DNA from: Straminergon stramineum
Taxonomy: Eukaryota > Streptophyta > Bryopsida > Hypnales > Calliergonaceae
DNA: 64,000 nt
NCBI GenBank assembly: GCA_963920665.1
Contig: OY987267.1
Span: 24,738,001 to 24,802,000, forward strand
Direction: 5' to 3'
The notes under the pieces are model-generated. The model was not told the DNA's origin. It saw only the letters and a program-made list of their open reading frames with translations, and did not search any database. Below, one piece after another: positions 1 to 64,000 of the stretch; position 1 is the stretch's first letter; each line of letters starts with the position of its first letter. Both the position numbers and the translations under genes were made by a program.

Positions 1-1203
1 TAGTCAAATGGTGTTATGCTCGTCATTATCTATGACAAATAGACTAGAAGAGTTCGGGAATTGAGAAGTCTATAATTGGTAAGTTGTATCTATGTATGGT
101 TCTGGTCTAATTGTCAAATAATGATGTTTAAAGTTATAACCAAGATTTGAGGATTATCTATGGTGTTATTTGGTTGAAAGAACTAAATCTTAAATATGAC
201 TAATTGACTGATTCTCAAGATAGTTTAGGCTATCGTTGTAGTCAAATTGCCTGTGGGAATTTATATTGGAATAATTTATGGTATAACTAGACTAAAGAAA
301 GACAAATAGTCAATTGATTATGGTTAAGAGATGTGATGAATTGATAAGTTGTGTGAGTTCGATAAGTGCAGGAATAAAGGAGCGCAATTTTGTGTCCTTA
401 CTATGATTTAATACGAAGACTTGATCAATTCGACAATTTGCCATAGATAGAATTTTTGTATAATTGGTTTGTTAATTATGTGTGGGAATTTTGGACCAAT
501 TGGCCATCTATTTGAGATTGATGAGATCACCAATGAATTAGTATAGTAAGTCCAATTGACAAATGACTATTTGACAAAGTAGATAGAAATCTTGATAAAT
601 TATAAATGTGCACTGTGGGACTTGGTCCAATTGACATACTAAAGCTATGAACTAAAGAAAGAACGGAAATGACTATTTGACCTGAATCAAAGGATTCCAT
701 TCTTACCTTTGCATACTTTGCATACTGAGACCAATTGACATTAGTGATTGTGATATTTGCATATTGCATTTAGCAATTAAGTTAGTAAATAGTTACTGGA
801 CCAATTGACATTCCACTAAAATAGAAGAAGTAATTAATAAAGATGTATTTATACAAATATGTATTGTGGGTTTGATTAAGTTGATAGAACAGGAGCCATG
901 ACTAATTGACATATCCTGGACTATTTGACATTTAGAATTCTAGTATAAGATTGTGATTGTAGGTCTATAGAATTTTCCATGGCTAATGGATTGGTATTTG
1001 TATAGGTTAGGATGGAGAATACATTCATACAACATAAACACATTAATAAAGAACTTTTATACCTTTATTTATAAAAATGAATATTAATCCTACATAAAAG
1101 TGACCTTAGATACAAAACGATAGACTATTTGACTATTCCCCTAATTAAAGAACCACCACTTAGTATTTCCTTGGTTTTTGTTCCTGAGTGAAATAAAAAC
1201 TAC
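1..1203. repeat. AT-rich DNA with a recurring CCAATTGACA-like motif
   Basis: No gene is visible. A short degenerate motif of the type ACCAATTGACAT or GACTATTTGACA recurs about ten times between roughly 100 and 1,130 (for example near 552, 628, 731, 800, 900 and 1,124). Spacing is irregular, so this looks like a decayed minisatellite rather than a clean array. It ends where a dispersed repeat begins near 1,204. Confidence 0.4.
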
Positions 1204-4200
1204 AAACTTGAATTTCAATTTTTTGGATTGGTTTAAATTAATGGTTGGATATATCTTAGCATATGTCAAAACCAGATGTACATCTACTTAAATTTCATAA
1301 CCATATACATTTCAATAAGAAAATTTTGACTCTCTTTAATTCTTTAACAATGAAGATCCAAAATGATGTTCTAAAACATGTTTTTCAAGACTTTTACAAT
1401 AATAAAGATGATAAAATTTGCATTCCAAGTACTTACAATGGGTACAATAAGGTGTTAGGCAATCAATTGACAATTTTGTTGTAATTTAGTCTTCATAGTC
1501 CATCTTGATGTGGTTTTTTAGAAGGAAGGGTGTCTTGAAGACACTTGTATATATGGTATATTTATAAATCTTTCAAGAAAGAATTCCTAAGGTAAGTCCT
1601 TTGTAACCTTAAAACTTTGATAACTTTGACATAAATGTTATTAGATGTTATTTATACTTGGAAATATTTTCCACCTATTTTTGTATTTTAATTTATAATT
1701 TTCAATGAAGTTTAAAAATAGAGTTTATAAATATTTATTGAAAATTAACAATAATAATTATAATAATTTATTAAGCATTCAAAGAATCTACATAATTTGA
1801 TTAATTGTACACCAAATAATAATCAAATAAATAAATATATTTATTCACAAATTATGGTTCATCAAGTCTTAAAGGGATATTGACTCCTCAAAGAGATGAC
1901 AAGTAGTGGATGGATGATGATATATTCTAGAAAGAATTATGGGTAGGAGATTTGTAAAATGAATGGAATATATTCAAATATGTTGAAAGGAATTTTTGTC
2001 TATACTACAACAACAAGATTAGCTTGGTCACTCAATGCTTTTTGAGAAAGTGTCAAGATGGCGATCAATTTGTTGAAGCATTGCAATTCTACATTCATCC
2101 ATCATTTGGACCAAAAATACTTTTCAATCATATTTATGCACTTTTTAATCCAAATTTGAAATTTCATCCACATCATTAGTATAAATGAAAAAAAAATTGG
2201 TGAAAGAAGATTACTTTTCTCTAACGAAAAATAGACATTTCTTTTGAAATGGTGCAATCTAGCCCCATGGTGCTAATAAAGATTTGTTTCCTAATCTTTG
2301 CACAAGGATAGAAAGAAAATTGAATACTTACTAAAATTCAATCTTGTATCCTGGTTCTCCTCGAATTATAATATATTTTGCCTTAAAGGATCAAGATCAA
2401 CATTCCAAGCTCATAATTCTTTAAGGGGCACTCAAAATATAGATTTTCAATAGTATGCAAACTTTGAAATTCATTTCCTCGATGGTGGTTCAAAACTTTT
2501 GGGTACAAACAATTTTAGTACACGCCACAAAGGTTACCCTACCCTACCAAATACTACATAAAATGAATTGGATTGAATTTAGATTCTTTGGGAATTTTAG
2601 AATGTAAAGTGTACATGCCACCTTGTAGAAATGCAAACTAAATGCACCATATTTTAGGTTTTAAATGTTTTTTTTGTCTTTGAAAAACACATGGTTGACA
2701 ACCACAACCAAACCACAACAAAGTCTTTTCATTCTTTAAGCATATGGTAAGTTAAATTTTTCCACTTTAATTAATTGTTCAACTAGGAATACCACCTTTG
2801 CCATTGAGTATGGTCCGTAATCAAAGTGGAATTGCTTTGTACCCTCTAAATCAATTGCAACTAACCCTAAAGGACCATGTGTCCATTCAACAAACTCTTG
2901 AAAACTCCGATACGGAGGGTCATACAAAGTCAATTTTTAACCAATCAGTTCACAAAATTTGGACATTAAATAAGAACACTTACCTCCTTCATGGGAATTT
3001 TTAAAAATTCAATTGAATGTCTAGATCAAAAGTTTTATTGCCCAATAAAATTTGGGCAATTTTTGCATCATTTCCTAAATTCTACATCTACTTTTGAAAT
3101 TTGGAATGTAGATAATTAACATGATGTAGTATGTAATTGTAAGAAACAATACATTTAATGCAAAAATCTCATTCCAAGAGGAGTCAAACTCTACTAACCT
3201 TGCTAGGCAAGTTTGAAAAGAAAACATTTTCTTTTAACTTCAAAATGTATTATCTTGAAATCATTGACCTCAAATTTCATTGACATTTTCCCACATATTC
3301 AAAATATTTTTCTCTCAACTCTCATTGTTTGAATTTCAAACAAAAATCTCCTCATTGCCCAAGAAATCATCAATTAACGATTGGTGTATTGCTAGTTCAT
3401 TTATCCTCCTCATATTGCATGGAGATTTAGTTTAGACTAAGTTAGACTCCATAATTGCTTCCAAAATTTTGCATGAGTGTACCTAACAAGATATAGAACA
3501 CAATTGTGGATTGATGTAAAATTAGTTCATCTAGAGCAAAAATCTTACTCCAAGAGGGCTCAAAGTCTATTGATCCCGTTTTCGCTTGGATGAGAAGAAA
3601 TTCTTTTTCCTACTTCAAATGTTATAATCTTGCAATCCACGTGGTCAAATGGGCCGAAATTCTTTATAAGTATTCACAATAGTCTATTGCACTTTTGTAT
3701 GTTCGAAGTTCAAAAAAAATTATTTCCAATTTTTATATAATGCACTAAAAGAATGGCAATTTTTCAAAAAAATTCTCTTGATAACTGCCATTGGTCCTTC
3801 AAGAACTAGCATGAGCATCAATGCATCATTCTAAGAAATTTAGGATGAAAATTAATTTGACCATTGAATGATCTTTCGGTAGACCCTTCATTACAATCAC
3901 TGCAGGTACTTTAAGCATTGGATGTAATTTATATGTGGACAAAAGCAAAATAATGCCTTGAAGAATATTGTGAAGTTTGTTTGTGAAAATCATGGGCATT
4001 ACAAATATCTATGAATTTTTCTTGATGTCCACGTGTCCCACATTGAGGCTCATTGAGGTTCTAGAGTGGGCAATTCTAAGAAAATCTCCTCAAATATTTT
4101 CTAACTTACAAGAAATGTCATGATCAAAATATGCAACAAAGCCCCTTTGAATAGAAATTGTCTATGTGTTTCAAGGACCCCACCCCTTAGCAAAGTGATG

Positions 4201-4250
4201 CAAGGTTTTTGTAACCTCAATCTTGGTACATGGTGTTCGTATTGAAAGAA
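1204..4250. repeat. Dispersed AT-rich repeat, copy A
   Basis: The stretch 1,204-2,545 is almost identical, in the same orientation, to about 62,645-64,000. For example, the blocks around 1,741-1,800 and 63,181-63,240 differ at about one base. A more diverged copy runs through 43,650-48,130 and aligns with this copy to about 4,250, including the shared stretch near 4,000 about the CACGTGTCCC motif. Only short open frames are present and no reverse transcriptase, integrase or transposase is recognisable. It may be the non-coding part of an old retroelement; the family is unknown. Confidence 0.7.
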
Positions 4251-7200
4251 TGGACTTTTTCGAGTAGGCCATTGTTTGGTATAGTATTTTGAGTTTTATC
4301 ATCGAAAAGTTGAAAATTGCCAAAAATTACACCGACCTTCTTAAAATTGGCAGTTTTTTTTATGATATTGACCTTGAAGAATTAATTTCTATGGATATGT
4401 GCGATCAATTATGTGAATCATGAACTTTGGTCTCTGGACAAAAAATTTGAACCTAAAAATGCATTACATGGCTTTAAAATGTAACTTGAACGCATTGCCC
4501 TATTCAACAAAAATTTCAACTGAAAAAAACATTACGATATAACAATGGTCCATGTTGCAACCTATACTCTCTCTACAATGGTTAATGCAATCCCATGCTC
4601 TCAATCCCAAAACAAATTCAAATATTGGTGAGAACCAACATCATTTGCATGTTTGTCAAATTGTTAATTAAAACTCTATAACTGTCAATTTCCCTTCAAT
4701 TTTTGTGTACAAAAATTTGAAATGATGTATACCAACATGCCAAGCACAAAAAGCTTTTTGTAGTTCCATGAAAAAAATGGCAAAAGCTAAAGTATTTCCA
4801 AATCATGATGAACAAAACCAAGTTTTAGATATGTCTAACTTTGAAATTAATTTTCTTTCAAATTGCAACTAATTTTTTCTTCAAACTTCCATGATAATGT
4901 GTAGTATGTCACACAATACAACTTTTGTACATCCACTTTTGGACTTCATCCAATGATGCTTATGGTATGGTTGTTTGAATGAAAACGTTTCAAGTTTGTA
5001 CTCAATTTTGATTGTGATATGGAGTAATATTTTCCTTTAATTATCGTACTGTAATTTCTTTTCAAGCATTAGGTCTCTTTTTTTTCTCTATATTTTACTT
5101 CAAATAGAAATTTTAAAGATCTTTTCACCAGTTTTTTACCAATGTTTTCAAATTGCTACCAGTATTTCTCCCAATTCTACTGGCTAACAATTATTGAACT
5201 GACCAGCGGTTCTCTCTGAGCATTCAACTGACCGACCTCAACTCTGCTTGAGCTACGACAGTGCATGCTCAGAAATCGTGGGATGTACTGCTGCAGCTTG
5301 CATGACATCCCTGATCAAGAAATAGACGTCAGAATCCTTTGATAGTTTCCAAAATGTGTGCTTAACATGAAAAAGAAATTGTTGTCGAGTTACTTCTCCA
5401 AAACTGAATTATGGAATATGGTGAACACTGAAACTTTCTCCAAGAAACAAGTAGGATCAATTGAAAGCACTGGAATCGAATATTGAATTACCTTGTTGCA
5501 CAAATTCCCCAATTCTGCTTTGCGATACTACAGTACCTCAACTACTCAGCGTTGAAGAATGCTGTTGCTTGTTTTTCTTGTCTGCCTGTCTAGAAAACTA
5601 CGAGAATCCAATGAAGCCTCTTGCATAGCCATCACTTACTCAGCGTGTGGGGAAACTTGACAGCAAGCTTATTGATGCCTGGCCCACACCAGCCATAGCA
5701 GCCGACTTAGAGAGGATGACGAATCCATAAAATGTGTTTTTTAAGAATGGCGATGAGGAACTACCTTTGAACAAGGTTACATATGATCTTTGCCGAGCAT
5801 AACTTTTAACAATTCAAGGATCGGGGTTTGGAGATGCCATTTTATACGACTAAGAGCAGTCATTTGTAAACAAAACGGAACTTTGATTTTAAAAATTTAA
5901 CACAGATCGATATTCTTAAGTGCCAGAACAAGTAAAATCTATCACTTCTTTTCTACAAGCTCTAGGCTCGTGAAAGCGATTTGTGCCAAACACTATCCAT
6001 AATAGCTGTTTTTGAGTGGATGCAGACTTAAAACATATCTTTGATGAATGCAGGGATGAGAAATTGTGCTTGAGATTACATTTGGTGTTCAATTAAACAT
6101 ATCCTCTCCACCATTCAAGAAACCTAGTGGAGAGCAACTCCTCTGTAGAGATCATGAAACTTTGTTTGAAATGGAATGACAAATTTGATTTAAGAAACAA
6201 AACAAAAACCAAGTGAAGCTTACCGACTCTCATTTTTTGAAGCCAACTGTTTTGAAACATTGTTTGAACAAATGTGACCTCACCTTTGGACTTTGTTCAA
6301 TGAAAATTGTGGTAGAATTTGTTGAATATACTTATCCATCTTGGTTGCTAACTCCCGACCTACCATTGTCTTACTGCACAGTTGAACATTAGCTTCAGTG
6401 AAAATTTAGGGTGGTCTGAGCAACTCTTTTAAACCTCCTGTGCTACGAAGGACAAAAAGTGTCCGAGGAATGACTTTTATGGTTCTTGTAGAAACGAAAA
6501 ATGCATCTACTGATCCCCCAATTGCATCATTTTTGGGTTGACTAACTTAACGGTAGGTCTCTTTCATTTCATTCAGGACCGTGAAAGATTGCGGACTCAG
6601 CCTGATCTGGATTCAATTTCTGCTCACGCAAGCTTGGAACTGATTACGGACAATGTCAGCATGTATTACAACTGAACGCAATTCACATCTTTTCCATCAA
6701 ATCAATCACGGGAACAATCTCTAGCCACGCACTGAACGTCTTTGGATGTAGCTTAAAAATTTGATGATGGCATCTGATCCTTAGTCGACCTAGATAGATA
6801 TCTTTCGATAACATTGAAGTTCCATTAAGCACGTACTTGAGGGCAGAAGGTTTAGTAATTTTTTTTTACTCTGGAGGAACCAGCTCCTCACAGCCAGTAC
6901 CGGGTGCCTGAACTAATAAGACTTAATATCTCACAAGTCACGACATTACAGGGCTTTTCACAGTGCAGCTAGTCCTCAGTTCTGTGTACTTTACGAGATA
7001 TAGTCCACCGAAGTGAAGGAGTACACTGTAGGGGGGTCCTCACTCATACTTGGGGGAGTCCTCATACTGTCTCTTCCCTTTTACAGAGATCTTTGTTTAT
7101 AGTTGGTAACATGAATTAAAGCTTCTCAACTTTCGCTTGAAGGATCATGAAGTCCGTAATGGCCATGACTAGAATTTTCTCCAGTGTGGCGTTTTACAAT

Positions 7201-7365
7201 TGGCTACAAGCAAGTGGCAGTACAACCCATAATTAACGCTCCCTGTTACATTTTTATCAAACACTGAAAATCAACCTGCTCATGAAGATTGGCAGGTACT
7301 AATTGATTGACACAAAATGATTTATTCATTTTTGAAACAAATGAAACGAAATTTCATTGCCCAGA
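4251..7365. other. Gene-free stretch, no recognised feature
   Basis: Up to about 5,100 the DNA is AT-rich. From about 5,150 to 7,300 it is less AT-rich and holds no open frame above 60 codons and no recognisable protein similarity on either strand. It could be old gene or transposon debris, but nothing specific can be named. Confidence 0.4.
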
Positions 7366-7830
7366 TTAACCCCTCACCGCCCAAGGGGACCAAAAGTGTC
7401 CTCAGGTCAAATTCAAAGTGCTGTAACTTTTGCATCCGATGTCTCAATTCAATAAAACTTGTTGAAAAATTTTCACTCTTTATTCTACTTTGTGTGGTAA
7501 AATTTTCAGATCAATACAAGATTTTCTGAATTTTTGGAAGCCAATCGAAATTTACAAGGTCAATTTGAGTTCAACAAACTGCATTTGACGGTTGCAACTT
7601 CGGGGGCTTGTATCTCCTTCATCCAAAGTTAGTTTTCAATAAAATTTATTGGGTTATGTTCCCCTTGAGGTCTAGTTATTCTGGTCGAATTTTCATGTCA
7701 ATCCAAATTATTTTGAATGTTTGGGAGCAATTTGAAGTTCAAAATCCCATTACAATGAAAGTTATATCTATAACACTTCAAAAAAAATGTTGTTTTTGAA
7801 CCTTGCAGGCCTTGGGCAGTGAGGAGTTAA
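7366..7830. mobile_element. TTAA-flanked non-autonomous DNA element (465 bp)
   Basis: TTAA occurs at both outer ends (7,366-7,369 and 7,827-7,830). Inside it, inverted ends read CCCCTCACCGCCCAAGG on the left and, on the opposite strand, CTCCTCACTGCCCAAGG on the right, 17 bp with two mismatches. TTAA target sites and ends beginning with a C run are typical of the piggyBac superfamily. No transposase is present, so this would be a MITE-like derivative. The superfamily assignment is inferred from target site and termini only. Confidence 0.6.
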
Positions 7831-8759
7831 AGTGAAAGCCGACCATCCAAAAAGGCCTGGCCGGGAAATACAAACAAAACAACAAGACCAGACGAAACAG
7901 GACCTAAGAATGTGAACATCGCCTGCAAAGCTCAAAGAGGGGTCGTGAGGCCCCTCACGCCAACATAAACTGATTTCCAAATGCATTCAGAAAGTTTTCA
8001 CAAGGTGGTTTTGGAGGAAAGCTAGCTCACTAATTTTGCATCAGAATTGATTTATTGCAGTTCAATTACATTACCATTGGCTCACATGTAGACAATCTCA
8101 TGAGTGAGTCCCACAACATCTCTCAACTAAGGAAGCCGACCCATTTCTGACCACTTAAGTAGATACACATACTGCAAGGGAGGTTTCAACAATGGGGAAA
8201 TTTTTTCCCATTAGCAGAAATAGAGTTCGTAAGGTTTCCATAATTTTTCAGATTTTTTTTCCTCACAAAATAATTACTACGAATTTTTAAGCTGAAGATT
8301 CTATTCTACCCACATTGGCCATACAGACCTTCCACTTTTCGACCAAGGGCTAGGTCCAAATTTGAGAGTGTTGTAGCCAATTATAATGCACCACAACTGC
8401 CCAGGAACTGTGCCAACATTAATTGTTGTTAATCACCTGCTGATTGAAATTATTCCACCCTATTTTGCCAGATTGGGTCTGTGATTAGTAATGGGTCAGC
8501 TCCCTTAATACTAAATGGATCAAAACAAGTGAAGCTGTGGGTGAATAAAATGGAAGAGTTGGCCTCCGAAATCCTTTGAAGCACACCCTAGATACCTCTG
8601 ACGGACTCTGGAAGACCGGAAGTAATTTCGGAAGTACTTGTAGAGACCTAGGCAAAAGTCAGCCAGTAGCACCCAGTGTAGAGGTCTAAAGACTTCACTT
8701 CCAAGTTCGCTGGATCGAGGGCAGGAAGACGGAAGACTTTTGCAGAAGCACTAAGCTAA
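7831..8759. other. Gene-free stretch, no recognised feature
   Basis: No ORF, RNA gene or clear repeat is seen. Composition changes from AT-rich to more GC-rich towards the 3' side, leading into the telomere-like motif and GC-rich patch. Confidence 0.35.
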
Positions 8760-8769
8760 CTGTTGCAGT

Positions 8770-8810
8770 TTTTAGGGTTTAGGGTTAGGGTTTCAGGTTT
8801 TAGGGCTTGT
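8770..8810 (+). repeat. Short interstitial telomere-like tract
   Basis: Consecutive TTTAGGG-like heptamers (TTTAGGGTTTAGGGTTAGGG followed by degenerate units) form a short tract. TTTAGGG is the usual plant telomere repeat. Such telo-box motifs are common in plant promoters and 5' leaders, so this need not be a former chromosome end. Confidence 0.7.
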
Positions 8811-8982
8811 AGTCGTCATTTACACTTCGAGCTCCAGGGGAGCGAGCTAGCCATTTCTCTGTTCTCCGACCTTACTGCAGTAGGTACCGCAGGCTCTTGG
8901 CCGGTGCATCCTCGAGGAAACGCAGTGGGCACTGCATCCTCTGGCGCAAGCCGGATTCGGACCCCGCTTCTAATTTCGACTG
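8811..8982 (+). other. GC-rich patch ending in a splice-donor-like site; possible non-coding first exon
   Basis: This patch is clearly GC-richer than its surroundings and ends at CTG|GTAAGTCATG (GT at 8,983-8,984), a strong 5' splice consensus. The + strand downstream is T-rich to about 14.6 kb, as plant introns are, and the next convincing exon is the kinase exon on the same strand. A 5' leader exon of that gene is possible, but the distance is large and no coding potential supports it. A promoter region or unrelated debris is equally possible. Confidence 0.25.
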
Positions 8983-9299
8983 GTAAGTCATGCGGATGCT
9001 TGTAGGCTGCGGCGAAGTTTCCCCGCTCTTAGGTTTACCGGCATTTCGAAGCTCTCTCTGACATACATGAGAGAAGCTGGAATTGTGAGTTGAGGTTGCA
9101 GTGTTTGTCTCAGGTTTCCTCGTCTGTGGCGCTAGGCATCTCGCTCTTGGCACTTGGTCTTGTTCGCCTGGGAGTTCTAAGTTAGAATGTCGGTTTGATG
9201 GGCGGAAGTGTTGTGTTCGATATCGTATACTAATCTGTTGCGATGCTCTGTCTTGCGGAGCCGTGAAGAAGGCCTACACGCTTCGTGCGCATTCTCACC

Positions 9300-11250
9300 T
9301 CCAAGTACGAGTGCCTGCATTTGCATCTTTGTCGGTATGGTTGGGATGTAGATGTCTATATTGATTGAGTCTTGCTGGGAATTGTGTCTGCCTGACATTG
9401 GTTCGAGTGAGTTCTGATCGCTTGCTATGTGTCAGCTATCTTTGTGCCTTGTCGATTTTGGTTGTCTTAGTCAGTAGGGATTTGGGATGGATTTGTTTAG
9501 CAGATTAGGACTTACTGAGTTTGTGATTAAAGATTGCCTTCATCGCCATGGCTAGGTGATTTTAGTCGTAATCCGCTATAAACAATGGTTTGGGTCTACA
9601 TAAGGGTTACAACTGCTTTCTCTATGAAGTATGGAAGGGTTATAAATCATCATATCTGTCACTTGCTCAGCGTCCAGATGAGCCTTGTTTAGGCAGAGAA
9701 CCTATTAGGACAAGGGAATGGTACTTCAATTCTGTAGCTTCACCAGTGATGACACCGAGTGTCATGTGAAACCCACCTGGCTTACATTTGTCGGTCAAGG
9801 CCTTTTAACCCGGTATTTTCTTTCTTCCAAGTACTTGTGAAAAGTCTAGAGTAACACATGTGCCGTTTTGATTTGCGGGCAGTCATTTTCTCCGTTGCAG
9901 CATGCTTCGACAGTGTTGCTGGAGGTTGGATTCTGTTTAGGTAGGTGCGTCCATTTCCTTGACCTCCAGTCTCTTCACTCCGTCCAGAGCATTTGTTCGA
10001 GGAATTGCAGATGATGCCCTAGAGGGGAGGGGTGCCCTGATAGGAGTGTTGTTCTCCATCTTTACTTTGTGTCTGTGGCCATGTTGTATCGTGCAGTTCC
10101 ATGAAGACGAGAATAAAGCGCTGCATCGTGTGAACCCTCAATCTCAGGTACCAGTTGTAGCATTTGCATCTTTGTCGATAAGTTGAGGCATGTGAGCACC
10201 TTTGTTTTTTGACTTGGTTTTGCGGTGATTATTTATATCTCTTTGGTTGCTGTTACATAGCGCGTGGCACTAGGTGTTGGTAGTATGGGTGATCTAAGTT
10301 CGAGTTTCAGTTTTGAATTGCAGAAGTGTCCATGTGTGACGATGTTCGATCTTGTTTGAGGGAACAAAGCCTTGCACCAAGCAAATTCTCAATTACAGGT
10401 ATTGGTTACAGCGTTACATCCTTGTTGGTATTGTTTGGAGTGGGATTTCTGTTCGGGTTGTTCCTGAGATGAGTCTGCCCGAAATTAATTTGAGGCAAGT
10501 TTTGATCGCATGTTATGTCTGTGGATCTTTTGCAACTTGTTGATTTCGGTTGTCTTAGATTAGTAGAGTATTCTATATGCATTGTTTAGTGGAATCTAGA
10601 TGGTGTTACTTACCAGCTTGTGATTAGAGCTTACCTTGCCATGGTCAACTGATCTAGGTTTTCTCCTTTAGAACCACGAACATGGGATGGTTCTTGCTTG
10701 CTCTTCAATTATAGTAGGGTTAGAGAGCATCTAAGTTTATTATTTGTTCCAAGTCTAGACCAACTATGTTTGAGTTGGAAAACCATTTGTACAAGGGAGT
10801 GGTACTTCAATTATATAATTTTCACCATTGATAGTGGACACCAAGTTGTTAGTGAATCATATTGTTGTTTAGGCTTGTCAAATGAGATGTTCAACCTTGT
10901 GTTTTCTTCCTTGTAAGTATCTATGAAAAGTTTAGAATGACATATGTTTGTGTGTGTATTGTAGTGACATATGTTCGCGTGTGTATTGTAGTTGATCATA
11001 TCTTCTCTTTTGAACCATACTTTGACTTTGTTTTTCCTAGTGGAGTCTTTTTGGGAAGGTGTGTTTGTTTCTTGACTTCTACTCTCTTTTCTTTGTTGAG
11101 AGCATTTGTTTGAGGAATTGTAGACGTTGCCTTATAGGAGTGTGCTTGATCTTGACTTTCTATGTGGTGAAGGGTTTTTGTGCATCTTTGTTAGTGAAGG
11201 CGTGCATTGTGTAGTTCACCTCTTGATGTACTAGTTGCAACATTTGTAGC
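9300..11250. repeat. Diverged ~1.1-kb direct tandem duplication
   Basis: Blocks recur in the same order at an offset of about 1,075-1,120 bp. Examples are the segment near 9,945-10,020 versus 11,063-11,140 (both with the GAGCATTTGTT core) and 9,715-9,760 versus 10,790-10,830 (ACAAGG..ATGGTACTTCAATT). The segment near 9,415-9,560 also matches 10,500-10,650. A third, weaker start is visible near 11,300. The second copy is more AT-rich, with many C positions of the first copy read as T. No coding frame is conserved between copies. Confidence 0.6.
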
Positions 11251-14200
11251 ATTTTTCCAAATTTTAGGGCATAGCTTGAAATTAGTTCCACTAAGTTCTA
11301 CTTGCTTGTGATGTGCTTGCATGTTTTGCAACCTATCTATTTGGTTGGGTTGGTTGGGTTGCTTGGGTTCATACCTTGTAGGGATTTTATGTTGTTAACT
11401 TGACTTTGCACATAGTCCATGGGAGTATTGAACTTGTGATTAAATATAACCATGTCTTGTGATTGATACAACCAAGTGATTTATTTTTGAAAATTCTTTG
11501 TTGTCAAACCCTTGGCTTCCAAGATTGACAAGAATCTTAGCCTAGGCATGTGACACTTTGGTATTAGCAAAAGAACTTGACACTCTAATCTTTAAGATCC
11601 AAAAATTTATTATTTTGATAAATATGATATAATATAATGATATAGTTAAGTATAAAACTATGTAATAATTATGATAGAGTATGAAACATTGTATTTGATG
11701 TTATTTCATACATTTCTTATTATTGTTGGATAATATCTTCCCATACAAGTCATATTGCACTTTGCCACATTTGTACAAAAATTATTGATGATGTTTAAGA
11801 ATGTAATATTGACTAGTAAGATTGAGTTTTCATTCGTTTCATCTTGTTTTGTAAGCTTTTGTATAGTAGGAGAGGATGTGATCTTTGGAAATGTGATAAT
11901 AATGAGTTCAGAGTGTGGTTGTAAACCTATTAAAGCATTTGTGTATGATGAAAATTGATTTTGCCTTTAAGTATGCAAGAATAGGATATAAGTGTTTTGT
12001 GTTTGTCATTAGCTCATGTTATATAGGTTGAACTTGTCTTGAGCTAGAATCACTCTTGGACTTTTAAGTTGGACTTTGGCTATGTGGATTTCTCCAACAA
12101 GAATGCCATTGGTTCATGAAAGACATCATTGTCAACTTTGTTGGTTTCCTTTGAATACTTTTGAAAAAGTTAGATGTTTGTAATGTGTTTGTTTGTGTAT
12201 TGTAACTTTTCTATTGTTGTACTTATTTGAGGGTATTTATATCCATTGGGTTTGCTTAGGGTTGTTTTGTTCATGTCTTGGACTTGTAGTGTTGTTTCAA
12301 TGTAAACCTCTTCAAAAAAGAAGGTTGTAGAATTTTCAAATTTATAACTACTTTATTTTGTTTGAGACTAGGTTTAGTTTGAAATTCTACACATGATTCT
12401 TTAAGCATATTGGTTTGTTCATTGATCTTCTAGGAACTTATGATTGAGGGAGGGTGAAGTGAGGTGTTGAAGAGAGGTTACTATAGTATTCAATGTGTCC
12501 CTTTCAAATGTCTACAAGTTGAAGGCTGACTTTCTTTCTAGTGTTTGAACATTCCTTTGAATGGTACATGTGGGGGTTGAAAATTGTATTTTAAAAAACA
12601 TTCTAATTAATTATACTTGTAATGGCATTTAGGATTGCTAAGTTTGAGCATCGTTAGATAGTCTTATTATAGTGTGCAACATTGGGAGGTGCCACCCCTT
12701 GCATATTTTCTTGATGTTTGAATCTATGCTTATTCAGGAACTTTTAAAATCTCTCCAAACTTTGAGTGGTTAAAAATTCAGAGGTATGTTGATTGAGGTG
12801 AATCCTCTATCCTTGTTAGCTTATCAATAATTTGGAAAGCACTTGGTGAGAGGAATTGAGAAATTTAAGTTGTGACTAGGTTAGGGAGTTCTTGAGGGAG
12901 CTTTTAAGAATTTGTGGGTGTCCCTTGAAGTCTTACAATGTATGTGGGTTAGATATTGCTTGAGAATATTATTGTATCACATTGTCCAATTGCTCTCTTG
13001 AAATTATGTTCTACTTGACATGGCATAATGCTTAAATGACCAATTTCATCTAAGTGGTTCAAAACATGTTGTTGATTTTCGAGTATGGAAGAATCATTGT
13101 ATTTTTTGAATTCTTTTTTAGTTTTCAAATCTAGATTGTGTCAAGAGTTGAACTTATGAAGGAGTTGTGTTCTATATATGAAGTATTGTGAAATATTATC
13201 ATGGAAAGTTAACCTTGCTATCAAAATTGATTTAGTCAATTTTTCCTTGATCTCAAGATTTCTTTGAATGCACATGGATTAGGTTTTAGTTGTATGTTTT
13301 AGTATCTTTAGACTAAAGAGACCAGGTGGAAGTTAGGAAGCTTGAGGACTACTTATTGGAATTTTTGTTTTAGCTAAAGATCCATCATTCATAAACTTAG
13401 TCATTCTCTTTTGTGTTTGGGATTTGCTAGCCACTTCTTGGTGTTATTATTTTTAGACATGCACAAACCTAGAAAGGTGCTTTGTAAAATTTGGAATGTA
13501 GTAATGTCTATATATGTAGTGTTGAAAAGGATTTAGTTATGGAAGTGTCCTAAGCATTGAAGGATTTTCCATAATGCGGGAATTGTTGCTTGTAGCTAAG
13601 GGTTTTAGTGAGTCATAATTTTCCTTCAATCTATTGCTAGCAGTATCACCTTTTGAAGGTCTTAGGTTGTTGCCCAATTGATTGACTAGGATTGTTATCA
13701 TTACAATGTGCTCTTGTAGATGTTTTTCTATAGTTGAATTTCCTTTAAATCCAATCATGTATGACATTAGGTCTTGGTGAAGGTAGATATTTTCTAAAAT
13801 TTGTTGTCTATATCTAATGTGAATGGTGGGGGAGATTTGATTTAGTAAGCAACAATGAGGGGAATATATTGTATGTATGTCTCATTCGTATTATCATTGG
13901 AAATTAGTAAGCCTTTTTTGAACCAAGTTATCACATTAGTGAATCAGAATTTGACATATTCTCTTTCATGTGATTGTGGTGCATTGGAACACCATTGTTT
14001 TTAAGATTTTGGTTTCGTCAATCTTCTTTACTAATCTAAATGTCAGATTTTGTTGAAGTAATAATTGTAATCTATGTAGAACTTTTATTTCACAGTTTTC
14101 AATCATTTGCACTTCATGTATGGAGGCAATTGAATTTGTGGTTGGATTTGGGCCATTTCTTTTATTCTTTAGCATATATATTTAGTTGTTCATTATTGAT

Positions 14201-14348
14201 TTTTGCATCGTCCATCAATAATTGATTTTAGAAGGTTGAGCACATGTTGCAAACAATTGTAAATGTACTATTTTAAGCAACAATACAAGGCAATTGTGGC
14301 AGAATGGAAATCCCTCTTGACAAGACTACATTGGGAGCATTTTAAATT
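11251..14348. other. T/G-rich gene-free stretch upstream of the kinase gene
   Basis: The + strand is strongly T-rich with no meaningful ORF. This is the composition expected of plant intronic or 5' flanking DNA for a + strand gene. No promoter element can be singled out. Confidence 0.35.
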
Positions 14349-14409
14349 ATGGGAGAGCTAGAGAGCATGGATGGTCAACCTTCTTTCTCAACAATGAAAG
14401 TTTGTGAAG
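14349..14409 (+). CDS. Possible short first coding exon of the kinase gene
   Basis: An ATG at 14,349 opens 20 codons plus one base, ending at GAAG before GTATTC (GT at 14,410-14,411). Joining this to the acceptor TTTTCGCAG at 14,646-14,654 keeps the frame of the kinase exon and adds about 20 residues in front of its first methionine. The 245-bp intron is of normal plant size. The donor matches the consensus weakly and frame agreement has a one-in-three chance, so this is a modest inference. The alternative is that translation starts at 14,663. Confidence 0.35.
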
Positions 14410-14654
14410 GTATTCCTCCCATCCTTTCAAGCCATCTCTCTATTGCACTACTATTTCTACTTCATAAAGATCTTCTTGTGTGTAATGACTTTGAGATGTT
14501 CCTCAAGGAATATATGATTGCAATCTGTTGTCATTTAATCGAGATGATTGCTGACCAATAATTCAATGTGATTCCGGTTTATTCGAATGACAATTTCATA
14601 TTCTAACTTCTTATTAATAGTTATATATTGATAGTATACAATGAATTTTCGCAG

Positions 14655-16178
14655 AAGGCATTATGAGACCTGAGAAGGAGTTGGATACATACTCAAAACT
14701 TGTGGTTGCTTACTACGAACGTGTACAAATGCATTCACTATCATTCAACAATGAACAATGTCAATATCTTGTTGGTAAACTCAAAGAGGTCATTGAAAGT
14801 TCAAGTGCGTTTTTAAAGACATCATGTGGTGCACTCATTGGATCACATGCACCTACAACATTAGAAAACTACCTTTTGAGCTTCAAGTTGCTCCTTGTGT
14901 TGGCTACTGAAATTGAAAGATTCATCAAAGGGTGTAGCCAAGATGCATGGGTACCAGTTGCAATGACATTGACAAATGTCTCAAAGTTTGTTTCATCCAT
15001 GGGATTTAATTTGGAATTGTGCCGAATTGCCTTGTCTAAGAGAGGTGGAGCATCTGGAGGTTTAACCCCGGATCAAGTGGCAAACATTAGCAAGGATGTC
15101 AATGAAATTGTCAAAACCAAAGCTTCTATGGACAAAAAAGACCTCTTAAAGAAGATTTCATTGGCCTTGCCTTCATTGTATGGAGACAAGAAAGATTTGG
15201 CAATTTACTTGCTTCAAAGACTTTTACGAGTGGCCCCAATTTTGAGCATACCTTTACCCAAACTGAAATGGGATTTATCTCAATATTTGGCTTTTGGGGG
15301 AAGTATTTTTAAAAAGGCAAAAGAAGAGGTGTCCATTGGAAAAGGGGCTTCAGCTACTGTATTCAGAGCCAGGTGGTTGGAAATGGAAGTTGCAGAAAAG
15401 GTTTTCGATGGGAAAGATAACCTGGAGTTCATAAAAGAAGTTGATATCCTTGCAAGATTATGCCATCCCAACATTACTTCCATGTTTTGTTACACTCAAG
15501 AGTGGTACCAGTGTTCCATTTTCATGGAGTTGATGGATGGAGACCTCAAAAGATTGATGCATGAGAGATTGAAAGTGAATCATGGTCCTCCTCCTTTCAA
15601 TATGTGGGAAGCAATTGACATAATGCACCAAATAGCGGAAGGGGGAAAGTACCTTCATGAACAAGGAATTATACACAGAGACTTGAAGTCAATGAACATT
15701 CTTGTCAAAAGTGTGAAGACATTTGGTGTAGATTTGGAATATATACAAGTCAAGGTGGCAGACTTCAATGTATCCAAAATTAAGAAAAATAGCACCACAA
15801 ACTCAGAGCTGACAATGAACGTGGGAACCAACAATTGGATGGCACCAGAGTTGATATGTCTTCAATGCACAAGCAATCAAGTGGATGTTGGAACAAGTAA
15901 TCAGTTTGTTCCAAAGTATCCTCGCAAATGTGATATTTACAACTTTGCAATGGTGTGCTATGAGATATTAACTAGAGAATTGCCTTTCGAGAATGTCTAC
16001 AATCCAAAGGAGATGAAGGCAATGATACTAAAGGGTCATTGTCCAACTCTTCCCACTGAATGTCCTCAAGAATTGAAAGATTTGATTGAAAAATGTTGGG
16101 ATCCAGAACTAGACAGCCGTCCGACTTTTGATGACATTTGTCGGGAGTTGAAGTATGTGAAGTACGTACTCATGGCAG
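14655..16178 (+). CDS. TKL-like protein kinase exon with N-terminal helical region
   Basis: The open frame from ATG 14,663 encodes 506 residues before a stop at 16,183, but CAG|GTTAGT at 16,176-16,184 is a good splice donor, so the exon probably ends at 16,178. Residues 1-200 look helical and resemble the N-terminal bundle seen before plant TKL kinases. The kinase domain spans about 222-500: glycine loop GKGASATVF at 226-234, VAEK with Lys246, HRDLKSMN at 338-345, DFN at 366-368 in place of DFG, and APE at 394-396. It would act as a cytoplasmic Ser/Thr kinase or, given DFN, possibly a weak or pseudo-kinase. A TPR array lies downstream on the same strand; a kinase-TPR fusion is the simplest reading. 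The gene is broken further downstream by a 21-kb transposon. Confidence 0.8.
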
Positions 16179-16875
16179 GTTAGTATATAAACTTCAAAGC
16201 CTTTGAATTGTTCAAGATCTTACTAGTCTTACTTCTTACAATAAGTGTATAGGGAATAGGAATATGGTCATAATTTCCAGTTATTGTTGACATGAATTCA
16301 TAACATCCATGTCAAATGCTATTAGATATTGATGTTTACTGTTTAAATGTAGGATATTATATTAAACAATATTAATGTTTCTCGTCTAATGACTATGAAA
16401 TTTGAAATATGGAATGCTACACTTCTAAATCGTCATAGTTGTGTTTTAAGATAGGTCTTGTAGCTTTGCAATATGCAACCATAGTAAGATTTTGAAAATA
16501 ACTTCAATTCTTTGGAAATTGTAGGTACCGCTTCCACATCCAAGGTATATTTGCATCACATTGTTGAAAATTTCAAAATTTCTTTGACTATAGTTTATGT
16601 ATCTTAAACTTATGTGATTATATTTCACTCAATGCTTAAACAAATTTTGTGCTCCAAATGTATTGTGCACGTGTCAAACTAAACAAGTCATAGGTGTATC
16701 ACTGGATGGAGTATATTTATATGAAAAATACTTATTGTGTTAACTACACAAGTTGTAGATTCAAGACTCTTTTGAGAAGGAATGAATAGAAGAAGGTTTT
16801 GACTATGCATTCTATGTTAAAGATGACAAATTTAAGATCATTCACAAACTTTGACAATCATTTTTCAAATCTTGT
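16179..16875 (+). other. Probable intron between kinase exon and TPR region
   Basis: It begins with GTTAGT directly after the kinase coding sequence and is AT-rich with no ORF. TPR-like sequence resumes near 16,880. No single acceptor stands out, so the 3' boundary is approximate. Confidence 0.4.
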
Positions 16876-18201
16876 TCCCACTTTGGGGAGTCATGTGGAG
16901 GTTAAGAGAAGATAGGGCAAATATGTAGATACATTGGAGGCTTTATAAAAGGCTAATGAACCTAAACTTGATAATGCTTTGACATGGTAGAGTTGTTGGG
17001 AAGTTACGAGAAGAATCAACAAGTAAATAGATTCAATGGAGGACTTCAAAGAGGCTGATGAACTAAATCCTAATTAGACTTTGATATTGTAGAGTTGAAG
17101 GGAGGATACAAGAATGATGGGCAAGTATGCAAAGGCATTGGAGGATTTGAATAAAGTTAATACTGTTTTGACATTGTAGAGTCTTGGAGATGCGAAGAAA
17201 GTGATTGGCAAGTATGAGGAGGCATTGGAGGAATTCAAAAAGGCTAATGAATTGAAGCCAAATGATGCTTTCACATTGCGGAGCCTTGGGGATGCTAAAA
17301 TAATGATGGCCAAGCATGAGGAGGCATTGGAGGACTTGAACAAGGCTAATGAACTTAAACCCAATTCTGCTTCCATATTGCAGAGTCGTGGGGATGTTAA
17401 GAGATTGATGGGCAAATATGGAGAGGCATTAGAGGACTTGAACAAGGCTAATGAACTAAAGCCAAATGATGCTTTCACATTGCAGAGTCTTGGGGATGTT
17501 AAGAGATTGATGGGCAAATATGGGGAGGCATTGAAGGACTTGAACAAGGCTAATGAACTTAAACCCAATTCTGCTTCCATATTACAGAGTCTTGGGGATG
17601 TTAAGAGAATGATGGGCAAATATGGGGAGGAATTGGAGGACTTGAACAAGGCTAATGAACTTAAACCCAATTCTGCTTCCATATTGCAGAGTCTTGGGGA
17701 TGTTAAGAGAAGGATGGGCAAGTATGAGGAGGCATTGGAGGACTTAAACAAGGCTAATGAACTAAAGCCAAATGATGCTTTCACATTGCAGAGTCTTGGG
17801 GATGTTAAGAGATTGATGGGCAAATATGAGGAGGCATTGGAGGACTTGAAGAAGGCTAATGAACTGAAGCCTAATGATGCCTTTATATTGCAAAGTCTTG
17901 GGGCTGTTAAGAGAATGATGGACAAATATGGGGAGGCATTGGAGGACTTGAACAAGGCTAATGAACTTAAACCCAATTCTACTTCCATATTACAGAGTCT
18001 TGGGGATGTTAAGAGATTGATGGGCAAATATGGGGAGGCATTGGAGGTCTTGAACAAGGCTAATGAACTAAAGCCAAATGATGCTTTCACATTGCGGAGT
18101 CTTGGGAATGTGAAGAAATTGATGGAGAAGTATGACAAGGCATTGGAGGACTAGAATAAGGCTAATGAACTTAAACCCAATTCTGCTTCCATATTGCAGA
18201 G
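16876..18201 (+). pseudogene. TPR array of the kinase gene, 5' part, interrupted by a transposon
   Basis: Tandem 102-bp units encode 34-residue tetratricopeptide repeats, a protein-protein interaction fold. From 17,195 about nine intact units share a core like GKYGEALEDLNKANELKPN and differ at a few residues, so the array expanded recently. Units between 16,880 and 17,180 are degenerate. Their stops fall where other units have the Gln codon of LQS: TTGTAG at 17,084-17,089 and 17,174-17,179 against TTGCAG elsewhere. A further stop (TAG for the usual TTG) is at 18,152-18,154. The array is cut at 18,201 by the giant transposon and resumes in frame at 39,210. The gene is therefore certainly non-functional as a full-length protein at this locus, although a truncated kinase could still be made. 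Confidence 0.85.
18194..18201. repeat. Target site duplication, left copy (TTGCAGAG)
   Basis: These eight bases directly precede the left end of the element. Their partner TTGTAGAG directly follows the right end. Both are the same position of a TPR unit (codons for LQS), and the two copies differ by one C/T change. Confidence 0.85.
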
Positions 18202-18212
18202 CATGGTTGTTC
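18202..18212 (+). repeat. Left terminal inverted repeat of the giant hAT element
   Basis: CATGGTTGTTC matches the reverse complement of 39,199-39,209 at 10 of 11 positions. The ends begin with CA, as is usual for hAT termini. Confidence 0.8.
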
Positions 18213-18386
18213 CGGTGGACAGTTCAACAACTCGACGAACACGACGTCCAACACGTCAAGTAGACCCTCTTGTCTGTCTAATAGAGTCAAACTTACCTTT
18301 GACTTTTAAAAAAAAATTTACCCTGCCCGTGAGGCCACCTGGATGCCATGTGGCAGACACATGTCTTCCACGTAGCATCCTAAAGG

Positions 18387-18457
18387 GGCGCATGCGGGTG
18401 TGGGCGACCACGGGTAGGGTGACTTCGGGTTCAGGCTGGTGGGCGACCGCGGGTAGC
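18387..18457 (-). promoter_or_regulatory. Left subterminal array of the GC-rich motif
   Basis: Three to four copies of the motif ACCCGCGGTCGCCC or close variants lie on the minus strand, so they point outward to the left end, 185-255 bp inside it. The right end has a mirror-image array. Subterminal repeats are known transposase binding sites in hAT elements such as Ac; that role is inferred here. Confidence 0.6.
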
Positions 18458-18525
18458 GAGTACGTGGCAAGCTCCGAAGCAAAGACACGAAGTGAGAACC
18501 CAAAGAGAAGTAACGCCCCACAATT

Positions 18526-18895
18526 ACCCGCGGTCGCCCCCAAGGACCCGCAGTCGCCTCCCAAGGGACCCGCAAGCGCCCCCAAAGACCCACAGTCGCC
18601 TCCCAAGGCACCCGCACGCGCCCCAAAGACCTGCAGTCGCCCCCCAAAGGACCTGCACGCGCCCCTGTAACCGCAGTCGCCCCCCAAAAGACCCGCACGC
18701 GCCCTTATACCCGAGGTCGCCCCTCCTAGGACTCGCACGCGCCCCTAGACCCGCAGTCGCCTCCTCGAACCCGAATGCGCCCTACCAGACTCGTAGTCGC
18801 TCCCCGAGATCCGTGCGCGCCCCCTGGAGACCATGGGTTCAACCGGTGGTTGCCCACCCACACGCGCCCCATGACTAACTCTCACCCGCGCTCGC
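18526..18895 (+). promoter_or_regulatory. GC-rich motif array upstream of the GW/WCH-RING gene
   Basis: About fifteen tandem copies of two related words, ACCCGCAGTCGCCCC and ACCCGCACGCGCCCC, spaced about 20 bp, read in the direction of the downstream gene. They end about 200 bp before its ATG and are followed by TATTTAT at 18,902. The array is very CpG-rich in an AT-rich genome. A promoter-like role is inferred from position and from its repetition before every gene of the element. Confidence 0.65.
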
Positions 18896-18954
18896 CCCAC
18901 CTATTTATCCACTCGCCCAAGACCTTTTGGGCACCTTTCATTGAGGCTTCTTGT

Positions 18955-18987
18955 CTTGTATCCTTTAGTGGCTACATGCGTGAACCT
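18955..18987 (+). promoter_or_regulatory. Shared leader motif, gene 1 copy
   Basis: TTTAGTGGCTACATGCGTGA resembles the end of the leader found before three other genes of the element (GAAGTGGCTGAATGCGTG at the kinase-like gene). It lies between the GC-rich array and the ATG. This copy is the most diverged. Confidence 0.4.
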
Positions 18988-19093
18988 TGACTATTTACTA
19001 TTTATTACATTCATCCACCCTTCTTAACTTAGTAGTTGTGGACCACCTAAACTCCCAAAAGAGTTTTTTGAGCCTTGGACACGACAATCATTG

Positions 19094-21586
19094 ATGGCCA
19101 CTGGAGTTAACAATGCCAGGGCATTGCCTATCTCCGCTACTGCACAGACCGCCAGGGCATTACGGAAGGCTGCCAAAGACAAACATCGCAAGCGTAGGGG
19201 CACTATTCATCGGAAGCGATTGCACGTGCTCAATAGTGAAGCCCACCTTGCTTTTAAGGGTTGGAATGAAGAACCAGAGCCTTGGACAATACAAACCTGT
19301 GAAGACTACATCGAGTGGTGCCACATCGGCAAGTTCTTTCCTTTATGGCGTCATCATTATAATCGGCACACCAATAAGGTCAACTTGAAGTACTGTGAGA
19401 ATCCAGCATTCCTTCAAAGATGCATTGAATTGTGGCAAGTCCTCTACAAAACCGCCTTTGTAGATAGGAACGAGGTCCCCCTCTTCCTTGCTAGAGGAGC
19501 ATATGCTGAGGTCGCTCTAAACAAAGAGGTTGATTGGAACACAATCAAGGGAAGTACGTATGTCACTCGTCCAGAGAGTGGTTTCATCCCAAAAGGAGTT
19601 CTAGCTTTTCCTGAGGGGGGACTCGGTCCTATTCGAAGTGCATACAAAACGCAAACCCCTGCCACTGAGGTTGACATTGAGGAGTCTGAAGAAGATGATG
19701 ACTCTGATGGTACGCGCATCTATAGGGTCATACGAATCGTGGAGCAATCTGTTTGCCCCAATGAGGTTCAAAATGAAGTTGTAGAAGAACCCGCGACATC
19801 CACGGGACAACGACCAAGGCAACCATCTAGAGTACGGCGTTCAACAACACGAGTGGGACCCGCATCGATTCCAACTATAGTTCCTAACCCATCATTGCCA
19901 ACATAGCGCACAAATGACGTCTTCGACTTCGGGCCCGATGAGGACACGGCTATGGAAGAAACTAACCGTGTTCCCATTTCTCCATCAACAATGGGCTCAA
20001 GCCATGACATTATGACTTTGGCAAAAGCTCTGGACCTCCTCAAGACCAAAGATGTTGAAATTTCTTCACTATAGAATGAAATGAGGAAATTGCGATGTGA
20101 GTGTAAACAAAAAAGTACACTCATCTCTCAACAAACTACAAAACTGCAAAGCCTCCGTGAGAAAGACCCTGACACTTTCACTTTGTCGGATATGGATGAC
20201 GCCTTTGTTGAGCAGAACCTCCAAAATGTGGACAAGGTTGTGGGGGACCTTACCAACCAGATCCTTCAGCGTTCTCCTCTTGCCAAGCGCACTAGACGCT
20301 CCCCCATCATTCCAAATACACTTCCTACTATTGTCACAAGATATACTACCAATGACACAATTGACCTCAATGGGACCCAAGACTCTCTTTCGTTTCCTGT
20401 GGTTCCATCAATTATTCAATTGGAGAAAGACCATGCACTTCAAGAAGAAAAGAAGATGCTTCGAAGAAAGTTGGCTGAGTTGACTACCACATACTACCAT
20501 TGGAAGGTCGTCTGCATTCTCTCCGTGGATAGATCCCAACAAGTTGCGAAGGAGCTAGAGAAAGTTTCTAGAAACTTTGTTGCAAATGCTCCTAAACGTG
20601 AGAATGGACTGACGTCATGGGCATTGTTGGAGGACATGTTTCCCAATAACATGTGCATGGTGGAATTGCCATAAAAGGAGGTCATAGATTGGAGCAAAAA
20701 TGGTTGGGACCACGAAAACCAAATGTCTAGCCACATAGAAGAGAAGAAACGAATGCTATTGTGGCCCAAGCTTGCACCTTTTGTTTTGGACCATACCAAA
20801 TGCCCCATATGTCTTGAACAATTTGGCTCCGAAGGGGGTTAGGCACTAGGATCTTGTGCACATATATACCACCCCCAATGTCTCATCACACAATGCTTGA
20901 TTAGACGACGTTGTGTGATTTGTTCAGCACCATTCCATGATTGCCTATATACCATGTTCAACTTGACGACCTACTTGCCTCCTTCTTGGGAACACACACG
21001 TGATACTACGGCTGACACAACCTTGTGGGGCCGAGATTTGGTTTGGAGTTGGCGAGAAGGACAACATGATCAAGAAAAAGGACCTGCTAGCTCGCAATTG
21101 AATTGGGAAACAGACCCAGACGAAATTGCCAGAGTTGCACCAAGGCTCATGGGAAAGGGGCCACAAAACGAAGGAAGGAGGGCATTCTTCTTCCAATGCC
21201 TTGGTGGATATTGGGACAAGACCTCCTCAACCTTCAAGTGGGGTCCTCATCCGCAACGACACCGTTGGAATTTAGAAGGACAAAGGGTGGCTAATCAAGA
21301 TGATAGTGCCTCCCTAGAAGACTTGACTAGTATGGCTTACCTGGACTCTACATACGGACCATATTACCAAAGTCAAGCACTTGACTACTTGTTGGAAGTA
21401 CATTCTCCGCAAACAACAAGGACCCTCCAAGCTCTACAGGACTCCAACGTGTTGCAATCAATTTTGAAGGCAGACGGACCAGCTTCACGAACCCGTGCAA
21501 AGCGAAAGCTAGGGGTTGGGGAAGCATCGACCTACAAAGAAGGTGAAGGAAGTGGCTCTCAAAACAACCCAAATGTAATTGACTAG
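19094..21586 (+). pseudogene. Cargo gene 1: GW/WCH-domain protein with coiled coil and RING finger (four in-frame stops)
   Basis: One frame of 831 codons runs without any frameshift from ATG 19,094 to 21,586, broken by stops at 19,904, 20,072, 20,672 and 20,840. Residues 54-152 carry the element-specific domain (FKGWNEEPEPW, EWCHIGKFFP, NKVNLKYC) shared with two other cargo genes. A basic segment precedes it and a coiled-coil-like region follows (about 320-520). A RING-H2-like finger lies at about residues 570-610 (20,801-20,923): CPIC, then SCAHIYHPQC, then RCVIC. RING fingers usually make E3 ubiquitin ligases; that activity is inferred. The stop at 20,840 falls inside the RING. The remaining ~220 residues are unrecognised. 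It is intronless, with a GC-rich array directly upstream. Without stop suppression this copy cannot make the full protein. Confidence 0.75.
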
Positions 21587-22830
21587 ACATTTGTAGGAAT
21601 CATGCAATTTAGCCTTACCTCCCATCATAATAGATGAGAAGTAAGGGTTAGGTTTTAGTTACACTATGTTTCTAGTTGTTTTGGCAAGTACGATGGAGTG
21701 GTTTAGGGTTTTCTTCTTTCATTCCACTTCTACAACTTCCTAGCATACCTATGTATGGCAATTCCATATGGCATTGATTTTTATTTAATACTACCTTTTT
21801 TTCCTCTCTACCAAAGCACCAATTTCTGAAATCATATTGAGAATGATCTTTTCCAGTTCTTCCCAAAATAGTTTGTATGAATCAAATCAACGAAGCTCTT
21901 AAAGTTTAACTTTTCAAATTAATTTCACTTGCATTGAGAAGAAAACTAGGTCACTACTCACTAGAGTGGAGCATCATTGTCCAATTGGATATTTCCTTTC
22001 ATATTCTTTAAAATCGTGAGGTTCTAATTATAGGAAGCTTTTCCTCTAAGCTTTCAAGATACTTGGCCAAAGAAGGAATAAAAGGGGTTCAAATACAACA
22101 TGCCCCTTTTCGTGGATGTTGACTTGTTGACTTCACATTACCATACCTTCAAAGGGTTCACCCTGTCCTTGGAGGTCAAAATTTTGATTCATAAAAAACA
22201 TGAGTAGGCCAACTTACATATCAAAACTACCTAATTCCTCAATATCCATTGTAATTTTCTTCAAATTACACTAAAGTTAGAATTCTAAAAAATCCTATAT
22301 ACAAGGAAGAACAATGTAGCAAATCACCCGAGACAAATAAGCCCAATAAATTTCCTCGATTAATATGGTATTTGGGGCATAGTCGGTTTTTCGTTCTCCA
22401 TTATTCATATGAAAATCATTAATACAAGTTGTACTGTAGATTTCATGATGACTTTCTCACAAAATACTATGTCAACTTTTACAGTCAAGAATCAAGAACT
22501 TCCCATCAATCCCATGTTCCTATTTGATTGTAATTATGTGCGAGAATCCCATTCCATTCATCATACCATCACCTTCTCCCAAAACATGAGAGAGACATAT
22601 TCATCCATATAGAAAAGTTGTAAGATCCCAAAATGGTGTGGCATTTTCTCCCTTCCATGCACACCACTAGTGTGCCCACACCAATTTAACTATTCTAGTA
22701 CGCACATTGCTTCAAGACACCATATACATTGTTTTATCTCAAAACATTGCATTTCTTTATAACACCAGGATAGGCAAAATACAAAATAATCATGGTGAAA
22801 GTATTTATCCTCATTGTATTCCTAGGTATT
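21587..22830. other. Intergenic stretch between convergent cargo genes 1 and 2
   Basis: AT-rich DNA lying 3' of both neighbouring genes, which converge here. No ORF of note and no GC-rich motif copies are seen, consistent with those arrays marking only 5' sides and element ends. Confidence 0.5.
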
Positions 22831-24294
22831 TTATTTTGTGTTGAGGTAGTCCTTCAAAATGGGCTCCAGACCCATTTGTTGTAATTTTGCATCAGACTTC
22901 CCTATGCTAGCTCTATTCCACTTATACCAATCCGAAAAAAAACGACTTTCTGCCCTCAAAGCTTCCAACTCCGATACCATCAATGGTAATCTTTGCTCAT
23001 GGAACTTCACCAACTTCTCAAGCGTTGCTACTTCTCCAGCAACACTACCATATGTTGAAGAAGAAGCTAAAAGCTCTACTTTTGAAACATGTTGGACGAC
23101 GGCCTCATAATATTCTTTTTTCTTCTCCATTATTTGAAGTTCTAGGCTTCGCCTTTCATTCTGTGCCCGCTGACGTTTGCGGACAAGGGTTTCGAGTTTT
23201 GATTCCCATATCAAATAATGGTCCATTTTATGCACCTTCCCACTCTTCATTTCCTTCAAATAAAAATCGCGATTTCTTTTGAAGGAATGGAAGCCCTTGT
23301 CATTCTCTTCGATGACGTTCGTTATGGCCTTCAACCGTTGCTTCAACACCTCTACGAAAGTGGGATTCATTTCTTGCTCCTTCAAACTTTTCAATTGCTC
23401 GTTCTTTGCACGCAATGCTAATTTTGCACTTTCTATTTTGGCAAGCAACATTGCCTCTTCATTTTCTGAATCGCTTCCTCCACCACTCCCATCACCCTCT
23501 CGCAAAACGGGGTCCACTCTCCTAGCCACCCCATCATCCATGCCTTTTTCATCCGTATCTTGTACTATGATGGGCTCTTGAGCTGATTGTCCACTTTGGT
23601 CGACTCCCACATCCATAGCCGGCCTAGATTCTTATATGGCAACCTCCTCCTCATCGCTGTGGAAAGAATGTCCATCGTATTCATGGGTGTGTAGATCAGA
23701 GCTAGAAGTCTCTGATCAAACCACGCTTTCATTGCGAACAAATGACTTCCCACGCTTCACCTTGGATAACATCTTCTTTACATCCACAGGTTCATCTGGT
23801 GGTAAAATTTTTGCAGTCTCTGGAATGATCGCAATAGGGACCTCCTTCAATGCTGACCAATCCACCTCCTTCTTCAACACATATTCAGCATACACCATTC
23901 TCACAAGAAAGAAACAGAAATTGTCGTTTCGGTAAGTTGAGTCCTCCAAATACAAGTGCTTCCACACCTCACAACATCTAAGTATGAAGCCCTCGTCCTT
24001 CGAGTATGCAAGATTTACTTTGTTTTGCTTCAGATGTTCTTTGTGCCGACACAAGGGAAATAATTTGTTGATGTGGCACCAATCCACGTATTTGCAAACG
24101 GTTTTGTAACTCCAAGGCTCAGGTTCATTTCTCCAACCTTTAAATGCCTTAATCTTTGGATGGATCAAAATGACCACACGCTTCTTGTGAATTTTACCGG
24201 ACCGTTTCCGACCCTTGTTGCGGATGAGCTTCATCTCTTGTCGTGTAAGGCGTTTGATTGTGGCAGGCGTCAATGGTGGGGGCTCATTCTCCAT
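22831..24294 (-). pseudogene. Cargo gene 2: GW/WCH-domain coiled-coil protein (two in-frame stops)
   Basis: A single minus-strand frame of 488 codons runs from ATG 24,294 to 22,831, interrupted by TGA at 23,718-23,716 and TAA at 23,634-23,632 and with no frameshift. The N-terminal domain (FKGWRNEPEPW, VDWCHINKLFP, KQNKVNLAY) closely matches those of cargo genes 1 and 4. The domain's last conserved block is KKEVDWSALK. An acidic linker follows, then long helical coiled-coil segments rich in Glu, Lys and Leu to the C terminus. Organisation matches intact cargo gene 4, so the two are paralogs. Function is unknown; the domain is not one I recognise. A GC-rich array lies upstream in the gene's orientation. 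Confidence 0.75.
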
Positions 24295-24530
24295 AGTGCT
24301 CAATCTATACGATCAATTCTACTCGGATACTATGCCAAATATACCAAGCCTAAAACCGTGGTTGTCCAAACTTAAATCTATTACCTCGTGGTAATTCACA
24401 TTTACAAATACATCAACATGAGCATTTACAATCACAATCAAGTTTCAAATAATTCGGTGTGATTTACAATCAATGGATGAAAGTGACATGAGGAGACATA
24501 GAATATCCTCCTCACAACACCCACCTCTCC

Positions 24531-24570
24531 TCTCAAGCCTGCAATTAGCCACTTCCAGGTGGATAAAAGA
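24531..24570 (-). promoter_or_regulatory. Shared leader motif, gene 2 copy
   Basis: On the minus strand, CTTTTATCCACCTGGAAGTG then GCTAATTGC. It aligns with the leaders of the kinase-like gene (26,921-26,961) and cargo gene 4 (31,479-31,518) over about 35 bp. It lies between the array and the ATG, about 240 bp before the latter. Confidence 0.6.
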
Positions 24571-24619
24571 CAAGGCGCAAAAGGGAAAGATGGGAGACTA
24601 CGGATTTAGGGTCTGATTT

Positions 24620-24990
24620 TGTACCCGCAGTCGCCTCAGGGCGAGCACGGCTCTGAATAGGGCGCGTGCGGGTCCAAGGGGGGGGGGGGGCGCGTGCAGG
24701 TCGGGAAGGCGACTGCGGGTCCAGGACCACCGCCAGCAACCGTGGGTGATGGCGACTACGGGTTTGGAGGCGACTGTGGGTACGGTGGGGCGACAACGGG
24801 TCTGGTGCGACCGCGGGTGAAGGGAAACCAAACTGGGGGTGCATGCGGGTCTGGGCGACCACGGGTCTGGAGCGACCGCGGGTGAGGGGAACGCATACTG
24901 GGGGCGCATGCAGGTCTGGGCGACCGCGGGTCTGGTGCAACCGCGACTGGGGGCGTGTGCGGGTCTGGGGTGACCGCGGGTCCCAAACCC
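24620..24990 (-). promoter_or_regulatory. GC-rich motif array upstream of cargo gene 2
   Basis: Roughly twelve copies of ACCCGCGGTCGCCC and ACCCGCACGCGCCC-like words on the minus strand, that is, in the direction of cargo gene 2. It ends shortly before the shared leader. A run of about a dozen G at 24,677-24,689 sits inside it. Confidence 0.65.
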
Positions 24991-25287
24991 CCGACCGCGA
25001 CGGCACATACCTTCACTGAATAGTGAAATTAGATTGACTGACCCCCAAATGAACCATGCAAAGAATTCATATTCAAACCCAAATGCATGCAAGTAGGTGA
25101 TGTGTCTGTACAATACTCAATATTTTGGGTCCAAACATGTACTTCACATTAAAAATAGTTTATACACTTGCATTGCTTTTCCAAAATGAGATGCTCATAA
25201 GGTGGCCAACATTACTATTCCCGCTAGAAAACTATTACATCAAATCCTATGAGAGGACAGAGTCCCGAAAGACGAATTCGGGTGGTT

Positions 25288-26835
25288 TCATGAACCATGG
25301 TTTACCCATGAGGAGGTCCACCACTTGCGCACATGTTGTCTTTTGTTAACATCAACATCAACTAGTTCACGTAACTTCATGGCAAAGTACCTTGATGACT
25401 CATGATTTCTAAATAAGTCCTTGTCGTATTCAACCATGTGTTCTATGTTCATGCGTTGGGTCAACTTTCCAATGGAATAAGAGTTGGACTTCACCGAATA
25501 TTTGTAGGTCGCTTTCATCACATCTAAACTCGTATCTGAACCCTCTGGCCCAAACAAATAGAACAACTCTGGAGCTGCCCACCAACGGCCCATCCTCTCA
25601 GCATCAAGTTTTTCCTGTTTTTCATATCCAAAATGTGAGGGAGCTCCTTCTTGAATACGACTTGCAATTCCCCAATCACAAATCCCAATGTTGATCTCTT
25701 CGTCTGAGAAGGGGGGATAATGCAACAATATGTTCACAAGTGACAAGTCATTGTGCAGCACCCCAGCATTGTGTACGAGACTTGTCACATAAACCAGGGC
25801 CCACGCCAACTTCGCCTTGTGTCTTCGAAAGAGGCTAATTTCTTTTTGTTGTTGGCCTGTAAGTTGCTTGACCAACTTGATTTCATGCCATTCCGCATGC
25901 GACACCACCTTCTCATTCAAATGAAGCAACTCTTTGAAATTACCACCATTCCACCACAAAGTGTATGCTTCCATTGTTTGGTCATGGACAGCTAGGAATT
26001 TAATAATGGCCGGATGATTCAACGGGCATACCAAAGCCTCCACTGACCATTCCACCCTTGCATTGCGTTTGTTCCTTTGCTTTGACAATTTCCCCACAAA
26101 ATGTACATGCGCTGGGATCGTGGACATCCCTTCAATGCGTACCTTGCGCACCTTTGCGTATCCTCCTTGACGGTCAAATCCAGTAAGTGGGACCACCTTG
26201 GCCTCTGAGTAGACCTACATGATACATGAACCACTATCTCTTGTAAATGCAGCCTTCAATGCATCCGTCTGCCACCCCATACCCCTAGCTTCAGACCTTG
26301 ACAATCTTTTTGCTGCAATTTGCCACCAATCCATCTTCTCACGGAACTCCTGGGCCCTATCCGTTTCTCCAAATCCAGGCACTATAGGTCGCAACTCAAG
26401 CATCAACTTCTTGGTGTTGAATATACCAGTTTGTAGGCAATTGCCAATCCACGTTTGCCATTGGTTGAAATACACTTCATCCACATTTGCATAGTCCGAA
26501 GATTCCTTGCATTTCCTTGTAATAAATTCCTCCAACTCATCCTTCAAGGATTGGATGCCTGCCTCTTTATTTCTCAAGTATTTCCTCTCCAAATATTGTA
26601 CACTTTTTTCCTCATACCATTGGAGACAAGCCTCATGCGCATAGGTCGTATATCGTGCTGGAGGATAGGTAGGGTCCTTATCGTGTACTGTCTTGGACTT
26701 CTTTGTCTTCGATGGTCCGGCACCCCTAATTACCTCCTTGGTAGTTATATCTACAACAAATGCTGCAGGATTATCAAGGTCCTTGTCCCAAGCCGATATC
26801 CAACCTGTACTACTTCCTTCCTTTGAAGTAGACAT
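25288..26835 (-). pseudogene. Cargo gene 3: kinase-like protein with variant catalytic motifs (one in-frame stop)
   Basis: A minus-strand frame of 516 codons runs from ATG 26,835 to 25,288, with a single TAG at 26,217-26,215 (codon 207). The N-terminal 200 residues are unrecognised and Trp-rich (QWQTWIGN, KMDWWQIAAKR). The C-terminal part is a protein-kinase fold: GGYAKVRKV as a glycine-loop remnant (about 224-232), HNDLSLVN at 361-368 in place of HRDLKxxN, CDWG at 386-389 in place of DFG, and WWAAPE at 418-423. The catalytic Asp, Asn and metal-binding Asp are kept, but HRD Arg and the catalytic-loop Lys are changed. It could be an atypical active kinase or a pseudokinase. It differs clearly from the host kinase nearby, so it was not captured from this locus. 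Confidence 0.7.
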
Positions 26836-26920
26836 GGTCCTCTTTTGAAAAACGAGGCGTTCTTGACTTGAACTTGGAGAGAAAAATGGGCAAAAACTTC
26901 CCCTTCTGAAATCACCTTGG

Positions 26921-26961
26921 CCCACGAGCACGCATTCAGCCACTTCAAGGTGGATGAAAGC
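26921..26961 (-). promoter_or_regulatory. Shared leader motif, gene 3 copy
   Basis: On the minus strand it reads CTTTCATCCACCTTGAAGTG followed by GCTGAATGCGTG. The first 20 bases match the cargo gene 4 leader at 19 positions. It lies about 86 bp upstream of the ATG and directly after the array. Confidence 0.65.
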
Positions 26962-26979
26962 CAATGCGCAAGACCAAGA

Positions 26980-27177
26980 ATGGCGACCGCGGGTCTGGGC
27001 GACCGCTTAAGTACCCGAGGTCGCCTTGGGGCGCGTGCGGGTCTGGCGCATGCGAAATGGGCGACCGCGGGTATGGTGCGACTGCGGGTATGGAGGCGAC
27101 CGCGGGAGGGGGCGACTACGGGTTCCAGCGGTCCTCGAAGATGGAGGCGACCGTTCGCGTGGGGGCGACCACAGGTC
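26980..27177 (-). promoter_or_regulatory. GC-rich motif array upstream of cargo gene 3
   Basis: About nine copies of ACCCGCGGTCGCC-type words, nearly all on the minus strand as is the gene, with one opposite copy near 27,015. This is the shortest of the gene-linked arrays. Confidence 0.65.
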
Positions 27178-28177
27178 CAAAAAGGATGGACCATCCTAAA
27201 TAATAGCTAAAAGAAACCTTCATATGGGGTAGAAACATTGGCATTACAACTTCCCACTTCTATTTCGCTTGCTTTCGAATAAAATCATAAGACCACTATG
27301 ATATGGTGTAGAATGTGGAATTAGATTTTGAGTTCTTTCTTTATGGTTCGAAATATATGTCTACAATGTTCACAAAGAAAAAAAAGGAATGGGCCAAAAC
27401 GGAAAAAGGGAATCAAAAATATAAAAGTACATGACATGATTGACTTCTATTGAAAGAAAAAGGGAGAACTTTAAATACTTACATTCTACCTTTGCATAAT
27501 GATATTATAGAGGTTACTATAGAAGTGTCCAAAGTCTTTTTCTAATTTCTTCAAGTTTGCTCTACAGTGAACATGAATTTGGCTTTTTTACACAACCCTA
27601 AACCCTTTTGGGGTGGAAGAGGTCATAAATGCAAACATACATGTTGCAAAGCACATTGAAATGAACAATAAATGAAGCATATGCACATCAAGTCAAAAGA
27701 TTGTTATCCTTGATGAAGACATTGTTCAAACCATCAAGGGTGTTTGAATGCTATCATTTCTTTTTTTTGCATGCCAATCCTTCAAAATTAGTCACCCACA
27801 AAATACAAGAAATTTCTAAATGGACAAATGGGACACCTTCGAAATCATCCTTCTTAGACGTTGTAAATTGTTAAGTTACAAATTATAGATGCGGTCTTCG
27901 GAAGTAAACTTTCCAAGGAGGACCACCCCTTCTTACACTACAAAATTTACAAGATGATGAGATGCTCTTTTATCCTATATAGAGAGTTTCTATCATTTAT
28001 GGACTCAAAATTAGCCACCCCATCGTTTAAAGATGAAGAACCGTCACATGCAAATCCTTATACAATGTACAATTTCTTTGGCTAAGTATTCTATGGAGGA
28101 CATTCAATATGTTCTTGTAAAAGCTATCCAAGGTTTACTTCAACTTTTGTATACAAAAAATAATCTCTCTCCAAAGA
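27178..28177. other. Intergenic stretch within the giant element
   Basis: AT-rich DNA with no ORF of note, no GC-rich motif copies and no recognisable repeat. Confidence 0.4.
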
Positions 28178-28441
28178 GACAAAACGTCAAGTTTGGTCAC
28201 TCCGATAGGTGAGCAAGAAACATCATTTGATTCCCAAGGTTTCGGAGATGTACTATGAGGGTTGAGACGGTCAGTATTGAATTTCGTACGGAAATGTATG
28301 AGGTGCAAGGTTGCACCACATACATTTCCGTCCGAAATTCAATACTGATTTCTTATAACTCTCATGGACCATCCCCTAGACCTTGAGAATCAAATCACCT
28401 TCCCTCCCACATACCACAGGGAATTAGCTTGACGTCTTTTT
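28178..28441. repeat. Long imperfect foldback (hairpin) with a near-perfect core
   Basis: The core arms 28,271-28,308 and 28,311-28,348 are 38 bp each with two mismatches and a 2-bp spacer. Similarity of the arms continues outward, less perfectly, to about 28,178 and 28,441 (AAACGTCAAG on the left, CTTGACGTCTTT on the right). A transcript would form a stem of about 130 bp. It could be a foldback MITE or a young microRNA/siRNA-type locus. No clear target duplication was found. Confidence 0.7.
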
Positions 28442-28570
28442 TTTTCTTTTTTGTCGGTTGGCTACAAGAACCAAACCAAATTGATCTCATTGGGGATCGA
28501 ACCCGAGACCTCCACAAGAACAATGACTTCGAGGAAGCCAAAACCTTCCATGCATCACCTGAAGATGCCT
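28442..28570 (-). other. Possible SINE-like fragment
   Basis: On the minus strand GGTCTCGGGTTCGATCCCC resembles a tRNA-type B box, and the same strand ends in an A-rich tail (the T-rich tract near 28,438-28,452). No convincing A box is visible, so this is only a weak SINE candidate. Confidence 0.25.
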
Positions 28571-28666
28571 TGAAGACCCCAAGGTCCTAATGAAGTGACT
28601 TGTTCTTGGATGTTAAAAGTTGAACTCGTTATACTTATTAAAACTTCTTTGGATTGGAAGGCACGC

Positions 28667-29632
28667 CCCCACCCGCAGTCGCCCCCCCCATCCACCAAAT
28701 TAGGCTCAAAACCACCAAAACAGAAGCCCGCGCCCCCACCCGCAGTCGCCTAGGACCTGAAGTCGCCCCCACCCGCGGTCGCCCAGGACCTGAAGTCGCC
28801 CCCCACCCGCGGTCGCCCCCCCCCCTCCACCAAATTAGTCTGGAAACCACCAAAACAAAAGACCGCGCCCCCACCCGCGGTCGCCCAGGACCTGAAGTCG
28901 CCCCCAAGCCACGGTCGCCCCTCCATCCACCAAATTGGACTCGAAACCACCAAGACTTGAAGTCACCCCCACCCGCGGTCGCCCAAGACCTGAAGTCGCC
29001 CCCCGCCTGCGGTCGCCCCCCCCCCTCCACCAAATTAGTCTAGAAACCACCAAAACAGAAGACCGCGCCCCCACCCGTGGTCGCCCAGGACCAGAAGTCA
29101 CCCCCAAGCCGCGGTCGCCCCTCCATCCACCGAATTGGGCTCGAAACCACTAGGACCCCCACCCGCGGTCGCCCAGGACCTGAACTCGCCCCCCACCTAC
29201 AATCGCACCCCATTCCACCAAACTGCCCTCCACAACCACCAGGACCTGAAGCCGCCCCAACCCACGGTCGCCCAGGACTTGAAGTTGCCCCCCCACCCGA
29301 GGTCGCCCCCAATCCACCAAATTGGCCTCGAAACCACCAGGACCTGAAGTCGCCCCCACCCGCGGTCGCCTAGGGCCTGAACTTGCCCCCCACCCGTAGT
29401 CGCCCAAGACCTGAACTCGCCCCCCCACCCGCGGTCGCCCCCAATCCACCAAATTGGGCTCAACAACAACAAGCTAGAAATCCAACCCCTACCCGCAGTC
29501 ACCCAGAACCTGAACTCGCCCCCCACCCGCAGTCGCCCCATTCCACCGAATTGGGCTCAACAACAACAAGCGAGAAGACCAAGCGCCCACCCGCGGTCGC
29601 CCAGGACCTGAAGTCGCCCCCCACCAGCAATC
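28667..29632 (+). repeat. Largest GC-rich motif array, without an adjacent gene
   Basis: About 970 bp of ACCCGCGGTCGCCC words organised in a higher-order repeat: groups of two to four motifs separated by spacers containing CCACCAAATTGG and GAAACCACCA, repeating every 85-130 bp (for example near 28,827, 28,928, 29,028, 29,127, 29,315 and 29,446). All point to the right. The nearest gene downstream is cargo gene 4, 2 kb away and with its own array. It may mark a lost gene. Confidence 0.7.
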
Positions 29633-29838
29633 GCCTCTATCTTAAAGTCACGCCAGTCTAGAAACCACCGTAGCAGAAGATGTCAGCCATCTCCAACACT
29701 GATGAAGTCAGACTTAATTGCGTGCTTCATTGACTACAACTGACCTGTCCTTCAATATTGGTAGCTAGTTAATACTACAAAATCAGTCTATAAATACAGA
29801 ATTATAGTAAGACTAATTAGAAAAATTGAAGAGGGTTT

Positions 29839-29876
29839 TCCAAACCCTAAACCCTAACCCTATACCCTAAACCCTA
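29839..29876 (-). repeat. Short telomere-like tract inside the element
   Basis: CCCTAAACCCTAACCC-type units, the complement of TTTAGGG, occur as a short run. A similar AACCCTAAACCC motif sits near the right end at 39,079-39,093. Confidence 0.6.
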
Positions 29877-30129
29877 TAGAAAAACCATGGACCTTCTCCA
29901 TGTATGCCACCCCAAAAGTAATGTACTTCTATTTTTTAGGGTGGATAAAATGATAAACATATGTGATTTGCTTTTCATTATATGTCATAAAAAAATTTGA
30001 ACTCCTAAACCTTGCACTTGTAAGATATAAACCATTGAAGGTGTCATTTCCGAACTTTTTAATCTTCAATAAATTCAATATTCATTCACCCCTTCAAATG
30101 TGTTTTAAATCCCCTTGATGTATCAAGAG

Positions 30130-30870
30130 GAGGCCCCTATTCAAATTCCTATGTTTAAAGATGGAAAATGAAATGACAAGGAGAAGGGCTTTCCCAAGTC
30201 TCCATTTTTAAAAAACACTTCCTATGTAGATCAAAAGATTTTTTCTTCATGCATCTCATGGTGTTAGTATTTTTTTTGTACATCGTTTCCCCCCAAAGGG
30301 AATGTCTCCTCCAAATGTACTCCCTCTAAAAATAAAAATAGGAAATGGTCATGTTGAATTTTACATGAGCACAAAGAAAAAAAAATTGTGAAGGAGAAGA
30401 GCTTCCCCAAGCCTCCATTTTTAAAAACCATTTCTTATGGAGATCAAAAGATTTTTTCTTCATGCATCTCATGGTGTTAGTATTTTTTTTGTACATCATT
30501 TATTCATTTCCCCCAAAGAGAAGGTCTCCTCCAAATGTACTCCCTCTAAAAATTAAAATAGGAAATGGTCATGTTGAATTTTACATGAGCATGCGGAAAA
30601 AGAAAATGTCAAGGAGAAGAGCTTTCCCAAGTCTCCATTTTTTAAAACCACTTTTGATGTAGATAAAAAGATTTTTTCTTCATGCATCCCACAGTTTCAG
30701 TATTTTATTTGTATATCGTTTCCCCCCACAAGGAAAGGTCTCCTTTTAATGTATTCCCTCCAAAAATTGAAGTAGGAAATGGTTATGTTGAATTTTACAT
30801 GACCACATGGATGGATGAAGAAGAAATAAAATGTTAGGAAGAAGGGCTTTTCCAAATCTCCACTTCGTCA
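30130..30870. repeat. Tandem array of ~220-bp units
   Basis: A block beginning AAGGAGAAG..CTTTCCCAAG and including TTTTTTCTTCATGCATC recurs at about 30,178, 30,393, 30,611 and 30,838, giving three units and a partial fourth at 215-227 bp spacing. Units are diverged and AT-rich, with no conserved frame. Confidence 0.75.
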
Positions 30871-31050
30871 ACGAATTCTCTTTCTTTATTACTTAATTAA
30901 CTTTTGATGACTTAGTCTTGAATGCCTCATTCTTAGGATTTTCTGGAGTTAATCCTCAGAAAAGGGGGGAGGGGTACTTGAAATGTTTGAACACCTTCCC
31001 TCCAATTTGTTAGGGCGGAAACTCAAACTCATGTTTTTTGGCGCCCCTGA

Positions 31051-31430
31051 CCCGCGGACACCCCTGACCCGAGGTCGCCCCTGACCCGAGGTCACCCCAT
31101 ACGGAGCCGCTCCCATCGTCATGAACTAGGGAAGACCTTTTGGAATCTGAGACCCGCGGTCGCCCCATTACCCGCGGTCGCCCAGGAAATGACCTGTGGT
31201 CGCCCTATATGCAGCCGCCCCCTGTACCCGCGGTCGCCCCATTACCCGAGGTCGCCTAGGAAAAGACCTGTGGTCGCCATATGCAACCGCCCCCCTATAC
31301 CCGCGGTCACCCTGCACTCGAGGTCTCCTTCCAGAAACTCTAATTTTTCCTGAATGGCAGTTTCTAAACAGTGGGACCCAGACCCGCGGTCGCCCAAGAC
31401 CCGCACGCGCCCTAGGCGACTTCGGGTATT
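31051..31430 (+). promoter_or_regulatory. GC-rich motif array upstream of cargo gene 4
   Basis: About fifteen copies of ACCCGCGGTCGCCC and variants on the + strand, ending about 200 bp before the ATG. TATTTAAG at 31,428-31,435 directly follows and is a plausible TATA box. The next feature is the shared leader. Confidence 0.7.
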
Positions 31431-31478
31431 TAAGGGGATACTGGATTCCCAAGTCGTCACTTCCTTCGTCGCACTGCG

Positions 31479-31518
31479 CCTTTCATCCGCCTTGAAGTGT
31501 TTGACTGCCGGTTCGTGG
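31479..31518 (+). promoter_or_regulatory. Shared leader motif, gene 4 copy
   Basis: CTTTCATCCGCCTTGAAGTG then TTTGACTGCCGGTTCGTGG. It lies about 45 bp after the TATA-like motif, so it probably falls in the first transcribed bases, and 114 bp before the ATG. Confidence 0.65.
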
Positions 31519-31631
31519 AGAGGAAGTTTGGGCATCTACACGTGTTGTGGCTTCCACGTTTACGAGTTCATTTCTTCGGTTATATTATCAACAAAAGTCT
31601 AGTTCTCTTTACGCTAGAGTGACACGACAAG

Positions 31632-33164
31632 ATGACGAAGAAGAAAGAAGATCACCATAGCAGGCAACGACGCGCCCTTCTTGACCCAGCGGCTAAGGCA
31701 TATCGGGGATGGCGTCATGTAAATTCCGATTGGACCTTGACAACTTGCAAGTTATTTGTGGATTGGTGCCATATCGACAAGCTCTTCCCTTACCATCGAC
31801 ACATTCACCATGTGAAGCAAAACCAAGCAAATCTTCATTACTGCAAGGATGATGCATTTGTCCAGAGATGTATTGAAGTGTACCGAGCATTGTACGGAAA
31901 GCGAAAAATTCCACGGAGCGAGGTCTCAATGGGCATATGCCAAATGGTATATGTAGAGTTACAATTGGGGAAAACGGTAGATTGGATGACCTTCAAGACA
32001 TCCAAGAATGTCACGCTTCTAGATACAAAAGACATTCCAAGAGCGGGTCCTTCAAATAATCCTCGGGATGGGCTAGGGCCCAAAAAGAACATTATAGAAG
32101 GAGTGGCAGATGAGGATTATGTTTGGTCAATGTCAACTGGAGAATCGAACTCCAATGAAGAGCCATTGCCTGAACCTAGGGACAGGATGGAAGATACATC
32201 AATAGAAGAAAACTTAGCATTGGTGGTATCCAAAGAAGGCAACATGCAACGGACCACACCAACGGATGGAGAACCTTTTATGTCTGTGGAACCGATAGGG
32301 GTCCGTCGTCCCGAAGATGACGAAGTGTTCCATTACGTGCAAGCTCGCTTGCAAGAAATTAATGAAGATAGGTTGGATGGGGAGAGTGAAGCCGAAGAAG
32401 AGATTCCTTTGACCTTGATGAATTTGCCTTCCATGGAAGGATTGCGTGAAATGGAACAAGAACATCAAGGTGTACTTGGAGAAGACAATAATCGGCGGAC
32501 GAAAGAATCCTATAAAGTGGAGTTGGAGATGCTTTTAAAGGATCTTGAAGAAAAAGAAAGGGAGTGTGAGACCATCGAGAAGCGAAGTGCACAAGAGATT
32601 CAGGTTGAGGATGTAGGCACTCTCAAAGAACTAATTCAAGATGGACAAACTCGTTTGGCAGCCCAACAAAGAGAAATGGAACAACTAGAAAAATTTTACC
32701 TCAAGTTCAATAAGGGAGAAGATGGAGGTTCCAGTTCAAATGTCAATCCTGTTATGGATGAACGACTTCAAACAATAATGGGAAAATGTAGGATGGAAGA
32801 AAACAACCTTGCCATTGAAAAAGGAGGTGTGGAAAAGGCAAGATCGACATTGAACCACTTGAAGGAGATGAAGGATGCAGATCCTATTGACCGGTCGTTG
32901 CAATCAGATTCATTGTCTGTGGATGTTGAAGATTTGTCATCCACTACGGAAATAGAGAAGTTGAAGATGAAGTTAGCGTCTGTGAAAAGATTGGAACAAA
33001 AGTTGGAAGAAAAGATGTCGTGGCCGAAGGCACACATCAGGTTCATGTCATTGTTCAAGAAGTGGTGGATCCAAAATAAGATGTGGAACCATGACCTGAC
33101 TCTTTTGAAGAGGGAAGAGAGAGTGGCAAGAGCCCAAATAGAATTGGAAAAGAAGAAAAGGTAG
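31632..33164 (+). CDS. Cargo gene 4: GW/WCH-domain coiled-coil protein, intact
   Basis: This is the only cargo gene with a fully open frame: 510 residues from ATG 31,632 to TAG 33,164, intronless. Residues 22-117 hold the element-specific domain: YRGWRHVNSDW, VDWCHIDKLFPYHRH, KQNQANLHYCKDD, QRCIEVYRALYG, then GKTVDWMTFK. His, Cys and Trp positions are shared with cargo genes 1 and 2. An acidic linker (about 150-270) is followed by long coiled-coil segments (about 285-365 and 400-510) rich in Glu and Lys. The protein is likely oligomeric; the N-terminal domain may bind DNA or metal, but I do not recognise it. Its openness beside decayed paralogs suggests either chance or recent selection. A TATA-like box and GC-rich array precede it. 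Confidence 0.85.
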   Translation: MTKKKEDHHSRQRRALLDPAAKAYRGWRHVNSDWTLTTCKLFVDWCHIDKLFPYHRHIHHVKQNQANLHYCKDDAFVQRCIEVYRALYGKRKIPRSEVSMGICQMVYVELQLGKTVDWMTFKTSKNVTLLDTKDIPRAGPSNNPRDGLGPKKNIIEGVADEDYVWSMSTGESNSNEEPLPEPRDRMEDTSIEENLALVVSKEGNMQRTTPTDGEPFMSVEPIGVRRPEDDEVFHYVQARLQEINEDRLDGESEAEEEIPLTLMNLPSMEGLREMEQEHQGVLGEDNNRRTKESYKVELEMLLKDLEEKERECETIEKRSAQEIQVEDVGTLKELIQDGQTRLAAQQREMEQLEKFYLKFNKGEDGGSSSNVNPVMDERLQTIMGKCRMEENNLAIEKGGVEKARSTLNHLKEMKDADPIDRSLQSDSLSVDVEDLSSTTEIEKLKMKLASVKRLEQKLEEKMSWPKAHIRFMSLFKKWWIQNKMWNHDLTLLKREERVARAQIELEKKKR

Positions 33165-34075
33165 AACAAGGGGAAATGGATGGAGTATAAATTAGGTGGC
33201 TCTTGTTTCTTTTATGACTATGTACTTCTTCCAAGATATATGAAGAAAAAGGCTTTGTCCTTATTTTTGTTGAAATACAAGAATGTTTATTTTTATTTTT
33301 TGTGTATGAAAATGTGATTGCATTTGGATCCAAACATTTGAATTTTTGACAAATTTTGATGATTTCAAGTTATGTGAATGTTAATTTCTTGTTAAATTTG
33401 TGTAGTGTTTTAAAAAAGAAAAGAATTCTAGTAACTTTGAGTCTACACAAAGAAGCCTCAATAAATTTAACCTACATCATCCATGAGAGTTTCAATATAA
33501 GTTTATATGGTTGCATTTTTTAGTATTTTAACATATGGTTTAATTTGAACATATTGTAAATGACAACATTCCCATGCCCTTCACCTCGTGAATGTATGGA
33601 CTCTTCTTGAGATTTATAATTTGGGAAAAAACATCCTAAAAAGGTACTCAAAAGAATACTTTTGGAATTGATAGAGAAATGGAAGTTATACATTTTGAGT
33701 TGTGGATTCCATGTATATGGTTTGATCAACGAATGTTGTCCCCCATTTTTCTTTTTAATTTGAAAGAGAAAGTTCTTAATTTTTTCCACATTTGAGTACA
33801 AGCTAATTCTATTTATTTTTTATTAAGTCTGTTGGAATGGATTTGAAATGAGTTTCCCTTCATGTGGTTGTTTAAAATAAAAATTGCATTCTTTAAGTCT
33901 ATGACCATACTCCCGAAAATCTTTTTTTGAAGTATCTATAAATACCACGTGAAACCCTTGGATAGTGTTTAGGGTTTAATAAAATCTCTATCTAAACTAG
34001 GATGACTTTCATCTAGAAACTTAGCGATGGAACGCTAACAGGATAACAAAAATGGCCTTGGGTCCTAAAGCGTAA
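33165..34075. other. Intergenic stretch between cargo gene 4 and the transposase array
   Basis: AT-rich DNA, presumably containing the 3' end of cargo gene 4. No ORF, repeat or GC-rich motif was identified. Confidence 0.4.
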
Positions 34076-34400
34076 GCGCGGTCGCCCTTCAAGTACCCGA
34101 AGTCGCCTCTTGAGACCCGCGGTCGCCCCCTTCTACCCGCAGTCGCACCCCCTGAACCCACAGTCGCCCCCCCTAGACCCGCAGTCGCCCCCCTCAGACC
34201 CGCAGTCGCCCCCCTTCCACCCGCACTCGCCCCCCTTACCCGCAGTCGCCTCTTTCTACCCGCAGTCGCCCCCCTTCCACCCGCACTCGCCCCCCTTACC
34301 CGCAGTCGCCTCTTTTTCGACCCGAAGTCGCCCCCCTTGGACCCGCAGTCGCCCTTTGATCTGCATGCACGCTCCTAGTGCAAACCGTCGACCCATAGTC
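34076..34400 (+). promoter_or_regulatory. GC-rich motif array upstream of the transposase gene
   Basis: About fifteen tandem copies of ACCCGCAGTCGCCCCCC-like words on the + strand, including a duplicated block (34,213-34,255 repeated at 34,271-34,313). It ends about 330 bp before the transposase ATG and about 95 bp before a TATA box. Confidence 0.7.
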
Positions 34401-34493
34401 ACCCACGAGGCGAGTGCGCCTGTTACGATGTCGCCCGTTTCCTGCACCCATTCTGGCTCTCAGGGGGCAACTTGCGGTGCTAGCAGGACGGCA

Positions 34494-34501
34494 GTATAAA
34501 G
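34494..34501 (+). promoter_or_regulatory. TATA box of the transposase gene
   Basis: GTATAAAG lies between the GC-rich array and the coding sequence. A start about 30 bp downstream would give a leader of about 200 bp. Confidence 0.5.
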
Positions 34502-34725
34502 CTGAAGGCCCGGACTGTGGTTTTCACCTTGCTTCAAGGATGAACTCTTGCCTTGAATCTTCGAAAGAGGCTTCTTGCGGATGTTTGGTTCTTTGGAGGG
34601 CAACGACTTGGTTTGTGTGGTTTAAAAGACCGTTCAAAGCAAGTGGCTTTGCCATTCTTTTTTCCAAATTAAGACTTTGATTCATATGATAATATTGTTT
34701 GAAGAACTCATAGGCCAGGAACGAT

Positions 34726-37700
34726 ATGGTTAGTCGGGGTGAGGGGAGGAGGACTACCATTAACGATACAAGGAGAGCCACGAAGGAGTGGGACCCTTGG
34801 TTGGTTGTAGACATTGACCGTCAATTTGCGGGAAACACACGAACATGTGTTTTCTATGGGTGGACCTCCGTATTTGTACGAAAGCGGGCATTTTGTCACT
34901 TTGGATTTGGCGGCAGGACTGCATCGAAGCGATGTAAGAAAATCCCATGGGCAGTATTGCAAAAGTTTAGGACTTGTGGTGGGGTTGTTCCGAAGGAAAT
35001 GAGCTTTGAACAAATGCATGAGGAGGTTCCAGAATTTGATGTTGTAGATGAGACTGTGGTTGAGCCTATATTGGAGGGGGATAGGGAGAGGTCAGAGGAG
35101 CCTAGTGCTACGAATGAACCAATGCTCCCTATTACAAATTCAGTAGATTCCACTCCTCAAACAATTTTGAGAAGGAGGAATAACCCTTCCATTTCTAGGC
35201 AAACTAGCATGGATGAGGCATTACAAAGTAGCACAAGAGCAAAGTTAGATACCATGTGGGCTTCCTTTTTTTATGAGGCTAGCATCGCGTTCAATGTTGC
35301 ACGCCATCCTGCCTTTATGAAAGCAGTGAAAGAGACAGCGGCATCAGGACTACGATACCAACTGCCCTCCTACAATGCTTTGCGTACAAGAATGATAGAG
35401 CCAAAGAAAGAAAGTGTTTCTAAAATGGTCACTGAGCGGACAAAGCACTCTATCGAAGTTTATGGAGCGACTATTTGTTCGGATGGTTGGTCTGATACTA
35501 ATAGCCATCCATTACTAAATTTAATGCTTGTGTGTCCTACGGGGGATGTGTTTCTTGGATCGGTGGACACCACGGGGGAGAAGAAGGACATTGCGTACAC
35601 AACCAATATGATGGCGCAATACATAGAAGAGGTTGGCCCCCAAAACATTGTCCAACTATGTACGGACAATGCTGTTGTCATGACGGGGACTTTGAAAGCG
35701 TTACAAGAGAAATATCCTCACATGTATACCCAAGGATGCACAGCACACATTTTGGACTTGCTTTTGGAAGACTGGGCAAAGGATGTCAAGGTGACGAGAA
35801 TAATACGACGTTGTACGCAGATAGTAAAGTAAATCAAGAGGTACCATTCCACATTGGCTCTCTTCCGAAAGTACTCCTCGGACAAGGCATTGCGAATGCC
35901 TTCTAAAACACGCTTTGCAGTGAACTTCCTCATGATATCACGTGTGGTGGAGTGCAAGTCAGCATTGATGCGAGTGATAATGGATGAGACATATGTGCAA
36001 TTTGAGGCTAGTTTGGAACGTCGCCAAAATGGAGATGTATTGAGTGCGCGAGCCCGTATAGCGCGGAATGACATTCATGCAGAATCTTTTTGGGTGGAGT
36101 GTGAGAATTTTTTGCACATGGTGGAGCCCGTCATTATTGCTCTCCGAGTGTTTGATGGGAAAGCCCCGGCAATGCCTAAGGCTTGGTTGGTTATGAAGAC
36201 TCTTCAAGAGCACGTGCGGAGCTTGAGAAACGAACCTTTTTTTCTGAATGATGAAACTGCAACGAAGTTTGAGACGCAATTCGAGGATCGTTGGAAATTG
36301 ATGCTCACATACCTACACTATGCAAGGGCACTCTTAAATCCTTTCTTGATTGAAGTAGGAACCCTTCGTAACAATGGTGTGGCCAAAAGAGCCTTAAATC
36401 GGGTGCTTCGAAAAATGAGCGAGTCATTGGGATTATCATACATGGAGGCATTGTAGGAGCTCACGCAGTTCGAAGAGAAGACAGGTCCTTTTGACCCATT
36501 AGAAGAGGCTCCTGATATTACACAATGTAAACTAATGCCTCATCAATGGTGGAATCTTGTGGGTGCTAATGTTCTCCCAAAAATTGCAATGAGAGTTCTA
36601 TCTTTGACGTGCTCAGCATCATCATGTGAAAGGAATTGGAGCATGTATTCGTTTGTGCACAATAAAGTGCGAAATCGCCTAACCACATCCAAGGCGGAAG
36701 CATTGGTGTATATCTACACCAACAGTAAACTTGAACGTGAGAAATGTGGACGCAATCCTGCAATGTTCTACGAAAAGTACCTTGTGGATGGAAATACCTC
36801 GGAAGAGAATGAGGAGCCATTAGGTACAGGATCATCAGGGGATGGCGACCCAGTTAGAAGGGCTCGAGCTAATGAGAACATTAGACTGGCAGAAGAGCAT
36901 CTATGTGGAAATATTTGGACAGGACCGATTCGTAGAGAAAAGAGTCCTCCACGGAGACACAACTATGGAAATACATTTACAGCTGAGAATAATACGTACT
37001 ACTCTGAGGAGGAGGAGATTCAACATGCACCGCGAAGGCCCCCGCAACCCTACGTCTCTGCTAGGGATAGGAATGTACCTCCTCCAATAAATTCATCACC
37101 AACTCGGGCAAGTAGTCCCGACAACCCCAATGAAGGCATACATAGTCCAATGCCCATAAGAGCTGAGGAAGCAAGATCTCCAAATGTCGTAGATCAGGGT
37201 TCTACAAGGGTAATGAACCTACGAAGTGCCGCTCGAGTTGCTGAGGTAAATGAAAGGCAAGAGGAGGCAACACCGCCAACACACGTCGAAGATGTTGTGC
37301 TTACAAGCGTTCCACTTTCTCCATTACGAAGCCGCTTAAGAACAGAAAATGTGGAATATGATTCAGACTTGCCCTTGCAAGCTGTTATGAACCGGAATCG
37401 TATTGTGCCCTTAAGTGGAGGAGGAAACGCAAACAATGCTAGGGCGACTAGGTCTATACCAACCCGTGCGACTAGGCCGCCCTTGCATAATAGTCCTCTT
37501 AGGACAGTTGATAATGAAGGCCATGCTTCAGCTCCACAACCCACTCAACCCTCCTCTATTTCTGGCCCTAGAGAATCATCCTTGCTCGTGCGTGAAGGCA
37601 CAAGAGGACAGAAAAAGCGATTGAGGAAGACGCAGGAGAGGCTACAAAGGAATCCCAAACGACAGAACCATGTTGTCCAAAGATTCATCATGGGTGAAGC

Positions 37701-38004
37701 CAATTCGAATCGAAACATCGGGCAATCCAGTAGAGGCGGACGACATCCTGCATCCAATCTTGATGGAACAAGAGATGCATTGAGGTTGACTAAACGATTG
37801 GTGCAAACTAGCGGCGATGGCGTCGTGGATACTGAAGTGCGGAACGTGAACTCAGAGGTAGAACATGAAGTGCAAAATGAACGAGTACGAAGGGAGGATG
37901 ACGAGAATGATAACCGTGATGATAATGATAGGGGGGAGGAGTCGGATGATGATTCTGACCCTGACGTTGATGAGGTGCCTAGTGATTACACATTTTCACC
38001 GTAA
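34726..38004 (+). pseudogene. hAT-superfamily transposase (two in-frame stops)
   Basis: A single frame of 1,093 codons carries stops at 35,830 (TAA) and 36,454 (TAG) and no frameshift. Residues 20-84 resemble a degenerate BED zinc finger (TCVFYGW ... RCKKIPWAVLQKF), with one expected Cys replaced. Residues 213-365 match a DUF659-type RNase H-like core with CSDGW (Asp253), CTDNA (Asp314) and GCTAH. The hATC dimerisation region lies at 604-675 with QWWNLVG and SSCERNWS (Glu635). The D, D and E of the catalytic triad are all present. A C-terminal extension of about 415 residues, low in complexity and ending in a strongly acidic tail, is unusual; most hAT transposases are 600-800 residues. It would cut and paste the element by binding its ends. 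Both stops lie before hATC, so this copy probably cannot mobilise itself. Confidence 0.85.
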
Positions 38005-38885
38005 CTTTATAAATATAGATTTAGAGGTAGTGAAGTGGTAATGTAATGCTTTTGCATAATTTTGGTGTGTTGAAGTTTTCTAGCTTAAGTTCATAGGCAA
38101 ATAGCCTATAGATGAGTTTTGTGTAGTATCTACTTTAGTATGAAAGCATGATAGTGTTAGAATTACAAAGTTTTGTTCAATGTCTTTAGTGTGGACTTCT
38201 ACAGGTATAGACGTGGAGATCTTAACAAAGTTCATGGAAGTACAATTGAAGTAGAAGTTCATTTATAAGATTGGGTCACTACTCTATTAGTGTGTACAAC
38301 TTATAAATACAGTAATACTAATTATCCTAACTTTTTTCTTGTTTTTGTATCTATTTTTGGTGTAATTATTTTATCCAATTGCAATATTGGCTTCTACACT
38401 TCAATAGGAGTAGAAAATTTGAATTAGAAATTCCCAACCATATGTAATAAAAACATGTAGAACTCGGAGGCTCCTATGAATGAGTGAATGACCACAGAAT
38501 GTGAAATACTTAATTTAAGGCTTAGGAGAATGCAATGGCACATGGAAACTGAAGGATCCTAAATCGTGAGCAAGATTGAAATGGTTGTTATATCCATGTT
38601 TGCAATTGCAACGGCACACGAGGTTGCTCTTAACCTTTAACGGATGGACTAGTGAGTATGAAAATCATCTCCAATGGAACTCTGTGATGTGATGTACTTG
38701 CCTTTCCCCTCACAAAAATACTCATTTCCGGTATGAGGACTCAGTAAGATCTCTCTTTGGGGAATTGGGACCCAATTTTCAAAGATGGACAATTGCATTT
38801 ATGTCATATATTAGAAGTTCTTATCATCCACGGAACAAAAGAAATTCCTTACGTATGGGATAAAGCCAAGATCGCCCTTTTCCTT
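38005..38885. other. 3' flank of the transposase gene
   Basis: AT-rich DNA between the transposase stop and the right subterminal array. Nothing recognisable was found. Confidence 0.4.
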
Positions 38886-39000
38886 ACACCCGCGGTCGCC
38901 TTTACACCCTCAGTCGCCTTGAGTTGGACCCGTAGTCGCCCTGGATTTTGGACCCGCAGTCGCCCCACCTTACCCGCACGCGCCCCACCCGCAGTCGCCT
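38886..39000 (+). promoter_or_regulatory. Right subterminal array of the GC-rich motif
   Basis: Six to seven copies of ACCCGCGGTCGCC, ACCCGCAGTCGCC and ACCCGCACGCGCC on the + strand, pointing outward to the right end, 209-323 bp inside it. It mirrors the left subterminal array in distance and orientation. Confidence 0.65.
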
Positions 39001-39198
39001 ATGGTGACGTGGTCAAAGCTTTCCACGTCACTGTTGCCAACCCGCCACGTAAGATAAAATTTTTGGCTGCCCTGCCCGAAAACCCTAAACCCTAATTTCG
39101 CGCTCGTCAAATTTGTCTCGTATATGCAACACTCGTCTTATACGACATGCGACATCAAACGAACAACTCGACACCCAAACCCGAAAACACGTTCGACA

Positions 39199-39209
39199 GA
39201 ACAACTATG
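39199..39209 (-). repeat. Right terminal inverted repeat of the giant hAT element
   Basis: GAACAACTATG on the + strand is the inverse of the left end CATGGTTGTTC with one mismatch. Confidence 0.8.
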
Positions 39210-39217
39210 TTGTAGAG
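39210..39217. repeat. Target site duplication, right copy (TTGTAGAG)
   Basis: It matches the left copy at seven of eight bases. The difference converts the CAG of the TPR unit into TAG. The two copies were identical at insertion, so this base changed afterwards. Confidence 0.85.
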
Positions 39218-39458
39218 TCTTGGAAATGTTAAGAGAAGGATGGGCAAGTATGAGGAGGCATTGGAGGACTTGAACAAGGCTAATGAACTGAAGCCTAATG
39301 ATGCTTTGACATTGCAAAGTCTTGGGAATGTGAAGAAAATGATGGTCAAGTGTGAGGAGGCATTGGAGGACTTGAACAAGGCTAAGGAAATGGAAAGTCA
39401 TGATATTTTCAACATTTATGGGTCACTCAAGAAAATTATGGGCAAGTTGAGGTTATAA
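39218..39458 (+). pseudogene. TPR array of the kinase gene, 3' part, to its stop codon
   Basis: Two and a half further 34-residue units (GKYEEALEDLNKANELKPN and a more diverged last unit) continue the frame broken at 18,201 and end at TAA 39,456-39,458. The last unit departs from the consensus, as end units of TPR arrays usually do. It is separated from its 5' part by the 21-kb transposon. Confidence 0.8.
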
Positions 39459-40354
39459 ATCGAGGCAACAATCTTAGGCCTCACAATATTTATATTTTAT
39501 CGAGTTCTTCGGAAGTGAAATACTTGATAGCCAACTAAGCAAATGCATCGAAGAACTTAAACATCTAGTACTTGTTTTCTAAGGACTTGCAAGGAAGTTG
39601 AAGAGTTTTTGTCTAATATACATATGCATTAGAGGATGTTGGCAAAGTGTATGAACTTGAATCTATTGGTATTTTTTTTTTGACTAGTTGCAGGTATTTT
39701 GTTAAGTTGTGGATTTGGGGTCCTTTGTTTTATTGAATGCTTTAGTGTGTTTCTTTCTCCAATTGAATTAATTGGAAATTATCTTCTCAAATTAAAAATG
39801 ATATCACCTAGGAAGGCAAGCATTAGTATTAATTTATAATTCATAGAAATTTATCAATGTTAAAACTCTCTTGAATAATTGATGTCTTTTACATGTATTG
39901 TCTTCTTTTATAATTGGATATTGAAGACGTTTGGGTTTTCAATTAAATAAGATTTGTATTTGTTTAGGGTATAAGACTCTATTTTCAAATGCTCAATAAT
40001 TTGCTTTCAATATTATTATGTTTTGTTATAAAACTATTGTGTGTGCACAGTGATTTAGTTGCTCAAATATAATAACTTCATTTTGTCAATGCTTATGCTT
40101 ATATGTATTTGATATTGGTCTTGATGTTGAAGTATATGGGTTGTTCATGGAAATGGTGACACAAATATTTATTTAAGTTTTGAATAGTTTCTTTATTATT
40201 TCTTAGTGGAAGATGAAAACATAGCAACTAATGAGATGCTTACATTATTAAGAATACATTCAATTAATTTTCAAAAAAATTTGCAATCACAATCTTGATC
40301 CTTCTTGTAAGGTTTGTCTTTTTTTATGACATTTGTTCAAAGTAAACTCCTTAA
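39459..40354. other. AT-rich gene-free stretch, 3' flank of the TPR gene
   Basis: Presumed 3' untranslated and flanking DNA of the kinase-TPR gene. No other feature is seen. Confidence 0.4.
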
Positions 40355-40758
40355 GAGCATGGCCACCATGGCCCTTGCAAATTGACGTGCCATACCTGTT
40401 TGCGAGGGCCCTTGTACGGTGAAGGCTCTAGAGAAATTCCCACCCCCCCAACGTCCCTCGTTGTAAGGCCACTTCCAACTTATGTGAGGGCCATGTGTAA
40501 TCATCTCATTCTATTGTAGCATCTGCTTCGTCCTAGAACTGCTGCTCAAAGTCACATTTCGACAAAGGTTTTCTACAATCTTTGGTTTGGAGTCATTGAG
40601 AGGGCTCGCTACTATTGAGTGGCCAGGTTCATTTTGGAAGTGGTCGCCGTGGAAGTGGCCACTCTAACAATGATAGACTGACGGTGGAGAGGAAAAAGAG
40701 GCAAGGGCCTATCAAGTCGCGTTGACGCCAACTCCTGCGGGCCACGGTGGCCATGCTC
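40355..40758. mobile_element. PIF/Harbinger-like MITE (404 bp)
   Basis: Inverted ends GAGCATGGCCACCATGGCCC (left) and GAGCATGGCCACCGTGGCCC (right, opposite strand) are 20 bp with one mismatch. TAA flanks both sides (40,352-40,354 and 40,759-40,761), the usual 3-bp Harbinger target duplication. The interior is GC-rich and non-coding. Confidence 0.8.
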
Positions 40759-41393
40759 TAAGTCTTAGCCTTAATATGATTTTTTTATTTACATGTATTT
40801 TTGGTAAGTAATAAAAATTATAAATAAAAATTTTAAAGAGTGAATTTCAAAATCCAAAGGGAATTTCTTTGCTTTTATAGAAAATTCATGGAGTTTGTCA
40901 ATTTCCTCAAGAAGCATGCAATGTTGATCATTAGAGAGAGAAACAAATTTCATTGCTTCAATCCAAGGAGGGTGGCTAAAGTATGAGCAAGAATATTAAT
41001 AAATAAATAATTTCAAAGATAGGTAGTGATGAATTTCCAAATTTAAATCAAACATATCTCATTTTGAAGAATTTAGTATTGGATACTAATATAATCTATG
41101 GAAGCTGATGAATGAAATTGGATTTTTTGGATAAAAAATACCAATGAACGAGATTCATTGATGAATTTTTGGTGACTCCAAATAATATTTGAAGAGATTT
41201 TTAAATGAATAAAGAAATTTATTGCTATTATTAAATTTGATGGAATACTTAACAATAATCATCTTCCATGTAGGGTTTAGAGGTATTAGATTTCAACTAC
41301 TAAGGCACTAGGTTTAGAATTATCAAAATGAATCCATCAACAATATTGCTATCAAGACCATGTCATTTGGTACCAATCCATGTCATTTAGAAT

Positions 41394-41650
41394 CTAGGTT
41401 CTCAAAGATAGCGAGTCCAAAATTGTCACCATCATCCTACCCATTACGTAAATAAAACAAGTAGTAGACTCACTACGTAAGACTGAGCCTGGTTTCCTCC
41501 GATTGCAGCTCCTGGGAAATGCAACACCCCTCTGAAGCGGAAGAGCTCGGCCGTTCAAAAGGACAGACAAAAGGCCGAGTGGTCTGTTGTAAGTACTTTC
41601 CATTGCAGTAAGGTGGGTACTACACCCAACATTGCACTCTGCCTAAAATC
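41394..41650. other. GC-rich island of unknown origin
   Basis: About 250 bp of much higher GC content than its surroundings, with a 69-codon minus-strand frame (41,394-41,603) that I do not recognise with confidence. It could be an organellar insertion or an old gene fragment; neither is proven. Confidence 0.3.
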
Positions 41651-42187
41651 GCCATCATTAGTCTTTATACACCTCCAAAAGTAATATGTACTTAGGTTGA
41701 AGAAAAGATTTTAAATCATCCACCAAAAAAAATTTGGTGCGTTGGAACCTCCTTTCACTTGCCAACCAAGAAAACATAAAAATTTGATCAGTCTAATAAT
41801 AGTAATTAGATGCAGTAGTAAAAAGTGGCAATTTGAGGGGAGTACCCACCTAAGTGCAATTCATAGGGGAGCTAAAACTGCATTTAACCCCTACAAGACC
41901 AAGTGATCTTCTAATGTATGGAAGAGATATTTGGTAGTTACACACCAAGTCAATTTTGGTCAAATGTTCAAGAAATTAAGATACAAGGTGTGATCATGTA
42001 TTCCCTTAGTGGGAATATAAATTTTTCTCCGATTACGTATTTGAATCAAAAGTTATGGTGCCATGAACTTTGGGGCAGTGTAGGTAGCTTTGGGAAAGCC
42101 TTGCCAAACTACTCTTCTCATTATGAAATTTGGAAGGTATGTAATTTATATGACACAAGATGCAAATGTCAAAAAATAAATTACCAT

Positions 42188-42360
42188 GTGTAGTGTAAAA
42201 ATCCCACTCTAACAGGAGTTAAAGTTTGTTGGCCTTGTCAAGCAAGGTCAAAAGAAATCTTTTTCATTTAACTTCAAATGTTGTAATCTTTCCATCCCTG
42301 TGGTCAAAGTTTCCAATATTTTTTCCCACACATTCCCATAGTAGTCTAGGACATTGGCAA
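42188..42360. repeat. Fragment of the dispersed repeat
   Basis: This piece matches copy A around 3,165-3,310 and 3,540-3,690 (ACTTCAAATGTTGTAATCT). It preserves the unoccupied version of the site where a TTAA element sits in copy B. Confidence 0.5.
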
Positions 42361-45300
42361 CAAACTAGTATTGATATAGGCCTTGGACACCATGCTCTAG
42401 CACAATTCCTTGGTACCAAAAGATCACCCTTTCTACTAGTGTAGATAGATAGTAAGTTCTACTAACTTCTAACTTCTAAAAGCTCCAACATTCATTCTTT
42501 GAACATTTGATAAAGAGTGTGCTTCAAACAAATGTTTTGGCCAAATACCACCTCATTCGTCCAAAATACTTATTGAATCTTTGAAAAATGGCATTTCTTT
42601 GTGATCAATTAGATGGGCTTGAGGCAAATAATGTATTTGTTCAAAGATGTTAGCAAAATGAACAAAAGCAAGTAAAAATCCAAAAGAAGATGATGTGGCC
42701 AAAGGATTAAGTGGATGTTGCTATGGACCTTGTTAGAAAGTTATACATCCCAATGCAAAAGAGTATAAATAGTGCACTTTTAATTAATTATACAAATTTT
42801 CATCTAAAAAATATTAATTGTTAAATGATGAGTCTACTTTATTGAGAGATGGACCATAATAGTTTCAATTCAAGATATTCATAAGATAAAATAGCCCATT
42901 ACAGACCTTTTACCCATTGCGGACTCCTAAGAATGACCCCATTACAGTTTTCTTTTAGTTATTGAGATTTGGACCACATTCAATGTCTTAGCTAACTGGA
43001 TTGGAGTAATTAGTGACTCCAACAGGAACTTTTAGTTTTTTAGTGTTAGTTCATTGTAGGAAGTGCCTTTTTCAAGTCTCTGTGGTAGAAAATATTGTGA
43101 ACACAATAGGTGAGTAAGATGAGTGTTGTGAATTAGTTTTTGTTGGTTTTGGGGTAGTCTACAGACTCTTTTGGGTTGTGATGGGCTGAAGACTTCAAAA
43201 ATTCATAACAAATTCACAATTTGTTGAAAAAATATAGTTTCAAATGCTCTCGCCATTTCTATCACTTGACTTTCTCTAGAAAAAAAAGTAGAGAATTTCA
43301 GAAATGACGAGAGGGCAAACCCCCCATTGGGTCCATAATGGTTTGTTTTACCTTATATGAAATATCTAAAGTGATTCTAGAAAATCTAAAGAGTGTTATA
43401 GTAATCATGAGTTATGACTATGAAAATGACACATCCTAGGTCATAGTCACAAATGAAAGATCCTTGAGTATCCAGTGCCAATGCATGATAGTTCTTGTCA
43501 CAATCTTGATACTAAGAATTGGTGATCACTTATAAATTATAATATTGTAGAATATTTCTTCTATTATGGATTGGCTCTTATGATTCTTGTAAATTCTCTA
43601 CCTATCATTTAGACTTTGATATAAGTTTTTGACCTAACAAAACTCTTGATTTATTCTAGACTTAGGATGGAACTTGAATTTCAATGAATTTTTTTAGATC
43701 AGTTTACAAACTAATGGTTGAATATATATATATTGGCATTTGTAAAAACAAGATGCACATGTCATTCATTTTCTTAATCATATACCTATCAATTATAAAA
43801 TTTAGATTCTCTTTAATTCTTAGGGACAAAATATTCAAAAGAATTTTCTAAAACATGTTTTAAAGACTTTTATAGTTATGAAGATGATAAATATTTGCAT
43901 TCCAAGTACTTACAATGTGCATAATGAGTTAGGCAATCAAATGGCATTTTTTGTTGTAATTCAGTCTTCATATTCCATCTTTATAATTTTTGAGAGGGAA
44001 GGGTATCTTGAAGACACTTGTAACTACAAACTACATTTAAATAAATCCTTCAAAAAGAATTCATAACATAAGTCTTTTATGATCTTGAAACCTCAAGAAT
44101 TTCAAAATAAATATGACTAGACATTATTTTTTAACTTGTCAATATTTTCCAACTATGTTTGTTCTAGAATTTCCAATTTGCAACACATTGTCAAGGTAGA
44201 GTTCTGAAATATTTATTGAATATAAAAAAATGGATAAATTCTGAAACATCAAAAGAATCTGCATAATTTGATCAACTATCTACCAAACAAAATGAAATAA
44301 AATAAAATAAACATTTTTTCAAGAATTATATTTACCAAATGTTAAAATGGATATTTTACTCTGCAAGGAGACAAGTAGTGGATGGGTGATGATATATTCA
44401 AATGAAAATTGTACATGGGAGATTTATAAAATGAATGAATATACATTCAAATATATTGAAAGCAATTTTTGTCTATTCTACAACAATGAGACTAGCTTGG
44501 TCACTCAAGGATTCATGATATTTGCATAGGGATAGAAAGAAAATCGAGTAGTTGCTTAAATAAAAATCTTGTATCTAGAAATCATAATTTATTTTGCCTC
44601 AAAGGATTAAGGTCAATACGTGGGTCAACATTCTAAGGTCATGGTTCTTCACATGGTACTCAAAATGTGGTCCTCTAGCACTATTATAAATGCTATGTAA
44701 ACTTTGAAATTCATTATTACAATGGTGGTTCAAAACTTTTGGCTACAAACAAATCAAGTACATGCCATATTAATTAAAATACCAGCCCAAATACTAAATT
44801 AAGTGAAATATATTTTATTTAAATTATGGAGATTTTCGAATGTAAATTGCACATGTCTTCTTGTAGAAATGCAATTTAAATGCACCACAATTTAGGTTTT
44901 AAATATTTTCTTATCTTTGATAAACACATGGTTGACAACCATGACCAAAACACTAAAAGTCTTTTTATTCTTTAAAATTTTGGAAAATCACATTTTTCCA
45001 CTTTAAATAATTGTTCAATTAGGAATACCAAACTTGACAACTAGGTACAGTAATCAAAGTGGAATTGCTTCCTCTCCACTAAGTTAGTCTTAGCTAGACC
45101 CTAAAGGACCAAGTGTCTATTCAATGAAATTGGATAGGGTCATACAAAGTCAATTTTTAACAGATATTATCAAAATTCTAAAGAAAAATAAGAACATTCA
45201 CTCCCATCATGAAAATTTAAAAAAATCTGATGATTGCCCAAATAAAAAATTATACTATCCAAAAAATCTAGGCAATTTTGGCATCTCTTGCTAAATTCCT

Positions 45301-45668
45301 CCTCTACTTCTAAATATTGGCATAAAGGTAATTAATACGATATATCATATATTAGTTGTAAAACAAAAATTGCATTTAGTACAAAACATTGGGATTTCAA
45401 ACAAAAAAAAATTCCTTGCTATACAAGAAATCATCAATAAATGACTAGTGTATTGCCACTTCACTTAAACTCCTTGTGTTGCACGGTGATTTAGAGTAAG
45501 CTAGATTCCATATTTGCTTCTGAAATTTTCCATGAGTGTATCTAACAAGATTTAGAACTCGATGGTGGAAAGACACAAATCCATCAAGAGCAAAAAAATT
45601 ATTCCAAGAGGGTTCAAAGTTTGTTGTTCATGTTTCGCATGGATGAAAAAAAGGTTTTTTTTCTCACT

Positions 45669-46600
45669 TTAACCCCTAAAGGACCAAGGTGATTTTCCTA
45701 TCAAAAAACACTCAAAACTATCATTTCTATTGCAAAGAGAAAAGAACATTAAAAATTGTTCTTTTTTGCATATCCAACCATAAGATCTTATACTTGACTA
45801 GTATATGAACACATGGAAGAAATTTCAGAAACTTTGACCATGCCGATTGCAAGATATATGCATTTAAAGTGAAGAAAACAAGTTTTTTTGCACCTTGCTT
45901 GACTAGATTTTTTGGCTTTGAATATTTTTAGTTCAAATTTTTTGCACTGCAGATTTTGATTTTCTACTTATTTATGTTAGGTAGTTGAGTTGAGAATCTA
46001 CAAAAAAAAATTGGAAAAAAATCACTTAATTTTCATTCATTAAAAAATTGTTAAGAAGAGCTCCGTTCAAGATTGAAGAAAAAACTAAATTTTTAATATT
46101 TTTTAGATGGAATTGAATCACAATAATTCCAATGGTGAGATTGTTCTAGCAAGAGAATCTAACCTTGCCTAGTATATTTTTTAGAAAAATTCTAAAAATT
46201 GCATTCAAAAATGAATTCCACAAGTTATTTTTTCAAGAAGATGCTTAGATTGCCTGAAAAACTAAGATTGTTCATAACTTTTTCATTATTATTCCAAATT
46301 TAATGAAACAAAGCTTCATATGTAGAAAAAAATATAATATTTGAAAAAAAAATTTGAAAAAAAAATTATGTTGACTTTTTGTGATTTTTTTGTGCTACCC
46401 ACCGAACTCCATTTTTGCTTATTATGCCATAACTTTTGTTCCTAAGCATCGATTAAAATAAAAAATATATTTTCACAAAGCTCTTGAAAAGATACACAAC
46501 CTCAAAAAATCCTAAAAAATATCACTAAAAATTGAGACAGCAGGAACCTACCCAGACCCAAATTGTCCTCAAAGGGGACAAATGGTCCTTTAGAGGTTAA
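45669..46600. mobile_element. TTAA-flanked DNA element (932 bp) with a related empty site
   Basis: TTAA bounds both ends, with inverted ends CCCCTAAAGGACCA and CCTCTAAAGGACCA. Copy A carries the uninterrupted sequence, with TCAA at 3,615-3,618 where copy B has TTAA, so this is a real insertion. No transposase frame is present. It is piggyBac-like by target site and termini. A solo-looking match to its left end occurs near 41,884. Confidence 0.75.
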
Positions 46601-47503
46601 ACTTAATATTCTTTCAATCCATTCATACAAATGGGCTGAATTTATTTTTGAACACATTTTCATATTATTCCGCTACATTTTTGTGGGGTTGAAGTTAAAG
46701 TAAATAAATAATTTCTAATTTGGGGCAACATAATAAATAATGGCAATTTTTGACATTTTTTCTTGAAAAAACACACACATTCCTTTAGGGGCTAGCATGA
46801 GCATCACTATCTCCTGAAAAGATGTGAATGTCCTTGCCAAACAACCCCCCCCCCTGAAAATCCCTGGCCGTTGGGTGTGGGAAGAAATAAACAAAAGTAT
46901 CTTCTATGCCATCCATTAGCCAAAAATCCCACACCATGGATTTTTCAAAAATCAATGGCCATCACTATGGGATACGGATATGGACGACATATATGGATAT
47001 AGAATACAAGTACACATGTAGAATACATAATATGAATTTAGATATGGCAATATATCCCATATTGATTGCATCTGAAGTTGCAATCTGAAATTAGAAATAG
47101 GGGGGAGGGGGATGTCACTCAATTTTTGGGTGGATTTGGGGGGGGGGTTGGAAGTTTTAAGAAATTATTTCCTATCACAACATGCCACATGTACAACAAT
47201 AACATTTAAATTGGGTGTTAATGGAATTGTCACTTGTAAGTCACTATGCATTCACATTAGGAAACTCATGATGAAAACTACTTTGACCTTTGAATAATCT
47301 TTAGATAGCCCCTTCAATAGAGTCACTGCATCTACTCTAAGTTAGTCCTTGACATTGTATAACCAAGCAATGGTCCTTTCCTTGCTAAAAAGGTAATACT
47401 CCGTATATTTTACTAGATGTTTAGGAGGGCCTTATCAATTAATTCAAAGATTGGGGTTGGTTGAGAAACCATAGATAAAACAATTTTATTCGCTACAGGG
47501 GCC

Positions 47504-47746
<243 letters not shown>

Positions 47747-48310
47747 TTCTTTTTTTGAATCAAATGAAAATCCATTGCATAGGGTCCTTTTCAAACATGG
47801 AAAGGGGACCCTTACCTCATTGATAAGCAATATTAGTCAATGTAACTTAGACATGAATAAGTAAGCAAAATATATAATGCCTTGGAAGAACAACTGCCCA
47901 TGAAGTTCACTTCAGTTCAGTCTTAGTGTGTGTGTGAAAATCATGGGCATTACAAATATCTATGGATTTTCCTTGATGTCCACGTGTCCCCCATTGAGGC
48001 TCCCGAGTAGGCACTTGGAAGTAAAACTTTTTGTCATGATCAAAACGTGCAGTATCCCTCAGAAAGGGTTGGCACGGTTTTCTTGCCTCTAAGATATCAT
48101 ATCTGGTCACATGATGTTCCTACTTCCTACTGAAAGACCGAATGGGCATTTTACCTTACCTTACCTTCAAGTAGGTAACTCATTTGTTAGACTAAATGGT
48201 CAACATGCACAGAAAGGGCAAAAAAGAAAATAAATATCCATTTCAGAATGACTGTACACTGAGTGTCCATGTCCGTCACCATGACAAATCGAATATCTGA
48301 AACTCATGAT

Positions 48311-48541
48311 TTAACCCTAGAAGGGCTTGAAAGCCCTTTGAGGCCATATAATATATCATGTATTTGGTGGCATTTGATTAGGAAAACATTGACCAAATAC
48401 TTTTCAGTACACAGTAAACTAATGATCCTGATAGAACGTAAATAAAAGTGTATTAGAACTCATCTATTAAACCACAATTGAAGAATTATAAAGTTAAATA
48501 CAAGTCGTACAGAGGGACCCCAAGGGCCTTTCAAGGGTTAA
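48311..48541. mobile_element. TTAA-flanked MITE-like element (231 bp)
   Basis: TTAA at both ends, followed by CCCTAGAAGGGC on the left and, inverted, CCCTTGAAAGGCCC on the right. The ends are imperfect but belong to the same pattern as the elements at 7,366 and 45,669. Confidence 0.5.
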
Positions 48542-48630
48542 CTAAGTTAAAGTAAAGTATGGTCCATTTGTGCTACAAGAGAGGGTGCTGCACTAAAGTG
48601 GGTGCACCTATTTTCTAACATTTTAATCCT

Positions 48631-48783
48631 TTAACCATGTAAGGATGCAACCCCCCATGACGAAGGTAGTTACCAAAATTCTCTGATTATTGGACCAATA
48701 GGTGCATTCTCTTTTTCTACAATCAATATTTAGTGAAATCAACCATCGGACCATTTTGGTCCACATCGTCCTTATAGGGTTAA
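48631..48783. mobile_element. TTAA-flanked MITE-like element (153 bp)
   Basis: TTAA at both ends, with CCATGTAAGGA on the left and inverted CCCTATAAGGA on the right (9 of 11). It lies 90 bp from a similar element. Confidence 0.4.
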
Positions 48784-50656
48784 TTCCTTACATGTATATG
48801 AATCAAAGTGTTGATTTTCAAACGATATTTGTCAAATATTGTAAGTATTCTTTGAAGGTTCTTTGAAGATGGCATGAATGTTCTAAGAAGTGGAAAAAAC
48901 TCTATATGTCATGATATGCACAAAGCTTGGCTTTAGTTATAAAATTTCAAGAAAGTCAAAATCCCCTTTGAGGATGTCCTAAATACAATCATGGATTGCC
49001 ACATAGCATGGGCAATTTGATAAGTTGTACTCACAACGCGAGCAAGCAAAATTTATAGAGATTATAAACTCCTATTCCTTAGTCTTCAATTAACTTTGAC
49101 TTAAACCTTCTCTCACTTAGGACTTATGAGACAATACTCCCTTTGCAATGGTCCCAAATTGTTTACGGACAAAAAGTCCATACATCCAAAAATTGAATGC
49201 CCTTTGTCAAATTCTATTGTAACTTTGAAGTGTTTTTTGATCTTGAATTTTAACAAAGAAATTGAAGCTTTACATGTTTTGATTCTATTTCATTTCAAAA
49301 AGATCATTCTTTTAATGTATTTGCAAGCACTATGTTGAAAAAAAATGTCTCTTAGCTCTTAAATGCATTAGTTTCTTGCCTAGTAGGCAACAATGGCTAA
49401 GCTGATCGTTTAAGGGTTAAAGGACCTCAACCTCTTATAAAATGCTTAGGACTATCATCCATTGACAACCAAAAATTAAACTTTCACAAAAATACATTTA
49501 AAATTCTATCCTAACATATTATAATTCAATAAAATAGTAGTAGGATTTTGTTCCTGAAGGACAAGGGGTGGTTCAAATTTTCAAATAATGAAGATGTATT
49601 GTAAAATACAACTTTGTATAATTATTTCATGATTCTTTTTAAATAGAAGTTGTGTAGTTTTAGGTGCATTTTTTGTTTCTACGGTGAATAATGATGCCAT
49701 CCATCGACCACTTTCTGGCTTTAGCATCTTTCAAGGGTTAAAGTATCTGATTTTGTGGTCTCTTGTTCTACATGTGAAAATGATGACAAGTGCGGTGTAC
49801 TATAGACACCTTGCATACACAATTCAACTAGCTACTTGTTTTTGTTGGATTGTATGGATGTAGGTGAGGTGCACAGCCTCATGAAGAATTTTTGGACACT
49901 TGATGGATACCTTAGTTTGTTTAGGAAAGATTTCATTCTTACTATGAGCTGTAGAATTTTAGTATTATCACAAAAAAGACAAATATCATGGAAAAAGCAT
50001 TTTTGAACAATATCATGGAAAAAAATATATGGTTCTTTAGCACAAGTATATACTCAGTTGATTTTTGCTTGGTCAATAATTTGGATAATTGATTGTCTAT
50101 TAGTTACATTATAATTTTGCATGCATATTAGCAATAAGTTGAGAATGATACATGAAGTAAAATATAGTCCTCATAAGTAATGTTTATCGCTTAGAAAGGA
50201 TCAGATGTGTGCCAAGTTCTTGGGATGTTCTAAAAAAGGTCTTTTTCTAAATTAATATTTTCCCTCTTTGATTTTTTTCTAAACTCTTTTTTAGGTTTCT
50301 CTCTTTGACTTTTTCCTTGGGATATTTTTAGATTGTATAACATTGAATCTAATACTACTATTTGTCTTCTAATTGACTGGAAATTTTAAATTGTCAACAA
50401 CTTGTACTAAGTGTACATTAATATCTTTTAATTTGGTAAACTCATTCCTTCTTTTTTTCCCATTTTGGATTAAGAGTCAAACCTTGATTAGTGGTCAATT
50501 CCATCTCCTAACTACAACCTCAAATTTTCTAACTTTAAAGTTCTAATTCCACATCAAGTACGTAGACCTTCACACAACTCCTACCCCTCATTCAACTTGC
50601 TTATCAACTCTATAATTTTGCTTTCTCTTTTCTCAACTTGGAAACTTAATTTGTTT
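48784..50656. other. AT-rich gene-free stretch
   Basis: No gene is seen. TTAA-CCCTTGAA-like ends near 49,410-49,440 and 49,736 hint at one more small TTAA element, but they do not pair cleanly. Confidence 0.3.
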
Positions 50657-50868
50657 CCCATTCAAATTCTTTGTCCACTTTGCTTTGCTTTTGTTAATGA
50701 TAGGCCTGGTTGCACGACTTGTCAAAACATGCACTTAGTGTTTAAGGCAGTTACTACCTGTTCCCATTCAAATTCTTTGTCCACTTTGCTTTGCTTTAGT
50801 TAATGATAGGCCTAGTTGCACGACTTGTCAAAATATGCACTTAGTGTATAAGGCAATTACTGCCTCTT
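50657..50868. repeat. Recent 106-bp tandem duplication
   Basis: The block beginning CCCATTCAAATTCTTTGTCC at 50,657 is repeated at 50,763 with only a few differences, several of them C/T changes. Confidence 0.85.
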
Positions 50869-53800
50869 TTGAACACATTGTGACAATGTATCAATTTTCA
50901 AGAATAACACACATGATTTTGGAAAGGGAGACATGTAGCATTATCCCATTCATTATCAAAACCTCAACACAAATTTTGGAAGGGTACAAAAGTCATTTAT
51001 TTATTGAATGTATAATGCCACAAGTCTCTACATAAAAATCATAGCCCTTTAAGAGCTTCAAATTTTTTATTCAAAATCTATATGTTCGATCAATTCTCCA
51101 CATTCCAAATGTGAAGGTATCAATCTCTAACAAATACTGAAAGCAATATCATAGTGATCTTGAATGCTTCTATGAACATACTATCCCTCCTCCTCAATTC
51201 CTTTCTTCACGTAACAAACTCTCAATTAAACAATTATGTAGAAACCACAACACTGATCTGTTCAACAATATTGTAAAAGAAGCAAAAACCCTATAATGGA
51301 CAATGTCATCAAATTGGGCAAGAGTCCTATTGCAAGTAAAAAGCATGCATAAATCATTAGCTACAAAACTTAATGAAGCTTCATGTGAGCTGCACCTATG
51401 ATTCCTCAAAAGAAAATTGACAACGCCCCAAGAAGCTCACCAACTGCACACATGGCACAGACAAGAAGTCATCATCAAAATAATGAAGTTGTTGTAAGAA
51501 AATCGTTGTTGTCTAAATGACTTCTTAAAATAAGGACCTGACACTAATTCAGCAACAACAAACACTTTGCCAAACACTTAGCCAAGCATTGCCAATCCAC
51601 CATCAATGCCAAAGGCTCTCCAAAAGAAAACCAACCAACACACAACAAAGCACTCCCAACAAACCCTTATTGAACCCTTATTGAAGACAAAGTCTCCACA
51701 TAATTTGAAAAATATGAAAGCGAAGGGAAGAGCATTGGATCATCAGCAAGAGATGGGTGTCACTAACCTGCACAGATTGTAATTAAGAGTGGGAACCAAT
51801 GACAGTAAGACAACATTCTACAAGAGCTTTCTTCTCTAACACCTCCGACGTAAACACTCACACCTTCGCGCTCACCAGCTCCTGGACTCTTGAAACCGGA
51901 CTGTGCATACTCTTTCGAAACGGACTCTCCTGAAACAGAGCACGGGGCTCGGAGAATAATGCATAGAGCATGGGAGCACAGAACAAGGCACAAAATGAAT
52001 ATGGAGCATCAAACCCTATCTTACACAACCTGATATCAATGGTTCCAATTATTTGTTCACACGACGCTACATCGACGGTTGTATTAGCCTGCCACTTTTT
52101 TCTTACACAATCGATGACCCACGTTCACCGCAATTTGCGGCAGGAATATTATATGACATCAACAGTGCTAAAGGGGGTTCAATTTTACCGAAGGAGATCC
52201 AATGGTTTTCATTTTTTTGGCACCAGAGGGGGTGGCAGGCACAGGATTGCCTACCACTTTTGGCCACATTGTCAAGCTAGTGACTCAAGTATGAACAAGA
52301 AATACAAAACAACTCTAAGTATAAAATTTTAGATTTTTTGATACCCTAGTCCTCACAGGGCTCACAATGCTTTGACCCCTCTTTGGAATTTTGACCTCTG
52401 AGAATGAAGCTCTAATTTCTAACTTTTTATTTTATGGTTGTTTTAAGCTCTGACCTTTGAGTTTGAAATTCTAGCCCTTATGTCTATTTCTGGATATGAA
52501 TTTTAACTGATTTAAAAAATAAAATAAAAATATTCTCATTTTGGGTGATTCCAAGAAACACTTGCTAATTTTGTTGGGTATTCATAGTACTCAATCTATG
52601 CTTATTTTTTGGAGTACTTTAAAATTATAATTTTTCTTACAAAAATTTAAAAAATATGACCAATATATATACCTTTTAAGGAGATTGTACCCTACAAAGA
52701 TAAAACATAGAAAAGTTCTCTAAGTAGGAGGACTCAAAAAGTGCTAAATCTCAAGAAAATAGATACTTCAATATTTTAATTTGTAAAAAATAGGATTTTT
52801 TTAATAAAATAAAATAAAAAATTGGACATTCGTAACAACTCTTTGGAGATGGTCATTCTCCCAAAGACTCCCAAACTAATATTTTACATGTTATGAAATG
52901 CAAGCAAATAGAAGCTCATTTTGTGGATTTCCATACAACATATAGTCAACAATTTTGTGGAATTCTTTTGAGTTGCTAGTCTATGAGAATATCATAAGCT
53001 CCAAATTTCAGCTTCAGATTTGTATTTTTGGACTAAAAATAGTACAAAAATCCCCAAATGGACATACATGATATTAGATTGGGGGCTATTTTTGGATAGT
53101 AAAAAAATTATGTGAAATGAGAAAATGATCCAAGGTGTATAATAGTCATGACTACCTTACCAAAAAAACTAAAGTCTTTTGGAGCCATAATGCAAAAATT
53201 ATTGCCAAAAAACAAATGAGTACATGATAGAAAATAGTACAAGTGTTTCTTATAGTCACCCTTTTCTAAGAATAGGTGCTATTAGACCAATATTGATGGA
53301 GCTTTGGAGGACAAATACTTAGATTTTGTAACATGATGAACAAGAAATTGGAAATAAATCTCAAGGAAAATAAAAGGAATGTTCAAGTCTTGAAATATAG
53401 AATCAAAGCTTCACCATCTAACAATTTTACGAAAAAAAACTAAAACAAAAGGGAAAAATATAAGTATAATGATATCTAAAGTGGCACATACAAAGCCAAA
53501 GCTTTGCTTATCTGAAATTTTCAACTAGGGAATCTAAAGGAAAAGGAGAGTTTTAGAAGAACCAAAAATACCACACAAAGCCAAAGCTTTGTCATTAGTT
53601 TACAAATGGGACAAAAAATGTGTAGAAGGTGGAGGGAAACTTTAACATGGACCATGATTTCTAGAATGTTGGAGAAACTTGTGATTGTGGCTACACCTAT
53701 ACAATGTGAGATGGGACTCTAAATCATCCATTTCGCCTCCTTGTGAAGTTTTTGCAAGCAAAAGGCAACCCAATCACATGTATGTTGTTAACATAGAGCA

Positions 53801-54095
53801 AGTAGATAGCTTCACCCTATTCCAAATAAGGTATGCACACCCATTGTCATCTCTTTCCCATTTGCCTCCCTATCTACACCTATCCAAAAATTGTAGGCTG
53901 AAAACTTGAAGACCAGTATTTGTATTTCATCTCTAAGTGCCTGTGATAATTCACTATCAAGATATGGAGAGAGCTTTGGGAGTGACGCCCAACTTTGATT
54001 ACTATGATAGCCAAGGGGTATTAGGTTGTGTCAATGGTGTTCCCTCAATAATCATTCAGACATAGTGATATAAGTTATATGTAAATAATAGAAAC
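50869..54095. other. AT-rich gene-free stretch
   Basis: A less AT-rich patch around 51,760-52,280 holds two overlapping frames up to 120 codons with no recognisable similarity. The rest is AT-rich without features. The patch may be gene or transposon debris. Confidence 0.3.
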
Positions 54096-54098
54096 TAA

Positions 54099-54542
54099 GA
54101 GTAGCTCCAATGCTAGACGGAAACACGTATGCCAAAGTTAGATGATGGAGGGAACTAAAAAAACACGCCCCAATGCTACCGACATTGATCACTAGATATT
54201 CTTGAGCCCGTCATAATCCATCCACTCCTTGGCATTTTGAAGAAATATAAAGAGCCTGCGAGCTGGCACACCGTGGCCAAAGTCATCAATGTCATCCCTT
54301 TCTGACCTTGTTTTGCGTGCTAATAAATTTGAGCTCTCCTATTTTGAATGGAAATCTATATTTGATGTAGAATCTTCTTTCTCATTTTTATAATGTGATA
54401 AAGGTTCATTTGTGGTTTGAATTGCCAACTTTGCATTGGGGCAATTTAAAAACAAAAGTTGCCGGCACAGAATGACGTCCGCCAACCTCCTCTTCAAATT
54501 TTGGATATTGTGCTTGGAGCAGTGTGTGCATTAGAGCTGCTC
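54099..54542. mobile_element. PIF/Harbinger-like MITE (444 bp)
   Basis: Ends GAGTAGCTCCAATGC and inverted GAGCAGCTCTAATGC (13 of 15), with TAA on both sides (54,096-54,098 and 54,543-54,545). The GAGC(A/T)NCTCCAATGC-type end is common in plant Harbinger MITEs. Confidence 0.75.
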
Positions 54543-54658
54543 TAAGGCAAAGATTTTTCTCAAACATTTCCAAGATACTTAATGCATTTGTAGACCTCAA
54601 GTAACTTATTTATGGCAGTTATATTCTGCAAGTGTTCCCATGGAATGGCAACCTATAA

Positions 54659-56775
54659 GAGCATCGCCACCCATTCTTGCTAAACATGGCTCAAGGAATG
54701 GGGTGGCCCGGGCCCTGCTCCTCCCGCTCTCCTCTTGGCCGGGGAAGACCCCTAGTCATTCCCGCCTTATATAACACTCAAAAAAGTCAATCATGTAGTT
54801 TTTAATGACTTGTAGAGTTACATTGCTTCATTAGTGGATTGTCAGGATCATTGGAATTCGGGAAGGAGAGGGAAAACTCTATCCCGGGAAGAGTTGGAGA
54901 AGAAGTTGTGAGCTTTAGTTTGCCCGAGAGATGTTGATGGAAAAAAACACAAGAAGTGAGTTGTTGTGGTAGGGAGTTTGAGGGATGTTTGGAATAGTTT
55001 TTTAGAGAAGGGAAGAGAGTTTGTAACCTTGAGTTGTTGTGTGGTTAATTTAGGTGTTTACGGGAGGTTTTAGGAGGGGTTTTGAGGGTGGAGGTTGGGC
55101 CACAGATGAGACAAAATTTCATTGCAAAGAAGTGTAGCCAAGGGTGTTTGGAGACACTGTGCTAAGCTGTTGTGCAAGTTCGATTTTATGTTTTTTGAGC
55201 TCCCTTGGATTAAAAATATTTTTAAAATATGAAAGTTGTAAAGTATAAGTGCATGGTACCACAAACAACTTCATGAATGACTTTTTTCTCCTATGATTAC
55301 CAAACACACAATCCTTTGCCATTTCCCGTCCATAGTTAAATTCTAAAATATGTCTTTCCTCAATATATCTTACACTCTTGACCTCAACTCCGGATATTTT
55401 TGCAAAAGCAAGCTCCATTATAACTAACACTCAAGATTATTAAAATTAAAATTATTATATACTTGCCAACTAGTATAGAAATAGAATTCTTCCAAGTAGA
55501 CAATATTATCACTTTCAACTATCAAACTTCGCAAAACATTATAGTACTATATCTTTTTATATTTAAAATGTGTACTAACAAGAATAACAAGACTAATATA
55601 TTTTCACTCTTTATATATACATTAAATCAATATAAAAAGTAAAAGAGTGTATCAAGGTAGGCTTGAGTTAAAGTAAGAGAGTATATTTAAGTAGGCTTTG
55701 ATTAAAGCAAAACAATGTCTTAAGGTAGGCTTGGGTTAAAATAAAAGAATGTGTTGAGGTGTGTTTGAGGTAAACCTCAAGCACACCTAAACACATTCTT
55801 TTACTTTTTACATAATATTTGAATAAAAATAAATTATAAAACACAAAAAGGGTATTGAAGTATGCTTGAGGTGTGCTTGAGGTCTACCTCAAGCACACCT
55901 CAAGCACACTTCAACACTACTTGATTTTTACATTGAATTTGACTACAAAAATATTTAAAATACAAAAAGTGCTTAAGGTATGCTTGAAGTGTGCTTGAGG
56001 TAGATCTCAAGCACACCTCGAGCTTTTGTTTTTGTTTTTACATTGAAGTTGAATTAAAAAAATTTTAAAAATAGTCTTGATGTGTGCTTTAGATGTGCTT
56101 GAGGTAGACCTCAAGCACACCTCAAGCACTTTTTGTGTTTTTACATTGAAGATAAATAAAAAATAAAAAATAAAAAATTAGTCTTAATGTGTGCTTGAGG
56201 TGTGTTTGAGGTAGACCTCAAGCACACCTCAAGCTTTTTTTGAGTTTTTACATTGAAGATGGGGTTGTAACCTTAAGGGCCATAGTGGATTGACCCTCTC
56301 GCTCATCCCCCTTAGTTAATCCAGGGGTGCATGAAAATAAAAAAGACCCCCTATTTTGTGCTTCACTAATTTATCTTCCAAAGCTCCCAAGTTAATTTGG
56401 GGCCTTGGATTGCAAATATGAATTCAAAATTTGCAAATTTTATCATGTGTTGCAAATAAAAAATTTCAAGGTTTTCCCTTGGGGACGAGCGAGGGGATCA
56501 ATCCCCCCAGCCACCTTGAGTTGTTGTGTGGTTAATTTAAGCAACAAGATCAAGTTACAGTTAAGCTCAACAAAACATAAACTGACAAAATTCCCTCACA
56601 GAAAAGAAAATAGTCAACAAGTGGTGGGGACGATGTCCTAAGGTTTTGGGAGCCATTTCTACAGTGACCAGGCTCCCGCTCTCCCTCCCCCGGTCCCTGG
56701 TGGACTACTTTTTTCTCACCAGGCCCGCCCCTAGACCAGGCCAGTCAGCTTTGACAAGAATGGGTGGCAATGCTC
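54659..56775. mobile_element. Larger Harbinger-like element (2,117 bp) without a recognisable transposase
   Basis: Ends GAGCATCGCCACCCATTCTT and inverted GAGCATTGCCACCCATTCTT (one mismatch in 20), flanked by TAA on the left and TCA on the right. The terminal 100-150 bp on both sides are GC-rich. The interior is AT-rich and carries a tandem palindrome array and a 103-codon minus-strand frame (55,119-55,430) of no known family. A smaller inverted pair at 56,291-56,315 and 56,481-56,507 suggests a nested element. Confidence 0.7.
55740..56240. repeat. Five tandem palindromes built on GTGCTTGAGGT
   Basis: Palindromes of the form GGTGTGCTTGAGGT-N-ACCTCAAGCACACC centre near 55,772, 55,884, 55,997, 56,110 and 56,213, spaced 100-113 bp, separated by AT-rich spacers with TTTTTACATTGAA. 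Each could fold into a hairpin of 40-60 nt. Single arms occur just upstream (55,650-55,740). Confidence 0.85.
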
Positions 56776-57690
56776 TCATGCGTTGGAATGACGATGCACA
56801 CCTGCCACACATAATTTAATTCAAACTCATGCATATCAACTCTGCAATCCTTGAGATGGTCATTTCCATAGGAAATCATTTCTCTTAAGTGCCACAGAAT
56901 TTATCTAAATGTTGGCCTCCGTTTCTGCATGGAGCCACCCACCAAGATCAATATCTGCAAACACCATAATTGTAGCTTGGGTGGCCTTAGCCATACTCTG
57001 TGGAAAGTTCAAAGAAACAAGCTATTGAAGAAGGAAGAAATTAGCCCCCTTGGTTTTCAATTGACCTGACTCTTCAAAGACACAAGGGAACACAGCACAG
57101 AGTGTGAGTTCAATTTTAGCATCATGAGTACTGAAAATAGTAACTCGGGGGGATGTGGAGGAACTTCAAATTTCCATCTTGATTTTTAGCCACAGTTGTG
57201 ACGGAACAAAAAATACCTCAAAATCACTCACCAGTGCTTGTCTCCACAAATGGGCGAGCTGGTTGAGTTCATGGAGCAGGTATCAGGCTCAGTGTTGGGG
57301 AAATTTTTCGAGGTCCTCCAGCTGATTTCCTCCTTCCGCGAAAACGAACCGTTTTTTTTTCAATGGGCACTGGTTACATCCTTTGAATCACAAAAAGTAC
57401 CAGTTTATTTCCTCCAATTTCAATTTCTCACCAACAAATTTCCCCTTAATTGAAATTGGCACTAGCTAAATTGCAAAATTTGTATAAAATATAGAAAAAA
57501 AAGATTAAAAATGAAAGTACTAATTAATATGACATCCTTAGCAAGAATTGAACTTGACAAAGTCCTTCACCACTTGAAGACCAAGGATCCCCCAACCCAT
57601 GCAATATGGAGTTGAGGATGGTTATGAAAAGGTTGCATGAAATCAAAAGAGTTCATGAAGTACCAATTTTACATTCTTCAAATATTTATT
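56776..57690. other. Gene-free stretch, no recognised feature
   Basis: Mixed composition with no convincing ORF. It might contain further debris of the possible hAT relic immediately downstream. Confidence 0.3.
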
Positions 57691-57693
57691 TTG

Positions 57694-57912
57694 CTACCAT
57701 GTAAGGTACCATGCAAGATTTGCATATAAATGGTAAAATTTAGAAGAATTATTCCACAAGTCAATGGCCTCTTCTATTATGTTGTCACAATCTTTGTTAG
57801 GTCCTCCTAAAGCCAATCGCATGACACTGTCCAAATTGGATGTTTTCATGCGATTTCGAAATTTCTCCTCTAGCAACTTCGGGAAGTGCCCTGTACCGCT
57901 ACAAGGTGGCAA
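57694..57912 (-). pseudogene. Possible hAT transposase C-terminal relic
   Basis: A 72-codon minus-strand frame includes LDSVMRLALGGPN followed by EEAIDLWNNSSK. This resembles the 'GP..D...AI.LW' stretch near the C terminus of many plant hAT transposases. There is no catalytic core nearby. The match rests on a short motif only. Confidence 0.3.
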
Positions 57913-58337
57913 GCCACAACTCTATGAGCTGCAAGTTGGTAAGGTTTCTCATTTTCTTCCATTTTTTTTTTCAATTTTTAGTAATCAAAATTTTATATTA
58001 GGGCCTTTAGCACAAGTGCAAAGGTTGATATCCAATGGCAACACACCTTCATTAGTCGGGTATTACCCAATAATTTTTTGGGCAAGGCAATTGAAATCCC
58101 CCAAATATTTTAAGGAGGCTATCAAATATCCTCTAGATTTTGGGTGGCACGGGTTGATTTCCGGTTCTAGAAATTTCCTCCCAGTTTAGCATCCTTTAAT
58201 TTCAAAATGCAACCAGTTTTTTTCCCAAATCCACAGGCAAAATTTGAACTAGCTGCCGGTTTTTTCCAATCATTGATCAGGCTTTTAGAGTTTGGGCAAG
58301 AATAACCATGTATTGACTGGCCTCCTTGAAGTTCTAT

Positions 58338-58495
58338 AAGGTAAACTACCCCATTCCAAAACAAATGGGAGCAAGCCCATTCTGGGTTAAATTGTGTTGG
58401 AAGTGTACATTTAAATTCTGAAATGTACATCACTAATATAATTTAACCTACAATGGGCTTGCTCCCGTTTGGTCTGGAATGGGGTAGTTTACCTT
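58338..58495. mobile_element. Short foldback MITE (158 bp)
   Basis: The outer ~55 bp on each side are inverted copies, beginning AAGGTAAACTACCCCATTCC, with a few mismatches around a ~45-bp loop. The flanks contain TAT/ATA, so a TA-type target site (Stowaway-like) is possible, but it cannot be fixed. Confidence 0.65.
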
Positions 58496-61045
58496 ATATG
58501 GACCCATGCCAGGTTTCACACTTTTGAGTTCAACTGAATCAACAATTTTCTTGAACTTAGAACTGTGAAATTTACTAAGGTAGGAGGCTCAAACTCCCCT
58601 AGGGCATTTAGAATTGTCCCTACTTTAACTCTGAAATGGTCCTTAAATCAACCTTTACAATCATTTGAATGGATCCAGGAAAAAAGTGTAATTTATTGCT
58701 AGAGCCAATCATTGTCCTTGCTTTCCCCATTTCTCTTTATAACTTCAATTCAACAATTTATGAAAGACCTAGTGACATAAATAGGGACATGTGACAAAAC
58801 TTGTTTGAAAATTCATAAATAATTCAATAATGCTTCAAAAAAAATGAAACCACTTGGGTTGCATTCCTACATCTATTCCTCTTCGTCTGAATAATTAAAT
58901 AAAAATATTCCCATGAAAAAAAATACATGAAAAAGGTGGACCAGCCCGTAGATGAACGAGTTACGAGCCTTCTACCTTACTAGCTCACTCTCAATGATTT
59001 GTATTGCTAAGCTGCATGTAAATCTCCAAAGGCCTGATGGAATGGAGGACAATCGAAAGGAATAATGTAATTAGCCTGTCACTACTGTTGCCTATGGGCC
59101 TCCATGTGGGATAATGCATCACCAGGTTTTAATGTACGCCAGTTCCATTGAAGAATTGGAGTTCGTTTTTCACCTGTGTGGTGGACAATTGCTTTGAAGT
59201 GCTCATGAATTGGATCTGATTTTACTGGGAGGTGACAAAGTTCATTGGTTGATTTGAATAACCCACACTGTTGAGCAAAGTTTTTGATCAACAAACTGAA
59301 GAGAAAAATGATTCCTAGCTCCTGCATCATAGAAAGATAGCATCAACAAGATCTCAGACAACCCACTGAAGATAGCTGCATAAGCAGTAGTGTGAGGCGC
59401 CCTAGAGTTTCAGGTTCATGATTGTAGAAACCCTGGGGTTAAAAACAAAAGGCCTAACCTAGGCAAATGACCATCCGTACTTTAAAAAAAATTCTTTCAA
59501 GTGCAAGGAACAATAAAAGAGCATCAATGAATAACCCAATAATAATTTAGAACTTCATCTATTAGCAATGTAATTTTTGTGGTGCTTTATCGCCACAAAT
59601 AGGAAATCTTGCCTGAACATCTATGATAAGGATATGTGAATTTAGAGGTGTTCAGGTCAATACTTTAACATTTACAACCAATTCAATGCAAGAGATTCTC
59701 CAAATCTTTCTTATTGTAGTGAACTATATAATTCACATGGATTAGCATAGTCAAAAATAGCACCAATAGTATTATTTCTTCCTCTAGCATTCCATTACCG
59801 CATGAGTGAACTATAAGAATCCCCCCAAAAGTTGTTCAAGAATATTAGTTGGTTTGATTCTAGTCCTTGGTAGATACTACACTAATTAGAATACATTACA
59901 AATAGCAAGTCTTTTATAGGTTAGTGTCACCCATGCCAATATGTAGAACAAATCCAAAACCACCATAGATGCCTAATATTGATATTTACTCTTAGCTACA
60001 CTTGTTGTTTTTTGAAAAAGCTATAAATATTTATTCTTGATAAGTATTTTAACTAAGTGTGTTTGTAGAGAACCATATCTTTGAAATGTATTTTGTTATC
60101 TATGCTCTTGGTAGAAGTCTTCATCAAGAATAGAAACTTATAGTAATTTTAATTCAATTAGTGTAGGTAAAACTAAAGATCATTATTAGTCTATTGTAAA
60201 CAACATTTGTTGGATTTTGGAATTGTCCTATATATTGGTAGGGGCGACACTAAATTATTATTAGTGTGGTGTCCGAAGAGAGGAATATCATACTAGGCAA
60301 GCCTCCCAAGGCAATCGATTGTATTTAATTATTGCATGATTTAGTTCCTTCCCTAGTAGCTGAAGCAAGAAACTTTGATTCCATGGATTGAAAGGTTGTA
60401 ATGTTCAAGTAAAGATCATAGTAGCCTAGTATAAATTTGTAGGCTGAATTTTGAACTTTTTTTCTATTTCTTTCTCACTACCCTAAAAAATAGAAAATTT
60501 TAATGATTTCTTGTTGATACGTGCTTTGGTCATTTCGAGATTAAACTAACTGAATAATTAAATATTAAGCATTGTTCCTTTTACTAAATTGCCTAATTTT
60601 TGGATGGATCTCCTTGGAACCCAAGACTCAAGAGAGTATTTTAGATTCCTTTCTTATTCATTTTTGACATGCATGATGATTAAACTATGAACTTTCAAAG
60701 TATTGAAAAATAGATGTTTCGTAAAGGAACCAGACCCTCAAAATCATAGGAATATATTTTAGGTGAGAATCTCTAAGGCTCTAAAATTTTTAAAAGGGGA
60801 TTAGAATTAGATGTAGCTACTTGAAGGTAGGGACACTCCAATGTGTGAGGTACCTGAAAGTGCCACTTGAATAGATGCACACATTATGGACATCTCCTAC
60901 ATAAAACATTAATATGTACATATTGTTCAAGAAACAATTTTAGAACATCTACCAAAAAAACTTTCATCCCTTGTAACTTTTGTATATGGTATCCAAATGA
61001 TGCATTACTTTGGAGCATTGAATTCTCCTATTATTTTCCAATTAG

Positions 61046-61047
<2 letters not shown>
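58496..61047. other. AT-rich gene-free stretch
   Basis: No ORF, RNA gene or repeat with clear boundaries was seen. Confidence 0.35.
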
Positions 61048-61048
<1 letters not shown>

Positions 61049-61083
<35 letters not shown>

Positions 61084-61107
61084 CATACATACATACACAC
61101 ACACACC
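61049..61107. repeat. TA / TACA / CA compound microsatellite
   Basis: A TA run is followed by ATAC and AC units. Confidence 0.9.
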
Positions 61108-61108
61108 A

Positions 61109-62054
61109 TAGTTTCCTAGCAACTTGATTATAAATAAATAATTAAAAGAGAGTCTAAATTTTAGGAAAATTGTAAGAGCAACTTGGATGAATGCCTAATT
61201 TATTGTAATTAAAATTTAGTATTTTTTTATTATAAAGTATTAATTTATGGTTTGTGTAATTATTTTTTCACTTTAAATAGTTATTAGGTAGAAAGTTGCC
61301 GAAGCTTCTAAGAAGCTTGGGCAATATGTCTTCTATGTCAATATATCATAATAGAAATTGTGCACATTAGAAAATATGACACTTTTAGATATTCATACCT
61401 TCTAGTGGATTCTACATCACGTTTTGGCTTGGGATCAAAGGGAGGGTTTGCATTGATAAAGTTAAGCTTACATGTTTGCAAGAAAAATGAGTTAGTGCTT
61501 TACAAAAATAAGAGAAGAAGATAGAAAATGAAAATATATTTTAGCGCCTTATGTTGGATGAGATTGAAAAGAAAGTCATTTAGAGTGTTTTTCCAATGAA
61601 AGCTTTGTGAAACCCATCTTTGAAGTTAAACAACCCATTTAAAAGTGTAGATAGTCTGTTGTACTTTGCATGCAATTGTTGTGAGTTACACTAAGATAAC
61701 AACACCTATATGCATCCACGATAAGAAACCCAAGTTTCTATGAACACACTTTAATGGACATCCACCCTCTTTTTATTTTAACAATAATGTCAAACATAAC
61801 TTCTTATAGTGGTCCACGGTTCCTATTATTGAATTGTAAAAGTTTATATTGGACTTTAGCAAAAGTTGGAAAAGGATTCTATATTCTCTTAGCATGTATT
61901 TTTTGGACTCCATTTGAATAGAATAAAGTACAATTTGTTTGAGTGCTAATTATAGGTACATCTAAAATATAGACAGGACACTTTTGCAAACTAGTCACAA
62001 TTAGGAGTTTTTATCTTCTTGAAAAGCATGTTTAGGGGAACTATTTTAACTTAA

Positions 62055-62057
<3 letters not shown>
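61109..62057. other. AT-rich gene-free stretch
   Basis: Nothing recognisable between the two TA-rich microsatellites. Confidence 0.35.

Positions 62058-62109
<52 letters not shown>
62058..62109. repeat. TA microsatellite with palindromic flanks
   Basis: About 25 TA units bounded by TTAATTCA on the left and TGAATTAA on the right, so the whole block is self-complementary. Confidence 0.9.
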
Positions 62110-62112
<3 letters not shown>

Positions 62113-62221
62113 TTAAATTAAATATTCCCCCAAAACTAAAAGTACATATAACAAATTTGGAGGAGAATAAAGGATTAGAACTAGAAGTTGAGGCTAGTAT
62201 GAAGAATCTATTGTCAAGAGC

Positions 62222-64000
62222 GTAATTCCTTGGTACCTCAAGATCACCTTATATATTAGTATGGATAGATAGTTCAACTTACTTTTAACCTTGAAAAGCT
62301 TTGACATTCATTTTTGGGGATGATGAAGATAGTGCTTTAAGTAAATGTTTCGACAGAATTGCCAACTCTTCATCAAAATAATTTTATGAATTTGAGGTAA
62401 ATAATGTATTTGTACAAAAATATAAGCAAAAAATGAATAATAATGATGATGGGACTAAAGAATTAAGTGGATGATCCCTAAGTACCAAGGCTTGGTAGTT
62501 CATGTCACAATCTTTATACAAAGAATTGGTGTGCATTTAGAATATTCTAGAATATTTTTTCTATTAATGATTGGCTCTAATAATTCTTGTAATATTTCCA
62601 ACCATCATTTAGAGTTTGATTTAGGATCTTGAATTACTCTAGTCCTAGAATGGAACTTGAATTTCAATTTTTGGATTGGTTTAAATTAATTGTTGGATAT
62701 ATCTTAGCATATGTCAAAACAAGATGTACATCTAATTAAATTTTCATAACCATATACATTTCAATAAGAAAATTTTGACTCTCTTTAATTCTTTAAGGAT
62801 GAAGATCCAAAATGATGTTCTAAAACATGTTTTTCAAGACTTTTACAATAATAAAGATGATAAAATTTGCATTCTAAGTACTCATAATGGGCACAATAAG
62901 GAGTTAGGCAATCAATTGACAATTTTGTTGTAATTTAGTCTTCATAGTCCATCTTGATGTGGTTTTTTAGAGGGAAGGGTGTCTTGAAGACACTTGTATA
63001 TATTGTATATTTATAAATCTTTCAAGAAAGAATTCCTAAGGTAAGTCTTTTGTAACCTTAAAACTTTGATAACTTTGACATAAATGTTATTAGATGTTAT
63101 TTATATTTGGAAATATTTCCCACCTATTTTTGTATTTTAATTTGCAATTTTCAATGAAGTTTAAAAATAGAGTTTGTAAATATTTATTGAAAATTAACAA
63201 TAATAATTATAATAGTTTATTAAGCATTCAAAGAATCTACATAATTTGATTGATTGTACACCAAATAATAATCAAATAAATATATATATTTATTCACAAA
63301 TTATGGTTCATCAAGTCTTAAAGGGATATTGACTCCTCAAAGAGATGACAAGTAGTGGATGGATGATGATATATTCTAGAAAGAATTATGGGTAGGAGAT
63401 TTGTAAAATGAATGGAATATATTCAAATATGTTAAAAGGAATTTTTGTCTATGCTACAACAACAAGATTAGCTTGGTCACTCAATGCTTTTTGAGAAAGT
63501 GTCAGGATGGCGATCAATTTGTTGAAGCGTTGCAATTCTACATGCATCCATCATTTGGACCAAAAATACTTTTCACTATAATTATTATGCATTTTTTTTA
63601 ATCCAAATTTGGAAATTTCATCCACATCATTAGTAGAAATGAAAAAAAAATTGGTGAAAGAAGATTACTTTTCTCTAACGAAAAATAGACATTTCTTTTG
63701 AAATGGTGCAATCTAGCCCTATGGTGCTAATAAAGATTTGCTTCCTAATGTTTGCACAAGGATAGAAAGAAAATTGAGTACTTACTAAAATTAAATCTTG
63801 TATCTTGGTTTTCCTCGAATTATAATTTATTTTGCCTTGAAGGATCAAGATCAACATTCCAAGGTCATAATTCTTTAAGGGGCACTCAAAATATAGATTT
63901 TCAATACTATGCAAACTTTGAAATTCATTTCCTCAATGGTGGTTCAAAACTTTTGGGTACAAACAATTTTAGTACACGCTACAAAGGTTACCCTACCCTA
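62222..64000. repeat. Dispersed AT-rich repeat, copy C (runs off the window)
   Basis: Collinear with copy B from its start and nearly identical to copy A from about 62,645 to the window end. Copy A lacks the first ~420 bp, so A is truncated at its left side or C extends further. Confidence 0.75.

What the first reader, a model, noticed from the sequence alone, without database searches (positions are those of the whole stretch)
18194..39217. A 21-kb gene-carrying hAT transposon that split a TPR gene
The sequence shows inverted ends, an 8-bp target duplication and exact restoration of the TPR reading frame when the element is removed, and it encodes a hAT transposase. hAT elements normally span a few kilobases; this one carries four further intronless genes. 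This points to a class of giant, gene-loaded hAT elements in plants that I do not know to be described.
Basis: partly seen in the sequence, partly recalled or inferred. Interest (0 to 1): 0.95.

Follow-up and report, generated by a model that had tools for sequence, protein, structure and literature searches.

The report
Giant gene-carrying hAT transposon family
A plant, probably a moss, carries many copies of an unusually large cut-and-paste jumping gene with several extra genes and repeated control-like sequences, and a distantly related family in the same genome carries related extra genes, which suggests that these genes serve the transposon rather than being random passengers.

Summary
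Window 18202-39209 (21,008 bp) has short terminal inverted repeats, an 8-bp target duplication with one mismatch, and a hAT transposase gene. The genome has 338 near-matches to the 30-bp left end (control 0) and about 145 loci with the transposase or cargo gene C or D, from capped lists. Of 20 family-1 copies with both ends read, 14 have an exact 8-bp duplication, 5 one mismatch, 1 none. Eleven bounded copies measure 20.2-21.8 kb. A second family (15.0-15.5 kb, transposase 42-47% identical) carries homologues of cargo A and C; third codon positions are near saturation while first and second are conserved. Cargo: A has a RING finger, B and D share A's N-domain, C is a kinase. Co-oriented motif arrays lie upstream of all five genes; B, C and D share a 40-bp upstream block. 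My reading is an autonomous-type giant hAT with its own regulatory genes, perhaps VANC-like; that mechanism is untested.

The parts
18202..39209 (+). giant hAT element, 21,008 bp (family 1)
   Evidence: ends, duplication and copies elsewhere
18194..18201 (.). target site duplication, left copy TTGCAGAG
39210..39217 (.). target site duplication, right copy TTGTAGAG (1 mismatch)
18202..18212 (+). left terminal inverted repeat CATGGTTGTTC
39199..39209 (-). right terminal inverted repeat CATAGTTGTTC (most other copies read have CAGGGTTGTTC)
18513..18896 (+). motif array (ACCCGCRGTCGCC / ACCCGCACGCGCC) at the left end, upstream of gene A
19094..21586 (+). gene A: shared N-domain, coiled coil, RING finger, conserved C-terminus; 830 aa and unbroken in one fetched copy, 4 internal stops here
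22831..24294 (-). gene B: shared N-domain plus coiled coil; 487 aa in unbroken copies, 2 internal stops here
24609..24980 (-). motif array upstream of gene B, in B's orientation
24541..24580 (-). 40-bp block shared with the upstream regions of C and D
25288..26835 (-). gene C: protein kinase domain; 529 aa open in another copy, 1 internal stop here
26932..26971 (-). 40-bp block shared with the upstream regions of B and D
26980..27176 (-). motif array upstream of gene C, in C's orientation
28663..29621 (+). long motif array (units of about 100 and 200 bp)
31051..31429 (+). motif array upstream of gene D
31480..31518 (+). 40-bp block shared with the upstream regions of B and C
31632..33164 (+). 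gene D: shared N-domain plus coiled coil, 510 aa, unbroken here
34081..34377 (+). motif array upstream of the transposase, with a TATA-like box at about 34495 (the only one of the five genes with such a box by the pattern used)
34726..38004 (+). hAT transposase gene (DUF659, Dimer_Tnp_hAT, long C-terminal tail), about 1,092 codons, 2 in-frame stops here
38889..39002 (+). motif array at the right end

Best explanation
The stretch is one copy of a multi-copy family of giant hAT transposons. SHOWN from sequence: units of 20-22 kb between short terminal inverted repeats, flanked by 8-bp target duplications, carry a hAT transposase gene and four further genes (A, RING-finger protein; B and D, sharing A's N-domain; C, kinase); homologues of A and C travel with a diverged hAT transposase in a second 15-kb family. 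INFERRED: the extra genes are element functions, not captured passengers, and work as a self-regulating set. Co-oriented GC-rich motif arrays upstream of each gene act as shared promoter or binding platforms, and the A/B/D domain family is the likeliest reader of them, keeping the element's genes expressed against host silencing. RING protein A and kinase C would modify or destroy host or element proteins. The transposase moves complete copies and, in trans, short derivatives such as the 778-bp one. This copy inserted into a TPR-repeat gene and has since decayed.
For: Ends and duplications: (20 family-1 copies with both ends read: 14 exact, 5 with one mismatch, 1 none). Lengths: 11 bounded copies of 20,190-21,846 bp (interiors not read). 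Copy number: 338 left-end matches, control 0. Linkage, from capped lists: gene D has the transposase downstream (median 3.1 kb) in 71 of 84 scored copies; C is linked to the transposase or D in 63 of 82; 27 of 40 left ends have the transposase and 31 of 40 have C, D or T on the expected side and strand. Second family: 15,031-bp element nested in another copy, exact duplication AAGCCTGC, homologues of A, C and T; of 6 further family-2 loci 3 were bounded, all 3 with exact duplications, 15.1-15.5 kb; A2 followed by T2 in 73 of 78. Selection: codon-position identities between one copy of each family A .54/.61/.35, C .47/.54/.32, T .57/.67/.35. Regulatory layout: 88 motif cores inside against 2 in 43 kb outside; more co-oriented than opposed cores at 28 of 29 gene starts of other copies; block shared by B, C and D. 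A transposase frame of 1,094-1,096 codons without a stop in the matched part in 4 of 111 rows.
Against: No expression, methylation, binding or transposition data. Within family 1 the fetched copies differ almost neutrally in A (nonsynonymous/synonymous relative to null 1.24), B (0.83), C (0.74) and T (0.82); only D (0.50) looks constrained, so selection rests on the between-family comparison. The shared N-domain model (pLDDT 87) matches no PDB or BFVD fold, so DNA binding is a guess. A's RING scores are below Pfam's gathering cut-off. 26 of 40 listed right ends and 13 of 40 left ends had no listed transposase at the expected distance; the lists are capped, so I cannot say how many of these copies lack it. 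One copy (E4) has no matching duplication. In three fetched copies (E2, E5, E6) the missing part coincides with a run of 200 N, so they are not proof of deletion derivatives. B and D were not found as separate genes in the one family-2 copy read, and that copy's motifs are few upstream of A (3) and C (1). The TATA pattern was found upstream of T only, 1 of 5 genes in the window.
Confidence: 0.6

Rival explanations
1. The extra genes are passengers: host genes captured once into an ordinary hAT and carried along without a role in the element's life.
For: Gene capture by DNA transposons is common (recalled); within family 1 the fetched copies' cargo evolves nearly neutrally except D; kinase and RING domains are common in hosts (recalled; one search shows the domains).
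Against: Homologues of A and C travel with a transposase that has diverged to 42-47% identity, with third codon positions near saturation and first and second positions conserved; searches with A and D gave 13 and 6 protein hits, none named as a host gene (host genes were not searched for separately); genes share motif arrays and, for B, C and D, a 40-bp upstream block.
Confidence: 0.15
2. The motif arrays are only transposase-binding subterminal repeats; the internal ones are by-products of tandem duplication and have no regulatory role.
For: Arrays lie at both ends (18.5-18.9 kb and 38.9-39.0 kb) and hAT transposases are known to bind subterminal repeats (recalled; e.g. Ac, Hermes).
Against: Internal arrays sit upstream of gene starts and follow the gene's direction on both strands, in this copy and at 28 of 29 gene starts of other copies; the one family-2 copy read has a different motif upstream of A, C and T.
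Confidence: 0.25
3. The 21-kb unit is an accidental composite of separate nested elements between two hAT ends.
For: Nesting occurs in this genome (3.6-kb family member in E1, 15-kb element in E8).
Against: No full internal ends in the window copy; gap-free collinear copies of the whole unit at other sites, E3 with an exact duplication of its own; cargo linkage in most scored copies.
Confidence: 0.02

Closest known systems
hAT superfamily (Ac/Ds, Hermes, plant DUF659-type hATs)
   Same: hAT C-terminal dimerisation domain, DUF659, short terminal inverted repeats beginning CA, 8-bp target duplication, repeats near the ends, a MITE-like short form
   Different: 15-22 kb instead of a few kb (typical size recalled); extra genes; motif arrays upstream of every gene; transposase of about 1,092 aa with a long tail
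VANDAL MULEs with VANC anti-silencing proteins (Arabidopsis; PMC5735166, passages read)
   Same: plant DNA transposon with accessory genes; short motifs at high density in the same orientation in non-coding regions; motif differs between families
   Different: different superfamily (Mutator, recalled, versus hAT); VANC homology was not searched directly and no Pfam hit suggested it; array binding not tested here
Giant KDZ, EnSpm and Sola-1 elements of Ectocarpus and algae (PMC12477816, passages read)
   Same: large cut-and-paste elements, generally over 10 kb and up to 30 kb, with accessory genes, in organisms with a long haploid stage
   Different: other superfamilies; hAT is 0.05% of that genome in the paper's table
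ToxhAT/ToxTA of fungi (PMC12506042, passages read)
   Same: 14-kb element with cargo, first named hAT
   Different: that paper finds a TA duplication, calls it likely non-autonomous Tc1/mariner; single copy
Tgmt*, 20.5-kb CACTA element of soybean (PMC2613891, abstract read)
   Same: about the same length, subterminal repeated motifs
   Different: CACTA family; one large gene with transposase and motif-binding functions, no set of extra genes in the abstract

Membership tests
hAT superfamily | transposase with hAT C-terminal dimerisation domain | tested here: met
   Dimer_Tnp_hAT 9.4e-7 in the window copy, 2e-7 in another copy; Hermes 4e-4
hAT superfamily | 8-bp target site duplication | tested here: met
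   window 7 of 8 bases; 20 family-1 copies: 14 exact, 5 one mismatch, 1 none; family 2: 4 of 4 bounded exact, 3 further loci not bounded
hAT superfamily | short terminal inverted repeats | tested here: met
   CATGGTTGTTC with CATAGTTGTTC or CAGGGTTGTTC
hAT superfamily | DDE catalytic residues in an unbroken transposase | not tested
   catalytic residues not mapped; frames of 1,094-1,096 codons without a stop in the matched part in 4 of 111 rows
hAT superfamily | transposition observed | not testable with these tools
   no resequencing or expression data
VANDAL/VANC-type anti-silencing system | Mutator-type transposase | tested here: not met
   the transposase is hAT
VANDAL/VANC-type anti-silencing system | VANC homologue | tested here: inconclusive
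   no Pfam hit suggested one; VANC sequences were not compared
VANDAL/VANC-type anti-silencing system | co-oriented dense short motifs in non-coding regions of the element | tested here: met
VANDAL/VANC-type anti-silencing system | element protein binds the motif and removes methylation | not testable with these tools
   no binding or methylation data
Starship, Polinton, Helitron or Teratorn giant elements | tyrosine recombinase, polymerase B, Rep/Hel or herpesvirus genes | tested here: not met
   Pfam scans of ten frames of the window element and of four proteins from other copies gave none of these; frames under 120 aa were not scanned

The most novel reading that the evidence does not exclude
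A lineage of giant hAT transposons that has kept, through at least two strongly diverged families, its own regulatory apparatus: a new domain family (A/B/D) that reads co-oriented motif arrays, plus a RING protein and a kinase that act on host silencing. This would be an anti-silencing and gene-control system evolved independently of VANDAL/VANC, in a haploid-dominant plant.
Probability: 0.35. Interest if true: 0.92.

Novelty: new variant of a known kind. Interest (0 to 1): 0.8.

Why it matters
hAT elements are among the best studied cut-and-paste transposons and are generally taken to be small and simple (recalled). A lineage of 15-22 kb hATs with conserved RING and kinase genes and a novel domain family would show that this superfamily, too, has giant gene-rich forms, and gives a testable case of a transposon carrying its own gene-control system. 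The motif differs between the two families while the layout is similar, so binding specificity and its co-evolution can be tested directly. It also bears on why giant transposons appear in organisms with long haploid phases, a link drawn in PMC12477816 (passages).

Tried and rejected
Composite or nested origin: rejected. Viral origin of the shared domain: no BFVD fold match, no support. Fold of the full A protein: poor model (pLDDT 49), not used. Fold search of the N-domain: nothing significant. Locus-specific empty site: the joined flanks match uninterrupted TPR arrays elsewhere (listed full-length matches about 76-89%), but the unit is a 102-bp tandem repeat, so this is consistent with insertion and not a proof for this locus. 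Within-family selection test: mostly neutral. Deletion derivatives: I first took E2 and E6 (and a missing part of E5) for deletions; the missing parts coincide with runs of 200 N, so I withdraw that; only the 778-bp E7 and the 3.6-kb member nested in E1 are gap-free short forms. Naming the organism: not possible; a land-plant marker family (PF01698) was asked for five times and never answered. Allelic or sister-species empty sites: no relatives are held (note and later). Literature searches; none listed a giant hAT in plants, but only listings were seen for most papers, and most subscription papers and preprints are not held.
Full report
What was checked. The window lies on contig 5 of an unnamed 326-Mb genome in 59 contigs. 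The claimed element 18202-39209 is there: ends CATGGTTGTTC and CATAGTTGTTC (inverted), flanked by TTGCAGAG and TTGTAGAG, 7 of 8 bases alike. The joined flanks keep the 102-bp TPR repeat in frame, but an in-frame TAG stands 47 bp before the insertion point. G+C is 45% inside and 36% in the left flank. No second pair of ends lies inside when 19-20 bases are asked for with up to 3 mismatches; two 11-base near-matches (25561, 29879) lack the rest of the end.

Genes. The transposase frame (34726-38004) carries DUF659 (6.1e-36) and the hAT dimerisation domain (9.4e-7) and two in-frame stops; a copy elsewhere matches Hermes chains at 4e-4. Four further genes are each one long frame: A (19094-21586), B (24294-22831, minus), C (26835-25288, minus) and D (31632-33164). 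In this copy A has 4, B 2, C 1 and D 0 internal stops. Unbroken versions exist in other copies: A 830 aa, B 487 aa, C 529 aa. A has a RING finger (zf-RING_2 5.8e-5, zf-RING_11 5.5e-5, both under the gathering score; PDB RING finger protein 24 at 1.4e-5) and C a protein kinase domain (1.6e-11, above the cut-off). A, B and D share an N-terminal domain with invariant W, C and H positions in a 14-sequence alignment; its model is confident (pLDDT 87, pTM 0.84) but matches no PDB or viral fold.

Copies. A 30-base left-end pattern with up to 3 mismatches has 179 forward and 159 reverse sites; the reversed control has 0. The DNA searches listed 45 left-end matches, 40 of them nearly full length and at least 95% identical and 5 pieces of 25-40 bases (744 candidates, 40 scored), and 40 right-end matches, all at least 96% (829 candidates, 40 scored). 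I fetched eight elements. E3 and E4 are gap-free collinear copies of 21.2 and 20.7 kb; long aligned pieces are mostly 90-97% identical, with the arrays least alike. E1 holds a 3.6-kb family member in gene D. E2, E5 and E6 miss parts, but exactly where the assembly has 200 N, so their lengths say nothing about deletions. E7 is 778 bp with both ends only. E8 holds a 15-kb element in gene A, and its right end was not reached. Most copies end in ..GAACAACCCTG, four bases beyond the matched query. Duplications read by eye are exact in E1, E2, E3, E6 (whose first base is T) and E7, have one mismatch in E5, and fail in E4; the member nested in E1 is exact. Of 14 further loci, 11 had both ends in the fetched stretch: 8 exact duplications and 3 with one mismatch; in 3 an end was not found, in one of them beside a run of N. 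The 11 lengths are 20,190 to 21,846 bp (interiors not read, so gaps inside are possible). With the window copy this makes 20 copies with both ends read: 14 exact, 5 one mismatch, 1 none.

Linkage. With positions copied (111 transposase rows of 763 candidates; 84 rows of 1420, gene D; 82 rows of 790, gene C), gene D has the transposase downstream on the same strand in 71 of 84 (median 3,076 bp; 68 at 2.4-3.6 kb), C is linked to T or D in 63 of 82, 27 of 40 left ends have T and 31 of 40 have C, D or T, and 14 of 40 right ends have T within 8 kb. All lists are capped at the best candidates, so missing links cannot be read as absence. The C, D and T hits fall into 145 clusters (6-kb tolerance, so some splits or merges are possible), 98 of which hold two or three of the genes. 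Four of 111 transposase rows show an open frame of 1,094-1,096 codons with no stop in the matched part, three of them again; that column needs care, as a few rows list such a frame together with a stop.

A second family. The 15,031-bp element in E8 begins CATGGTTGTCATA, ends ..TATGACAACCCTG, and is flanked by AAGCCTGC twice. It encodes homologues of C (minus strand), A and the transposase; B and D give only the N-domain of A. Its transposase fragment finds 150 rows: 75 at 89% or more, 17 at 57-72% (further families) and 58 family-1 rows at 43-45%. Of six family-2 loci tested, right ends were found in all six and left ends in three; these three have exact duplications and 15,111-15,508 bp. A2 is followed by T2 within 16 kb in 73 of 78 scored copies (median 8.4 kb); a diverged A (53-65%) is followed by a transposase in 5 of 11. 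Between one copy of each family, third codon positions agree in 32-35% and first and second positions in 47-67% for A, C and T: long purifying selection on cargo and transposase alike. Inside family 1 the differences between 5-7 fetched copies per gene are nearly neutral except in D, as expected for copies that decay after insertion. Homologues of A (34-64% over 95% or more of the query), D (37-55% over 94% or more) and T (up to 62%) occur in public contigs, nearly all unnamed. Named T hits: one contig of a Bacilli MAG (57%, 3.2 kb, in my view misbinned), the moss Ceratodon purpureus (39%), angiosperms at 26-30%. A moss is therefore likely, but this is an inference.

Motif arrays. Cores GTCGCC/ACGCGCC number 88 in the element and 2 in the 43 kb outside. 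Arrays lie upstream of all five genes in the direction of the gene, on both strands, and at the right end. In other copies 28 of 29 gene starts have more co-oriented than opposed cores within 900 bp upstream; the exception is B in E6, where a run of N stands in place of that region. The family-2 copy has another motif (GTCCGCGCCC): dense upstream of T (10 sites in 700 bp), sparse upstream of A (3) and C (1), present at the right end, and dense at 6.9-7.4 kb with no gene recognised after it. TATA-like boxes by a strict pattern: in the window only upstream of T; in family 2 between motif and start for A and T, not for C. B, C and D of the window share a block of about 40 bp between array and start codon (B-C score 50 and C-D 43 against null maxima of 25 and 24 in 500 shuffles each; B-D 26, reached by 3 of 500; pairs with A reached by 9-45 of 500, pairs of B, C and D with T by 40-385).

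Reading. The element is a giant autonomous-type hAT whose extra genes A and C are old members of its gene set. The layout resembles VANDAL elements, where VANC proteins bind motifs arrayed in the same orientation in non-coding regions (PMC5735166, passages); membership in that family fails because the transposase is hAT. A self-regulatory or anti-silencing role of A/B/D, and a host-directed role of the RING protein and kinase, is inference. Known giant elements in the papers seen belong to other superfamilies (PMC12477816, passages; PMC6431247, passages, in which 'hAT' occurs 0 times as a word), and ToxhAT has been reassigned to Tc1/mariner (PMC12506042, passages). My searches of the held library listed no giant hAT in plants.

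Noticed in passing
window 28271-28348: Near-perfect 38-bp inverted repeat with a 2-bp spacer inside the element (95% complementary).
   Followed up: no
window 30074-30807: Three to four tandem copies of a unit of about 215 bp between the long array and gene D.
   Followed up: no
window 14663-16183, 16861-18201 and 39218-39458: A kinase reading frame of 506 aa lies upstream of the TPR repeat array that the element split; similar TPR arrays are frequent on the same contig.
   Followed up: partly
L055 (G000:C5:78953-79730): 778-bp derivative with both family-1 ends, motif array and exact 8-bp duplication: a MITE-like form.
   Followed up: partly
G000 transposase rows at 57-72% identity to family 2 and A rows at 53-65%: At least one further diverged family of the same lineage, not fetched.
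   Followed up: no
window 39190-39209 and E1 right end (L041): The window copy and E1 share the right end ..CTATG, while the other bounded copies read end in ..CCCTG or, once..CCCTA: a subfamily or end conversion.
   Followed up: no
G000:C9:20433763-20433792 (within L089): A family-1 left end lies where a family-2 left end was expected and not found: possible nesting of one family in the other.
   Followed up: no
L043, L051, L053, L066, L088: Runs of N (200 bases in L043, L051, L053, L066) break several fetched copies, apparently assembly gaps or withheld stretches.
   Followed up: partly
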